Origin: Aplectana chamaeleonis
Taxonomy: Eukaryota > Nematoda > Chromadorea > Rhabditida > Cosmocercidae
Reading direction: 5' to 3'
Length of the DNA: 64,000 bases
NCBI GenBank assembly: GCA_029168955.1
Contig: JAPDOI010000020.1
Span: 2,844,001 to 2,908,000, forward strand
Shown here piece by piece: positions 1 to 64,000 of the stretch (its first letter is position 1; each line of letters opens with the position of its first letter). The position numbers were made by a program, and so were the translations under genes. The notes beneath the pieces were generated by a model. That model searched no databases. It was not told where the DNA came from and worked only from the letters and a program-made list of their open reading frames with translations.

Positions 1-2507
1 TTTCGATGCCATAATATGCTTCACAATCCGGGTAGGGCAATCTTCAGTGCTACAAGTGGTGCGAAAATGGGCGTGGCCTGTGCAACTTTTGGTCACTCTT
101 CAACAGAAGTATACGAAGTGCTGATGAGTTGTAGCAGTCCTGCCGGTATGTGATAGAGGTAGTTGAACATAGCAAAAGTCACATCCACGCAACAGCTGTC
201 TTTGTATACCTGAAATGACACATAACATAACATGACATGACATTAACATGGGATAGCATAACATGACATAATATAACATAACATAACATATCATAACACA
301 ACATAACATAGCATAACATAACACAACACAACACAACATAACATAAAATAACACAACACAACACAACATAACATAACATAACATAACATAACATAACATA
401 ATATAACATAACATAACATAACATAACATAACATAACATAATATAACATAACATAACATAACATAACATAACATAACATAACATAACATAACATAATATA
501 ACATAAAATAACAAAACAAAACATAACATAACATAACATAACATAATATAACATATCATAACACAACATAACATAAATATAACATAACACAACACAACAC
601 AATATAATATAACATAACATAACATAACATAACATAACATAACATAACATAACATAACATAAATATAAACATAACATAATATAACATAACATAATATAAC
701 ATAACATAGCATAACACAAAGCGTAGCATAACATAATATAATATAATATAATATAACATAATATAATATAACATAACATAACATAACATAACATAACATA
801 ATATAACATAACATAAATATAACATAACATAACATAACATAACATAACATAACATAACATAACATAGTATAACACAGCGTAGCATAACATAACATAACAT
901 AACATGACATAATATAACATAACATAACATATCATAACACAATATAACATAACATAACATAACATAATATAACATAACATAACATAACATAAACATAACA
1001 TAACACAATACAACATAACATAACATAAATATAACATAACATAACATAACATAACATAACATAACATAACATAACATAAATATAACATAACATAACATAA
1101 CATAATATAACATAACATAATATAACATAACATAATATAGCATAACATACAGCATAACACAGCGTAATGATAACATAACATAACCTCTTATAATATAACA
1201 TAACATAACATAACATAACATAATATAACATAACATAACATAACATAACATAAACATAACATAACATAACATAACATAGCATAACACAGCGTAGCATAAC
1301 ATAACATAACATGACATAATATAAATATAACATATCATAACACAACATAACATAACATAACATAACACAACACAACACAACATAACATATAAATAACATA
1401 ACATCACACAACACAACACAACATAACATAAAATAACACATAACACAACACAACACAACATAACATAAAATAACACAATACAACACCACACATAACATAT
1501 CATAACACAACATAACATAACATAACATAACACAACACAACACAACATAACATAAAATAATACAACACAACATACCATAAAATAACACAACACAACATAA
1601 CATAACATAACATAAATATAAATATAACATAACATAACATAACATATAATATAACATAACATAATATAACATAACATAACATAATATAACATAACATAAC
1701 ATAATATAACATAACATAACATAACATAACATAACATATCATAACACAACATAATATAACATAACATAACATAACATAACATAACATAAATATAATATAA
1801 CATAACATAACATAACATAACATAACATAACATAACATAGCATAGCATAACACAGCGTAGCATAACATAACATAACATAACATAACATAACATAACATAA
1901 ACATAACATAACATAACATAACATAACATAACATAACATAACATAACATAACATAACATAACATAACATAACATAACATAACATAACATAACATAGCATA
2001 ACACAGCGTAGCATAACATAACATAACATAACATGACATAATATAACATAACATAACATATCATAACACAACATAACATAACATAACATAACATATCATA
2101 ACACATATAACATAACATAACATAACACAACACAACACAACATAACATAACATAACATACAATATAACATAACATAACATAACATAACATAACATAACAT
2201 AACATAACATAACATAACATAACATAACATAACATAACATAACATAACATAACATAACATAGCATAGCATAACACAGCGTAGCATAACATAACATAACAT
2301 AACATAACATAACATAACATAACATAACATAACATAACATAACATAACATAACATACAATAACATAACATAACATAACAGAACAACATGACATAACATAA
2401 CGTAACGCAGTACAGCACACCATGGCATATACAATGCTAGACCTACCTTTCTTACTTCTCCTACAGCAAACGTTGCGTTCCGAGGGAGTTCAAAGATCGT
2501 GCGGTAG
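1..2507 (+). CDS. CAP/SCP (ASP-like) secreted protein, C-terminal two exons, partial
   Basis: The window opens inside an exon in frame 1 that ends at base 145 before a GTATGT donor. A polypyrimidine stretch ending in CTACAG gives an acceptor, and the last exon is 2467-2507 with a TAG stop. The phases match (1 and 2 bases). The joined tail contains KMGVACATFG, LMSCSSPA and a short end. This resembles the C-terminus of CAP-domain venom-allergen/ASP proteins, where GCxVxxC is followed by a CxYxPxGN motif. The match is loose: one cysteine is displaced and the final GN is AN. If correct, this is a secreted cysteine-rich protein of a family expanded in parasitic nematodes. The 2.3 kb intron is almost wholly satellite. 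No poly(A) signal was recognised downstream. The gene could also be a decayed copy. Confidence 0.42.
215..2425 (+). repeat. Pentamer satellite (AACAT)n, about 2.2 kb
   Basis: The block is a near-continuous array of the 5-mer AACAT. Single-base variants (AACAC, AATAT, AGCAT) recur in clusters; for example a block reading AGCATAACACAGCGTAGCAT appears several times, so there is a higher-order structure. A period of 5 leaves all three minus-strand frames open (MLCYV repeats), which creates long false ORFs. The array lies in the last intron of the CAP-like gene. Confidence 0.95.
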
Positions 2508-2682
2508 TTTCTGTCGAAGGAGTCTGTAGTCACCCCACAAACGCCACATGTGCGTGATTCGTCTGGAGAATCGCTATGGTTGATGGTGGATAAGTTACGT
2601 CAGAAAACAGTAGGACTAGTCTTGTTGCTATAATATGTCATGTTGTGTTACGTTACGTTACGTTATGTGATGTAGTGTTATG

Positions 2683-2857
2683 GGGTGGTGGCCATCGTGT
2701 ATCAACACCCCTGAGGAGGCGGGAGAAACGGGGGAGAAGCGAGGTTCCTGATTGGACGCTACGCGGGGCTAGCCCGTGTTGCGTCCAATTAGGAACCTCG
2801 CTCCTCCCCCGTTTCTCCCGTCTCCTCGGGGGTGTTGATACACGATGGCTACCACCC
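2683..2857. mobile_element. Foldback MITE with 9-bp target duplication
   Basis: The 175 bp element is almost one palindrome, with arms of about 80 bp that start GGGTGGTGGCCATCG and end with its near complement. It is flanked by an exact 9 bp direct repeat, AGTGTTATG, at 2674-2682 and 2858-2866. A 9 bp duplication with long inverted repeats is typical of Mutator-like elements. There is no coding capacity; ORFs on both strands are mirror images from the palindrome. Confidence 0.85.
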
Positions 2858-2934
2858 AGTGTTATGTCATGTCGTGTCATGATATCATATGTTATGTTTG
2901 TATGTCATGCTATGTTATGTTATCTCATGATATA

Positions 2935-3133
2935 ACATGTTATGGTTACATCCGTGGCTTGTTTCCTCAAGAAAAAATAATTTAAATTCAAACCGCGGCC
3001 GGCGCGGTGGTTTAAATCTCACCAGCGACTGGCTGATAATTACCTTGTGAGATTTAAACCGCCGCGCCAGCCGCGTTTTGAATTTAAATGATTTCCTTGA
3101 GGAAACAAGCCACGGACCTAACCATACATGACA
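2935..3133. mobile_element. Foldback element in pentamer array
   Basis: Inverted arms read CCGTGGCTTGTTTCCTCAAG on the left and the complement on the right near 3095-3115, with further pairing outward through GGTTA. The centre is about 3030. Target duplication is not clear. Confidence 0.75.
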
Positions 3134-3339
3134 CGTAATCTTTATGTTATGTTATGTTATCCTATGTTATGTTGTGGCATGTTATATGTTAGCTTATGTT
3201 ATGAGAAGTTATGTTATATAACGTTATTTTAAGTTATGTTATGCTATGTTCTGTTATGATATGTTATGATATAATAAGCTACGATATGCTATGACATGTT
3301 TTGATATGTTATGTCGTAATGCTATGTCATGTTTGTGTC

Positions 3340-3755
3340 AAATTTACATTATATTAGGATACAGAGTACGGCGCGAGGTGTGATTCCTCACCGGGGGGGG
3401 GAGGTCTGAGCTCCGGTGGTCCGGAGGGGGCGATGAGATGTTGAAAAGCGGAAAATTCACACTACCAATTGTGCCGGCGACCCCCCCCCCCGCCCGGTCG
3501 TGGTCGTTGGTTATCTCATTATGCAAGGCAATAAAATTTTTGATAATTACTAAAATTTCGTAAGAATCAAGTATGAAGAGGTAGAAATGTTGAAATATTG
3601 TATTTCAGGAACTAATTTACGTGTAAGAGGTTCAAGTGAAGATGCACGGCGCGGTTGTTGAATTGACACAGAAAAGCCTTAACTGTCGACTATACTGCTG
3701 TGCGAGTACACAGAAAAATTCATCGCAAATGGTTAATCCCCATAGTCTATGGTTG
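3340..3755. other. Non-coding stretch with G and C runs
   Basis: There is a run of nine G near 3394 and a run of about 13 C near 3481 flanking a short GC-rich segment. The rest is AT-rich. No gene or repeat was recognised. Confidence 0.5.
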
Positions 3756-3895
3756 AGGCCGTAAAAAGGTACAAGTGAGGTGGTGGTGGTAAATAAAGTT
3801 GTTTTCTCAAATATACCAAGAAGATTTTTTGGACATTTGCAGCTCTGGGACCTTTTTTTGATGACAAAATTTTTTTCTGAACAAGTTTTTACTAT
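3756..3895 (+). repeat. Left arm of outer palindromic element
   Basis: This segment (GAGGCCGTAAAAAGGTACAAG, then GAGGTGGTGGTGG, GTTTTCTC and GGGACCT blocks) is the reverse complement, at about 75-80% by eye, of 12400-12540. The two arms now lie 8.5 kb apart because other elements have inserted between them. Confidence 0.75.
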
Positions 3896-3918
3896 TAATA
3901 ATCTTACAACCTCCTTTG

Positions 3919-4207
3919 TAAGCGAGACACTGTGATTGAGTACGGTTTAGGTTCGGGTTAGTGGTCCAAGGCACTGCACAGCCCCGAGAAAAGGCTTCTT
4001 CGAAAAATTGCTAGGTGGGAGGGAACGACAAAAATCGACCATTCCCTCACACCTAGTTCATACATTTAGGTGTGAGGGAATCGCCGATTCTGTCGTTCCC
4101 TCACACCTAGCTATTTTCTCGATAAAAGCCCTTCCCTGGGGCTGTGGAGTGCCTTAGATCACTACTCCGGACCTAAACCTTACCCAATCACAGTTTCACG
4201 GGTAAAT
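3919..4207. mobile_element. Foldback element, about 290 bp
   Basis: The arms pair over about 130 bp: GACACTGTGATTGAGTACGG on the left matches the complement near 4150-4205, and both contain GCTAGGTGxGAGGGAACGAC. The tip of the hairpin is near 4065. It lies between the left outer arm and LINE-A. Confidence 0.8.
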
Positions 4208-4362
4208 CTCATTTAAATAGAGAGTTATAAAACTTTTATATATATAGTGCCATCTCAAGGCTCAGCGAGCGGTTGACTTTCATTTCGCTCCGTCCAACTA
4301 CCATCATTCTGCGCCTTTTCTGCTTCTACTAACTGTGGACACTGACCGCTGAACCCGATATT

Positions 4363-5196
4363 ATGAGCTCTACTAGCTTCGAAACTCCACGAAAAAGCAC
4401 GATCATTAACGAGCGGGAACGCCCGCAAAAACGTCCTCACGTCGATCTTGGGAGTTCGCCGACAATGCCTGCCGACTTCGATTTGGCTGTCGATATGCTG
4501 GTCAAAGACGACAGCCTGCCACCCTATTTGAAGACAGTGGTGGGTCATTTGCTTGAGAGTCGGAATCAACTCAATGTTTTGATAGGCAGTGTCGTTAACC
4601 GTAACAAGCAGTTGCTGGATGAGAACGCTGCCCTCAAGCTTGAGATCGATCAGCTTAAGAACGCCTTAGCCGAGAGCCGCCCGTCGATTTCGCCCCAATC
4701 AGCTTATCCTCCATCTTCACCCGTGAATTCCTGGGAGGAGATAGAGCGTAGACGATGTGTTGTTATTTCGGGTGTTCTGGAGAGTGATTCAAATGTGGCC
4801 TCCTCTAGAGTAGCTCATGATTTTAAACTGGTCTGGCAAATTATGGATTTTTTGAACATTGATTGTAGTATTCAGTCTGTTTTTAGAATGGGTAAAGTCC
4901 ATAATAGTCGTCCTAGGCTCATCAAACTGGTTCTTCCTGCTTCTTATTTCTCTAGAACAATGATTCGTCGAACTTCTTGGCTTAGAAACTTTCATCTAAG
5001 AGGTATTTATATTAGAGCATCGCTACCTAGAGAGGAGTTGAATCGTTTGCGTGATGTACGAAAGGCTAGGTCCCATCCTCCTAATAACAACCAGTTGTCG
5101 CAAATGTCCCCACGAGTTGATGTTACTACCGTATCAGAAGATTTTAACTCAGCATCCCCTAATATTGTAACAGCAACAAACTCGGGAAACTGCTAA
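4363..5196 (+). CDS. LINE-A ORF1, coiled-coil plus RNA-binding-like domain
   Basis: This 277-residue protein begins MSSTSFETPRK. Residues about 80-105 form a leucine-rich coiled coil (LLDENAALKLEIDQLKNAL). After a Ser/Pro linker comes a folded domain from about residue 128 (RRRCVVISGVLESDS) to about 230 (IRASLPREELNRLRDVR), basic and similar in layout to ORF1 RNA-binding domains of LINEs. ORF1 of LINE-B has the same plan (VIAGVPES, RESLPKEERDRRREAR). It is probably a trimerising RNA chaperone that coats the element transcript. The frame is intact. ORF2 begins in an overlapping frame at its end. Confidence 0.85.
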   Translation: MSSTSFETPRKSTIINERERPQKRPHVDLGSSPTMPADFDLAVDMLVKDDSLPPYLKTVVGHLLESRNQLNVLIGSVVNRNKQLLDENAALKLEIDQLKNALAESRPSISPQSAYPPSSPVNSWEEIERRRCVVISGVLESDSNVASSRVAHDFKLVWQIMDFLNIDCSIQSVFRMGKVHNSRPRLIKLVLPASYFSRTMIRRTSWLRNFHLRGIYIRASLPREELNRLRDVRKARSHPPNNNQLSQMSPRVDVTTVSEDFNSASPNIVTATNSGNC

Positions 5197-6048
5197 AGCC
5201 TCGTCGGAACCTCGAAAAAGGTATAAAGTGTGTAGTCACAAATATTCGATCTATGGTCAAAAATAAGGACGCTTTGAGTCTTTCGTTTTCTGAAATAGAC
5301 CCAGCTTTAGTAATGCTCACTGAAACATGGTTGAAGTCTTCTATTGATCTAGCTCCCCTCTTGGGTTCTTGGTGCTCACATTACGAATGCTTCCGAGTTG
5401 ACAGACCTCGCAAAAAGGGTGGAGGTGCAGCGATATTATGCAAACCTACTCTTTCGCCTGCACTCATTTTCAAAGAATCTGTAGCCGAATCTTATGAATT
5501 GTTGTGCAATGATATTTTTGTGGACTCTACCCTCATAAGGGTTATTGTTGTTTATAGAACTCCGAACTGTACACTTTCCAAAACTAATCAGATGATAAAA
5601 GCCATAAGTGATATCCTTTCTTGTGAACAAGCCAGTTTACTAGTTGGAGATTTCAATTTCCCAGATATCTCTTGGAAAAGCCCATACAAAGCTCTGAACA
5701 CTTTATCGAAACAGTTCCTTGATATGCTTCAGACACACAATCTTTTACAATATGTTCATACTCCAACATTAGGTGAACACATTCTTGACCTAGTTTTGTG
5801 TAATAACTCTCAAATTATTCAAAGTATTATGGTAGGCCCCCCTCTGGGCACTAGCGATCACAACAGTGTTTTGGTGAACATAAACGCAAAATCTCAACCA
5901 CAGCGTTTTGTCACAGTCAGAAGTTATAGGGATGTGAAATATGATGACGTAAAGGAATACCTCGCGGAAGTTGACTGGATTGGGTCATTTAATACCGTGG
6001 GATCAGTTGATGAAAAATACGAAATGTTTCTTGCCATCTTAAATCATT
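5190..6048 (+). pseudogene. LINE-A ORF2, 5' part: AP endonuclease, split by LINE-B
   Basis: The endonuclease that nicks target DNA for target-primed reverse transcription. The APE motifs are visible: TNIRS, LTETWL, LLVGDFNF and LGTSDHNS. The reading frame opens before the first ATG at 5253 and overlaps the end of ORF1, so the true start may be upstream. The frame is cut after FLAILNH, where LINE-B inserts. Joining to 10186 keeps the frame (next residues CIDLFVP), and LINE-B has the corresponding stretch FLSILHHTIDEFVP. The ORF was therefore open when LINE-B landed. Confidence 0.9.
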
Positions 6049-6370
6049 AAATCATTCCCTTGGTTTGCCGTCCTGAGCGGTCGCTGTACTTCGTTCTCTC
6101 CCCATCGATCACCGCCGACAGCAACTTCCTGGGATTTTCGACTAATTTATCCCTTCGTCCACTTCCATTTCTGACAAGGTTGATCCCTGCTCTGACTACT
6201 CTTCCTCACTAGACTACTCCAGCTTCGTAGCCGTCTGTATTTTCTTCAACTTCGATGTTCTGACTGCGCCGGGCCCTAGTGACGGGGGTTCAAATCATCA
6301 TTTCTCCAATCGTCACTATTAACGGTATAGAATTCGATATTGTCGATTGTTACTTTGATCGTGCTCAGTT

Positions 6371-7099
6371 ATGATGTCGCCGTCTCGCTCTTCATCCCTT
6401 CCAGCGAAGCGCACCAGAGTTGATGTCCCGTCTCCACGATCATCGTGTTCAGTCTATGATCGATTACGCAATATGGAAGGAGACATGCCCGAGTACATGA
6501 AGATAGTGGTGGAAATCTTGCTGGAGAACCGCAAGGAGATGGCAGAGGCAAATCGAAAATTTGGCGAGGTTCTTGAGGACAATCGGAGATTGAGGGAGGA
6601 AAATTTGAAATTAATTGAAAAAATTGATTCTCTTCGTTTATCTAGTTCCGTGAACTCTGTTCCCAAGTCTGATGTTGTTGATGTAGCTCCTCGTTCTGTT
6701 GAAGATCCTGATATGGCGCGCTCTATTGTCATTGCCGGTGTGCCGGAAAGTAACTCACCCAATTCATTCGAAAGAGTAGGTCATGATGTTTGCAATGTCA
6801 ACAATATTTTAGCCTATCTTGATGTCGAATGTTTCTCTACCGCTGTCTATAGGATGGGCCGTCCATCTCCCTCTAAGCCGCGTCTCTTGAAAGTTGTTTT
6901 GCCAACCAGTAGGTTCCAGAAGATCGCTGTAAGCCGTGCTCCACGCCTCAGATCCTACTGTCAGAGGAGGGTTTTCCTGCGGGAATCCCTTCCGAAGGAA
7001 GAGCGGGATCGGAGACGAGAGGCACGTTTATCGAATGTCAACCGTCAGAACATTCCTTTTCACCGCACGATTCTGCTATTATCTCTGAACCTCAAGTGA
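6371..7099 (+). CDS. LINE-B ORF1
   Basis: A 242-residue protein, MMSPSRSSSLPAKRTRVD at the start. Residues 55-95 are rich in Glu, Lys and Leu and predict a coiled coil (LLENRKEMAEANRKFGEVL). The following domain, ARSIVIAGVPES to RESLPKEERDRR, matches LINE-A ORF1 in order and spacing. It is expected to bind element RNA. The end is shorter than in LINE-A ORF1; a frame change near 7080 may have truncated it. Start context is unremarkable. Confidence 0.8.
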   Translation: MMSPSRSSSLPAKRTRVDVPSPRSSCSVYDRLRNMEGDMPEYMKIVVEILLENRKEMAEANRKFGEVLEDNRRLREENLKLIEKIDSLRLSSSVNSVPKSDVVDVAPRSVEDPDMARSIVIAGVPESNSPNSFERVGHDVCNVNNILAYLDVECFSTAVYRMGRPSPSKPRLLKVVLPTSRFQKIAVSRAPRLRSYCQRRVFLRESLPKEERDRRREARLSNVNRQNIPFHRTILLLSLNLK

Positions 7100-7146
7100 A
7101 TCCAACTCAGTCTCAGGGAAACGATTATGCTCTCTAAGGCTATCTG

Positions 7147-8426
7147 GTGAACCTCTCAAGTGTCTACTTTCGAACACACGATCTTTAGTTAAAAACGCGG
7201 ATGCATTTGTGTTGTCTCTTATTCGGGGAAATTATGATCTGGCGTTCATAACTGAGTCGTGGTTGACCCCAATTAATGATGTGCCACCTTTATTGGGAAT
7301 TGCGAGCGATCAATACTCTTCTGTGCGATGTGACAGGATGCATAAAAAGGGCGGCGGGGTTGTACTCTTTTATAAATCTCATTTAACAGGGCAAACGGTG
7401 TTTCAGGAGGCGGTCAGAGATTCTTACGAACTACTCATAAACGATGTTTTTACACACAACTCTTCGATTAGATTCATGCTTGTATATCGCGCCCCAAATT
7501 GTAGTGCTTCCTTCTCATGTCAGTTAAGAAAGGCTATTAGCGATCACTGTTCTTGCAGTAGTAGCAGTGTTGTGCTTGGTGATTTTAATTTGGCCGATTT
7601 ATGCTGGTACGAGGATTTGGAATCGTCAGAAATATCGCACTGTTCCCAGGAATTCATTGATTTATTTTCTTCCCACTGCCTGAAACAGCTCGTGAAAAAG
7701 CCAACGCGGAACAACTCCTTTTTGGATTTAATTTTATGCAATTCCCCAGATTTGGTGAACGACGTCTCGGTCTGTCCACCCCTGGGAACTAGCGACCACG
7801 CTTGTGTTGAATTCACTCTGAATAGGAGTGTGGTGAAACCGGAAATTTTTCATAGAAGAGATTTCAGTGCTGCAGACTTCAACTCTATCGAGAATTACTT
7901 GTCAAGTGTTGACTGGCTTGGATCTTTCGCTACAGTTTCTACAGTTAACGATATGTATGAAATGTTCCTCAGTATACTTCACCATACAATTGATGAGTTT
8001 GTGCCCTTCTGCACCGTCACTGGTAGACAATCAAAGCTCCCTGAGTATCTTATCAGAATGATGCGTAGGCGCGACAGGATATGGGATGAGGCTGTCAAAA
8101 TGGACTGTGACACGCAGTGGGAAAAGTACAAGTCGTACAATGTCCGAGTAAATAAGGCGATGTACAAGCATAATTCCTACGTTGAGAAGAAATCAGTAGA
8201 GTCCACAGAGATGTCTAGACTTTTTTCACTAATTAGTTCTCGTATCAAGCAACGCGGTCAACTACCTTGTCTGTTAGATGGCGAGGGGACTTTGGTTCAC
8301 AATGACGTAGATAAAGCGGACATTCTTGCTTTGCACTTTCAAAAATCGTTCAACTTTTCTCAGGATTGTGACGCGGAAGCTTCCGACACATCCCAACCTA
8401 TGTTCCCAGTAATGCCTCACGGTTAA
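7147..8426 (+). pseudogene. LINE-B ORF2, endonuclease domain and linker
   Basis: The AP-type endonuclease has its motifs in order: SNTRS, ITESWL, VLGDFNLAD and LGTSDHAC. The frame is open upstream of the first ATG at 7209. The linker continues past residue 300 (YKSYNVRVNKAMYKHNSYVE) to a stop after MFPVMPHG. In LINE-A the same place continues as EMPDSVRFHADELYS, so this stop results from a frameshift. Catalytic residues look intact, but the protein is separated from its RT. Confidence 0.85.
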
Positions 8427-8452
8427 TGGTTCTATAAAGGAAAATTATCGAG

Positions 8453-9310
8453 TTGCTTTCGAAATGGCCAAAGTCTTTCACAGTAACTCCTGACTTTACT
8501 CCGCTTCATTTTATCAAAAAAGTATGCTTTCTGATTGCATATCCTTTAGAGTTCATCTTCAATCTTTCCTATATGAGAGCAGAGGTGCCAGATCGGTGGA
8601 GGCATTCTTTCATCACCCCAGTACCCAAAAAAGCTCCTTACAGTCTTCCACAGAACTATCGCCCGATCAGTATAACTTCGATATTCGCTAGGACTTTTGA
8701 GAAAATTGTAAAAGAGTACCTTGTAAATCACATTGAGGAGAGCAATATTATCCCCTGTTCGCAGCATGGGTTTTGGAAAGGAAGATCGACGGAAACAGCT
8801 TTATTGGAATCTTTGAATGATTGGACACAAGCTGTTGACATTAGTAAACAAGTTCACGTTATATATTTTGATTTCGCTAAAGCATTCGATAAAGTACCGC
8901 ATGATAAGTTATTACATAGGTTAAAATCTGTAGGAATTCACCCTAGGGTTGTAAAATGGATGCAAAGTTTTCTGACGAATCGCACATATCAGGTCAGGGT
9001 GAGGAAAGATTACTCAGAAATCTACCCAGTATTCAGTGGCGTCCCACAAGGTGGTGTCCTATCTCCATTGCTGTTTCTGCTTTACACTTTTGAACTCCCT
9101 TCCATCATCTCTTCGTTTAACGTGAAGTGTCTGATGTATGCTGACGATGTCAAAATCTACAAAGTAATCGGTAACACTGAAGACAAGGAAGCTCTACAAT
9201 GCGCAATAGATGAGGTTCAGCGATGGTCTATCAATAAGAATTTACCGCTTTCTCCTGAAAAAACGCATGTTCTTGCTATCGGGTCTGGTTCAGTGGAAGC
9301 TTCCATATAG
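8453..9310 (+). pseudogene. LINE-B ORF2, reverse transcriptase domain
   Basis: The RT core has motif A YFDFAKAFDKVPH, motif B SGVPQGGVLSPLLF and motif C MYADDVKIY, with fingers motif YRPISITSIFARTFEKIV before them. This is the polymerase that copies element RNA at a nicked target. The frame closes at 9310, while homology with LINE-A continues in another frame from 9316, so this is a broken ORF. The catalytic YADD is present. Confidence 0.88.
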
Positions 9311-9315
9311 TCTGG

Positions 9316-9961
9316 ATGAAAACCTTGAATTGTGTTGAACAAATACGAGATTTAGGCTTTATTATTACCGGCAAACTAAGTTTCCGCTTGCATTACAGAT
9401 CCATAATCTCCAAGGCAATGCATAGGACTTACAACCTTTTCAAAGCACTTAAGACAAAAGATCCACAAATCCTTATCAGAGCATACAAATCTTATGTTAG
9501 ACCACTGGTTGAAAACGGTACCACGGTGTTTAATCCCTATTTAAAAAAGGACATTGCTGCTTTGGAAAGTGTGCAAAATAATTTCACGAGAAAACTTGCC
9601 TTACGTTGCAGTGGTGTAGATTATCGTTTTATACCCAATGGTTTGTTAAGAAGGCAAGTTTTCGGGTTACGAAGTCTTGAAAGTAGGAGAAAAACGCAAC
9701 GATCTCGTCATGTCATACAAAATAATTACTCGCAAGGTCTCACTCCGATCATCCGACTTTTTCACTTTTGTGAATTCACGCACAAGAGGAAACACACAAA
9801 AGCTCAGACCGAAAATATCTCGCATGCAGGTCAGGTCAAAATTTTTCTGTAATAGAGTAGCTCCAACGTTAAATTTTTTGATTAATAGAGACGCTTTGTG
9901 TTTGAATCTCAATTCCTTCAAAAAAGTAGTTCACCAGGTAATCTGCTCTAACTCGACGTAG
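9316..9961 (+). pseudogene. LINE-B ORF2, C-terminal region in two frames
   Basis: The conserved thumb and C-terminal part begins CVEQIRDLGFIITGKLSF and includes FKALKTKDPQILIRAYKSYV and ALESVQNNFTRKL. It matches LINE-A (FRALTTRDTSVLLKAFKTYV). A frameshift near 9690 moves the rest (RNDLVMSYKIITRKVS) into the frame ending at 9961. It lies directly before the 3' UTR and (AAAT)n tail. Confidence 0.8.
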
Positions 9962-10185
9962 AGATCCCAGTGTTTTGTAGTCTGTCTTACTTTTATAACC
10001 ATTTTTTTTGAGTTTTATCCTCTGTTTTATCCTTAATCGTTATGTTCCATTTTGAATTCTTCCATTTAGCATTTAAAAATGCTTCCGGCGTATGTATCTA
10101 ACGGTATTGATGTTATGATGTCTTCATACACGTGCACTATGTGTGCGTCCACAAATAAATAAAATAAATAAATAAATAAATCATT

Positions 10186-12157
10186 GCATCGATCTTTTTG
10201 TACCCAATAAAAATGTCCCAGTTAGAAAACAGTTTTTGCCAGGTTACCTACGTACTTTATACAATTCTCGGCCCAGTGCATGGAGAAAAGCTATTTTGGG
10301 ACCAACCTCACTTGATTGGGAAACGTACCATAGCACTGACTCCAAATTTTCTAAGAAGCTTCTTAAGTTCAACCGCTCACGCGAGCGAAGAGTCGTCGGG
10401 TCCAGAGATAAGGCGGCTTTTTTCAAATTGATGAACCAAAGGCTCCCGAAAAAACCAACAATAAGTGCATTGGTTGATGAAAATGGAGAAGTAGTTAGAC
10501 TAGATTTCGAAAAGGCAGAACTCCTTGCAGACACTTTTGCAAAGTCGTACAGTGATCCGAGCAATGACGCAGTTATTTCTTTAGTCCGAGCTTTTCCAGA
10601 AATGCCAGATTCAGTCCGGTTTCACGCCGACGAACTCTACTCATTGCTTTCAAAATGCCCCCAGTCTCTTTCCGAAACTCCGGATGGTATTCCTTCACAG
10701 TTCATTAAAGAACTAGCAGTGTATGTTGTAAATCCGTTAGAACACATCTTCAATCTGAGTTTCATGAATGCCGAAGTTCCCCGTAGATGGAAATGCTCTC
10801 TTATAACGCCTCTTCCTAAAAAACCACCTTACAGTCAGCCGGGGAATTACCGACCAGTTAGTGTAACCTCAATATTCGCCAGACTTTTTGAAAAAGTGGT
10901 TAAAAACCGAATAGTTGATCATCTAAACAATCATAATATTATATCTCCATCTCAGCACGGTTTTCAAAAGAAGAAGTCAACAGAGACAGCTATACTGAAA
11001 GCGCTAAATGATTGGACCATGGTGATAGATAATGGAGGCTCAGTAGACGTTGCATATTTGGATTTTTCTAGAGCGTTTGACAGAGTGTGCCATCTGAGGT
11101 TGAAGGCGAAACTGATTTCAGTCGGAATTCATCCACGTATTGTGTCTTGGGTAGATTCATTTTTAACTGAGCGGACTTTTAGTGTACGGGTGAACCAAGC
11201 TTATTCTGAGCCAAGAAAAGTTCTAAGTGGAGTTCCCCAAGGGTGTGTTCTTTCCCCAGTGTTATTCAATATTTACACTAACGATATACCGAGCCTGGTT
11301 TCATCCTTTGAGGTGAGCTGCATTGCGTTTGCTGATGATATCAAAATATATTGTTCGATAACATCCGCAGGGAGTAGTATGAGGCTGCAGAGTGCAATCA
11401 CCGCTGTAGATCGCTGGTCCCTAGAGTGGAAGTTACCCCATCTCAGGGAAAAACGAAAATGCTTCATCTCGGAAAACGAAATCCAATCTATAGTTATAGT
11501 ATGGGAAATTTTCCCCTAAGTATTGTGTAGAATATTCAAGATCTTGGATTCTTTATAACCAAGGACCTAACTTTTGACTATCATTGCGAGCAAATAGCTA
11601 AAAAAGCAATGAGGGTTATGCACAACTTGTTCCGAGCTCTCACGACACGGGATACCTCTGTTCTATTGAAGGCTTTCAAAACATATGTGAGACCTGTTCT
11701 TGAGTACGGCACCACTGTTTTCTGTCCTTACAAACGCAAAACCATCCTCAAATTGGAAAGTGTGCAGAACAGCTTCACTAGGAAGTTATTCATCAGAAAA
11801 CTAGGTTTTGTATATGATGACATACCTGAAAGCAAAACTAGAAATAGGGAGTTCAATCTCCGATCCCTCTCGTATAGAAGAAGAAGGAACGATCTTGTCA
11901 TGGTCCACAAAATTTTGAGTGATTATTGCGGTCTTGATAGAGAAGATTTGTTTATAGTGAGAGAATCAAGAACGCGAGGCGGGGAGCAAAAAATCGCTCT
12001 CAGCACTGCCAAGACTGCTGTTCGGCACAACTTTTTTGTTAATAGAGCTGGGTCAGACTATTTGAAATTCAGCAAAAAGTTTTCTATCCCTCATGATATA
12101 AAAGGTTTTATCAAAACAGTGGAGTGTTTTCAGAGTTCCTCCGGGCAGAGCAGCTGA
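10186..12157 (+). pseudogene. LINE-A ORF2, 3' part: linker, RT and C-terminus
   Basis: This is the distal half of the ORF that starts at 5190. RT motifs are YLDFSRAFDRVCH (A), SGVPQGCVLSPVLF (B) and AFADDIKIY (C). The frame is open to about 11440, where one extra base near CTTACCCCATCTCAGG shifts it (the old frame gives KTKMLHLGKRNP). A TAG at 11528-11530 follows, after which the C-terminal domain (MRVMHNLFRALTTRD) is open to 12157. It is dead even without the nested insertion. Confidence 0.88.
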
Positions 12158-12399
12158 CCACTATTTGCTTCGCCGACAACGAGTAACAGTTTTACAGATG
12201 TAATTCCGTTTCTTTACCTCATATTAGCTCTAATTTCTCTCTTAGGTCACCACTCGTTTGTTTTCTGCATTTCATCTGTTTGAATCTGGTGTATTTCAAT
12301 TTGCTAAATGTGTATCTTTTTGTAGAAACGGTGTTTTCCAACACGGTCGTCGATGATCGTCGATCGTGTAATAAATATATATATAAAACTTTTAGTAGG

Positions 12400-12540
12400 T
12401 AAAAAACTTGAAAAAAATTTGGGTACCAAAAAATAGGTCCCGAAATGTAGCAGATGTTCTAAAAATCATTTCTGTATAGGTGAGAAAACGGTTTTTTTTT
12501 CACCTCCACCACCTCAAGACTTGTACCTTTCTCTGACCTC
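12400..12540 (-). repeat. Right arm of outer palindromic element
   Basis: Reverse complement of 3756-3895, separated from it by LINE-A and the 3919-4207 foldback. Together the arms would form an element of roughly 0.6-0.8 kb before those insertions. Confidence 0.75.
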
Positions 12541-12654
12541 ACCCTTTTGGCCCATCGCCACACCTATTTGTGTTGTTTTCGTGATTTTTTTGAATTTAAC
12601 TTTTCCCATTTAAAATATAGAAAACACAGTTATTCAAAAATTTAGAAAAATTTT

Positions 12655-12942
12655 AGCAATGTGCTTCTCTGGGCCAAATTCCGGTCTGCAATTGCGTCTC
12701 GACACGCTTCGCGGCCGCACGCTACCGAGTTGGAAGAGTTTCCAGCGCCGCAGCAGTCGATCTGTAGACTCTAGGTGGGTTCCGGAAACTGGAAACTAAG
12801 AAAAATTGAAGAAAACTGTATAAAAAAGCCCACTCAAGTTGGCTTTGGAGCTGGTAGCTCGACCGACTCGAGCGCGTGCGGCCGCAAAGCGTGTCGAGAC
12901 GCAATTGCGGACCTGAAATTGACCCAGATAAGCACAGTAGTT
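12655..12942. mobile_element. Foldback MITE
   Basis: The arms read GCAATTGCGTCTCGACACGC at 12688-12707 and the complement at about 12885-12905, extending outward through GTGCTT(C/A)TCTGGG. The ORFs on both strands here are mirror artefacts. Confidence 0.8.
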
Positions 12943-13008
12943 GAATTCAGTACTTGAAGACCTCCCCCCCGCTCCCCCACTCCGACCAACACCCGCAAAC
13001 TACCAAAC

Positions 13009-13266
13009 TACCGTTCATCTACGAATTCGCGTTTAGTCCGCATAGTACACGCCACTTGCGAAAGCGTGCTGCGGCGCGGTTGCGAGGATCCTCAGACAGG
13101 GATGATGGATCACCCGGAATAACCTGGAATAATCCGGGCACAAAAGGCAAAAACCGCCCGGGTGATCCCACAACCCTGTTTAAGGATGCTCCCAACCGCG
13201 CAGCGGCGCGCTTTCGCAATCAGCGTGTACTTTGCGGACTGAACGGCATGGCGGAGATGAACTGTA
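13009..13266. mobile_element. Foldback MITE, family P, copy 1
   Basis: A 258 bp palindromic element with arms TACCGTTCATCT, TAGTCCGCATAGTACACGC and GGATCACCCGG in order and their complement on the right. A second copy with the same arms is at 57549-57805. Flanking TA suggests a TA target. Confidence 0.82.
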
Positions 13267-13885
13267 GTTAGGTGGGTGGGGGGGGGGGGTGGGGGCTGGA
13301 GGGGACCTTGTTGGAGGGTGGCCTGACCATCTAAGTTATGTTATGTTACGGTATCCTTTCTTACAATATTTGAATAGCAGCACAAAGCACGACCACCTGG
13401 GCCTCCATCGCTATAGCACTATATCGTCACATCTCTAACCACTCCAAAACAGCGGCGCTTTGGCTGGTTTTTTTCTGACCGTGAGAGATTTAACACGTTC
13501 AGAAAATCCACTTTGTTTTTGGGCAGAGCGCCGCGAAGCGGCGCGAACCCCCCGGCTTATGGTTTCCGGACAAAGCGCCGCGAAGCGGCGCTTTGGCCGG
13601 TGTTATCTAATGTTACGCTGTGCTACGTTATATTATGTCATGTTTTATTATGCCGTGCTTACGTTATGCTATGCTATGCTAATTTATGTTATGTTGTGTC
13701 ATGTTATTGCTAGCATATGCTGCATTGCGCTATGCTAGGCTACCTGTCCTTGACATGAAACACAGCGGCTTCGCTGAGTCGTCAGTGTGACCGTCGAAAC
13801 GCCATCCAATTTTTGAAAGGGTCCGTTGAAAATTCTGGTCCCTGAAAAGCAAATCGAATAAAGTTCCAATTTTTTCTAATGTTAT
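13267..13885. other. Repeat-rich spacer with GAA-loop hairpins and pentamer remnants
   Basis: Contains a G run at 13275-13300, ATGTT-type pentamer remnants at about 13340 and 13600-13735, and two perfect hairpins with a GAA loop: 13528-13544 (7 bp stem) and 13571-13595 (11 bp stem). No gene seen. Confidence 0.6.
13571..13595. repeat. GAA-triloop hairpin
   Basis: The sequence forms an 11 bp perfect stem (CAAAGCGCCGC) closed by GAA. A 7 bp version of the same hairpin lies 43 bases upstream, and others are at 26498-26514 and 63093-63115. Confidence 0.7.
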
Positions 13886-13891
13886 TTTATT
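13886..13891 (-). terminator. Possible poly(A) signal of the KCTD-like gene
   Basis: AATAAA on the minus strand directly after the TAA stop. A second overlapping copy (AATAAAATAA) is present. A 3' UTR this short is unusual but possible. Confidence 0.4.
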
Positions 13892-14394
13892 TTATGTTAC
13901 AAATGTCGTCGCCCACCTCCAAACGACTTTATCTCCTCGGAAGAACGGCGGTCCATTTTGCTCCTCATGTTGAATGAAGTCTAACATTGCAGCGATCTCG
14001 AAGTGCTGAGAACTTTACACTTACATATCATCGATTATTTGACGCTCTGTGATCATGCAGATTCTCTGACTGACCTGTGCCTCCCAGCGTAGTTGATCAA
14101 TTTCTGAAACGCTGTCGGGCAACGGAATCCTGCCATCACGGAGGAAATTAAGCACCACTGGGAAGTACTTGGGATCATGGTCGATGAAAATCTCGTCACC
14201 GTCTCGCATACAGGTGATATCGTCTACCAATCTGGATAAGATCTGCTTAAACCTACTAATTTTAGGAGCCGCTGAGCACATTGCTGAACATACTTGCAAA
14301 GTCTGGTGTTAGGGACTCGACACAATGTCCCTACTGTCGTCTCAAACATCGTTCCACCAACATTCAGCTTCACACGACGATTCAACTCCGACAT
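13892..14394 (-). CDS. KCTD-like BTB/POZ (T1) domain protein, three exons
   Basis: Exons are 14394-14294, 14231-14075 and 14005-13892, with introns of 62 and 69 nt starting GTATGT and GTCAGT and ending TCCAG and TCTCAG. Phases agree and the product is 123 residues. The N-terminus has RRVKLNVGGTMFET, then VPNTRL, DGDEIFIDHDPKYFPVV, LNFLRDGRIPLPDS and EAQHFEIAAMLDFI, the standard order of a potassium-channel-tetramerisation BTB domain. Such proteins oligomerise and often act as Cullin-3 adaptors; partners here are unknown. The start is fixed by an in-frame stop just upstream. An AATAAA at 13891-13886 sits right after the stop. The gene lies between foldback MITEs and the mariner. Without splicing the domain appears broken. 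Confidence 0.85.
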
Positions 14395-14839
14395 TTCCAC
14401 GTGCGTTTTGTAGTCCTACTTATTACTTTGTGTTAACATGTATGAAAAAGTGAAAGATCAATGGATATACGAAGGAGCACGGTAATAGCATCATATTTTA
14501 GATTATCGATCGCGATCGTGCAGCCTCCTGACTCTGACTGTAGCCTCAGCTTCTAAAGTGAGACCACGAATAGACTTTGGACTGCGAGCAGAAAGCGCTT
14601 CTCGGCCAGTGCGAGAGATCCCAAGGTCAACCAGAAGGAGGAGGGTAAAAATATAGCACGGGCGCTCCAACCCTACATCAGATTCGGCTTCTGATTAGAG
14701 TACTTTCCGTCACCCTAGTACCGTTTCGCTGCTCCACTGATCACATGATTTTCTGAGGACTTTTTAAGGAGGCATACTAGTGTTTTTTTATTTCTCTGCC
14801 ATTTGTTTGGAAATATGGCTTGATGTCTGTAGGATAGTA
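14395..14839 (+). other. Intergenic region with one candidate exon
   Basis: An open stretch at 14550-14643 lies between GCCTCAG and GTAAAA and reads SKVRPRIDFGLRAES then an Arg-rich end. It could be a plus-strand exon, but no partner exon with matching phase was found. Nothing else was recognised. Confidence 0.25.
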
Positions 14840-14962
14840 CCAGGCCGTCCAATAATTCCTGTCCGAAAATTTTCAAAATTCTATAATTTTTCTTAGAAGT
14901 GTTATAGTATCAGGCAAGTGTAAGAACCTTCTAGAAGGTTCTCCAAAGTTCTGCGTTAGGGG

Positions 14963-14969
14963 TATATAA
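14963..14969 (+). promoter_or_regulatory. TATA box of mariner transposase
   Basis: TATATAA lies 39 bases before the transposase ATG and after the left inverted repeat, at a plausible distance for a transcription start between them. Confidence 0.55.
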
Positions 14970-15007
14970 GGCGCAGTCGCCGCGTCTAGCTACCAGTACA
15001 AGCTAAA

Positions 15008-16000
15008 ATGGACCAAGGTCGAATTCGTACGTTCGTGTACTACGAGTGGCTGCTGGGCAACGACACGGGCACCGCGGTCGCCAACATCTGCAGAGCGTAC
15101 AAGGAGGATGCCGTGTCCCAACGCACAGTCAGCCGCTGGTTCAATCGTTTCGAGAGCGGCGACACGAGCCTCGAGGACAGGGAGCAAAGCGGGAGGCCTT
15201 CTACGGTGGATGATGACGAAGTCCGTCGCTGTATCAAGGAGAAGCCGGAAGCCACCACCCGTGAACTAGCGATGACGCTCGGCTGCAGCAAGTCCTTACT
15301 CGGCTACCACAAAGTTCTGGCCCGTTGGATCCCCCACCGTCTGACGGACGCCAACAAGCAGAGCTGCGTGGCCGTCTGCCAGTCTCTCCTCCTTCGTCCG
15401 CATCGCAAGGAGTTTCTCGAGGACCTGGTCACTGGGGATGAGAGCTGGGTCCTCTACGACAACGTCGCCCGCCGTGCCGTCTGGATCCCGCGCGGAGAAG
15501 AGCCGCCGACGACGCCGAAAGCCGACCTGCACCCGCTGAAGATCATGCTCTGCTGCTGGTGGGACACCAAGGGCATGCTGTACTTCGAGCTGCTCCCGCA
15601 AGGCAGGACGGTCACCGCGTCCATCTACACCGATCAGCTCGAGAAACTAGCCGCCGCCATCCGAGAAAAGCGTCCCCGACGGGCCCCGGTTAACCTGCTG
15701 CACGACAGCGCGCGCCCCCACGTGACGAAGGAGACCCAGCAGAAGCTGGCGAGGCTCGGCTGGGAGACGGTTGCCCATCCGCCGTATTCCCCGGACCTCG
15801 CCCCCTCCGAGTACCACTTGTTCCGCCCGCTGAAGCACCACTTGGCCGGAAGAAAATTCACCAACTACGACAACCTCAAATCCGACAACGCGGACTTCTT
15901 CGAGTCGCAGCCCCCGGAGTTCTGGGCGAAGGGCATCGGCGACCTGCCCAATCGATGGGCCACTGTTGTGGATAACTGTGGTGGTTATATTGTTGATTAG
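15008..16000 (+). CDS. Mariner transposase, DD34E variant
   Basis: A 330-residue intact protein, close to the 340-350 residues usual for mariner. The N-terminal half has two helix-turn-helix segments (AYKEDAVSQRTVSRWFNRF and ARELAMTLGCSKSLL-like), followed by the linker motif. Catalytic motifs are TGDESWVLYDN, LLHDSARPHVTK and YSPDLAPSEYHLF. Most mariners are DD34D with SDYHLF; here 34 residues after the second Asp the third acid is Glu. HDNARPH is also HDSARPH. Both changes leave an acidic triad. It cuts and pastes the element at TA sites. Start chosen at the ATG after the TATA box; AATAAA follows the stop. Activity is not proven. Confidence 0.93.
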   Translation: MDQGRIRTFVYYEWLLGNDTGTAVANICRAYKEDAVSQRTVSRWFNRFESGDTSLEDREQSGRPSTVDDDEVRRCIKEKPEATTRELAMTLGCSKSLLGYHKVLARWIPHRLTDANKQSCVAVCQSLLLRPHRKEFLEDLVTGDESWVLYDNVARRAVWIPRGEEPPTTPKADLHPLKIMLCCWWDTKGMLYFELLPQGRTVTASIYTDQLEKLAAAIREKRPRRAPVNLLHDSARPHVTKETQQKLARLGWETVAHPPYSPDLAPSEYHLFRPLKHHLAGRKFTNYDNLKSDNADFFESQPPEFWAKGIGDLPNRWATVVDNCGGYIVD

Positions 16001-16122
16001 ACTTGTTTTTCAATAAAGTTGAAAAAAAATTAAAAATGGTGGAATTTTCGGACAAGAATTATTGGACAACCTGGTATTTAGGTGTGGCAGACCAGTTTTG
16101 CAAGTAGATTTGACTTTTTCAG

Positions 16123-16163
16123 ACTCCGATGAGGGCGAATCCTCCGAAGCGTTGGTCAAGTAA
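16123..16163 (+). CDS. Candidate terminal exon
   Basis: TTGACTTTTTCAG is a strong acceptor and is followed by an open 41-base stretch encoding SDEGESSEALVK and a TAA stop. It lies just beyond the mariner, so upstream exons would be separated by it. Short enough to be chance; no partner exon established. Confidence 0.22.
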
Positions 16164-16253
16164 AGTCATCATACCACCTCATGCGTGCTACGAACGAACG
16201 TTCAACACATTGTTCTGATGCCGAGGTTTATCGAGAGTCGGACCTGGAGACTG

Positions 16254-16571
16254 ATAAGAACGTAAAGGCCAACCGAACATTGCTCGACACGATGCGGTTG
16301 CGACGCGGCTCTATAATTTTCTGAGTTTGTACTCCTGCTTTGCTATGTCTTGACTACCGGTGGTGCTGTTTCCCTACTACATATCTACTTTAGTAGGGAG
16401 ATCCTGAACTGCTGACCCCTGAAGAAGGACGGTATGTGAATGAAGACGCACCGATATCCACTTCTTTCATACCCTACCTTCAATCAAATTGCTATCATAA
16501 GTTTTGTTTACGAGAGCCGAGACGCTACCGCGTCGTGTCGAGCAATGTTCGGTTGGCCTTTACGTTCTTAT
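16254..16571. mobile_element. TIR MITE, 318 bp, with 7-bp target duplication
   Basis: The terminal repeats begin ATAAGAACGTAAAGGCCAAC and pair for about 59 bp with few mismatches. GAGACTG occurs directly before (16247-16253) and after (16572-16578). The interior has no ORF. High arm identity suggests recent activity. Confidence 0.88.
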
Positions 16572-16579
16572 GAGACTGG

Positions 16580-18190
16580 ACTATTAGACTGGTCATAAAC
16601 AATGGCGACCTTTTTTCCATAAAAATTGTGACAATGGGATGATAAGGGTTGAAATAAGCTATCGATCAATGTAGAGGATAAAATTACATATTATGGCTAT
16701 TCGAGGGGCGTTGCATAGCTCATAAAGCCATCTCTGTTGGTAGCGAAAAGTCAATCATAAAGTCATCCACAGATGGAAATGTCAAAAAAAAGAAAGATGA
16801 AAAGTCAAATAAAGGAAACCGTGGTGATTGTTGACGGTCATTTGGATGTTTTTCGTGCGCTTAATGATGGAGGAACGCACACAAAAATACAGCCAATTTT
16901 TTTTCAAATTCATTCTATGGAAACCTTATTATACCCCAGAACGAGTTCTGGAATCAGTAAACGGTTTGAGTCCCATAGGAGTTTTGCTGGAAAGGTGAAC
17001 AGCGAAAGATTTTACAGTAGCCAGTGGTGTTATAATTACCCTTCACCTTTGTCAGCTCTCTCTGGAGCAGTTGAAGATATAGAAAAGTGTGTACGGAAGT
17101 GACCACGGTGAGGTCCAGAAAGATCAATCAATAACAGTGAAAAGTAGGGATTCAGTGAAAAACAAACCACAGACTAGTACTTGGAGACGCATGTGTTGCG
17201 ACTGTTGTGATGTAAATGCACTCTATTGAAGGTTCAGCTACTTTGTGGATCTGGAGAAAGAAGAGGAGGAGAAGGGAATCAGTTGCGTGGGTCGACCGGC
17301 TTATTGTTTTAAATGTTTCGGCTCCAGAGGGAGGCCTCTTATAGGACCTGCAGGGCAGTGTCTTGGTTAATATTTTCATCCTTGTGCGCGAAGTTAGTCA
17401 CGGAAAGGAGGAAGCCTTTAGCCCGAGATATGTATAGCACACCGAAGGCCAGATTCCTCACTGTGCTAACCCTGGGCTTGTCAACTTGGCCTGGGTTTAG
17501 CCCAAGCGCGATGACGTAATACAATTATAATCTCTAGAGCTAAACCCAACTCAGGACGAAAACCCGGGGTTATTGCAATGACGAATTTGATCATGGATGG
17601 CAAATGCGGCGCTCTTCGCATTAGACTGCTACGCGGTGTATGTATAGCTATCAAAATTTACTTTACCTCAGCCTTTTGTGAAGTAGTGGCAGGAGGCTCT
17701 GTATTTGCTGCACACGGCTCTGTTGGATGTTCGTCCGAGATTAACTAAACCAGGGGTTCGGGTAATTGGTTCCAGATTTATCTGAGAATATGAGAGCTGT
17801 GTGGCCCAAAAATCGGCTGCCCCTTACTGGAGAAGCATTTTGGGCGACTGTCAACATAGTCTATCAAGGGGTACCCGAGTGTCTGTGAACTTAATTTGAG
17901 TAATATGTTTACGTGTTTTATTATTATTATTATTTTTTTATTAAGCATTTTTTGAATAATGAATTTTTTCACTTCCTATTTATTTATCTATTTATTATTA
18001 TTCAAGATTACCTAAATAAATTATTTTTTTTACTTATCATTCATTTATTTATATATTATAACGCTCATTTTACTTATTTATTTATTTTTTCGCCCTCCAT
18101 GAGTTCTCCCTCCTAAGTTGGTAGCAGCCACAGAGAGGGGGGGAAGCTTTCTAACCTGAGTCAGGTTATTTGATCAGGCGAAAAAACACT
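16580..18190. other. Non-coding spacer
   Basis: No convincing gene. 17890-18110 is a low-complexity AT-rich stretch of TTATTTATT type. An ORF at 16773-17102 has no recognisable motif and poor coding character. Confidence 0.5.
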
Positions 18191-18194
18191 GTTA

Positions 18195-18290
18195 ATAGCA
18201 GGGGTGTGCGGCAAAGGAATTTGAAATTTCGGCAAACGGCAACGGCAAATCAAAAAAATCCCCGGCAAACGGCAAACGGCAAAATCTGTT
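18195..18290 (+). repeat. Short CGGCAAA tandem repeat
   Basis: CGGCAAACGG and variants recur six or more times within about 90 bases. Confidence 0.6.
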
Positions 18291-18318
18291 TTGTGCTATA
18301 ATATACCAACATTTGCGT

Positions 18319-18817
18319 ACAAGGGAGGGATGCCAAATTCAGATGGAGTTTCGGGAAGCATTTTTGATATGTTCTAGGGGGAGGACAGTATTCCAATATC
18401 CCATGCTCAGAATCTGCTGAATGCCTCGGGCTGTCCCCAAAAAAGTGAAAACCTGATAAAGGCCAGAACGGTTCGGCCGAAGCGAGCAGAGCCGATTTAA
18501 CGATTGAATTACCTTTAGATGTGTTCAGAATAGATGTAGAAAATTTTGGTGCATTGATTCTGTTTATATCAATGAATATGCATTGTTGCCCAAATGCTGA
18601 TCTATTCTGAACATACCCAAAGGTAATTCGATCGTTAAATCAGCTCTACTCACTTCAGCCTAGCCGTTCTGGCCTGGGTAAAATTAAGATCTTTTTAGGG
18701 ATTGCCTGAGGCATTTAGCAAATTCTGAGTGTAGGATATTGGAACACTGTCCTCCTCCTAGATCATATCATAAGTGCATCTAGAAACTCCATCTGATGCA
18801 GGCGACCCTTCCTTGTT
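18319..18817. mobile_element. Diverged foldback element, about 0.5 kb
   Basis: The arms pair over more than 200 bp with many differences: CAGATGGAGTTTC, GAGGACAGT and TTCAGAATAGAT on the left match complements at 18590-18817. Divergence suggests an older insertion. Confidence 0.75.
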
Positions 18818-19789
18818 ATTCATGTCGTTTTCCATGCAATATCTGCTAGTTACTAGAAGCCTGACGTTTCAATAGCTTTTACAGGAAGAAAAATCCTGTA
18901 TATCAGAAGCTACTTCAAAGTCTCAGGTGATCAGGAGTCACTACCAAGATCAAAAAGGCTGTAAGCTCCATCGCTGGCGATAATTCTGTTCATTACTCTC
19001 CATTTGAAGTTTCCATACAAATCAATGGTAGAGATTCAAAATATAAGCGTCTTCTTGAGCAGTGCAAGGTGTGAAATGCCCGCAGAGGATTTTCTGAGAG
19101 AAGCCTGCGGCCAGCGCTCCCCAGCCTAGTCGATCCGGAGAAGATCAGCAAACCGTATCATGTATGTATGTTGGCTGTGTTGATCATGTGTGTTGGCTTT
19201 AACTGAGCTAAGGTTTCTAACACGGATGCCACTTTTGAATGTAAGACCAGAAAAGAAGCATCATTTAGAAAAGTATTTTTGTAGGGAGATAGTGGCGGTC
19301 CCCTTTTCCTGTGAAATGATGAAGGCAAAGCCATTGCTGTTGGAATCTCATCTGCTGGCACTGCCAATTGTGATCCTACAGCTGAAGGTAATGTTTCGAC
19401 AAAGGCGAAATCTAGCATATGGTTTTTATTGGCTCTGTCTGTTAAGATTATTCGAAAACATAGAATTCGATTGCTGAGGTTCCACATTCAATTTTGATTC
19501 TGAAGCTTTGGGTGATATTTTGGTTGGTTTTCTTGAATATGGACAGAGCCCATGTTATTTCGAAGTTTGCGGATATCCTTCTGTATGTATTCTCCTCGAG
19601 CCTACTTTTAGAGCCACTAGCGTGGCTCCATCGATGCGGAGAGCAATTATTTCATTGCGCTTCATTCTGGAGTGTCTGAATTCTTATCGTTTCGTGAAGA
19701 TTTTTCACTGCATCGCGTTGGGGAAATCGTATGTTGCAGTCAGTCTCTAACCTTACAGCAATCCTCACCAGTCGCTGCTAATCACTCAA
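18818..19789. other. Spacer, no gene recognised
   Basis: Short ORFs occur on both strands. A minus-strand stretch at about 19265-19395 after a CTTCAG acceptor is open, but has no family signature. Confidence 0.4.
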
Positions 19790-20130
19790 AGGCAGTGGTC
19801 GCGATCCTATATGCTTGTCGTCTTTTTCTCTCTGAACCCTTTTCTGGGTCTCGAGTAGTAGGACCTATAAGAAAAAATCGCGAAAAGACCACTGTTTTGG
19901 GCCAAATTTGAAGCCTGAAATTACTTGTCTCTGGATGGTGGACGAGCCCACATCACATCATCGGCATCGATGACCTCTTATATCAAGAATATCAGATGGC
20001 TTTAAATTGAATTTAAATCAATGAACCTTCGGATTCATGTACACATCTATTCAAAAACATTGACTGGAGTGCTTTCTTTCATTGCTCAACTGTTTTTATT
20101 AGGTAAATTTGCATTTATTTCCTCCTCTGA

Positions 20131-21822
20131 ATGTTATTTATATTTATATTTATATAACTACATCCACCTAAGTAGATGTGACCCTCTTGTGCAGAGGTTA
20201 CAACATGAAAGAAATGAAAGAAACGAAAGAACTGGAGCGTATCAGCTGAGCCCCACCCGGCACACAAACACTGTAAAATCGTTAAATCAAATTGGTGAGG
20301 TAGCGTGGAATTACTGATACCATTGGTGGCTCCAACCGCCAGTAAGGACCGTATTTCGTATAAAGTAACCCTTTAACCGCTCGCACCTCTACATACCACA
20401 GTCACATAAAGTAAGCAGCTACTCCCATCAGGAGCAACTTAGTAGCAGTGAGGCGGCGGCACGAAAAGGCGGGTGGCCCAAACAGAGGATTCATCGCCAC
20501 GTAGCATCTTTTTTTAATTTTGATATAGGTCATAAAACTTCTTTTGATCGTTATCATTCCGTTAAAATATTGATTGTGCCAGGTGTTGTCAACAGCTGAG
20601 TGCACTTCAGTTGGAGATCGTAAGATCGATTCATCTCGTGAGTCTTCTTCACCGCAGCATTGCCAAACTACATCTTCATAGCACAGCGGCAATAGAAGAA
20701 TCCTGCAGAATTGCTTTCACACTTCTCTTTTTCTTGATGAAATTTGCTGAAAGCATAGCGTTACGTAGTATTCTGGAGTATCGATAAAAATAGGAGTTTG
20801 ACAACCGAGAATTTTTCGCAAATGGAGTTTGAAACTCAAAGCTGTACACCCTCCCTCTATTGGGCCTAAAAACTCCATACTTGCAAAATCTTAGTCTCCG
20901 CTCGAGTCTCGAGATCTTATTCAAAGGCACTAGGTCCAAGGTAGGACGTGGCTCCTTCAAGAGTTCCAGTTTTAGTGCCTTAATTCGACTACTGTAAGCA
21001 GGCAAATTGGCAGAACCAACTCGAAAGCAACGCAAGTAGACAATCTTGGTGAACAAGCGCTGCACGTTCTCTAGGGCATCAATGTCTCTCTTTTTGTAAG
21101 GATTCCAAACGACTACGTTGTTTTCGATGAGAGGTCGCACATAAGTCTTGAACAAACGTGATAGGATGAGCGGATCATTCAAGCGGAAACTCCTCAGCAA
21201 TCGAAACATTGCAATTCGTGCAGTCTCTATTGTTTTCGATATGTGCATGTCAAAAGAGAGGTTTTCATCAAATATTATCCCCAGGTACTTCACCACAGAA
21301 ACAGCATTGATGATAGCACCTGGGTGCAGAAAGTACGGTAACCTAGGATTCCGGCTCCCCAAATAGACAACACAAGTTTTTCTCAGGGAGAGTTTAAGCT
21401 GCCAGTTATGCATATACTGAACGAGTTTCGAAATTGAATCCTGCAAGAGAGCATGCGCATCGTCTTTGCCTTCTGTATCATAAGATACGTATATTTTAAC
21501 ATCATCAGCAAACATTTTAATACTAACGGTAGGATTCACTCTGCAAGCTGATTCCAGATCATGCAAGAAAATGTTGAAAAGAAGTGGACCAAGAACACTG
21601 CCCTGCGGAACCCTGCTTCCAACTGAACGATTTGATGATATCGAATTCCTCACTTTAACACAGAATTGTCAGTCACTGAGAAAAGATCTCAAGTAGCACC
21701 AAAGATTACCCCTTATACCTATATTGCTCACTTTATGAAGTAATTTTGTGTGACTTACGGTATCGAATGCCTTTGCGACATCATAGAAAACGACATCTGT
21801 CGCATGATTCAGCGAGTCATGA
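20131..21822 (-). mobile_element. LINE-C: 5'-truncated non-LTR element
   Basis: Minus-strand LINE fragment whose 3' tail is an ATAAAT-type repeat at 20131-20160 and whose 5' end is lost inside the RT domain. It inserts into the R1 MITE. A target duplication was not evident. Confidence 0.82.
20676..21822 (-). pseudogene. LINE-C reverse transcriptase fragment
   Basis: Read from 21822 downward, motif A is FYDVAKAFDTVSH, motif B is SRVPQGSVLGPLLF and motif C is MFADDVKIYVSYD. The thumb and C-terminus contain VKYLGIIFDENLSF and FRLNDPLILSRLFKTYV. A TGA near 21667 separates motif A from motif B. The C-terminal 325 residues are open. The sequence differs clearly from LINE-A and LINE-B, so it is another family. 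Confidence 0.88.
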
Positions 21823-22035
21823 TAGTCGATGATTTTTGACTGCTTCGCATGAGACTGCGATCTTTTTGATCGACACTGTGCGCGTGTTGACGAACTGGAA
21901 TTTTTGGGCTTTAAAATCTCTATTTCTAGCCCGTTTTTCACCGCGCTACCTATCATAGTTTTTCAGCTGTTTTTAATCTAGGCTGATTTTTGTAATTTTT
22001 TCGATAACGCTTTTCATCGTGACCACTGCCTTTAA

Positions 22036-22368
22036 AGCTTCGCCCATAGCTAACGACCAGCGGCAAGCATTAAGTCGATGGAGCGTCGTGCGCCAGCGTT
22101 TCAGCGCAAAACGCACGATGGGGGTTAACGATGGTATTGATAAAAGTAGTGACAGCTGCTACTGCAGAAATTTCCCCACCTTCAGCGACAGGCCGGGTCG
22201 CTGGAGAGTGAAATGTAAAAGATGTAAATCCCTAGCGTCACTCAACGCTAGAGCGTTGGCTATGGACGGGGCCTGATGGTTGCGAAATCAGGTGCGCTGC
22301 AGTGATTACGGGCGATTGTGACCTCACGACATGAGATTGTTAATCCAGTCCGTTGTGATAGTTCACAA
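22036..22368. other. Spacer, downstream of the 22.4 kb gene
   Basis: No gene or repeat recognised; no clear poly(A) signal for the minus-strand gene that ends at 22369. Confidence 0.4.
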
Positions 22369-22974
22369 TTAGTCCAAAATTTCACGCCTCATTCCCATCT
22401 TGTTCTCTTCTACGGTTTGTGTTCTCCTTTTTCGCAGTTTGCTCCTTTTTCCCGTCGCAAATAGGAATAGAATCGCTCTCCGTTCCTGAAGCAACGATTC
22501 CGCCGGATGGCTGCTGTTTTCGAACGCGGCGAGAGTCTTAATAGCTGTGATCAAAAACAGTAGCGATATCCGACAACAACATGTAGGAGATTTGGCGCAC
22601 CTTCACATGAACGAGCATCTTCTTGCAACCCTTCAAACTCTTCAGCTTGGCTGTTTTTAGAGAAAAAACTATCCTACGCGCAGAAGAAGGAAAATGAACA
22701 GAATGCAGGATGCGTCGAATCACAACCTCTCTCGTTTTGTGCATCTTTTTTGTTGGGTTATGCGTAATGGGGTTCGAAAATGATGTTCTGAATACTCGGT
22801 TGTTGCAAACTGATTCAACACCTCCACATATGGTTGCCTCACATAATTTGGTCTGTTCAATGTACGAGGTCGTGGCGGCCGCTTGGTATTAGCGACCAAA
22901 GCTCGACGACCGACGGCTTGTTGAAAACCGCACAACGCGCGTAGATGAATGTATCCCGTTCTTCTGCTAGACAT
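22369..22974 (-). CDS. Unrecognised basic protein, three exons
   Basis: Exons are 22974-22727, 22650-22601 and 22544-22369, with introns of 76 and 56 nt ending AAAACAG and GATCACAG. All phases agree, giving 157 residues and a TAA stop. The first 50 residues are rich in Arg and lack acids (MSSRRTGYIHLRALCG, then RRALV and KRPPRPRTLNRPNYV), which resembles a mitochondrial targeting sequence. The middle is acidic (QAEEFEGLQEDARSCEAI) and the end basic (KRSKLRKRRTQTVEEN). The family was not recognised; a mitochondrial ribosomal or assembly protein is one possibility by composition only. A MITE begins 22 bases upstream of the ATG. Confidence 0.7.
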
Positions 22975-22995
22975 GAATTAGTGAAGACACTGCAC

Positions 22996-23240
22996 ATATA
23001 GTCTGTCCGAATGAGACAGTCCGCCCCCGCGGTCAGACTGCGCGCCAAGCGGCCGTCGTCAAATTGTTTTTCGTGTTAGCTTTTCCACGTTTGCTAACAC
23101 TCGCTTGTGATTTTTCTCATACATATTTAGTCTTGCATTCCTGCTAATATACATACTTAAAATTCCAAAAAATGCTTTCATGATGGCTGCTCAACACGCA
23201 AGCCGACCGCGTGGGCGTACAGTGTCATTCGGACGTGGAT
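22996..23240. mobile_element. TIR MITE, family Q, upstream of a gene
   Basis: Inverted arms contain GTCCGAATGAGACAGTCCGC on the left and the complement of GTCCGAATGACACTGTACGC on the right. Related ends occur at 47376-47670 and 54190-54230. It ends 22 bp before the start codon of the minus-strand gene. Confidence 0.72.
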
Positions 23241-24470
23241 TAGTTCTCTCACTCGCGCCTCAGTAGTCATCACTAAACTTGAAAGAATAGGGTGTCGCCC
23301 GCCGTCCAAATCGAAATCTAACGAAAATGCCTGAAAGCGGACGACTCAGCCTTCATTAGGGGCGGACTTTTGGATAGCCTACTTATCATGGGTTCCAGTA
23401 ATGGCACGCGGCAGGTCTAGTACTCAACTCAGTGAACCTATTTTAAGAGCTTTTGGACTACTATACTTTCAAGCAAGGAAACTTTGAGAAAACCTCCAGG
23501 AGCCTCAACAACACATTTGGTGCACCTGCCAAAATAAAGCGATCGTCCCGCTTTGTCTAAATCAATTCTGGACTCGGATACGCCTGGTTGGCGCAAGAGA
23601 TGGATTAGTAGCCTCTCATGAACTGGAGGGGGCTAGCGCAGCTCTACATGGGGGTGGGGGTGGCAAGCCACCGAGCCCCACGCTTGCCCCCTCAAACGGG
23701 GAGCGACCGCCGAAGTGATAGTTTTGCTTGATTGGAGCCCTGCCGTCACTGCCATGAAGCCCGGCCGTCACTTCTTTGAAGTCCTGTCATATTTGCTCTG
23801 AAGCCCTGCCATCACTGCCCTGAAGCAATGTCATTACTGCCCCAATGTACTGCCTTCACCGCCCCGGAACGCTGACTTCACGGCTTCAGAGCACTGCCAT
23901 CACCCTCCTTCCCTTCCGTGAAGCGTCGTCCGCTCTCCTCTAAAGATATCCCTTTTTGACCTGAACTCAAAGTACTCGTCCAGGGCCGGTCCTGTTGGGT
24001 CGAACGCTGTAGTCTATCAAGTGAGGCGCCTTTTATACCGGATGAACACGTGATTGAGAGATCACAGGAAAAATTATTTCAAATCGGGACAGAAGCTGAC
24101 GTAAACGATGATAAGTGCGTGTGGCCTACTATGGCTTCTCTTATCTCTATTGTCGTAAACGGGGAACGAGCTCTGGATGAGAGCAGGGGTCTCCCCCAAT
24201 AGGATACAACTCCTTTGTGCCGACGTACTATCCCACGACTGTCTGAGTGTAGGTCTCTTTCAGCTTAATGGTCACAGACTCTTCTTCCAGGTCCTTCCAT
24301 TTGGTTCTCGACATCCTACTTTCAAAGAGGCTATCTCTCCATTAGTCAGCGGAGTTGGGGCGAGAATCTTAGCACGCATATGGCACTCAAGGAGGAGCTT
24401 ACAATTGCTCCATCACTTGAGAAGTGAGAAGTTTTGTGGTCAATGCGTTGAGGCCCCGGTCAGAGTTGGT
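23241..24470. other. Spacer with degenerate minisatellite
   Basis: 23735-23910 has a loose repeat of about 28 bases around TGAAGCCCTGCCATCACTGC. A G-rich stretch is at 23650-23670. ORFs are short and without motifs. Confidence 0.5.
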
Positions 24471-25030
24471 GCTATTTGCATCTGTATCCCCCCGCGCCCC
24501 CCAACACCCCCCAACACCCACCCGGTCGATACGTATGTTTGAAATGATGGAGTGAGATCGAGAAAATCACTCGGTGCATCCAACTAGATATGACGATGAT
24601 TACGTGGCCGACAGGATTGCACCTCTTCAGAGAAATAGTGAAGGAGAGTATGGTGAAGTAACGGAGGTAGCAGTAAGGTTAGCTTTCTAGTGATACGCAA
24701 TGTTTTATCATAGGCCCGCCCACCCGGCGATTTTCTCATCCGCCGTCATCCACGTATTGCATGGATATCGACCGCGTCGGATACACCGAGTGATTTTCTC
24801 AACTTCACTCCATCATTTTAAACATACGTATCGACCGGGGGGGGTGCGGGGGGGGCGGGGGTGTTGGGGGTGCGGGGGGATACACCGAGTGATTTTCTCA
24901 GCTTCACCTCACCATGTTGTTCATACGTATCGACCGGGTGGGTGTTGGGGGTGCGGGTGTTGGGGGTGCGGGGATACACCGAGTGATTTTTGCATCCCAT
25001 TTCCAATGCATTCTTTGTGTATCGACCGGG
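24470..25030. repeat. Minisatellite of about 100 bp, one unit inverted
   Basis: The unit GATACACCGAGTGATTTTCT, a variable segment, CATACGTATCGACCGG and a G-rich tract occurs at about 24778, 24882 and 24974. An inverted unit (CGGTCGATACGTATG, GAAAATCACTCGGTG) is at 24522-24577. Confidence 0.8.
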
Positions 25031-25489
25031 CTGGAGACGTCGGCTCATCCAACTATGACCGGGGCCTGAGAGGCAATGGTCGCGATAGAAACGGTTATCA
25101 CGTTATGTTCATGAAAAGGTAGAAATAGCTGTCAGAAAAAATGAAATTAAATGAAAAATCGGAGAAAAAACTTGTTGTCCGCCCGGCACTAATTGACGAG
25201 ATTTGCAGGCCTTTTTTCATTTTGCCCCTAAAGTTTTTGCCTGCTAACTACTTCCAGATCAGAATAAAAGGTGGGAAAACGAGCATCCTACTAACTATAT
25301 CTGGCTTGGTGTGTGTGACCGTCTGTGTGTATATGTGTGTATGTGTCAGAGTGAACGGAAATTCGGTCGGTTTGTTTTCAGAAATGAAGCAATTCGGTCT
25401 GTTGTTATGATGTGATGGCGTATACTGATAACACGATATCATTAGTTTCCTGTATAAAACGTTGCTGAGCGGCTTCATGGGCGGCTGCA

Positions 25490-26410
25490 TGTGCAGTAGG
25501 AGTCCTGGGAAGGTAGTCCGGACATCACTAGAAGTGCGCCGGGCGCCGAAACAAGTGTGCGCAACTCCACTGGGAGTGCGTCAATCGCAGGGGTGTTGTG
25601 CGGGTCCAGCTGAGAAAAAGCGGTGAATGCAAGGGAAACTGTGTTGGTCTCGATCTGGAGCGCGCCAAGCACCGGGGAAACCGTGTTGGACCAAACTTGG
25701 AGTGCACTCAGCGTCGAGGAGGCTGCGTTGGACCCAACTGGGAGTGCGCCGAGCGTCTGGGAAACTGTACTGGACTCAACTGGGGGTGCACTGAGCGCCG
25801 AGAAAAGTGTGTTGGACCCAACCAAGAGAGCGCCGAGCCCCGAGAAAGTGTGCTGGACCCGACTGGGAGTGCGCCGAGCGCCAAAAAGTGTGTTGGACCC
25901 AAATGGGTGTGCGCCAAGCGCCGAGAATAGTGTGTTGGACCCAACTGGGAGTGTGCCGAGCGCCGGGGAAATTGTACAGGACCCAACCGGGAGGGCGCCA
26001 AGAAAAGTGTGTGGGACCCAAATGGGAATGCGCCGAGCGCCGGGAAAAGTGTGTGGGACCCAACTGGGAGGGCGCCGAGAAAAATGTGATGGACCCAACT
26101 GGGAGTGCGCGCAGCGCCGGAGTAAGTGTATGGGACCCTACTGGGAGGTGCCGAGCTGCCGGGTACAGGACCCAACCGGGAGGGCGCCAAGAAAAGTGTG
26201 TGGAACCCAAATGGGAATGCGCCGAGCGCCGGGAAAAGTGTGTGGGACCCAACCGGGAGTGCGCCACGAAAAGTGTGTTGGATCCAACTGGGAGTTAGCC
26301 GAGCGCCGGAGTAAGGTGTGTTGTACCCAACTGGGAATGTGTGAAGCGCCGGGGAAAGTGTGTTGGACCCAACTGTACGTGCGCCGACGCAGGTTAGAGT
26401 GTGTGGGATC
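25490..26410 (+). repeat. 42-bp minisatellite, about 18 units
   Basis: The repeat unit is close to GTGTGTTGGACCCAACTGGG plus AGTGCGCCGAGCGCCGGGAA, 42 bases in all. Because 42 is a multiple of 3 and the unit has no stops, several frames on both strands stay open (for example repeated VCWTQLGV). Units differ by point changes and short deletions that change phase, which argues against coding. Confidence 0.85.
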
Positions 26411-26917
26411 GGACTGGGTTTTGAGAAACAATAATAACTAAGTTCTCATCTGACAATGAGAATATCATTTTATGCGTCAAAATACTCACCTACAAGTACG
26501 CCGCGAAGCGGCGTGGGTGTGCACCTTATTTACAAAAATCTCGTTAAACCCAACATCCGGCCAAATGTTAGCACTACTTAAATTCAGGTTGGATATATTA
26601 GAACCTCTTTAGCCGAACACCGTCTGCATGTTTCACAAAGTATGATTAATTAATTCTGGTGAAAAAAAACCTTCCAGTCAGGGATTGCGGTATGCACAGC
26701 ATGGTAATCACGACCAGTGTTCTGTCGGACACACAGCGCTGTTGAACTTGTCCACAATCAGTTCTACTTGGATTTTTGCTCGCGGTAGAAACGATTCCTG
26801 GGCGCGGTTAGTACTATTCGACATTTCCTACGCAATCTTTAATTGCGAAGTGACCAGCGATTGACAATCAAAAAGGCGTCATTCTCCAACACCACAATGC
26901 AAGACCGCACTGCGCAA
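26410..26917. other. Spacer with one GAA-loop hairpin
   Basis: A hairpin with a 7 bp stem ACGCCGC and GAA loop lies at 26498-26514. No gene seen. Confidence 0.5.
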
Positions 26918-27150
26918 GGCGGGGTTGTTGATCGAAATCACAGCGCGGGAGCGGTTCGACTGGCACGCGTGGCGGAAAACCGCTGCGCGCACGTCGTAGT
27001 TGGAGCGCAATAACCGAGCGCCAACTATTTTCCCTGTGGGAGGCCTACGGTTAACGCACCCCTACGACGACGTACGCAACGCGTTTTTCCGCCGCGCGCG
27101 TCACGTGTGCCAGCCGTACTGATTCTTCGTTGTGACATCAATCAGCATCC
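26918..27150. repeat. GC-rich inverted repeat
   Basis: The left arm contains CTGGCACGCGTGGCGGAAAA and ACGTCGTAG; the right arm holds the complement near 27065-27112. It is probably another foldback MITE. Confidence 0.6.
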
Positions 27151-27240
27151 CCACGGGGCGAACGCTAGAGAAAATAATGAACTGGGCTAGGAGGTGCTGT
27201 CTCACTCACCATATTGGCCCCCATGTTGAACTTATTCCAA

Positions 27241-27313
27241 GTGCGTGTGTGTGTGTGCGTGTGTGTGTATGTGCGTGTGTGTGTATGTGTGTATGTGTGT
27301 GTATGTGTGTGTG

Positions 27314-27375
<62 letters not shown>

Positions 27376-27392
27376 TGTGTGTGTGTGTGTGT
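27241..27392. repeat. (GT)n microsatellite
   Basis: About 150 bases of GT with a few GTAT and GTGC interruptions. The ORFs over it are artefacts. Confidence 0.97.
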
Positions 27393-27471
27393 ATTCATCG
27401 TAAGAAAACGACATTTCTTTTCGGCCCCCTAATAACTTCACAAATAACAAAACACTAGCATGTCAACAAAC

Positions 27472-27477
27472 TTTATT
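27472..27477 (-). terminator. Poly(A) signal
   Basis: AATAAA on the minus strand 66 bases after the stop codon of the two-exon gene ending at 27543. Confidence 0.6.
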
Positions 27478-27542
27478 GTTTCAAAAGAGCCAGGGAATTC
27501 ACGTGAAAATGAGCATCCAAGGCACACTGCACAAGTGTGGTA

Positions 27543-28395
27543 TTAGTAGTCGGTTCCGTCATAGTAGCTTGGAGGCAAACTAAGATGACTGAGCTCGTCC
27601 GGGAATTCGTAGTCTTTTAACTTTGTGCACTCACGCTTCTCGACTCGATCCAGTTGGAATGCCCTCAGGAAGGGTGATACGGGTTTAGCCTCTTCGCAGC
27701 CTTCCACTAACCTGCGCGTCTGCAATTAAAGGCAGTGGTCACGATGAAAAACGGTATAGAAAAAACTACAAAAATCAGCTTAGATCAAAAACAGCTGAAA
27801 AACTATGAAGGTAGAGCGGTGAAAAACGGGCTAGAATTAGAGTTTCTAGGGCCCAAATAAGCCAGTTCGAGCACACGTGCACAGCGATGACGAAAAAGAT
27901 CGCAGTCTCATGCCGAGCAGTCAAAAATCATCGACATTCAGAGGACGAAATAAATGCAAATTTAACGAATAAAAACAGTTGAACAATGAAAGCATCTTTT
28001 CAGGCAATGTTTTTGACTAGATGTGTACATAAATCCGAAGTTTCATTGATTGAAATTCAATTTCAAGCCAGCTGATGTTCTTGATATAAGGGGTCATCGA
28101 TGCCGATGATATGGAGTGAGCTCGTCCGCCGTCAAAAGACAAGAAAGTTCAGGCTTCAAATTTGGCCCAAAACAATGGTTTTTCCGCGATTTTTTCTTAT
28201 AGGTCGTACTACTCGAGACCCAGAAAAGGGTTTAGAGAGAAAAAGACGACAAGCATATTTGATCGCGACCATTGCCTTTAATAGAATTTCACCACGTCGT
28301 TGCAATTCAAAACTCCTCTAGTTCATTTCAGTTAGCATTTTTACCCAAACGGGAGGACCGGGATCATACTTCCAGCGACGAGCGACGCAAAACAT
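27543..28395 (-). CDS. Small unrecognised protein, two exons, MITE in its intron
   Basis: Exon 1 is 28395-28345 (17 codons, ATG preceded by an in-frame TAA) and exon 2 is 27719-27543. Donor is GTAAAA and acceptor TTTAATTGCAG, both phase 0. The product is 75 residues: MFCVARRWKYDPGPPVW, then TRRLVEGCEEAKPVSPFLR, and the end LPPSYYDGTDY. It has no signal peptide or membrane segment. An AATAAA follows at the usual distance. The intron is 625 nt, but 552 of these are an R1 MITE plus its TTAA copy, leaving 73 nt, the normal size here. Function not recognised. Confidence 0.65.
27730..28277. mobile_element. R1-family TTAA MITE, intact copy
   Basis: 548 bp, ends AGGCAGTGGTCACGATGAAA and ATCGCGACCATTGCCT, flanked by TTAA at 27726-27729 and 28278-28281. 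It is the reference copy for fragments at 19790-22031, 43913-44030 and 52634-53120. It lies in the intron of the small gene, 6 bases from the acceptor AG. Confidence 0.9.
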
Positions 28396-28829
28396 TGTTT
28401 ACCATTAACATCGACCGAAAATCAATATGCCTGATATGCACTGTCGCTGTCGCTGGTCGTAGGAAGTATGGCCCTGGCCTAGCGCCGACTGGAGCGCGAG
28501 CCACCCCGCGACCCGCACGCCATTGCCCAAGTATCGGTCGGAATCATGAAATATTTCAACTACCAAGCAGCAGATGTTCTCTTTCTCAGTTTTTTCCATG
28601 TTTGCCTGAGTTTCAGAGTTTTACAAGTACGTCATATACACTGCGTTTCATATCTATAGGTCCACCCATGAACTCCGTAATTTTGTGTTTCGCTCTAACT
28701 CAAATGTTCTGCAGTGGTCACCTACGAAATCAGCGCCCTCGAAAACCTCTATGAAGAACCGTAGACGCGAATTCAGATTTGGTACGATTTTTAAGAGCTC
28801 GAAGATTGAAAAACACCCGTTTCAAAACT
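28396..28829. other. Spacer upstream of the 28.4 kb gene
   Basis: No clear coding. TATAGGTCCAC occurs at about 28655 and again at 28832, similar to an inverted copy near 29810, and may mark ends of the Tc1-like element. Confidence 0.4.
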
Positions 28830-29845
28830 ATAGGTCCACTAAAAGAAATCAAAGTTTTATTGCGACAAACAACAAAAATCAACGATCTAGTAACTTTTCT
28901 GTCCTCCTTGATTCAAAAGAACTTCAACTAATCGCTTCGGCATGCTCTGGAACAGATTTTTGATCACGGTGGGTTGCACTGATAACCAGGCGTTGGCGAT
29001 CGACTCCTACGGCTCGTCGATTGTTGCGTACTGATTAGCGTCACTGCAAATCTTGTGCACAATGATGGCCCAGAGGTTCTCCCTAGGGTTGAGATCAGGT
29101 GAACACGCGGGTCAACCGAGAGCCTCTATTTTGCTCCTTGCAAGCCATGCTGACGTCGACCGACTAGCATAGATAGCAGCGTTGTCGTTCATAAAAGTGA
29201 AGGCCTGGCTACGATGCCGTCGGCAGAAGACGATCCTCTGGAACTTTCTGGTAGTCCTCGGAGTCCACACGGCACGAAACGAATGCAAGCTCGAGTTGTC
29301 CAGATCCACAGAATGCACCCCAAACGATGAGGGATCCACCACCAAAGGTGCGGCGAGAGAAGACACGCGGCTTCCGTAGATAACGCCAGTTACCTCTTCC
29401 ACCATCCGGTCCGTCCAGATTGAACTTTTTCGTCGCTCCAGATCATCTGAAGCGTTTGGAATGATTGGGGCCACGGAGCGGCGTTTGAGCAAAATCGCCT
29501 TACATTTGACCAATCCGTTGTGATGTTTTTGGTAGCAAACTGAACGCGGGTCGCATTGTGCCGTTCCGTCATTCTTGGCACACGCTTCATTGATTCTCTA
29601 CTGAGCTTTTCTTGTGACTGAACTGCCCTCCAAGCCGCACTTTTGCTCGTCGAACACAAAAGTTCGCTGCGCAAGCAATTGAAACTCATCGGCGAGTTCG
29701 AAAGAAGGCGTCTGATTCTATTTTCATCATGCTCCGAAAGCAGTCTCGGACGCCATCCCGGGTTCTTCTTCCGAATCTGGCGCGTGTGGTTTAGAGCTGT
29801 GGACCATTATAGGCCCTCGGGTGCATATACAAATGACACTTCCTG
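28830..29845 (-). mobile_element. Tc1-like transposon relic
   Basis: Carries a decayed transposase. Possible inverted ends are CTATAGGTCCAC at 28830-28841 and CTATAATGGTCCAC (complement) near 29805, so the limits are approximate. Confidence 0.6.
28887..29760 (-). pseudogene. Tc1/Tc3-like transposase pseudogene
   Basis: Read on the minus strand in several frames: RVPRMTERHNATRVQFATKN, then KKFNLDGPDG, RTFGGGSLIVWGAF, FMNDNAAIYASRSTSAWL, CSPDLNPRENLWAIIVHKI and a C-terminal MPKRLVEVLLNQGG. These are the ordered motifs of Tc1-family DDE transposases, including the second Asp (NDNA) and the Glu (PRENLW). At least two frameshifts and a TGA replacing the Trp before the PACSPDLNP motif show it is dead. 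Confidence 0.85.
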
Positions 29846-30553
29846 TTTTCCTACTTACAATCCCTCCACGTCTATTGCAACTTTCATCAAACTATCGGTT
29901 GTAAATATGGGTTTCGCGAACGTGCACATGTGTCTATCTTTCAGATATAAAAATTTTTCAACCTTCGATGATGAGATTCTGAAAATTTCCGTGAAAATCA
30001 TAAATTAGACAGAACTTTGAATCTGAAAAACGATGTTGAGAATTTCTTGCAGAGTGACCATCTACCACTGAGACCGCGATCAGGGCTGGGCACACGTCCC
30101 GGCATGGCGAATCTGAATATGCACCCCCCTTAGCTCGGTAATTTTTAGGCACCCCATTATGGGAAACCGAAATCGGCTGCTTTCCGAATAGTTGAAAAGC
30201 CATGATCTTGACTTCCTGATTTTGATGAACAATATTACAAAAAAAAAGCACTGAATAGAGAATATTCCGAAAATGGCAACAAAAAAGGTAGTGTAATCTC
30301 TGAACTTCAAAACAACTCCATGAGGAAAATTTGTTAGTAAGACGGTAAGTTATGACAAAAGATAAAACATTTTTCAATACAAAACAATTGAACAATTACC
30401 AACAACAGAACTACTACTATTGCAATAATTAAGGTTTCCTGTCGAATGTTTTCATAAACCTTTGAAGGATTAGTTAATCTGTGTTTGATTGTTCTGATGT
30501 GGAAATCAGAACTATTTTGTGTCAATGTTAGGATTCATGTGATTCGTAGGGAG
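29846..30553. other. Spacer with a dispersed 100-bp repeat
   Basis: 29973-30076 is nearly identical to 32346-32452 in the same orientation (TTTCCGTGAAAATCATAAAT at the start). No gene recognised. Confidence 0.6.
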
Positions 30554-31441
30554 TAGAAAACCCTAGTTTTACTCTCCTAGAATGCCGCAATCCCTTGAAA
30601 AATCGGCTTGCCGTGCGATACGGTGTTTGTACGCAGCTACACAGCGCACACCGGAATGGACGCGCACACAATATTTAAATAAAATGTATTTTATTACAGA
30701 ACAGGGAGGAGAAAAGGAATGAAACTGAAGGAAATGGAAGATGGTAAAGATAGTCTATTCTGGATGTACCCATTTTGGAAATTTAATGTAAATGAACAAT
30801 GTTAGAGCGGGTTTAAATATTTAGCCGTGACGGATGAGGTTCATTCAAACGAACCTGGTTGGTCAAAACTAGCATTAAACTGAGAGCAAAGGACATTGTG
30901 AGGTGAAAGGAGAATCTTGGCAAAACATTTTAGCATCAATGGTACCGGTTTTTAATGTGATTTAAGGACCTTAAATCTCGTCCCAGTTTTACCTCGAAAA
31001 ACCGGGACAAAACTGACAGAGAGGACAGTTTTAAGGTCCTTAAATCACATTGAATATCAAACCTATTGCTATTAAAATGTTTGCCAGATTCTCCTCTTTC
31101 TCGCAATGCTCTTAGTTCTCATGTTAAATGATGGTTTAATCAACTTGGTTTATTTGAGTGAACCTTATCAAGTCCAAAAAATTCACTCCCCTCCAACTTA
31201 GTTTGTTTACATTAATTTTTATAATGGAAACATTCAAAGAATCCTATTTCTGCCTCCTTACATTTACTCCAATTTCAATCATTTTCTCCGCCTTGTTCTG
31301 TAATAAAATACATTTTTAATTAATATTGCCTGCGCGTCCACTCCAGTGCGCGTTGTGTAGCTGCGGACAAACACCATATCGCACGGCTAGCCTAGTCTAT
31401 GAGAGATTGCGGCATTCAAGGCGGATAAAACACGGGTTTTA
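30554..31441. mobile_element. 0.9 kb palindrome (foldback element)
   Basis: Two arms of about 430 bp pair along their length around a centre near 30998: outer blocks AATGCCGCAATC, CGTGCGATA and GTGTTTGT, and inner blocks GATTTAAGGACCTTAAA and complements. Arms have diverged by substitutions and small indels. Contains no conserved ORF. Confidence 0.88.
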
Positions 31442-32648
31442 CTGAACAGGGTACTTCTCAATGAGGACGGCACGGTCATTCGCTTCTTTAATAGAAACTT
31501 GCAGTCTTCAATTTTTACAGTTGGCTCTCTTCATAAGTCACATTCTCATGAATAAAAATCTATTGACTAGTTGTGATGCTGGCTGTGCTATGTGTACTTT
31601 TAAATTGTCGAAATAAATCCTAGCCTGCTCGGATGAGTCCGGGCAGAGTAAGCAGCGGAGCAGTCGGTCATGGCAAAGTATAACAGTGATAAGAAGATTT
31701 TGACATGATAAGCTCGATAAGCCTTGCTTCGACCGGCTCAAAATGAGCGACCTAGGCTATACATCAGTTCGCTAATCTTTTTTTGAACTTGAACGATAGC
31801 TTTCCTGGGCGCTGTCTTTGTATCTTTGCCTCGAATCGGTAGCCACCCGCGTAATCAATGAACGTTGCACCAAAGAAACATGACACCACATCAATCCTTA
31901 CTTGCTACAAGATAACGGAGTAGTGTTTATTCCTTCATCAAAACAAACTTCGACAGCAACTATGAATTATTGCAAACACAACCTGCATCTCTATCAATAA
32001 TTTGAATTGTTTTAGTGTTCGACTCAAAAAGCGGGGAAGAAGATATGACAAATCAGAAGAATCAAAAATTTCATTCGAGAAGAATTTGAGCTGGCTGATC
32101 GATCAAGTAGCCCTTCCTGACTGGCTGGATAGCTTTTGATTCCTTTCTTTAGGTTGATTATTACGGCAATGTGCTTTTCTTTTCTGTTCCGCTATGTTGT
32201 TTTTTTTTTTTTTTTCTAGTTTCCATGCTTTAAACTTCCTATGGTTCATTCGTATTTCGCGGTCATTTTGAACATTGTTTTTGACTACATAGGCTTGCCT
32301 ATGTAATAAATATATATATATATATATATAAGAATAGTGCGTATTATTTTTTTCCTGAAATTTCCGTGAAAATCATAAATTAGACAGAACTTTGAATCTG
32401 AAAAACGATGTTGAGAATTTCTTGCAGAGTGACCATCTACCACTGAGACCGCGAAACACAATACTTTGTCGTATGACTGTCGAGGAGGCAACCTCATTTT
32501 TTTCCACAAGATGAACCAAGAAGTTCAGAGGTTTTTTCAAATTATGAATGTGATGAACTTGTTTCTAGAAGAGGAAAACGAAGTTGAGATAAATACTGCA
32601 CTCAGATGAACAATTATGCAGAATTCAGTGACTAGTACACGCGGACCA
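31442..32648. other. Spacer with (TA)n and repeat copy
   Basis: (TA)n at 32309-32330, a T run near 32205 and the second copy of the 100 bp repeat at 32346-32452. No gene recognised. Confidence 0.5.
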
Positions 32649-32984
32649 CGTAACCCCTTTCATACTTCAAAAGCTGCTATAAAAATCGCCGAAATCCGCA
32701 ACAAAATTTGCTGAAATTCGCGATTTTCGTCGCTGATATTGCGGATTTCCTTAGAAGCAGGCTACTCGTGCTAGGACCCTCTGAAATCGCGGGTAGAGAC
32801 GCAAAGCGATCTTTGTAGTATTGAAGGGATAGATTTCGTCCACTTTCTAAGAGAGGTGTGCACTTAGTGGTTGTGCCTTCTCCTGTTTGGGAAGGTGTAT
32901 GCTCCGTACAATGCGAAAAGATTTCAGAAGTGGCCACCATACGGAGTGGATAGTGTTGCAAGGAGTGAGCAGGACTCAGGGAAA

Positions 32985-33370
32985 TTGTGCAGGATGTTAT
33001 GAAGAGTTAGCAGAACTAGTTGGGGAATGGAAAGACGTGAGAGAAAGTGTGCAGGACCTCAGTGGGAGTGAGCAGGACGTCAGAGAAAAAGTGCAGGACT
33101 TGAGCGGGAGTGTGCTGTACGTAAGAGAGAGTGTGCAGGACCTTATTTTGAGTGTGCAGAACTTCAGCGGGAGTGAGCAGGACGTCAGAGAAAAAGTGCA
33201 GGACTTGAGCGGGAGTGTGCTGTACGTAAGAGAGAGAGAGAGTGTGCAGGACCTTATTTTGAGGTGTGCAGGCCGTCATAGAAGGTGTGCAGGACGTCAG
33301 AGAAAGTGTGCAGGACTCAGTGGAAGGGTGCAGGACGTCATATAAAGTGTACAGTACGTCCTAGAAAGTG
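32985..33370 (+). repeat. 21-bp tandem repeat, left arm
   Basis: Unit GTGCAGGACCTCAGTGGGAG plus one base, encoding VQDLSGS-like heptads by chance of phase. Confidence 0.88.
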
Positions 33371-33829
33371 TGTAGGGCACCAGTGGGAGCGCGTAGACGA
33401 ACATAAACAGAAACCTGAATAAGAACCAGCACGCCTTTCTGCTGCGTGATGTCTGGTGCTGGAGCATAAGACTTGTACGAGTATTATGACCACAACTTCA
33501 TTCTAATGAATTCTCGTACCGGGCATTGCTTTTGTCAATCTACGGTCCGTTTGGATCGCACTGATACAGACACGGATCGCACTGATTTGTTATAAAATAC
33601 TACGTGTACCGAGCTTAGGCTAACGCGAAAAAAATGCCAATTAGGAGATCGATCCTTGCCAATTGTAGATGGACAAATGCAACCCCGGTCCGAGAGTGCA
33701 AGAAAAATTATGTTGTGATCCCAATACTGGTGCATGACAGCTCGGAGAGTGTGCAGAAGTCTGGTGCCGGTGCGCAGCACCAGACAGCACGCAGCAGAAA
33801 GGCGTGCAAATTGTTTTTCAGGTTTCTGT

Positions 33830-34800
33830 TTCTGTTCATCTGCACACTCCCACTGAAGTCTCGCACATTTTCTATGACGCCCAGCACACTTTATGTGAGG
33901 TTTTGCTCACTTCCACTTAAGTCCTGCGCACTCTCATTGAAGTCCTACGTAGTCCCCCTAAAATCCAGCACACTCCTACTATAGTCCTACGTACTTCCCT
34001 TAAAGTCCTGCACCTTCCTACTGGAGTCCTGCACACTCAAGCTGAACTCCTGCACACTTTCTATGACGTCCTGTGCACTCCCCCTAAAGTCCTGCACACT
34101 CCCCCTTAAGTCCTGCACACCTCCCCTAAAGTCCTGCACACTCCCCCTGAAGTTCTGCACACTTCACCTAAAGTCCTGCACACTCCCCTGAAGTTCTGTA
34201 CACTTCCCCTGAAGTCCTGCACACTTCCCCTTAAGTCCTGCACACTTCCCCTTAAGTCCTGCACACTTCCCCTGAAGTCCTGCGTACCCCCCCCCCTGAA
34301 GTCCTGCACACCTCCCCTGAAGTCCTGCACACTTCCCCTCAAGTCCTGCACACTTCCCCTGAAGTCCTGCACACTCCCCCTAAAGTCCTGCACACTTCCA
34401 TTTGAGTCCTGCACACTTCACCTAAAGTCCTGCACACTCCCCCTGAAGTTCGGCACACTTCCCCTGAAGTCCTGCACACTTCCCCTCAAGTCCTGCACAC
34501 TCCCCTGAAGTTCTGCACACTTCCCCTGAAGCCCTGCACACTCCCACTGAAGTTCTGCGTACTTCCCCTGAAGTCCTGCACACTTCACCTAAAGTCCTGC
34601 ACACTCCCCGTGAAGTCCCGCACACTCCCACTGAAGTCCTGCGTACCCACCCCCCCTGAAGTCCTGCACACTTCCCCTTAAGTCCTGCACACTTCCCCTG
34701 AAGTCCTGCGCACTCCTCCTGAAGCCCTGCGCACTCTCATTGAAGTTCTGCACACTCCCGCTGAAGTCCTGCACACTTTCTATGATGTCCTGCACATTCC
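33830..34800 (-). repeat. 21-bp tandem repeat, right arm
   Basis: About 45 units close to AGTCCTGCACACTTCCCCTG, the complement of the left-arm unit. The array is 2.5 times longer than the left one. Confidence 0.9.
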
Positions 34801-35170
34801 CTGCAGCACTATCCACTTGTTACTGTTTTAACCTTTTCCCAGATTATATGCATACGAATTATACATAATACTCTATGCGATCTTAGCAAAAATATGCTGA
34901 CAACTTTTCTAGGACGACGCTATTGCGACAAGAATCTTCTCAACCATTCTTCCCGCAAATCTTCAAGCTGCGTCAAAAGTCGCTGAAGAAAAAAGAGTTC
35001 GAAAAAACAACCGTGAGCGACTATTACCGCTGTAATCTGCGTCGAAAAACGCAGCTTGAATGTGCGTTTTTTTTATTCGCCAGCGGTAAATGTTGCGATA
35101 CTCTGGTATGCTTAACCATTGCAGATCTGCGATTTTTGTCGCAGTTTTCAAAGTATGAAAGAGGGGTAAG

Positions 35171-35889
35171 TTTTACGCCTTTTCTCGAGAACGAAATCGT
35201 TTCTCAGCCACCTTTCTTACATGGGTTTCCTTGGACATCTGATTTTACTTTTAGTGAGCGATTATTGGAAAAAAATCTTAAAATGGTAGAATATGGCCAC
35301 TAAAACCTCAATGAATTCGAAGTTGAGCTTAGAATAGGAGTGAAACGCGTAAAACCTATATAGGAGGCGTATTTATGATAGCTACGTTTAATTCAAAGTA
35401 AATTCCCCGCTAATCTTCGCCAGGAGTCATCAAATCTTCAATTGAACCTTTCAACGTTTCGGCTGTCATTCCTATCAACTGACAGCGGAGTCAGATGGCC
35501 GCCAGCCGGCGGGTACAAATTTTCCTTGCCCTCCCAGACAACGATATAGGCCATCGTGCTGTGCTAGGATGATAAGTGATCAGCGGACTGATCGGTTCGC
35601 AAGCGCTCCACTGTCCTCTCTTGGAGCGCAGTATCCTCAAGAAGTCGCCACCCTTGGACGTGCACGACCCCACGTCAGCGGTATCGACCAAACTTCTTTT
35701 CGCATCACGCGCTATTTCTCTTTCCTCTGCGACGGTGAGCGAAGGCACCCCGTTTTTTGCAGTCAGCCACCTCGCAAAAGCTGATTTTGGAAAGGGAGGG
35801 AAGCCCCGGGTTGGTGTCATAAATTCGTTTCCGCACGGATAACTGAGCGTGGCCAGGTGCGATAGCCAAGTGCTCCCCCCCTCTGCTGC
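35171..35889. other. Spacer with unrecognised minus-strand ORF
   Basis: An open frame at 35491-35913 on the minus strand (140 codons) includes PTRGFPPFPKSAFARWLTA. No family recognised, and its upstream end enters an inverted repeat. Left unassigned. Confidence 0.3.
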
Positions 35890-36190
35890 GATAACACCCG
35901 GGGCGGCATGCACGTACGGGGCGGGTCAGGTTGGGGTTAGGCAGGGTTTGAGGCGTCGGCGCGTTTGATGATTGCTGTGCGAGTGCTGGAGATAATCAAT
36001 AATTTGTGTCTCAGCGGGGTTTCAGCTGCCCCACCCTCCTAGGTAGGGTTTGCGAGGGAACGATTTTTTAGTGCTAGCCTAACCCCTTTTCAGCCCTCGC
36101 CCTCCTAACATCAAATGTACCGACGACCCAAACCCTGCCTAACCCCAAAGTAACCCTCTGCGTACGTGCATGCCGCCCCCGGCCTGTTTG
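35890..36190. mobile_element. Foldback element, about 300 bp
   Basis: GGCGGCATGCACGTACG and GGGGTTAGGCAGGGTTTG on the left pair with complements at 36125-36180. Confidence 0.7.
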
Positions 36191-38190
36191 TGAACCTTTT
36201 CAAAAAGCCCATAAGGGATGATGAGGGTTTGAAAATTATTAGTCGCCGTCCATTCAGTTGTTTTGTCCGCAGCCAACACTCCCAATGCATCAAATTTGAC
36301 GTCAAAGATTACGGTACCTAACCTCCGCTAGCACACTAATATCGTTCTTGTCTGGTAGTGGAACCGCTGTTGAGGCGCGTTGTTCAGAGGCAATTGTGCT
36401 GAGAGGTGGACGCGCGTTCGCGTCCGAGTTGCGTGTTGCAACTGTGGATCAGAAGCCCATTCTGATATAGACAGTACATCGTGTTAAGTGAAACTGACCC
36501 AGAATGGTGTTTGGAAATAGACGAGAAGGTTACATCGCATGTCGTTGTAACAAGCTGCCATACACTCGTGAATTGTCATGCCTTTCGTCTCATTATAGTG
36601 TTTGTACTTCACGAGTGAGCGTGTGAATGTACAAGACAGAGTTGGGTGTATCTAAAAAAAGTTCTATTCAGTACATCACAACGCCAGATACATGATCGTA
36701 TTTGCTGCAATTCTGGGAAGGAACGCCCGGATTTTCTATCGAGAACCTGACGGGAAACTGCCAGCTACGAGGTGGTACCGAGAATGAAGCGACTGTTTTC
36801 CGGCAGATTTGGTGTGGAATCAAGGCATCGCCTCATTTTCCAAGATCCCAGAGCCTCCAACAAGCGAAAAAATAATAATGTCAAGTTTCTGGCGGGCGGC
36901 TGCTGCGATTTGTGACACGGAATACAAGATTTCTAACCATCAAGCCTCATTGATCCATCGTTTTAAGTTATCGACTGAGCCGTGTCTGCTGCTGTATTTT
37001 GACGCTTTCGTTGCTAATTTAGCGGTATTTTCGTTGTGGATTCGATTCAGATACTTCCTTTCGAAGACCGCATCAGTTTTGCGGTATGTCTCTGATATTT
37101 TTGAAATGTTTTTGACGGTTTTGCGTCCGCATTTGGGTGCTAGTGTGAAATGTTGCACTATCCAGGTTCCAGCAGCACGTTGACAAGGACCGCGAAATGC
37201 CTACGACCCCCTCGGTGGTCAGTCAGCGCCCAAAAATATCGGAAATTGTAACGGCAGCACCCCCCCCCCCCCGCCACAGACGGCAATTTTTCTTTACCTA
37301 AAAATGTTCGATTTCTAATCGAGGATAACTGAGTCATGGTGTTCCGTAAAGAGTCGCGCTGATGTGTGCTGAAAACGAAGGCGATGGGCTTCGGGGCGAA
37401 ATTCATATTCGCGTAAAGACCAAAATCTCTGTTTGGTCGAATTAGTCGGATTCAATCTACAAAACAAAGACTCGCAGCACACTTACGGCCGCTGCGAGGT
37501 GTGGCAACTTTGATTCAAATTGAACCTGCGAAACTAGGAGGCGATGACGCTGTATTCGGCTTGAATAACGATATTAAAGGAGGTGATACTGTCTAGAACG
37601 AGAGGAAACTAACTACTACTCTGAGAGAGACCTCCGTGATCGTTCGTGAATAGAATCCCCTTGGTTTTTGGTAGGGGCCGAATGGATACTAGCATGGAGC
37701 TATTGCGTCTTGAACTGAGAGTGTACCGCGATCGTTCAACGTTGCTCCCGCCATGCTCCATCGCGGAATAGCGACGAACCGAGCCCGGAACAATCGCGGG
37801 ACGATTGTGAGATTCCGCCAGCTTCCATCCCTGATCATACCGCATCATCCATGCCCTCTTGGTGTTTCACCTGAGCGAGCGTTGCTTATCAGATCAAGAC
37901 GGAGCTATAAGGTATTCGCGCTGCTTTATAAACCTGCACAACATGAGAGCGCGGGCCTGGAGAATATCATGGTATCACCGCGGATCGCGAGTACCCGCCG
38001 GTACTAGCGCGGTAACTATGGTAACGATCGCAGTGCCATATCAGAATGTCAACGGATGCGTCGACTGGGTAACTAGCGCGGAACGGACGCGGATCGCGGG
38101 ACGAGGGGGAGACGAACACGGTACTATCGCGGATCGCGGAAGCGTAGCGCGAAAGATTCTCTCTGAGTAAGGCTTGACAGTTATGTTACG
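36191..38190. other. Spacer, weak ORFs, poly-C run
   Basis: Overlapping ORFs at 36809-37183 (plus) and 36940-37158 (minus) lack motifs. A C run is at 37261-37273. CGCGGATCGCG recurs near 37980, 38088 and 38133. No gene can be supported. Confidence 0.4.
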
Positions 38191-38194
38191 TTAA

Positions 38195-38643
38195 AGGCAG
38201 CATACACGCTCGTAAACGTGATTGGAATGACTACGAAAATAGAATGGTACGGCTGAGATTACAACGCCTACGCATTTTGAAGCCTCAAAAACGGTCCACA
38301 ATGCCGTTACAGGAGTAGCAAATTCGGCCCCACCCGTATTTTCACGCCCCCTGTATTTGCCCTTTTCCTGCAACGCAAAGTTTCTGGTTCCTCTTCACCA
38401 TCGGTAGTGTTGGTGGATTGTCTAACAAAAGAGGCACACACGTCACTGACGGCGAAGATGCGTGGGAGGGAGGAAACGCAGATACAGGGGGCGTGAAAAT
38501 ACGGGCGGGGCCAAACTTGCTACTCCTGTAACGGCATTGTGGGTCGTTTTTGACGCTTCGAAATGCGTAGGCGTTGTAATCTGGGCCATACCATTCTATT
38601 TCTGGATTTATCCTAATCACGTTTACGAGCATGTATGCTGTCT
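38195..38643. mobile_element. C-family TTAA foldback MITE, copy 1
   Basis: 449 bp with long inverted arms starting AGGCAGCATACACGCTCGTA. TTAA lies at 38191-38194 and TTGA at 38644-38647. Second copy at 50987-51433. Confidence 0.9.
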
Positions 38644-38647
38644 TTGA

Positions 38648-39134
38648 AGGCAGCGTTCACCATAAAAAATGTGTTTCAGTTCCCACTAGGAATGCGTAGT
38701 GGAGGGGCACACTATAACGTTGACGTCGAAAGAACGCATGAAAACGAGCCAGGAAAAGCTACAAAAGAGTCCGAAGTTGCCACTTCGAGCGCAAGGCAAA
38801 CCCCAAAAGCGCAACACACGCCCACCGACATGAACAAATGAATGCTCGAGATCGAGAAATGAGCGATGATTTCCAATCATTAGCCCCGTTCTTCCCTTCA
38901 TTCTCAACTTCTCTCTTTATTCAGGTCACCTCGCACACATCGGCTGCAAAAGACGGAAGCTACAAGCCTCGGACAACTCGTCCACCATGTTTCCTCAGTT
39001 CAATTTTTAAGGGACCATAACTCCGTTCCTATCAGGTCTTGTACGATTTAAGAGGCACCATTGGAATCAGCATGAGGCCGTTTATAGAGATAGGCGGGAA
39101 AACAGAAAAACGATTTTCATCGTGAACACTGCCT
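38648..39134 (-). mobile_element. M1-family TTAA MITE, copy a
   Basis: 487 bp, ends AGGCAGCGTTCACC and GAACACTGCCT. Shares its left TTGA with the C element and its right TTAA (39135-39138) with copy b. Confidence 0.9.
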
Positions 39135-39138
39135 TTAA

Positions 39139-39625
39139 AGGCAGTGTTCGCGATAAACTTCATCCTCGAATTTTCCATGACAAACGCTTCTCGTGGCTCT
39201 CAGAAGCAGAAAAGCGTCGAAATAACGGGACGAAAAGCTACCCAGGAGCCGCAAAACGGCTTCGAAAAGTGGGCGAACCCCGCCGCTGTGGGCAAGTCCC
39301 GCCCCTCTCCGCCCCTCGACGTGAACAAAGGAACACTCGAAATCGTGAGTTGAGCGATGGTTTCGGATCAAAAGCCCCGTTCTTGCCCTCATTCTCAACT
39401 TCTCTCTTTATTCAGGTCAGCTCGCATACATCGGCTGCAAAAGACGGAAGTTACAAATCTCGGACAACTCGTCCACCATGTTTCCTTAACTCAATTTTTA
39501 AGGGACCATAACTTCGTTCCCAGAAGGTCTTGTACGATTTAAGAGACACCATTGGAATCAGCATGAGGCCGTTTATAGAGATAGGCGGGAAAACAGAAAA
39601 ACGATTTTTATCGTGAACACTGCCT
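39139..39625 (-). mobile_element. M1-family TTAA MITE, copy b
   Basis: 487 bp, ends AGGCAGTGTTCGCGATAAA and GAACACTGCCT; TTAA at both sides. Its left half differs from copy a but matches copy c. Confidence 0.9.
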
Positions 39626-39629
39626 TTAA

Positions 39630-40037
39630 GTGCAATGATTGTAACTGCTAGCTTACAAGGCTTCTAAAGAGCATGCCGAAACACTGTTTGTAATAAACAC
39701 CGTTTGTTGTAAACTACGAGCAGCTAGCGGCTACAGAATGATTAGTTTAGAAAAAACCACGGAAAACTGAAAGGGATGAAATGTTCTCAAATGTTGAAGA
39801 GAGCCGGGCAACGTTTAAATTAATATTGCGTAGCTCCAGCGCTTGCAGCGCGGCATCGAAATTAGGCATCTTTCGTAGCTCTCACCGCAAGCGCGGCACG
39901 ATTCGAAATGACCATCTTGACCGAAAGGAGTCCCCATGTTAGTACTCAACCTGTACCTGCACACGAAATTTATTTAAAAACGTTTGCAATATTGAATGTT
40001 GTCCTCTTTTTTCCATGTTTCACACTGAAGAACCTTC
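39630..40037. other. Spacer, nothing recognised
   Basis: AT-rich sequence with no gene or repeat identified. Confidence 0.4.
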
Positions 40038-40298
40038 ATGGAACCGCTGAGCCTCCCACTCTACATAGGTAAGAGTCATCTCAAATACTTCCAGAAGAGC
40101 AGAGTACTGCCGGTGACAATTCTGTGCTCTTCAGCGAATAAGAGTCATATAACACTGCGTGAGCTGATGGACCGGCATTTTTCGGCTCGCTCTCAGAATT
40201 TGATAAAATTTCCTACCTGGAAAAGATTCAGCAAGAAAACGAACAGTGTGGCTCTCTGTGACAAACATTTCATCATTTCTAAAGTGTTCACAAGTTAA
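40038..40298 (+). CDS. Small hypothetical protein, optionally spliced
   Basis: An ATG opens MEPLSLPLYI and reaches a strong donor at 40069 (GTAAGAG); an acceptor CTCTTCAG ends at 40134. The 66 nt between them is in frame and without stops, so both an 86-residue unspliced and a 64-residue spliced product are possible. The downstream part reads LRELMDRHFSARSQNLI and ends SKVFTS. No family recognised. Confidence 0.33.
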   Translation: MEPLSLPLYIGKSHLKYFQKSRVLPVTILCSSANKSHITLRELMDRHFSARSQNLIKFPTWKRFSKKTNSVALCDKHFIISKVFTS

Positions 40299-40598
40299 AT
40301 GACAATCTGGCAAACCGACCCTCGAAGAAACGTACACCTGCAATGAATGTCAACCTACCTGAACGAGACGAAGTTACTAATAGTGACTACTAGCAGAGGA
40401 AGACTTACCGCAGTTACCTAGAGACAAGTCATAAGTACCTCTCTGGTTGCTAATACATTTCGGCAGGGAAAACGTCATTAGTCCCCATCGTTACATCCGA
40501 ACAAACCGTTTGCTGCATTTCGCAATACGCGTTTCTGCATGAGATTTCGGTGGAAAACTCCAATTATGACTGTGTTACATACAGTTGGCTTCATTTAG
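40299..40598. other. Spacer with old duplicate
   Basis: 40302-40470 is a diverged match to 44560-44705 in the same orientation (for example CTCTGGTTGCTAATACAT against TTCTGGTTGCTAGCACAT). It is probably a repeat. Confidence 0.4.
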
Positions 40599-40844
40599 AG
40601 CCCTTCCTGCCGTCCTGGCTTCATTGCATTGCGCTGCAGATACGCACACAACGCGTGTGAGCACTTATATCCAGAAGATCCTTTACAGGGCACGTGCTAC
40701 AAAGTTTGTGACAGAAGCATATGTCAGCCCCTCGCCCCCCACCTCTTCTATGGAAAGAACGTACAGTACAAGGCAAGGGAGAATGGCGATTGTGCGCCAG
40801 AGTGTTTGCGCAATTATCGACGCCTAAGTTGTGATTTCCCCTGA
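40599..40844 (+). CDS. Candidate terminal exon of a Cys-rich secreted protein
   Basis: After the acceptor TTGGCTTCATTTAG an 82-codon frame is open to a TGA. It encodes nine cysteines in regular spacing: SPSCRPGF, RCRYAHNACEHLYPED, GTCYKVCDRSICQP, GDCAPECLRNYRRLSC. This pattern suggests a disulfide-rich secreted module (EGF- or TIL-like in style), but the family is not recognised and the upstream exon with a signal peptide was not found. One poly(A)-like AT-rich tract follows. Confidence 0.42.
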   Translation, partial: SPSCRPGFIALRCRYAHNACEHLYPEDPLQGTCYKVCDRSICQPLAPHLFYGKNVQYKARENGDCAPECLRNYRRLSCDFP

Positions 40845-41023
40845 ATACTGGAGAAAAAACAACCTCAAGTTTCCATTTACCATGGATATACGAAGGAATT
40901 ACAGCAGAAATAGATTTTTATTGTTATTTCCATTTTTTTTGAATTTTTTTGTTTTTTTTTCTTGGTATCCCTGAGTGATTTGGCAGCTACTTAGCGATGT
41001 TATGACTCAGATTAGCGCCCTAA

Positions 41024-41620
41024 TTAGGTATTGCCTACCTCGACCGTATAGAAAGAAGTTCGCTTACGACCGGAATACTTTTCTACAAACGTTATATCGA
41101 TGACGTTTTTATCATAGGGTCTTCACGGACAGATTTAGACGCAACTCTCCTTAATTTGAATTCTTAAGTTGAGAGTATTAGCTTCACAGTAGGGGAACCA
41201 AACGGTGACGCATTCGTTCCATTTCTGAACACGAAAGTCAGAGTTCTAGGGGGAACCTCTGAGCTTACGTGGTATAGAAAGCCAGCATCTGAGAACATCA
41301 CACTTCACTCGAGGAGCTGCCATCCCCTCTACATGAAGGCCAACGTTGTTCGTAACTTGACCGTGACAAAGGATAGAGCGTGCACCTTCAGATCGGATGC
41401 TATGGATTCCATAGTGGACGTATTCTAAGCTATAATGGTTACAATCACGCACGCACACACTCATGGAGGCCTTGCAGTACTCCGGACGGTGTTGCAATTA
41501 TAATGCCATACGTCAACGAGCAAGTGGCCCGTAGAGTTAACAGTGTCATGAATTCCATTCATGATACTTTTAGCCATCTAACCTCCGCGGTGTTCAAGGG
41601 TGTATAGCGCCCACGCCCCT
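41024..41620 (+). pseudogene. Penelope-like reverse transcriptase fragment
   Basis: In one frame the sequence reads LGIAYLDRIERSSL, FYKRYIDDVFIIGSS (catalytic YIDD), SFTVGEPNGDAFVPFLNTK, LTWYRKPASENITLHSRS and CHPLYMKANVVRNL. This order is that of the RT palm and thumb of Penelope-like elements. TAA stops at 41021 and 41168 and a stop near 41427 break it; the following MPYVNEQVARRVNS lies in another frame. A pseudogene. Confidence 0.85.
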
Positions 41621-41622
41621 AG

Positions 41623-42708
41623 CAAGGGAACCACAATAAGTCATAGTGACCATTCCAAATGAAATGTACTTTTCTAGAACCATTTTCGGAAGAAAAATCC
41701 GAATATGCCCATCGCAGCTGCCTAGACCCACTCTGAAAAAAATTATAGGTATTTTTCTTCGATTTTCGCACTTATTGTACCCTCCGAAACGCGCATTATT
41801 TCTACGAAAATCCGGAAACTGACCTCATAATCGTGTTCAGCGCCCAAAACTACCCCACTAAGCAAAGTTAGGTTGAAGGAACATTTTCCAAACTTTGCGC
41901 AGACTAACAGCGTTTTGGACTTGTACGGATTTTCGGTTGGGCGTTTATTTATACCAATTAGATGGCACTCGAAGCGTTCTAGAAAAATAATCCAGATTTG
42001 ACTAAAAATCAGCTCTGGGGGGTTATTTAGGGTGCTGATCACGAATCTGAGGTTCATATAACAATTTTCCAAAGTTTTCGACTGTATTCGTTCACAGATT
42101 CCCATCGGGGGAGAATTTGATGGCAAATCGCGGCTTTCGTCGATTTCCGGAGTGCTACTATAGATTATGCTCAAATTATTTCTCTGGAGGTTATTTGGAG
42201 CGCTGAACACGAATCTGACGTCGGTTTATCGATTTTTGATAGCTTAGGGTAGATTACGGTGGGTATACGGTAGTTTGGTCAAAGTCTCAGATTTGTCTCA
42301 AAGTTTCTATGTGGGGGTTATTTGGGGCGCTGAATACGAATTCAATGTCCATTTGTCGATTATCAGAATATTGAGGTAGGTTTTGCATCCTAAATGGCAT
42401 GTTACCTACCGTAACCTACAGTAAACCTTAAAATTGGGCAAGGAAACCCAAGATTCGTGTTCGGCACCCCAGATTACCCCTACATACATGTTTTTAGCAA
42501 AATCCGGAGAAAAATTTAAAAACACCCTAAAAATTCCATGGGGGGGGGTACCCTTACCTTGCCGCGAAGCTTCAAAAAACGCACATAACTTGTCTCAGAG
42601 TGGGTCTAGGCAGCTGCGATAGGCATATTCGGACTTTTCGTCCGAAAATGATTCTAGAAAAGTACATTTCATTTGGAATGGTCACTATGACTTATTGTGG
42701 TTCCCTTG
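41623..42708. mobile_element. TIR element, 1.09 kb, inserted in the Penelope-like element
   Basis: Terminal repeats of about 115 bp begin CAAGGGAACCACAATAAGTC and pair with 42594-42708. The interior has several degenerate direct and inverted repeats around GGTTATTTGGGGCGCTGAA. No conserved ORF. Confidence 0.88.
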
Positions 42709-43064
42709 TAAGAGGTATAAAAGCAGACGGTTAGTATCGCCGGGGGGGGGGGGGGCGAGGCGATACGCATACGAGTAATCAAAGTAAGGCAACTCGCCGC
42801 CAACGGTCGGACCCGCCGACTACACGTGTTAGGTACAAACTACAAGAGAGAACACATGACAATTACGTGATAGCTACGAGATACACAAATAGGACAGTTC
42901 ACTAACAAAGGCTTAACAGTTGAGAATATTTGTAGTATGTATGTAACGGTTAGATAATTAAATGTGTTAGATAAAGGCCAAGTCCAGAGTGGAAGGAACA
43001 AGAGTAAAATTGATGAACCACCAAATCCCAACTGGAAAGTGACGCAGTCCAGTTAAACAGCGTC
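42709..43064. other. Sequence between foldback and GIY-YIG domain
   Basis: Contains a G run at 42741-42754; not clearly part of the Penelope-like ORF. May be a further insertion. Confidence 0.35.
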
Positions 43065-43530
43065 GTGAAGAACCCATTGCTGCCTGTACGGCTCATATTC
43101 CGACCACCACCTAATTTGAAAAGCATACTCACCTTTTCAAGGCCTTATGAAGATAAATGTGGAAGACGGGAGTGTGGTTACTGTGATAATAAAAAGATAT
43201 GCCAACTAACAAGGACTGTTTACATGATAGAGTGTCAAGGCTGCGGCCAGAAATATGTTGGAGAAACTATGAGGCCCCTGTACAAACGGCTTGATGAACA
43301 TCACAGGGAATTACAATACCCAGCCTCTTACCCTACCAACAGTCTTTCAAGGCACAAAACGCTAGAACACGCGCCAGTAGCTCCCCCTAGATGGCTTATT
43401 ACGGTATTGCACCGCCCAGTGGACAACACAGTCGAAGGAAAATTCTAGAGGCCATTGAAATGAAACGGTTATCACCAGTAATAAACAACCGCGATGAATT
43501 CCGCGACGTTCTTCGAATCATTGCGTGATT
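43065..43530 (+). pseudogene. Penelope-like GIY-YIG endonuclease domain
   Basis: The frame begins NPLLPVRLIFRPPPNLKSIL, a Penelope-like connector. A zinc-ribbon-like segment follows (CGRRECGYCDNKKIC), then the nuclease motifs VYMIEC and KYVGET with MRPLYKRLDEHHREL. The frame closes near 43446; the family tail (ILEAIEMKRLSPVINNRDEF) continues in another frame to 43530. GIY-YIG is the family-specific endonuclease that starts integration. Broken by at least one frameshift. Confidence 0.85.
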
Positions 43531-43720
43531 AACCAACCGCTCTTTGGGCTACTGTAGGTATCCGTCATGATAGGAATACCACTGCGCCTTTGGCTATTTA
43601 AGAGCGCCAAAGCGGTATGATGCCGTTTATTAGTGGTTGCGGCTCTCAGTCACAACAGCGACAAACCAGGCCAGTCTGCCGTAGCAACGATTCCAGTGCT
43701 GCAATAATCTATGCGTTTCA

Positions 43721-43755
43721 GGTCTGAAGAAGGTGCTATGCACCGAAAGCTAACC
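43721..43755 (+). ncRNA. Hammerhead ribozyme-like motif after the Penelope-like element
   Basis: GGT, then CTGAAGA (core CUGANGA) at 43724-43730, a stem GGTGC-TAT-GCACC at 43732-43744, GAAA at 43745-43748, a 2 bp GC, TA and ACC, which pairs with the leading GGT. Penelope-like elements are known to carry minimal hammerheads. One extra A at 43731 and the very short third stem leave activity uncertain; it could act as a dimer. Confidence 0.45.
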
Positions 43756-43912
43756 AGAGAGCAGAAGTTCAAGAAGGAAGTTTTGCGAGTTTTTTGGAAG
43801 ACACTTTTTCTCGACGAACTTTCGCGAGCTTTTGCAGATTTCAAGCCTCTTTTGGATAGTAAACATTTCAAGCAGCAATGGGGCTCCGCGATAGCACTAT
43901 TCTGCCATGCTT

Positions 43913-44030
43913 TTATCAGGTAAATTTGTTAGGTAAATTTGTATTTATTTGTTCCTCTAAATGTCGATGATTTTGGACTGCTCGACATGAGGCTTCTTTT
44001 GCTGCGCTGTGCAGGTGTGCACGAACTAGC
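43913..44030. mobile_element. R1 MITE internal fragment
   Basis: Matches the centre of R1 (TAAATTTGxATTTATTT, CTCTxAATGTCGATGATTTT, TGCACGTGTGC-like). No ends present. Confidence 0.65.
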
Positions 44031-44743
44031 ATCTTTAGGTCTACCTCGTTGCAGTGATGGGTGAAAGCCATGGCATTCAGGACAAATCGTGGCGGGACCA
44101 GCATGGGAGCAACTGCAGTGGCCGTCGTAGAAACAGCTGTCACGTGCCGTGTCGCAGAGGGTTCACATACTGCAAATGTGTCTATGCCTGTCGTTGCCAG
44201 TGTCACTGTCGCTGTGCAGCGCACTGCGACAGCGACAGATTTGAAGGGCGGGAGCTCACCGACAGGCCGTTGCTGTCGCTGTGCAGAATGGCGCGACCGC
44301 GTGTCGCAAAAGTATACCATTGGTCTAAGTTGGACAGTGCGGGTGTGCTCATTTAGTATATCACCGATAATCAGAGGTGACCAGCGTGCAGTCTTGTACA
44401 CAATGTTCCGGAAAACAAGTGGTTGAATGCCAAAATCGTAGAGCAGCGCAAGCAATTCATCTATACAACCCACCTGAGAGAGATACACAAGAAGAACAAG
44501 TAGTGGGATGCTACGTAGGAAACAGTTCATGATCTCTGAACTTTCAACTATATGTATGACATTCAGGCCAAACTGACCCTGGTGCAGATGCTCAACCAAC
44601 CTGAACCGGAGTAGACTGCAGGAATGACTACTACCTGCAGAGAAGGGATGTTCCAGGTAACGTGGTCGCAAGTAATAGGAGACTTTCTGGTTGCTAGCAC
44701 ATTATGCTTTTCGAGACTAAAGAAAGCCATCAACCCCTCGTAG

Positions 44744-45138
44744 TTACGTGGGCATTAGTGTATTGAGTTTTTCATACGTGTCACTGACAAAGGTGAGCAG
44801 AAACCGCAATGCATGAGGCTCATTCTTGGCTTCATCGTAGATAATCCAGCAAAAGCATACATTCAAATGTTCAGAATGCGACACATTTTGAGCGCGCCCA
44901 GGAGGATTGGGTGCATCGTTCGACTCTAAAATGTTGCTTCTATATTCAGCACCGGTGAGCGTCTGGGTGTAGCAAATTTTGATATCGAGACATGTGAGAC
45001 ATTGACTTTTTCTACAGAAACAATCATTTGAAACCACGACAAGGCCAACTATGCTCGAAGATTCTCTGAAAATCAAGCTTCGAACGACAAAGTTCATACA
45101 ATATTTAAGCGACACTTTTTCTCCTAGGGACCCGAAAG
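44744..45138 (-). CDS. Candidate terminal exon, unrecognised
   Basis: After the acceptor ATCTTTATATCTTAG on the minus strand, a frame of 131 codons is open to TAA. It reads FGSLGEKVSLKYCMNF, VGLVVVSNDCFCRKSQC, TLTGAEYRSNILESN and VSDTYEKLNTLMPT. It has eight cysteines and ordinary amino-acid use. Family unknown; no upstream exon before the MITE at 45279. Could be part of a host gene or chance. Confidence 0.35.
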
Positions 45139-45278
45139 CTAAGATATAAAGATAGGGCAAAACTCTATTTGTACATTAAGACTAGCTGTTTGACCAGACA
45201 TCAATCCTCTACGAAGATTGAATTATATTGTGGTCTGGTTGCCCAACTTTCAAGATTGTCATTCAAGTGCGGCTTTAG

Positions 45279-45755
45279 AGGCACAGTCCAACCTCAGAAT
45301 CGTTTTCCTGGGTTTGTGCCTGACTTGAAAACGGTCCTTCGCTGACTCCAACGATGTCCTTGGCATCGTACAAGACCCCCTAGGAACGGAGTTATGGCCC
45401 CTCAAAAATTGAGCTACGGAAGCATAGTGGATGAGTTGTCCGTGGAGTGTAACTTCCGTCATTTGCAACCGATGCATGCGAGCCGACCTGAATGGATAGA
45501 GAGGCTGAGAGTGAAGGGAAGAACGGGGCTATTGATCGGAAATCGTCGCTCATCTCGCCACTGTTGAGCTCGAAAGATCGTAAAAGGGGCGTGCCAAAGT
45601 GGCTTCCGGATGTGGGAGCCCCAGGGTGGCTTCCTCCCATATCTCGCTTATTCGGAGGAAATGAGATCTCACACTTGGCAGGTGCTATATGTGGTGGGTC
45701 TACTTCACAATTATGTGGAAATCACAGATTTCACCCCTGAGCTTGGACTGTGCCT
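45279..45755 (+). mobile_element. M2-family TTAA MITE, copy h
   Basis: 477 bp, ends AGGCACAGTCCAACCTCAG and TTGGACTGTGCCT; TTAG at 45275-45278 and TTAA at 45756-45759. The interior shares GTACAAGACC, GGAGTTATGG and ATGGTGGACGAGTTGTCCG-like blocks with M1. Confidence 0.88.
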
Positions 45756-45759
45756 TTAA

Positions 45760-46263
45760 GGCTTTCAATGAAGTGTGGACCTAGCCAAAACCGACTTCGT
45801 GTTCCACAGATTCGTGACGCAGTCGAGATGAAGACACGATGTGCATGGCATAGCCGGGGAGTGCTACTTGCTCTGGTTGTATCAGTTTCCATCAGAAGGC
45901 TGCACCAAAGTGTCCTATGAGCTAAATGCGATTGCCGTGACGGTATACATAGTTATGCTGTATGAATTGCTGCGTTTGGCAAGGCAGGGTGTACTACTGG
46001 AAAGAGTAGGGGGCTCAAACTCTTGAAAAGGTCCTCCCTCGCGACAGAGGCCCAGAATCTGTTCGTTCTTGTTCCCCAACTCGTTCATCAATACTTTGCT
46101 TAGGAATACACATGAGATGAAAACTCTCCCAATGCGGGTTTTGGGCCTCTGTCATAGTGAGAAGGCAGTCTCCAGTGTTTCATGAGCCAGCCGTGGTTCG
46201 GCTTAATCAATACGACCGCCTAACTTCCATTAGGTATTCTTCATCATCAGACAGTTCCACAAA
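45760..46263. other. Spacer, nothing recognised
   Basis: Short ORF at 45841-46026 without motifs; GAGGCCCAGAATCTGTTCG-type inverted pair near 46050-46150. Confidence 0.35.
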
Positions 46264-46795
46264 CTGGTTTTTGAAAATTTAGCTTCCTGGTAAAAGTGAC
46301 GATTTGGTAATGGTGAAAAAAAAGCTTCAAAAATATCTTGAAATATCTTAAAAAAAGGTTTGGCGTAAAATATTCTGGAAAATTGAAAAAAGCTTGGGAA
46401 ATGAAGTGAAATAACCAAAAATGCAATTTGTTGGTCGATCACTTCACTAGCTTATCCGTCAAATTTATCAAAAGGAATTTAAGCACGATATGGAATCAAG
46501 GTCACCTATGTGGCTTAACCTTTGCTGATTCCCTTAGTACAGCTTTCAAAATAGAATTAATGTTTCCGGTGCGCGCTTGATTCCGTTTTGATGAGTTTAA
46601 CGGAGAAGCTCGTGAAATGATCGACCACCAAATTGCATTTTTGGTTATTTCACTTCATTTCCTAGCCTATATTTTTCCAAGCTATTTTACGCCTAATCAT
46701 TTTTTAAAGATATTTCAAGATATTTTTAAAGCTTTTTTCACCATTACCAAATCGTCACTTTTACCAGGAAGCTAAAGCGAAATTTCACCCATTTT
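46264..46795. mobile_element. Foldback element, 0.53 kb
   Basis: Arms 46264-46473 and 46585-46795 pair well (AGCTTCCTGGTAAAAGTGAC, CAATTTGTTGGTCGATCAC). About 110 bp of single-copy spacer. Confidence 0.87.
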
Positions 46796-46828
46796 TTCAA
46801 AAGGTTCCCTTTCTGACTTCAATTTCGC

Positions 46829-47845
46829 TCAACGATTTCCATTTTGGAATAATGAAACATCCACAACGGAAGATATTGTTGTATGAGTGCAATTTTCAAA
46901 AAAAAAACTCATGACTTAAAACAATGAAAATACCACTCATTCCCGCATTCTGTGCAACATGTGGAAAATCGATATTATCAATCATCAATATTTGATCTTG
47001 CATGATGAGAAAAATTTCCCAAGCAAGTGACTTAGAGCCATAAACAATCAAAAATAATTGCGGCATTTTGTGCAACAGGCGAAAAAATTAATATTTTTGA
47101 TTGATATTCATCGATAACGACTGATGAGCAAAATTTCCCAACCAAGAAAACCAATCCCATCAGCAATCACCACTCCTCGCCGCATTTTGTGCAAAAAGGA
47201 AGAAAATTGATAATATTGATTATCGATCGAAGACGTGGCATGAGTACGAATTCTGGCAAATTCAGTACTCACCCCCCCCCCCCCAACGACTACTGCTCAT
47301 TGGCTACAGATCCACCCTGGTCTCCACAGCCGTAGCAGAAAAAAGCAGTTTTCGCGCTCCACGGCTAATTTCGTATCTAAGGTGCGTCCGAATGAGAATG
47401 GCGGCCCATGCGGCCGGCGTGCTTGGCAGGCGGCCGTCGCGTTCGCCGCTCTCAGACGAGCATGCGAAAAGCTCCCACCGCCATCGACTACGAACGGGGC
47501 CGGCACCGGCTGTCAGCAAGCGCTGCGCCCCTCAATCAGCTCTGCAGACGGTGGGAGAGGGGACGGCCCTCGTTGAAATCCAACACTCGTCCGAGGGCGG
47601 CACTTGCGACGGCCGCCTGCCGAGAACGCCGGCCGCGTGTGCCGCCATTCTCATTCGGGCACACTTTATGTAAACCCACGATTTTGAGGTACCCTTCAAA
47701 GTCAACTTCGAATTGGAATAGGAGCGACCTGCATCTAATTGCAGCCTTCTGTTCAGAAATGAGCTCCCTAGCTCAATTTTGAGTGTACCAACAAGATCGT
47801 GTACGCCGTCTGAAAAAAAGAAAAGGAGGTTAACAACAAAAACGC
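46829..47845 (-). repeat. Dispersed repeat D, copy 1, with MITE inside
   Basis: Matches 63287-64000 in reverse complement over its length (for example GCAAAATTTCCCAACCAAGA, GGAGCGACCTGCA). Contains the MITE 47376-47670, absent from the second copy. Confidence 0.85.
47376..47670. mobile_element. TA-target foldback MITE, family Q
   Basis: 295 bp; arms hold TCCGAATGAGAATGGCGGC and CGGCCGGCGT. TA at 47374-47375 and 47671-47672. The equivalent site in repeat D copy 2 (near 63470) is empty, which defines the insertion. Confidence 0.88.
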
Positions 47846-48185
47846 ACCACAATTCGCAAACCTGTCCTTTTCTTTAGTTTTCGAATCACAAAATCTATAT
47901 GTTTCACCATTTGTACGAAGCGTCATGAGACAGCGCAGTACAATCGTGCGAGACCCTTCCTCTCATCACATCGTATTGAAAATTTCTGCTGCTTTAAAGA
48001 GTTCCGTTTGCTGGCTTGCTCCATTCCGTGTGACATTCAACTTTTTGGACGGGCTGATATGCCTTCTGCTGAGAAGGAGAGATTGTAGAAAGGATTTTCT
48101 GTTGATAAAAGCAGCCGTTAAAAGTGATGAAGTATCCAAAGTTCTCTGTTTTGTTACACTAATGAAGGCAGCCAGATATCTCGCC
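47846..48185. other. Spacer, nothing recognised
   Basis: No gene seen; the open frame on the plus strand runs into MITE copy c. Confidence 0.4.
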
Positions 48186-48189
48186 TTGA

Positions 48190-48676
48190 AGGCACTGTTC
48201 GCGATAAACTTCATCCTCGAATTTTTTGTGACAAACGCTTCTCGTGGCTCTCAGAAGCAGAACAGCGTCGAAAAAACGGGACGAAAAGCTACCCAGGAGC
48301 CGCAAAACGGCTCAAAAAAGTGGGCAAACCCCTCCATTGTGGGGAAGCCCCGCCTCTTCCCGCCCCTCGACGTGAACAAAGATACACTTGAAATCGTGAG
48401 TTGAGCGATGGTTTCCGATCAAAAGCCCCGTTCTTCCCTTCATTCTTACCTTCTGTCCTTACTCTTTTCAGCTCGCATACACCGGCTGCAAAAGATGGAA
48501 GTCACAAGCCTCGGACAACTCGTCCACCATTTCCCTAGCTCAATTTTCTAGGTACCATAACTCCATTCCCAGAAGGTCTTGTACGATCCCAGAAGCATCA
48601 TTGGAATCAGAATGGGACCGGTTTCAAGATAGGCAAAGAAAAAACAGAAAAGCGATTTTTATCGCGAACAGCGCCT
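48190..48676 (-). mobile_element. M1-family TTAA MITE, copy c
   Basis: 487 bp; TTGA at 48186-48189 and TTAA at 48677-48680. Same left half as copy b. Confidence 0.9.
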
Positions 48677-48719
48677 TTAATGTTTTCGATTAGCACAATC
48701 GACAGTCTCCGCAACTTAA

Positions 48720-49197
48720 AGGCAAATCGTTTTTCTGTTTTTCCGCCTATCTTGAAAACGGCCCATTCTGATTCCTGATTCCAAAGATGTCTCTGAAGTA
48801 GTACAAGACCTTCTGGGAACGGAGCTATGGTCCCTCAAAAATTGAGCTAAGGAAACATGGTGGACGAGTTTTCCGAGGCTTGCAACTTCTGTCTTTTGCA
48901 GCCGATGTATGCGAGCTGACCTGAGTAAAGAGAGAAGTTGAGAATGAAGGGAAGAATTTGGCTAATTATTGTAAATCATCGCCTATCTCACGATCTCGAG
49001 CATTCACTTGTTCATGTCGGTGGGCGGGAAATGCGCTTTTAGGGTTTGCCTTGCGCTCGGAATGGCAACTTCGGGCTCTTTTGGAGCTTTCCCTGGCTCG
49101 TTTTCATGCGTTCTTTCGACGTCAACGTTACAGTGTGCCCCTACAGTACCCATTCCTAGTAGAAAGTGAAACACATTTTTTATCGTGAACACTGCCT
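48720..49197 (+). mobile_element. M1-family TTAA MITE, copy d
   Basis: 478 bp between TTAA at 48716-48719 and 49198-49201. The left end has lost about 10 bases after AGGCA. Confidence 0.88.
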
Positions 49198-49477
49198 TTA
49201 AAACCAATAATAGAATTTCAGTTCATCGCAACGTTATTCGTACTCGTGAGTCACCATCCTACCTTAACACTGCAGTCTAAGACGGTTTTCTTGCTTAGGC
49301 ATTGTTCACGCCTCGGATGACCGTTCCGATCTTGCTTGTCAAGCGCCAGCACTCAGCCCAGGTATGTCTTCTCTGCTACGTCTTATTTAGTTCATCATAC
49401 TTTATATTATCAGCCTAGTTGCATGGCACATGGGACCAGTCTTGCCGACTCTGTTAGCCGCGGAACAACTGCAATAC

Positions 49478-50200
49478 CCGCTGCCAAACTTGGCGAAAAA
49501 GCGTCCGATGCATGTAACTTTTTTGAACGAAGACGTTTTTGGATTCCGAAAACGCTATCTGATTCACAGCTTGAATTCGTACTTAATCATGTACATTGTG
49601 GACCGGAGTTCCCTAAAATAGCTTTGTTTTTGAGTAAAATTGTTGTTGAGGTTGTTTCACAAAAACGTCGCGCGCGGCAAAGTGCGGCGAAATTCCGAGT
49701 AGTAATTGTTCAAGTAATAGAAGAGCAATCACTATGTTACCATCTTGAATTAGATGGGAGTGGGGCTATCTCGAGATCTGTGCAGATTGAATTTCTGAAA
49801 TTCTCCATTTATCGGCCTGGGGCTTTCGCAACAAAAGTCCGACTTTTCAGGAAGCTCCCGAGAGTGTTTAATGAAGGATTTCCGAGATTCAATCAGCACA
49901 GGTCTTGAGATAGCTTTTTTTATCCAATTTACGAAGAAAACATAGAAATTGCTTCTGTATTACTCGTACAATTACTACTCAAAGTTTCGCCGCTCTTTGC
50001 CGCGCGCGAAGTTTCTATGAAACGACCGTAAAAACAATTTTTCACGGAGACAAAGCGATATTAGGGAGCTTCGGACCACAAAGTATATTATTAAGTAGAA
50101 ATTCGAGCTGTGAATGTGATAGCGTTTTCAGAATCCAAGAACGTCTTTGTTAGAAAAAAGTTACATGCATCGGACGCTTTTTGCCAAGTTTGCCAGATGC
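49478..50200. mobile_element. Foldback element, 0.72 kb
   Basis: Arms 49478-49742 and 49935-50200 pair (CCAAACTTGGCGAAAAAGCG, GTAGTAATTGTTC). The 190-codon plus-strand ORF over it is a palindrome artefact. Confidence 0.85.
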
Positions 50201-50982
50201 TCCCCGTTTTTATAAAACTTGGCGCGGGTATTGTACGTATACATAATTTAAAATATGGACGAAAGCCTAATACTCGAGAGTGTGTGTTTATCGATTTTTG
50301 TCATTTTTAGATAAGAAAAGAAACAATATGGGAAACCGAGGCAATCTTGAACTCTTTGCTTTTTTTTTCAGGCAAAATTTGCCATTCCGCGTTGTATGAT
50401 GTTATTTGAGATCCACCTGGTGGTGACAACACGGAGAATTGTACTGACTTTGCACTATATGTTCTTCGCTCAACGTCGCGATCCGAGCGCTTGCGTGGTT
50501 TAGAGCTTGTTCCCATAATGGGGAAAGATCGGAAGAAATCAGCAACCAAGTTGAAATTTTACCCCTGGGAGTTCTCAGCCCCATTTTATGGAAACCCCAT
50601 ATCTTGAATTTATGACTGAGAATCGAAGGACGGCACCCTTTACAATTCAATCATCGGATACAGTTCCCGTTGTTGGGCCGTTGTGGCCTGCAGGCACCGC
50701 TCCATATTATCACCTCTGATGATGCCCTCTGCAAAAATCTTCGCTCGAGCCGGTCAGTGCTGGAACCGGTTCAGTGAGCCCACCATAAAGTAGCGAGACC
50801 GACGCAAAGTCGCATAAACGCTGCGCTAACCTTGCGTAACGTTCGATTGGGTTTCAATGTGGGGGTTCTAGAACTGCTGAGCAGTGTCAGTAAATACTGA
50901 AGGCCATGGTTATTTAATACCATTACCTAGAACAACCAACAGGACAATATGTATCACTCCTGCCTTGGGTTGGAGCGCGATT
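50201..50982. other. Spacer, nothing recognised
   Basis: No supported gene; short ORFs only. Confidence 0.4.
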
Positions 50983-50986
50983 TTAA

Positions 50987-51433
50987 AGGCAGCATACACG
51001 CTCGTAAACGTGATTGAGATAACTACGGAAATAGAATGGTGTGGTCCAGATTACAACGCCTACGCATTTTGAAGTGTAAAAAACGACCCACAATGCCGCT
51101 ACATGAGTAACAAGTTGGCCCCGCCCTGTATTTTCACGCCCCCTGTGTTTGCCCTTTTCCTGCAACTCAAGGTTGCTGGGTCATATTCACCGTCGGTACT
51201 GTTGGTAGGTTGCCTAACAAGTGAACCACACACGTCACTGACGGCGAAGATGGCCCAGCAACCCTGAGTTGGAGGAAAAGGGCAAATACAGGGGGCGTGA
51301 AAATACAGGGCGGAGTCATCTCCTAACTCATGTAGCGGCATTGTGGGTCGTATTTGACACTTCAAAATGCGTAGGAGTTGTAATCTGGGCCATATCATTC
51401 TGTTTCCGTAGTTATCTCAATCACGTTTACGAG
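50987..51433. mobile_element. C-family TTAA foldback MITE, copy 2
   Basis: Starts AGGCAGCATACACGCTCGTA after TTAA at 50983-50986. The right terminus (about 12 bases and TTAA) is missing and runs directly into M1 copy e. Confidence 0.87.
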
Positions 51434-51914
51434 CAGTGTTCACGATGAACATCGTTTTTCTGTTTTCACGCTTATCTTGAAAACGGTCCCATGCTGACTA
51501 TAATGGTCTCTGGAATCGTACAAGACCTTCTGTGAACAAAGTTATGGTCTCTCAAAAATTGAGCTAGAGAAGCATGGTTGACGAGTTGTCCGAGGCTTGT
51601 AACTTCCGCCTTTTGCAACCGATCTATGGTAGCTGACCTGAGTAAAGAGTGGAGTTGAAAATAAAGAGAAGAACGGGGCTAATGATTGGAAATCATCGGT
51701 CATTTCTCGATCTCGAGCATTCATTTGTTCATGTGGGTGGGCGTGTGTTGCGCTTTTGGGGTTTGTCATGCGCTCAAAGTGGCAACTTCAGGATCTTTTG
51801 GGGCTCTTCCTGGTTCGTTCTCATGCGTTCTTTCGACGTCAACGTTACAGTGTGCTCCTACACTACCCATTCCTAGCAGAAACTGAAGCACATTTTTTAT
51901 CGTGAACACTGCTT
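51434..51914 (+). mobile_element. M1-family TTAA MITE, copy e
   Basis: Begins within the terminus (CAGTGTTCACGATG) fused to C copy 2; ends GAACACTGCTT then TTAA at 51915-51918. Confidence 0.87.
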
Positions 51915-52073
51915 TTAATGACTATTGACTTCCTAACGAAATTTTTGGATTGCTTACGAAAATATTTTTAATTTCGTTAGTCGCTAGTCGTAACACCCAA
52001 AAAGCCTTCGTGATTCGTTAGTCGTAATTAAGCACACCCCTGTCCCAGAGGCTCATCAGTAGGTCTTTATTAA

Positions 52074-52559
52074 AGGCAGTGTTCATGATAACAATCGTTT
52101 CTCTGCTTTACCGCCTGTCTTGAAGACGGTCCCATGCTGATTCCAATGATGTTTTCGGAATCGTACAAGACCTTCTGGGAACGAGGTTATGGTCCCTCAA
52201 AAATTGAGCTATGGAAACATGGTGGACGAGTTGTCCGAGGCTTGTAACTTCCGTCCTTTGCAGCCGATCTATGCAAGCTGACCTGAGTAAAGAGAGAAGT
52301 TGGGAATACAGGGAATAACGGGGCTATTGATCGGAAACCATCGCCCATCTCACAATCTCGAGCATTCATTTGTTCACGTCGGCGGGCGTGGAAAGTGCAT
52401 CTGGGGTGTGACGAGCTGACGGGTTTCCAACTTTGGAGCCGTAGGGGACCGTTCCAAGCTCATTTTTCTTAGTTTTTTCAACGTTAGGGTCGCGATAGAC
52501 CCCGCAGCTGCCGATCTCCACCAAAAAATCAGACATGGTTTTTATCGTGGACACTGCCT
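52074..52559 (+). mobile_element. M1-family TTAA MITE, copy f
   Basis: 486 bp; TTAA at 52070-52073 and 52560-52563. Right third differs from other copies (a third end type). Confidence 0.9.
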
Positions 52560-52633
52560 TTAAATAATTCACTTTAAAAACCATTTCACTGCGAAAACTA
52601 ACAATTTTTTTCCGAAATCTGTGGAAACCTTAA

Positions 52634-53120
52634 AGGCAGTGGTCGCGATAAAACATACCTGCCTTCTTTTTCTTTTTAAACCCTTTTCTGGATTCAGAGT
52701 AGTAAGAGCTATCATAAAAAATTGCGAAAAAACCACTGTTTTGGGCCAAACTTTGAGCCTAAACTTTCTAGTCAATTGATGGTGGACGAGCGCACTCCAC
52801 AGCATCGGCATTGATGATCTCTAGTATCAAGAGCATCAGCTGACTTGAAATGGGAATTCTATCAATGAGCAATATCCTTCGGACCTACCTGCTGAAATAT
52901 TCCTGTCTTCGTTGAGCCAAACCTAGAATGGAGTGCTTGTTTCTATGTTTCAACTGTTTTCATAAGCTTAATTTGCATTCATTGCCAGCTGTGAGCGTCA
53001 ATGATTTTTGACGGCTCAGCATGAGACTGCGATTTTCGGGCGGAGTTGTGCACGTGGGCACTATTTAACAACTTAGGATCCTTATAATTCAATTTTTTAG
53101 CTCGTTTCTTGCCGCGTAAC
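52634..53120 (-). mobile_element. R1-family TTAA MITE, 3'-incomplete
   Basis: Begins AGGCAGTGGTCGCGAT after TTAA at 52630-52633; follows the reverse of the 27730 copy to about 53120, where the last 60 bases are missing. Confidence 0.82.
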
Positions 53121-53140
53121 CTTCGCGACCTCTGCTTTTA

Positions 53141-53581
53141 GGCGGCGTTCAGAGTTCACTCGCGGAGCGACGCGATGGCATAAAAAGCCTACGTATCGAT
53201 CAAGCGACGTCACGTCGTCGCTTAGTGCCCACAAAGAAGAGGCGCGATACTTTCGGAATGAGGCGCAATTTCCCTTCGCGCGGCGTCCATCGCGTCGCCC
53301 TACAATGCAACGCGACGCGATGGACGCCGCGCGATGGAAAACTCGTTGCTGCCTTTCTTCAGTGGCAATTAAATCTAACAATGAAACGAGTAAAGTAGTC
53401 ATATCTGTGATCACATACACTCAAGAGAACAAGAAAAAAACTGTTGCTGTTGTGAGAAACAAATTTCCGTGGCCTATGAGAAATTGCGTAGTTGTGCGTT
53501 ACGCAGCTGCGCGTAGTCGCCCAGCGTTCGCGCACCGTTTACACCTTTTCGCGTCGCCCCGCGAAAACTTTGAACGCCTCC
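53141..53581. mobile_element. TIR element with internal perfect hairpin
   Basis: Ends (GGCGGCGTTCAGAG and complement of GGAGGCGTTCAAAG) pair for about 40 bp. Inside, 53276-53298 and 53312-53334 form a perfect 23 bp stem with a 13 base loop. The sequence is rich in CGCGACG. Confidence 0.8.
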
Positions 53582-53585
53582 TTAG

Positions 53586-54073
53586 AGGCAGTGTTCACGA
53601 TAAAAATCGTTTTTTCTGTTTTCTCGCCTATCTTGAAAACGGCCCCAGGCTGATTCCAATGATGTCTCTGAAATCGTACAAGACCTTCTGGGAACGGAGT
53701 TATGGTCCCTCAAAAATTGAGCCAAGGAAACATGGTGGACGAGTTGTCCGAGACTTCTAACTTACGTCTTTTGCAGCCGATGTACGCGAGCTGAACTGAG
53801 TAAGGAGAGAAGTTGAGAATGAAGTGAAGAACGGGGCTAATGATTGGAAATCATCGCTCATCTCACGATCTCGAGCATTCATTCATTCACGTTGGTGGGA
53901 GTGTGTTGCGCTTTTGGGGTTTGCCTTGCGCTCGGAGTGGCAACTTCGGGCTCTTCTGGAGCTTTTCCTGGCTCGTTTTCATGCGTTCTTTCGACGTCAA
54001 CGTTACAGTGTGCCCCTCCGCTACCCATTCCTAGTGGAAACTGAAACACATTTTTTATCGTGAACACTGCCTT
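53586..54073 (+). mobile_element. M1-family TTAA MITE, copy g
   Basis: About 488 bp; TTAG at 53582-53585 and again at 54074-54077. Confidence 0.88.
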
Positions 54074-54240
54074 TTAGGTTTTGGACATTTTTTCTAGAAT
54101 GTCGATCCTCATGTGAGGGGGGGGGTAGCTTTGTCGAGGTCCTCGGCTACGGTCTGCCTGACCCTGGGCCGCTCGAAACGAATTCCGGCCGCGTGGGCGG
54201 ACAGTCTCATTCTGACGTACTTTATGTAGCATTGCATTAA

Positions 54241-54712
54241 AGACACAGTCCAATCTCAGGATCGATTTCTCGTTTCTTCGCCTATCTTGGAGAAAATTGC
54301 ATGCTGATCACAATGGTGTCTCCAGAATCGCTCAGAACTCAGTACGAGCGGAGTTACAGCTCCTCAAAAATTTCGATTTTGAACGGTTGGAAGTTTGCGG
54401 ACGAGTTGTCTCGAGCCCGTATTTTCTCGCTATTTGCAGCCATCGTTCTGTAGCAGGCCGCAATATGAAGCTACACCAGAAACAAAAGAAAGAACTCAGA
54501 TTCTGGACAAACTCATTCGCGCGTCTCTTCCCTATTGAGGTCGGACACCTGGCATTGGGCGTTACCCATTTTTCTTTCAAGGGGGCGTGGACGACATTTC
54601 CTAGCTTTTTCTCGCTTATTTGAGCGAACTGAGATTTCGCGCTTGGCAGGGTTGCTATAGGCGGCGACTGGACCATAGTATCAAAAATTACCTCTGAGGT
54701 CTGACTGTGCCT
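54241..54712 (+). mobile_element. M2-family TTAA MITE, copy i
   Basis: 472 bp, ends AGACACAGTCCAATCTCAGG and GACTGTGCCT; TTAA at 54237-54240 and 54713-54716. A family-Q MITE end (GTGGGCGGACAGTCTCATTC) lies just before it. Confidence 0.87.
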
Positions 54713-54972
54713 TTAAATGTTACTGTAGCTGAAACCAGTAGATTATTTATTAGGCAATAACTAGAAGGAAGGCGTACACATATCACATTTGGTTCATTAC
54801 ACATGGGTGATGAAGGCATATACAAGTTAACAACATATTGCACAATCAATGATGTGATCAAGTCTGATTTGATCTACACGCTTTTTTCTCACATGTCGTA
54901 TGGAAGGAAGGCGGAAAAGTTGAAAAATAGGATAAAAATGGTAAGACACTTTAAGAAGCACATGTAACTATA

Positions 54973-55287
54973 ATGAGGCTCAGTTGGATTTACTACGTAC
55001 TTGCGGCGGGTGTGTGCGCATGCGCCACAGGCGCGAAAATCGATATTTGGCGGGAACACCGCCGCGGAATGACAAACTCGCAATTACAATTGATAATCAG
55101 GAGAGAAAGAGAATTGAATCACAGTAGGGAGTGGTCCACAACAAATAAAGGCTGGGTCCTTGAAAGACAATTGGTCACACATTGCACATCGGTCGCGAAT
55201 GTTTTGAAGAAAGAAGTCAATCGATATGTATATACAACTCGCTTATATCATTGCAACATTGGAGGAGATTGGAGCGTACACTATTGA
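54973..55287 (+). CDS. Hypothetical secreted protein, 104 residues
   Basis: The ORF begins MRLSWIYYVLAAGVCACATG, a good signal peptide with a hydrophobic core and small residues before a likely cleavage. The mature part is basic (DIWREHRRGMTNS, LIIRRERELNHSREW) and has two cysteines. It ends WSVHY and TGA. The frame then continues with few stops to 55872, so this may be the start of a longer, decayed or spliced gene. Family not recognised. An AT-rich region precedes it. Confidence 0.38.
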   Translation: MRLSWIYYVLAAGVCACATGAKIDIWREHRRGMTNSQLQLIIRRERELNHSREWSTTNKGWVLERQLVTHCTSVANVLKKEVNRYVYTTRLYHCNIGGDWSVHY

Positions 55288-57548
55288 AAAAGCGCGCGCC
55301 GAACAAAGCAAAACGCACGCTAGCTGGAGCATTCAGAAAGCTGCGCTAGTGCCCAAAAGGCGGCGAAATTGAAGCGCTTCAACAGGTTGGCACCTCAATC
55401 AGTGCAGCTTTCCGGGCTCTGCACCAACGAATACGTGCGCCACTGCTTTACATGCACCATGCGCAATGCGCGCATGGAATTATTTGAGGCTCGCGCACAA
55501 CGCATCGCTCAGCGCATACGACGGCGCAGTGCTATACTGTCAATTAACCGCCTGGAATGAGACATTGGACCGCACAAATTCAAGTGGGCCAAAAAATCAG
55601 TGCACCCATATGCATGCTGTGTCGCGCAACTAGCTCTGCGTGTAATAGTGCTACGCAAGCCTTTCCCACGAGTTTTCGATGGTTTATGCCAACTTAAGAC
55701 TGCGGTTGGCAAGACTCAGCTACTAGCAGCCACATGCAGTTGGGATTATGCGCGCGCCGATAAATGCGAGACGCGCACACATGCAAGCGCGCTCTATGGG
55801 GCGGCATCCCATTGTAACTCAGAAGACAACACTAATGTCGACATGCCTATAGAACGTTACTTTTTAGCGTAACTATGCGCGCAGTAGCTAGAATGTTTTA
55901 GCGGGCCATCGAGGGCACGCACCACTACTGCGCCCGCCATTCGCGCGCAATATCAAAGGTGTATGATTCAACATAGCTGGCATACGCCATTTTAGAAACA
56001 TGCGCCAACTGAAGCGAAACGTGCACAAACTGCTCTAGTGCACGTCCCCGGTAGTGCGTGGTTTTGACACACTGAAGCGGAGACGGTATTGTACCCGAAC
56101 TGGGGGGGGGAGGGGCCACGTCATTGTCCTGTATGTGCGTTTTGTAGAAGTCGGCGCGCACAAAGCGCGCGCCTCGGAAGAAAAATCAAGCTACCGAACT
56201 AAGCGGTACGCTATCAAGTTATGCGCAGAATAAGGACTCTAAATTTTTGCGCAGACGAGCGCCCGTGTAAAAATGATGCGTGCGCGCTATTCAACGCTGT
56301 TAATCTGCAAAAATCAGCGCGCGTTATTTTTCACACATTTTTGTGAAACCACGCATTGCTTGGTGTACTAACCAATACATTTACGCACAAGCGTACACAG
56401 AAATACGCGAAAAACTTGTGCTGCTCTTGATGCAACTGAAATTCTCCCCTATAATCAGAGCGGCTTTACGCGTTCCTTTGCTCGCAGAAACCAGACAGTG
56501 GTATCGCGCGATCACAGATGCCCCAACGCGCCATGTGCAAGTTCCAGTTCACGCGCTATTGCGCTGTGTACGCGTTCTGTAGCAGGTTCGTTCTGGCCCT
56601 CGCATCGATGAGTTTTCTGAGCGTTTTGCGATAATAGGCGCGAGCGCGATTTCAACAGTGTCTACTCCAATCTAAGACCTTAGTGGCTACGGAAGTCAGA
56701 GTACATATATGTACGTTTTAAAACGTAGCATAGCAGTCAGCAGTAAATATAAAAATCATAAATTAGGAGCATTATATGCCTAATTATGCTTATTTCGCTC
56801 TAGACGGAATTCACCTCAATATACTTCCCCTAATAGCAAGAAGAAAGACGTAGATGATGAAAGTCGCGGCGTATGCAGATACATAATTATTAGAATATTA
56901 TGATTATTATGTTGTATAGTACAAATGAAATAGAGGCGAGCACTTTGGAACGACATCAAATGGAATGAGTTTAGACCGTGTCGCGGAGACGACACATCGC
57001 GACGTCTAGCGAATAATCGTCGACTGTATCAGGTGGTTCATGAACATTGCGACTGCTTGAGGATTTGTCGCGCGATCGCACTGCATGAAGCGAACGGCTT
57101 GCTCCTGAAAGGTGGAGGTCAAATATTCTGTTTGTGATAAAGCTCCACAAAATCTTTGGACAAGGCCGCAATCGAAGGATTACGGTTTGAGTAGACTCAA
57201 GACGCCAAGCGAGAATCGCTATAGAGCAAGAGCGGCTCTACTTTTATGGGCTCCTGAAGAGTCCCATCAGCTGGGTTCAGGTCGCGCATCGCACTAGGCG
57301 GCTAACTCGTCGACGGCTCCTATTTTTTCGTGTTGGGGACCTCAACGTGTGGTCTTCTGCGAGAAAGTGCTAGCGTGAATCGGCGCGCTTGACGAAAACG
57401 GAACAACTGCTAAGCGCGTGACCGACGCTGATCGGTAGTTGAGGCGCCCCCAGGTTTACAGTGACGGGGGCCTGTAGTCCAATCACAATTATCATCCTGC
57501 TGCGAGAATGTACGCAAGTGCGGACTGGAATTTCGCTCCGATATCCAC
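55288..57548. other. GC-rich unexplained region
   Basis: Rich in GCGC, with several plus-strand open stretches (55369-55560, 55600-55872, 56343-56582) lacking known motifs. AAAGCGCGCGCC occurs at 55289 and 56162. A G run is at 56102-56110. No gene can be supported. Confidence 0.4.
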
Positions 57549-57805
57549 AGTATTCTTCACTTCCGCACTGCCGTTCAGTCCGCAAAGTGCGCTTGATTGC
57601 GAAATCGTGCTGCGGCGCGGTTGCGAGTATCCTCAGACAGGGATGTGGGATCACCCGGGCGGGGGGATCACCCGGGCACCAAAGGCCAAAAGCGCCCGGG
57701 TGATCCCATATCCTTGTCTGAGGATGTTCGCAACCGCGCCGCAGCAAGATTTCGCAATCAGGGTGCACTTTGCGGACTGAATGGCAGTGCGGAGGTGAAC
57801 TGTAC
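57549..57805. mobile_element. Foldback MITE, family P, copy 2
   Basis: Same arms as 13009-13266 (TTCAGTCCGCAAAGTGC, CTGCGGCGCGGTTGCGA, GGATCACCCGGGCG). The two copies differ at many bases. The 220-codon minus-strand ORF across it is an artefact. Confidence 0.85.
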
Positions 57806-59940
57806 TTCTCGTCAGCGCGATCACCGTTGAGCTTCTTTATACAGCCACATGGCGTCAATACTTCCTGCATAGCGGCACAGCAACGCGGCTGCCGCATAGC
57901 AATTGCGTCATCATGCATTTCCAATCGTCGCCATTCAAGCGCGACGACCGGAAGTATGATCCCAGCCACAATGTGGCCGCCGTGTTGGGCTCCGTCCATA
58001 CGTGGCGAGAGCGTGCGATTACGCAAAATCAATGGTCATCGTAGGCACACGATTCGCTAGCCGCTCAAAGGCGCTCCTTCTCGCGCGCCCTCTCTCGCTC
58101 GCTCCCGCACGCTTACGCCAGCACCACGGAGAAAGCAGCAAGTTTCAAGCTTACTGCTCCATCACTAAAGCAGTTGGCACTGAACCTGTAGCAAAACTAC
58201 TGCCCTTGTTTTTCATAATCCCTCCACGAAAGCCGAATACCATGGAAATCATCAGCCGTCGCGCCGACTCGAGCGATTGATCCCCCGTTCAAACGTTTTC
58301 AATCAAATCAACAAGAGGTGGGGAGTGTTTGCCTGTCTTAATTTGCGGGCAGCGTTGAGGAGCGTCGAGAGGCGCACAACAGCGGGAGCGCCCGCTTTCG
58401 CAACGTTTGGACGCTGCCTTATGCGCCTCACTGCGAGGACAAGAGATCAAACGCTAGCGCTAAGGACTAAATCACACTTCTTATCGTCGCAATCGTATCG
58501 TGTCGATGTTCCCGACGCCATGATGAAGTGGCCGTCGCGACGTCATGCCTCTGTGCGAGGACTAGCGGTCGTGCGGAACTCCATAATTGCACTAAAAAGC
58601 TAGCGACTGCGATAGGTATGACAGATCGGCGTGCCAGCAGCGACCGCGTTGTGCGCATCAGTCGCAATCCTCGCGGCGGCGACAAGTCGCAGCAATGATA
58701 AGTATGATCTTGGTCTGAAGGGCAAGCACGCCGCTGATGAGTCTGAAACCAATCAGCGACACTCTCACGCGTCGTGGCTGCCTCGTAATTGCCCTACGCG
58801 GTACCGCACTTGCCCCTGCGAACAAAGTCTCGTCGCTGAGAAGCGCGGCGGCAGCGCAAAACCCATCCTCCTCCGTAACATACTGCCGCGTCAGCCAGCG
58901 GCAAGACTTCGTTTGATTTTTGACGTTCTTAACGTTCTCGCTGCTGAGTGGTGAGGCGCACTGTACGTTCTACTAATCATAAAGCGTGGCAAGATCGATA
59001 CTGTGCAAAGAGCGGAGGTGCGTAACACGGGCCAAGTCTAACAGGGTGAATAATTCCACATTGTCTTGTGAAGCTCGTCACGCCGCAATGATGGAGAATT
59101 GAGGGCAATCACGAAGCCACGTATGTAGCCGCATTTAATAGAGTAATGAAGAGGCGCGACTCGCCCGATACAAACACGCGTGACTTTGAGGCCGGTATCC
59201 TATTTTCTGCAGACGCAATTCGTCGGTGATACCATCTTTAACGATGAGAAAGCGCGAGCGTTGCGCGCACGATAGGTGCTGTGATAAGGCCTTCTCAACG
59301 CCAAGTGATTAAGCCGGGTCACAGGCGAGAATCGCTACCGCGATAAGTGCGACACCTCAGCGTTCGAGTAGCGATGGCGTCGCAAGTAGCGGCTATCCCG
59401 TTTTCATCGCGATCGACGCGTCACGAACTTCGCTGAGCGTTGTTTGTACCTCCACAGCCTAGCGACGTAGCAGAGTGCAATCCCATAATACGACCGCGAA
59501 GCGTGATCAACATGGTAGAATCACACTTCGTCTCACCGTTCCGCGGTGGAAATACGAACGACGCCTTAGGGCCAAAATAAACTCGCACTGCTGAAGAGCG
59601 TGGTTGCAACACGCAATTGACTCTCTTTCAAAGCATGCTGTCGCGCCGTTCAGCGACAGGATTACTCGGGATCTCATGCATCTTCTAAACTTCTGTCCCT
59701 GAGCAGCGTGGCGCAACGCAATATTATTGACTATACTATTGGTCATGCGACGCGGCTCGCTCGCTATTGCAGGATTTCAATGTGCCGCTCCGCTCAGCGG
59801 TTTAAGCATAGAAGTCATCACAGTGGGCGCGCTCTGCTTTCCCGCCTCAAGTAGCACCACTGTTGGACAGCGGCGTGAAGTAAGTATAAACCAAAATTAT
59901 AAGGATCGCACTCTTCTCGCTCTCCCTCTCCTTCTCCATT
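57806..59940. other. Unexplained CG-rich region
   Basis: Many CGCG and GCGA words, short ORFs on both strands, no family motifs and no clear repeat. A minus-strand frame at 58467-58685 after GTTTCAG is open but unrecognised. Confidence 0.35.
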
Positions 59941-61209
59941 TCAACCAACCTGGCAGTCAAGCAGTCGCCGGTGAAGGATTTCAGTTTGCTCCCGTAAGCT
60001 GCGCGTCTCTGCTTCCAATGTGCGTAACGCAGCTTCAGCGGAAGAGATCTGCGCTTGCGCTCTGACCGCTTCTGTCTGAAATTGTAACTTTTCGAGATGA
60101 GTCATACAGCAGGTATTAGTCCAGAAGATCTACCTGCAGGGTGTTCCCTCTGCTCTCCAGATATCGGCACTTATTGTCGGCCATCGTCAACTTCGTCTTG
60201 TAGACGGCACAGTCGTAGCAGCCGTTTGGACTCGCTGATGAGTGCGTTTCCGAGGGCGACACATGCGACGGGGAGATCACAAAGCGTGAGTCGACATTCT
60301 GAATCAGGCCGTCTACCTGATAGGTCCACGATAATTATCAAGTCAAAGAAGACCTTACCAAATGATGGAAGGCGCTTGGCGCATCACTCTTCTTGAACAG
60401 ATTCACCGGCGAGTGGGCAGAGCTGGTATGCGCCGGGGAGAGGCCATCAGAACTAGTCGCGGAGCCATTCTCACACGGGCTACAAAATTCAAAGCATACA
60501 GAGGGCATTCGAGGATAGTGTGAAGGACTAGTCTCACCTTTCTGCCCGCTTTATCACAAGGGATTTGCCCTCATCCGACTCGCTGCTGGACATATTCAAC
60601 TGAAATCAGAGTACGTCTGAACATCTGAACCGACTACGTTGTCCTGCCAAATGTACCTTCTCGTCGTCAGTGTGCTGGTCGTTGTCGACGTTAACTTCGC
60701 AGTCATCATCCTCCCTACAATCCTTCTTTAGAAGGTCCACCATAGGCTTCGTAGCTGCAATGGGGATCAGTTACTTCACACAAGTCAAACTCAAATCTTC
60801 CTCAGACCCACTCACTAGGAATAGGCTTAGGCAGGTTATTGAGCCAGGCAGCAGCCAATCCGAATCCAGGCTGGGTGATCAGGGAGTTCAGCATCAAGCG
60901 ATCGCGGAGTCTGCTCATGTCCTCGGGTGAAGACGTCAATGAGGGCGGCGGTGGCGCGGAGAAGAACGTCAGTCCAGTATTTGGGTTGATAACTAAAGAG
61001 GTATACGGGTTGATCCTGCGGCCAATACACAGTGAGCTAGAGCAGTCATTCTACATACGATAAGTGTAAGACTAACCTCCTGGTGGCTGCATTTGTGGCA
61101 AAGTGTTATTGTTGATGGAATGCATTGTTGGATAACCAGAATCGATGCCGTCGGGAGCCAGACCCTTTCCAATCACAGGAACAGTCACAGATTTGCCTTC
61201 TTCTCTAGC
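59941..61209 (-). CDS. Multi-exon coiled-coil protein, 3' part
   Basis: Seven exons: 61209-61077, 61015-60816, 60754-60657, 60599-60538, 60479-60359, 60298-60134 and 60075-59950 or to the TGA at 59941. Introns are 57-61 nt with GT and mostly TTCAG/TGCAG borders, and phases agree from exon 2 to exon 7. Exon 2 is rich in Pro and hydrophobic residues (INPYTSLVINPNTGLTFF, LITQPGFGLAAAWLNNLPK). Exons 3-5 are acidic and Ser-rich (DDDCEVNVDND, SSSESDEGKS). Exons 6-7 have CYDCAVYKTKLTMADNKC, then heptads (ISSAEAALRTLEAETRSL). This looks like a nuclear or scaffold protein with a dimerising coiled coil; the family was not recognised. Exon 1 to exon 2 is out of phase by one base. Confidence 0.85.
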
Positions 61210-61280
61210 CTGAACAATTTGAATGAGGTAGGTATGAGTGTCATCAGTACCATGAGTGTCGGCGGCTCATTGAACTGATC

Positions 61281-62712
61281 AAGAAGAGAAAAAATTGAAG
61301 AAGAGGAGAGATAGCTCAGAGAGCCCAAGAGGAGGAGTAATAGGAAGAGAAAGACGAAGAAAAGTGCATGTCAATCGAGTGCACAGAGTGGGAGGCATGT
61401 AGTAGCAGTTCAGCTTGTACATGCGAAGCGCGCGACAGAGAGTCGCCGCATTCGTGCTCCGTGACCAGTAGACCGACCTACTCCTATAAGCCTCACAGTC
61501 TCTGCATTTGATCAACAAGCCAACAAAAAAAGAAGGAATGAGAGGACAGATGGAGGAGGAGCGAGAGAAAAAGAGCGAGCAAAATTCAGGTAAAAGGGAG
61601 TTGGGACAGAATAAAGAAGGGAAGATGGAGGGATACGAGAAACAAGAAGAATTGAAAAAAAACGAGATAGAGCGGGCTGACGTAGAGAAGGAGACGACGT
61701 AGTTAAGTGAAAGGAAGAAGAGAAAGAGGAAGAAGAAAAGGGAATGGCAGAGGAAGAGTAAAAAGAGGACGAAAAAATAAGATGATGAGCTACTGGGAAG
61801 AGGAGGGCATGAAGGGGAAGATTCTCAGAACTCAAAGAAAAATAAAGCCGAGGAGGGCCAGGAAGAGGAACAAGCACAAGGACAGGCATCAAAAAATGGA
61901 TCATAGTCAAGTGCGGGAACGAGCAGAAGGGAGAGAGGAGAAGGAAGTGAAGAAAGAAGAAAAAGCGGAGGAAGACTGAAGGAAAAGAGTTCGAGACAAG
62001 GAAGTGAATGAAAAAAAGCGGAAGAAAAGATGAAAAGGTAGGTGATTCAAAGGTAAAGAGAAAGGTATGTGGAAGGGCAAGAGAGCAAAGAAGATAATCG
62101 GAATGGAAAAAAAGAAAAAGAAAGAGCAGGAAAACGAAATGAATCACAAAGAGAAGAAGATAAGTAAAAGGTTGAACAAAGGCGCAGACAACATGAAGAA
62201 ATTGAGATAAAGAGGGGAAAGGAAAACAAGGAGAAGGAGAAAGAGGAAAACAAAGAGAACGCAAAAGAACAAAAACAAAATCAGAAACAGGGGCAAAGAC
62301 AGAAAATGAAAAAAGAGAGGAGTAGAAAAAAAAAGGTAAGGAGGGAGAACAGGAAGAGACCTAGGGAAAAGGAAGGAAGAGGTAGAAGAGAAGATAGGGA
62401 GAAGCGATCGGATGGGCAACGCAAAAGTTTGTGCTAGAGAAGGACGATGACGAAGGTAAACAGGAAGAATGAGCAAGACGAGAAGAAAGAGGAAGTGCAC
62501 AGGACAAGTAAAACCAAAGAATCGAGAGGGAGAAAGGCGAGGAGAGCGGAAGGCAGAGAAGGCTCACGGGAATTAGAAGAATGAAGATAGGATAAAGGAG
62601 GTAGACGGGTTAGAGGAAAGGACGACTTAAAGGTACATGAATATGAAACGGAGGAAGTGGAGGAGGGGAGAGGGAAAGAAAATGAGTAAGAAAAGATGAT
62701 AGAGAAGAAGGT
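61281..62712 (+). repeat. Long polypurine tract
   Basis: From 61527 to 62712 the plus strand is about 85-90% A and G by eye, with a smaller purine block at 61281-61365. It is irregular (GAAGAAAAAGAG and so on), not a simple repeat. On the gene strand it is a polypyrimidine tract upstream of exon 1 of the coiled-coil gene. Long ORFs over it are artefacts. Confidence 0.9.
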
Positions 62713-62716
62713 TTAA

Positions 62717-63090
62717 AGGCACAGTCCAACCTCAGAATCGTTTTTCTGCCTATCTTGAAAACGGTCTCATTCTGATTCCAATGATGTCTCTGAAATCGTC
62801 TAAGACCCCCTAGGAACGAAGCTATGACCCCTCAAAAATTGTGCTACGAAAGCATGGTGGACGAGTTGTCCGAGGCTCGTAACTTCCGTCATTTACACCC
62901 GATGTACGCGAACCGACCTGAATAAAGAGAGAGGCTGAGGATGAAGGGAAGAACAGGCTATTGTTCGGAAATCATCGCTCATCTCGACACTGTTGAGCTC
63001 AAAAAATCGTAAAAGGGGCGTGCCAAAGTGGCTTCCGGGTGTGAGCGCCCCAGGGTGGCTTCCCCCTATATCTCGCCTATTCTGAGGAAT
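62717..63090 (+). mobile_element. M2-family TTAA MITE, copy j, truncated
   Basis: Starts AGGCACAGTCCAACCTCAG after TTAA at 62713-62716. Follows copy h, then stops before a hairpin at 63093; about 100 bases are missing. Confidence 0.85.
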
Positions 63091-63092
63091 TG

Positions 63093-63115
63093 TGGTGCGC
63101 GCGAAGCGCGCACCA
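63093..63115. repeat. GAA-triloop hairpin
   Basis: A perfect 10 bp stem, TGGTGCGCGC, with GAA loop, at the break of MITE copy j. Confidence 0.75.
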
Positions 63116-63286
63116 GATTTGGTTTTGAATCGGCCACGCGCGCAACCCCTTTTTCAAAATCTCAGTTCAGAGTGAACGCAGAAATTAGAGCTAAATTGCA
63201 TTGAAAAGAGCGTAAAAAGTTGGGTACACACCCCAAAAATGGTTTGGAACGGCTGACTGGTTTTCGAGAAAAAATTGAAAACCCGC

Positions 63287-64000
63287 TCGTTTTTGTTGTT
63301 ATTCTCCTTTTTATCAGACGGCGTTCACGATCTTGCGGGTACACTTAAAATTGAGCTAGGAAGCTCTTTTTTGAACTGGAGACTGGAAATGGGTGCAGGT
63401 CGCTCCTATTTCATTTTGAACTTGATACCTTAACTTTGAAAGGTACCTCAAAATCGTGGGTTTACATACTAAATTAGCCGTGGAGCACGAAATTGCTTGG
63501 ACATGATACGGCTGTGGAGACCAAGGTGTGCGGTGGATCTGCAGCCAGCTAACACAGGTCGACGGAGGTAAGTACGGAACTTGTCAGAATTCGTACTCGT
63601 GACACGAAATCGATCGATAATCAATATTATCGATTTTCGAGCTTTTTGCACAAAATGCGGCGTGGAGTGGTGATTGCTGATGGGATTGGTTTTCTTGGTT
63701 GGGAAATTTTGCTCATCAGTCATTATCGATAAATACCGATCAATAATAATGATTTTTTTCGCCTGTTACTGTTAATGATTTTTGATTGTTGATGGCTTTA
63801 AGTCACTTGTTCGGGAAATCCTTCTCACCATGCAAGATCAAATATTAATTATCAATAATATCGAGTTATCACATGTTGCTCGAAATGCAGCAATGAGTGG
63901 TATTTTTTATGGTTTTGGGTCATAAGTTACAAAAGTTGTACTCATACGACAGTATCGTTTGTCAGATGTTTCATCATTCCAAAATGGAAATCGTGGAGCA
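63287..64000 (+). repeat. Dispersed repeat D, copy 2 (runs off the window)
   Basis: Reverse complement of 46829-47845 without the MITE there. Carries AT-rich ATCGATAATCAATATTATCG-like segments. Function unknown. Confidence 0.85.

What the first reader, a model, noticed from the sequence alone, without database searches (positions are those of the whole stretch)
38191..63090. A TTAA-targeting superfamily sharing AGGCA termini
At least 15 copies in four families (M1 about 487 bp, M2 about 475, R1 548, C 449) all start AGGCA, end TGCCT and sit in TTAA, TTAG, TTGA or TCAA. Interiors are unrelated between some families. A shared terminus and target implies one transposase; piggyBac uses TTAA but has other ends. 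C. elegans has palindromic repeats named for TTAA, which may be related.
Basis: partly seen in the sequence, partly recalled or inferred. Interest (0 to 1): 0.75.

Follow-up and report, generated by a model that had tools for sequence, protein, structure and literature searches.

The report
Kolobok-like miniature transposons at TTAA sites
This stretch of a roundworm genome is crowded with short, non-coding jumping DNA pieces that insert at TTAA, and longer relatives elsewhere in the same genome carry what looks like the enzyme that moves them, a Kolobok-type transposase rather than piggyBac.

Summary
TTAAAGGCA occurs 16 times in the window against 0.75 expected. TTAAAGGCAGTG occurs 83,998 times in the 1.04-Gb genome against 169 for the reversed control. 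Perfect elements (TTAA on both sides, AGGCAGTG ends, 470-500 bp) number 10,696 against 0 in the control. One paralogous empty site shows a single TTAA/TTGA. The families are less unrelated than claimed: several share a core of 260-316 bp.

A transposase was found: four loci match PF20700. One copy (C16) sits in a 16.9-kb element with 20/20 identical AGGCA... ends and TTGA on both sides. Another (C1363) ends in TTAA|AGGCA on the one side found. A DDE-type protein with a DxxH signature, a 4-bp TTAA-type duplication and RR...YY termini fit the Kolobok superfamily.

Best reading: Kolobok-superfamily MITEs in a strongylid nematode, a new member of a known kind. Open: no transposase copy with the AGGCAGTG ends of the M and R1 families was found, two further transposase loci showed no AGGCA end, no THAP domain was seen, and piggyBac genes also exist, their ends unread.

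The parts
38195..38643 (.).
   Evidence: self-complementary 76%
38648..39134 (-). M1 element, 487 bp, TTGA left, TTAA right
39139..39625 (-). M2 element, 487 bp, TTAA both sides; shares the TTAA at 39135-39138 with its neighbour
43914..44042 (-). R1 fragment (model 120-255)
   Evidence: E 2.9e-24
45279..45755 (+). AGGCACAGTCC-ended element, 477 bp, TTAG left, TTAA right; shares about 260 bp with the M core
48190..48676 (-). M2 element, 487 bp, TTGA left, TTAA right; right end AGGCG
48720..49197 (+). M1 element with a short deletion just inside the left end, TTAA both sides
50987..51440 (.). 449-bp-type palindrome, TTAA left; right end lost where it is fused to the next element
51431..51914 (+). 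M1 element with degenerate ends
52074..52559 (+). M3 element, 486 bp, TTAA both sides
52634..53124 (-). R1-like element, one end TTAA-AGGCAGTGG, other end lost (model 78-549)
   Evidence: E 4e-95
53586..54072 (+). M1 element, 487 bp, TTAG left, TTTA right
54241..54712 (+). Distant relative of the M core, 472 bp, left end AGACA, TTAA both sides
   Evidence: (E 1.2e-23)
62717..63086 (+). AGGCACAGTCC-ended element, TTAA left, right end lost
27730..28277 (+).
19790..22031 (-). R1 element split by about 1.7 kb that includes a LINE reverse-transcriptase fragment (20679-21668)

Best explanation
[quoted passage not shown] A DDE-type transposase matching PF20700, encoded by longer elements with the same kind of ends, recognises terminal repeats of the form AGGCAnnGTnCACGnT, moves the element into TTAA or near-TTAA sites and leaves a 4-base duplication. 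Shown: the ends, the 4-bp sites, one paralogous empty site, the copy numbers, and one transposase-bearing element with identical 20-bp AGGCA ends and TTGA on both sides. Inferred: cut-and-paste chemistry, mobilisation of the AGGCAGTG families by this transposase lineage, and the host group.
For: TTAAAGGCAGTG 83,998 vs 169 in the control; 10,696 + 2,868 perfect-ended elements of 470-500 and 439-469 bp vs 0 and 0. Empty site with one TTAA/TTGA. PF20700 in 4 loci. C16: 16,919-bp element, ends identical at 20 of 20 bases (28 of 40), TTGA on both sides. C1363: homology with C16 downstream of the transposase stops at TTAA|AGGCATCG, flanks beyond differ. Twelve terminal sequences (chosen by me, several from related families) stay alike after AGGCA: mean pairwise identity 0.56 at positions 6-18 vs 0.25 in shuffles, maximum 0.317 of 2,000. 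Protein: DGxxDSR and TTDR in 17 of 17 aligned rows, DGWH in 14 of 17. TTAA duplication, RR...YY termini and C/DxxH are the Kolobok features given in PMC9587614; Xenopus T2-MITEs, presumed Kolobok MITEs, have TTAA and AGGRR ends (PMC6004289).
Against: No transposase copy with AGGCAGTG ends was found. C16 ends match M at 11 and R1 at 10 of 16, five of these being the shared AGGCA. Of five transposase loci whose flanks I read, one has both AGGCA ends, one the right end only, one a degenerate right end, and two (C965, C57) none in what was fetched. No THAP domain in 8 homologues scanned. Pfam calls PF20700 Mutator-like; that it covers Kolobok was my recall. PiggyBac genes are present and their ends were not read.
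Confidence: 0.83

Rival explanations
1. Two or more transposase lineages share or converged on AGGCA/TTAA: the palindromic 449-bp family belongs to the transposase found, the M and R1 families to another, unseen one.
For: C16 ends match P449 at 13 of 16 but M and R1 at 11 and 10; no autonomous AGGCAGTG element found.
Against: The end motif stays alike beyond AGGCA across twelve termini, and the M model matches the ends of other families over about 100-130 bp, e.g. E 1.1e-14 for X485 in L021. Both groups use TTAA-type sites.
Confidence: 0.1
2. The elements are piggyBac MITEs: piggyBac duplicates TTAA and piggyBac genes are in this genome.
For: PF13843 has 9 matches, several with long open frames up to 689 aa; TTAA duplication is shared.
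Against: The ends of the piggyBac copies could not be fetched.
Confidence: 0.04
3. The transposase is a Mutator (MuDR) element, as the Pfam name says.
For: Pfam name of PF20700; both superfamilies share the C/DxxH motif (PMC9587614).
Against: 4-bp TTGA/TTAA duplication; Mutator elements have 8-9 bp duplications (recalled). A weak P2X7-like (KolX-like) ORF lies downstream of the transposase in C965 and C57.
Confidence: 0.03

Closest known systems
Kolobok superfamily DNA transposons (PMC9587614; passages and Background read)
   Same: TTAA-type 4-bp duplication, RR...YY termini, DDE-type transposase with DxxH, possible KolX-like ORF beside one transposase subfamily
   Different: No THAP seen; host strongylid; PMC9587614 and PMC11118728 mention Kolobok in nematodes in general, Bursaphelenchus and Aphelenchoides, not this family
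Xenopus T2-MITE family (PMC6004289; passages read)
   Same: Very abundant short passengers with TTAA target and AGG... ends, presumed moved by Kolobok
   Different: Ends AGGRR there, AGGCA here; sequences not compared
KolobokP long terminal direct repeats (PMC9587614)
   Same: Lengths said to be constrained, about 450 or 660 bp; solo units with short inverted ends
   Different: KolobokP has a composite architecture and no strong target preference; here TTAA-type targets and no direct-repeat architecture seen
piggyBac
   Same: TTAA duplication
   Different: Ends and, in the element found, the transposase
C. elegans palindromic TTAA repeats (PALTTAA, PALTTTAAA names)
   Same: Named for TTAA-type targets (name recalled; papers holding the names listed)
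   Different: Not compared: no C. elegans sequence was at hand

Membership tests
Kolobok superfamily | 4-bp TTAA-specific target duplication | tested here: met
   15 of 22 window flanks TTAA, 7 one base off; empty site TTAA/TTGA; C16 transposase element TTGA on both sides, C1363 TTAA. TTGA rather than TTAA in C16 is a small departure
Kolobok superfamily | Termini 5'-RR ... YY-3' | tested here: met
   AG...CT; 63 of 72 ends AGGCA in 36 full-length copies; C16 and C1363 ends AGGCATCG
Kolobok superfamily | DDD/E transposase with C/DxxH between second D and E | tested here: met
   Sequence motifs only: DGxxDSR, TTDR 17 of 17 rows, DGWH 14 of 17; E block (CExKNALDR-like) in longer homologues only; catalysis and fold not tested (not accepted)
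Kolobok superfamily | Homology to reference Kolobok transposases (tree) | not testable with these tools
   No Repbase Kolobok proteins held; 27 relatives found are all strongylid
Kolobok superfamily | THAP domain (usual in Xenopus Kolobok, PMC6004289; not named as defining in the PMC9587614 passages read) | tested here: inconclusive
   None at E <= 0.1 in 8 homologues, some partial; genome search 0 but controls 0 too
Kolobok superfamily, Kol0 lineage | KolX protein related to the P2X7 C-terminal region | tested here: inconclusive
   ORF L038:5385-5849 best Pfam match P2RX7_C, E 0.0029, 18 bits, cut-off 23.5; not found in L034-L037
piggyBac superfamily | piggyBac-type termini (CCY..., recalled) | tested here: not met
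   AGGCA ends
piggyBac superfamily | PF13843 transposase between these ends | not tested
Mutator (MuDR) | 8-9 bp target duplication (recalled) | tested here: not met
   4 bp in C16 and at the empty site

The most novel reading that the evidence does not exclude
The superfamily evolves as a modular system of fixed length: a core of about 316 bp keeps one terminus while the other about 170 bp is replaced, so that M1, M2, M3 and the unlike F484 and X485 families all keep a total of 483-489 bp. Element length itself would then be under selection, perhaps through the geometry of the transposase complex or nucleosomes, much as KolobokP terminal direct repeats keep lengths of about 450 or 660 bp (PMC9587614). 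Old divergence from one ancestor is not excluded, and shorter or deleted copies of 333-477 bp also exist.
Probability: 0.25. Interest if true: 0.6.

Novelty: new member of a known kind. Interest (0 to 1): 0.42.

Why it matters
It ties one of the abundant repeats of a large strongylid genome to a transposase lineage and a target rule. Hits of three family models add up to 6,408 of the window's 64,000 bp. Relatives of the transposase are in other strongylids (Ancylostoma, Haemonchus, Oesophagostomum, Ostertagia, Cooperia, Necator, Trichostrongylus), so repeat annotation and genome-size comparisons in these worms could use a named family. The near-constant length of families that share little sequence is a testable puzzle.

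Tried and rejected
Rejected: piggyBac as first choice (ends; a PF20700 element has the ends). Chance. A left end of the C1363 copy at L036:3010: it is the outer end of a separate 226-bp element, 3010-3235. A palindromic repeat beside the transposase in L034 and L030 as its terminal repeat: an inserted palindrome with a further copy in L037. A TTAA pair with AATTTTTGGCGGG ends in L034: weak, no second TTAA-flanked copy of that end in what was held. Led nowhere: Rfam (0 matches); Pfam scan of 75 ORFs, no PF20700 (one search listed 140 ORFs, 91 outside the window, 75 given); PF05485 (0, controls 0); structure prediction. One search's cross-search of models against the element set printed nothing for M and F484, perhaps through my output filter; not used. 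One search failed on a wrong coordinate of mine and was repeated corrected. Not run for lack of an answer: length bins above 500 bp and the count of AGGCATCG termini.

The intended value, 0.83, stands here; the rival of two lineages was 0.06 and is now 0.10, because the rereading showed that two of five transposase loci gave no AGGCA end.
Full report
Setting. The window is bases 2,844,001-2,908,000 of contig C20 in an unnamed assembly of 1,036,593,504 bases and 2,087 contigs. A LINE reverse-transcriptase ORF of the window has its best named relatives in Ancylostoma ceylanicum, Haemonchus contortus and Cooperia oncophora (120 of 369 hits listed). The 27 relatives of the transposase described below are all in strongylids. 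The host is therefore inferred to be a strongylid (clade V) nematode.

Observation. TTAAAGGCA occurs 16 times in the window; 100 dinucleotide-preserving shuffles give a mean of 0.75 and at most 3. In the genome TTAAAGGCAGTG occurs 83,998 times on the two strands against 169 for the reversed pattern. Elements with perfect TTAA|AGGCAGTG and CACTGCCT|TTAA ends number 10,696 at 470-500 bp and 2,868 at 439-469 bp; the reversed controls give 0 (the pattern is its own reverse complement, so the count per strand is used once). Other length bins were not counted.

Families. Models were built from copies found in 22 loci of 10 kb or more (274 kb: the window, one neighbouring stretch, and 20 stretches of C1 chosen because they hold TTAAAGGCAGTG). 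They find 39 M, 36 F484 and 12 R1 copies or pieces, of which 10, 0 and 5 are in the window; 36 of the 87 are full length. M1, M2 and M3 (486-489 bp when undeleted) share about 316 bp and differ in about 170 bp. 45279 and 62717 share about 250-260 bp of that core; 54241 is a more distant relative. In global alignment the differing parts score z 3.1 (M1-M2), 5.1 (M2-M3) and 8.5 (M1-M3) against shuffles, so old common descent is not excluded. F484 and M share short interior stretches in like positions (15 of 18 bases, for example AAGGRAAGAACGGRGC), which hints at a remote common origin; for another such motif a shuffle test was not significant for F484 (27 of 200 shuffles as good). Some families are palindromes over most of their length: P449 at 76%, X485 at 68%, an element in L015 at 93%. 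Copies differ from the family majority by 4-14% (F484, 9 copies) and 4-7% (R1, 5 copies).

Target site. Among the 36 full-length copies TTAA is on both sides in 22, on one side in 12 and on neither in 2; 56 of 72 flanks are TTAA and 63 of 72 ends AGGCA. The C1 stretches were chosen around TTAAAGGCAGTG, so this is inflated. In the window, over 11 elements, 15 of 22 flanks are TTAA and the other 7 one base away. For L024:165-648 the flanks joined over one TTAA match uninterrupted copies of the same repeat at two places each in L010 and L009, which carry TTGA (three) or TTAA (one) at that spot. Other spanning hits were not used: several are self-matches of neighbouring elements, and L021:4559-5043 sits in an F484 copy where the alignment has a gap beside the site.

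Other TTAA-flanked inverted repeats. One search lists 224 pairs; 30 start AGGCA; of the others all but 10 lie in L020, mostly in one satellite array. Those 10 include AGGCG-, AGACA- and AAGCA-ended relatives, L010:7797-9255 (AGGGCAAAAATTTT, terminal repeats of about 204 bp) and a TATGTTCTAGGGGG palindrome in L023 with a relative at window 18368-18767.

Transposase. PF20700, which I recalled as a likely Kolobok-type domain (Pfam calls it Mutator-like), has 4 matches in the genome (16 of 16 candidates scored). A 230-aa piece of the C1640 copy has 132 matches (150 of 157 candidates scored); several loci give more than one. I read flanks of five loci. C16: a 16,919-bp element runs from TTGA|AGGCATCGTACGCGCTGAAA to the same 20 bases in inverse orientation followed by TTGA; its transposase region has internal stops and AGGCA-type elements lie nested in it. 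C1363: homology with C16 downstream of the transposase ends at AGGCATCGTACACACTGAAATCC next to TTAA, with unlike flanks beyond; its left end was not identified. C1640: the matching right end is degenerate. C965 and C57: 95.8% alike over 6.4 kb, with no AGGCA end of their own in what was fetched; a P449-type element is nested at the same place in both. The C16 end with up to 3 mismatches in 20 occurs 7 times in the sequence held (724 kb counting both strands, overlapping loci included): 4 at these transposase loci and 3 elsewhere. Seventeen aligned proteins or ORF pieces share DGxxDSR and TTDR; 14 of 17 have DGWH. The C965 and C57 loci have a cysteine-rich ORF downstream whose best Pfam match is the P2X7 intracellular domain (E 0.0029, below cut-off). 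PMC9587614 says that the Kol0 lineage of Kolobok encodes KolX, related to that P2X7 region.

Mechanism. Most likely a Kolobok-type transposase binds the terminal motif AGGCAnnGTnCACGnT, excises the element and integrates it at TTAA with a 4-bp duplication; the short families are passengers. Shown: ends, sites, one empty site, and a transposase-bearing element with such ends. Inferred: the chemistry, and that the AGGCAGTG families use this lineage. The C16 end is closest to P449 among the short families (13 of 16) and further from M and R1 (11 and 10), so family-specific transposases of the same lineage are plausible, for which diverged genomic copies are candidates.

Against and open. PiggyBac genes are present (9 matches, 12 of 12 candidates scored) and their ends were not read. 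THAP was not seen in 8 homologues.

Literature. PMC9587614: passages and the Background section. PMC6004289: passages. PMC11118728: passages; it reports Kolobok-T2 in Bursaphelenchus xylophilus and Kolobok-H in Aphelenchoides besseyi. PMC5395297: no occurrence in the main text. PMC6873666: passages on PALTTTAAA3 expression. The listings (Kolobok, or TTAA MITEs, with nematode terms) showed no title or abstract start describing AGGCA-ended TTAA elements in strongylids; one search listed 30 of 2,666 papers and none of those 30 held the word Kolobok. The other listed papers were not read, and Repbase and most subscription papers are not held, so this is weak evidence of novelty.

Verdict. A real, very abundant TTAA-targeting MITE superfamily, best filed as Kolobok-like: a new member of a known kind, with an unexplained near-constant length as its most interesting open point.

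Noticed in passing
G000 contigs C1245, C1258, C1260, C1273, C1275, C992 and C4: Nine piggyBac (PF13843) matches, several with long open frames up to 689 aa, most on contigs with near numbers.
   Followed up: no
L010:7797-9255: A 1,459-bp TTAA-flanked element with AGGGCAAAAATTTT ends and terminal repeats of about 204 bp, with an AGGCA-type element nested inside; perhaps another Kolobok-like family.
   Followed up: partly
window 18319-18816 and L023:4681-5076: A palindromic repeat family; the L023 copy has TATGTTCTAGGGGG ends flanked by TTAA.
   Followed up: partly
window 38195-39625: Three elements in a row separated by single shared TTGA and TTAA sites, as if TTAA duplications were re-used as targets.
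   Followed up: partly
window 51425-51445: A 449-bp-type palindrome and an M1 element fused with loss of both facing termini and the TTAA between them.
   Followed up: no
window 14990-15997: A mariner-type transposase ORF of 336 aa without stops (PF01359).
   Followed up: no
window 100-2436, minus strand: Long low-complexity open frames (VMLCY repeats) over a short tandem repeat.
   Followed up: no
L020:81-3700 and L020:5814-9721: A TTAA-rich satellite array (CGATTAACGATTT-like) and tandem units of about 1 kb with TTAA-flanked AGATGACT ends.
   Followed up: no
L038:1291-1755 and the matching place in C57: The same P449-type element nested in two 95.8% alike copies of a transposase-bearing stretch, so both derive from one copy that already held it.
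   Followed up: partly
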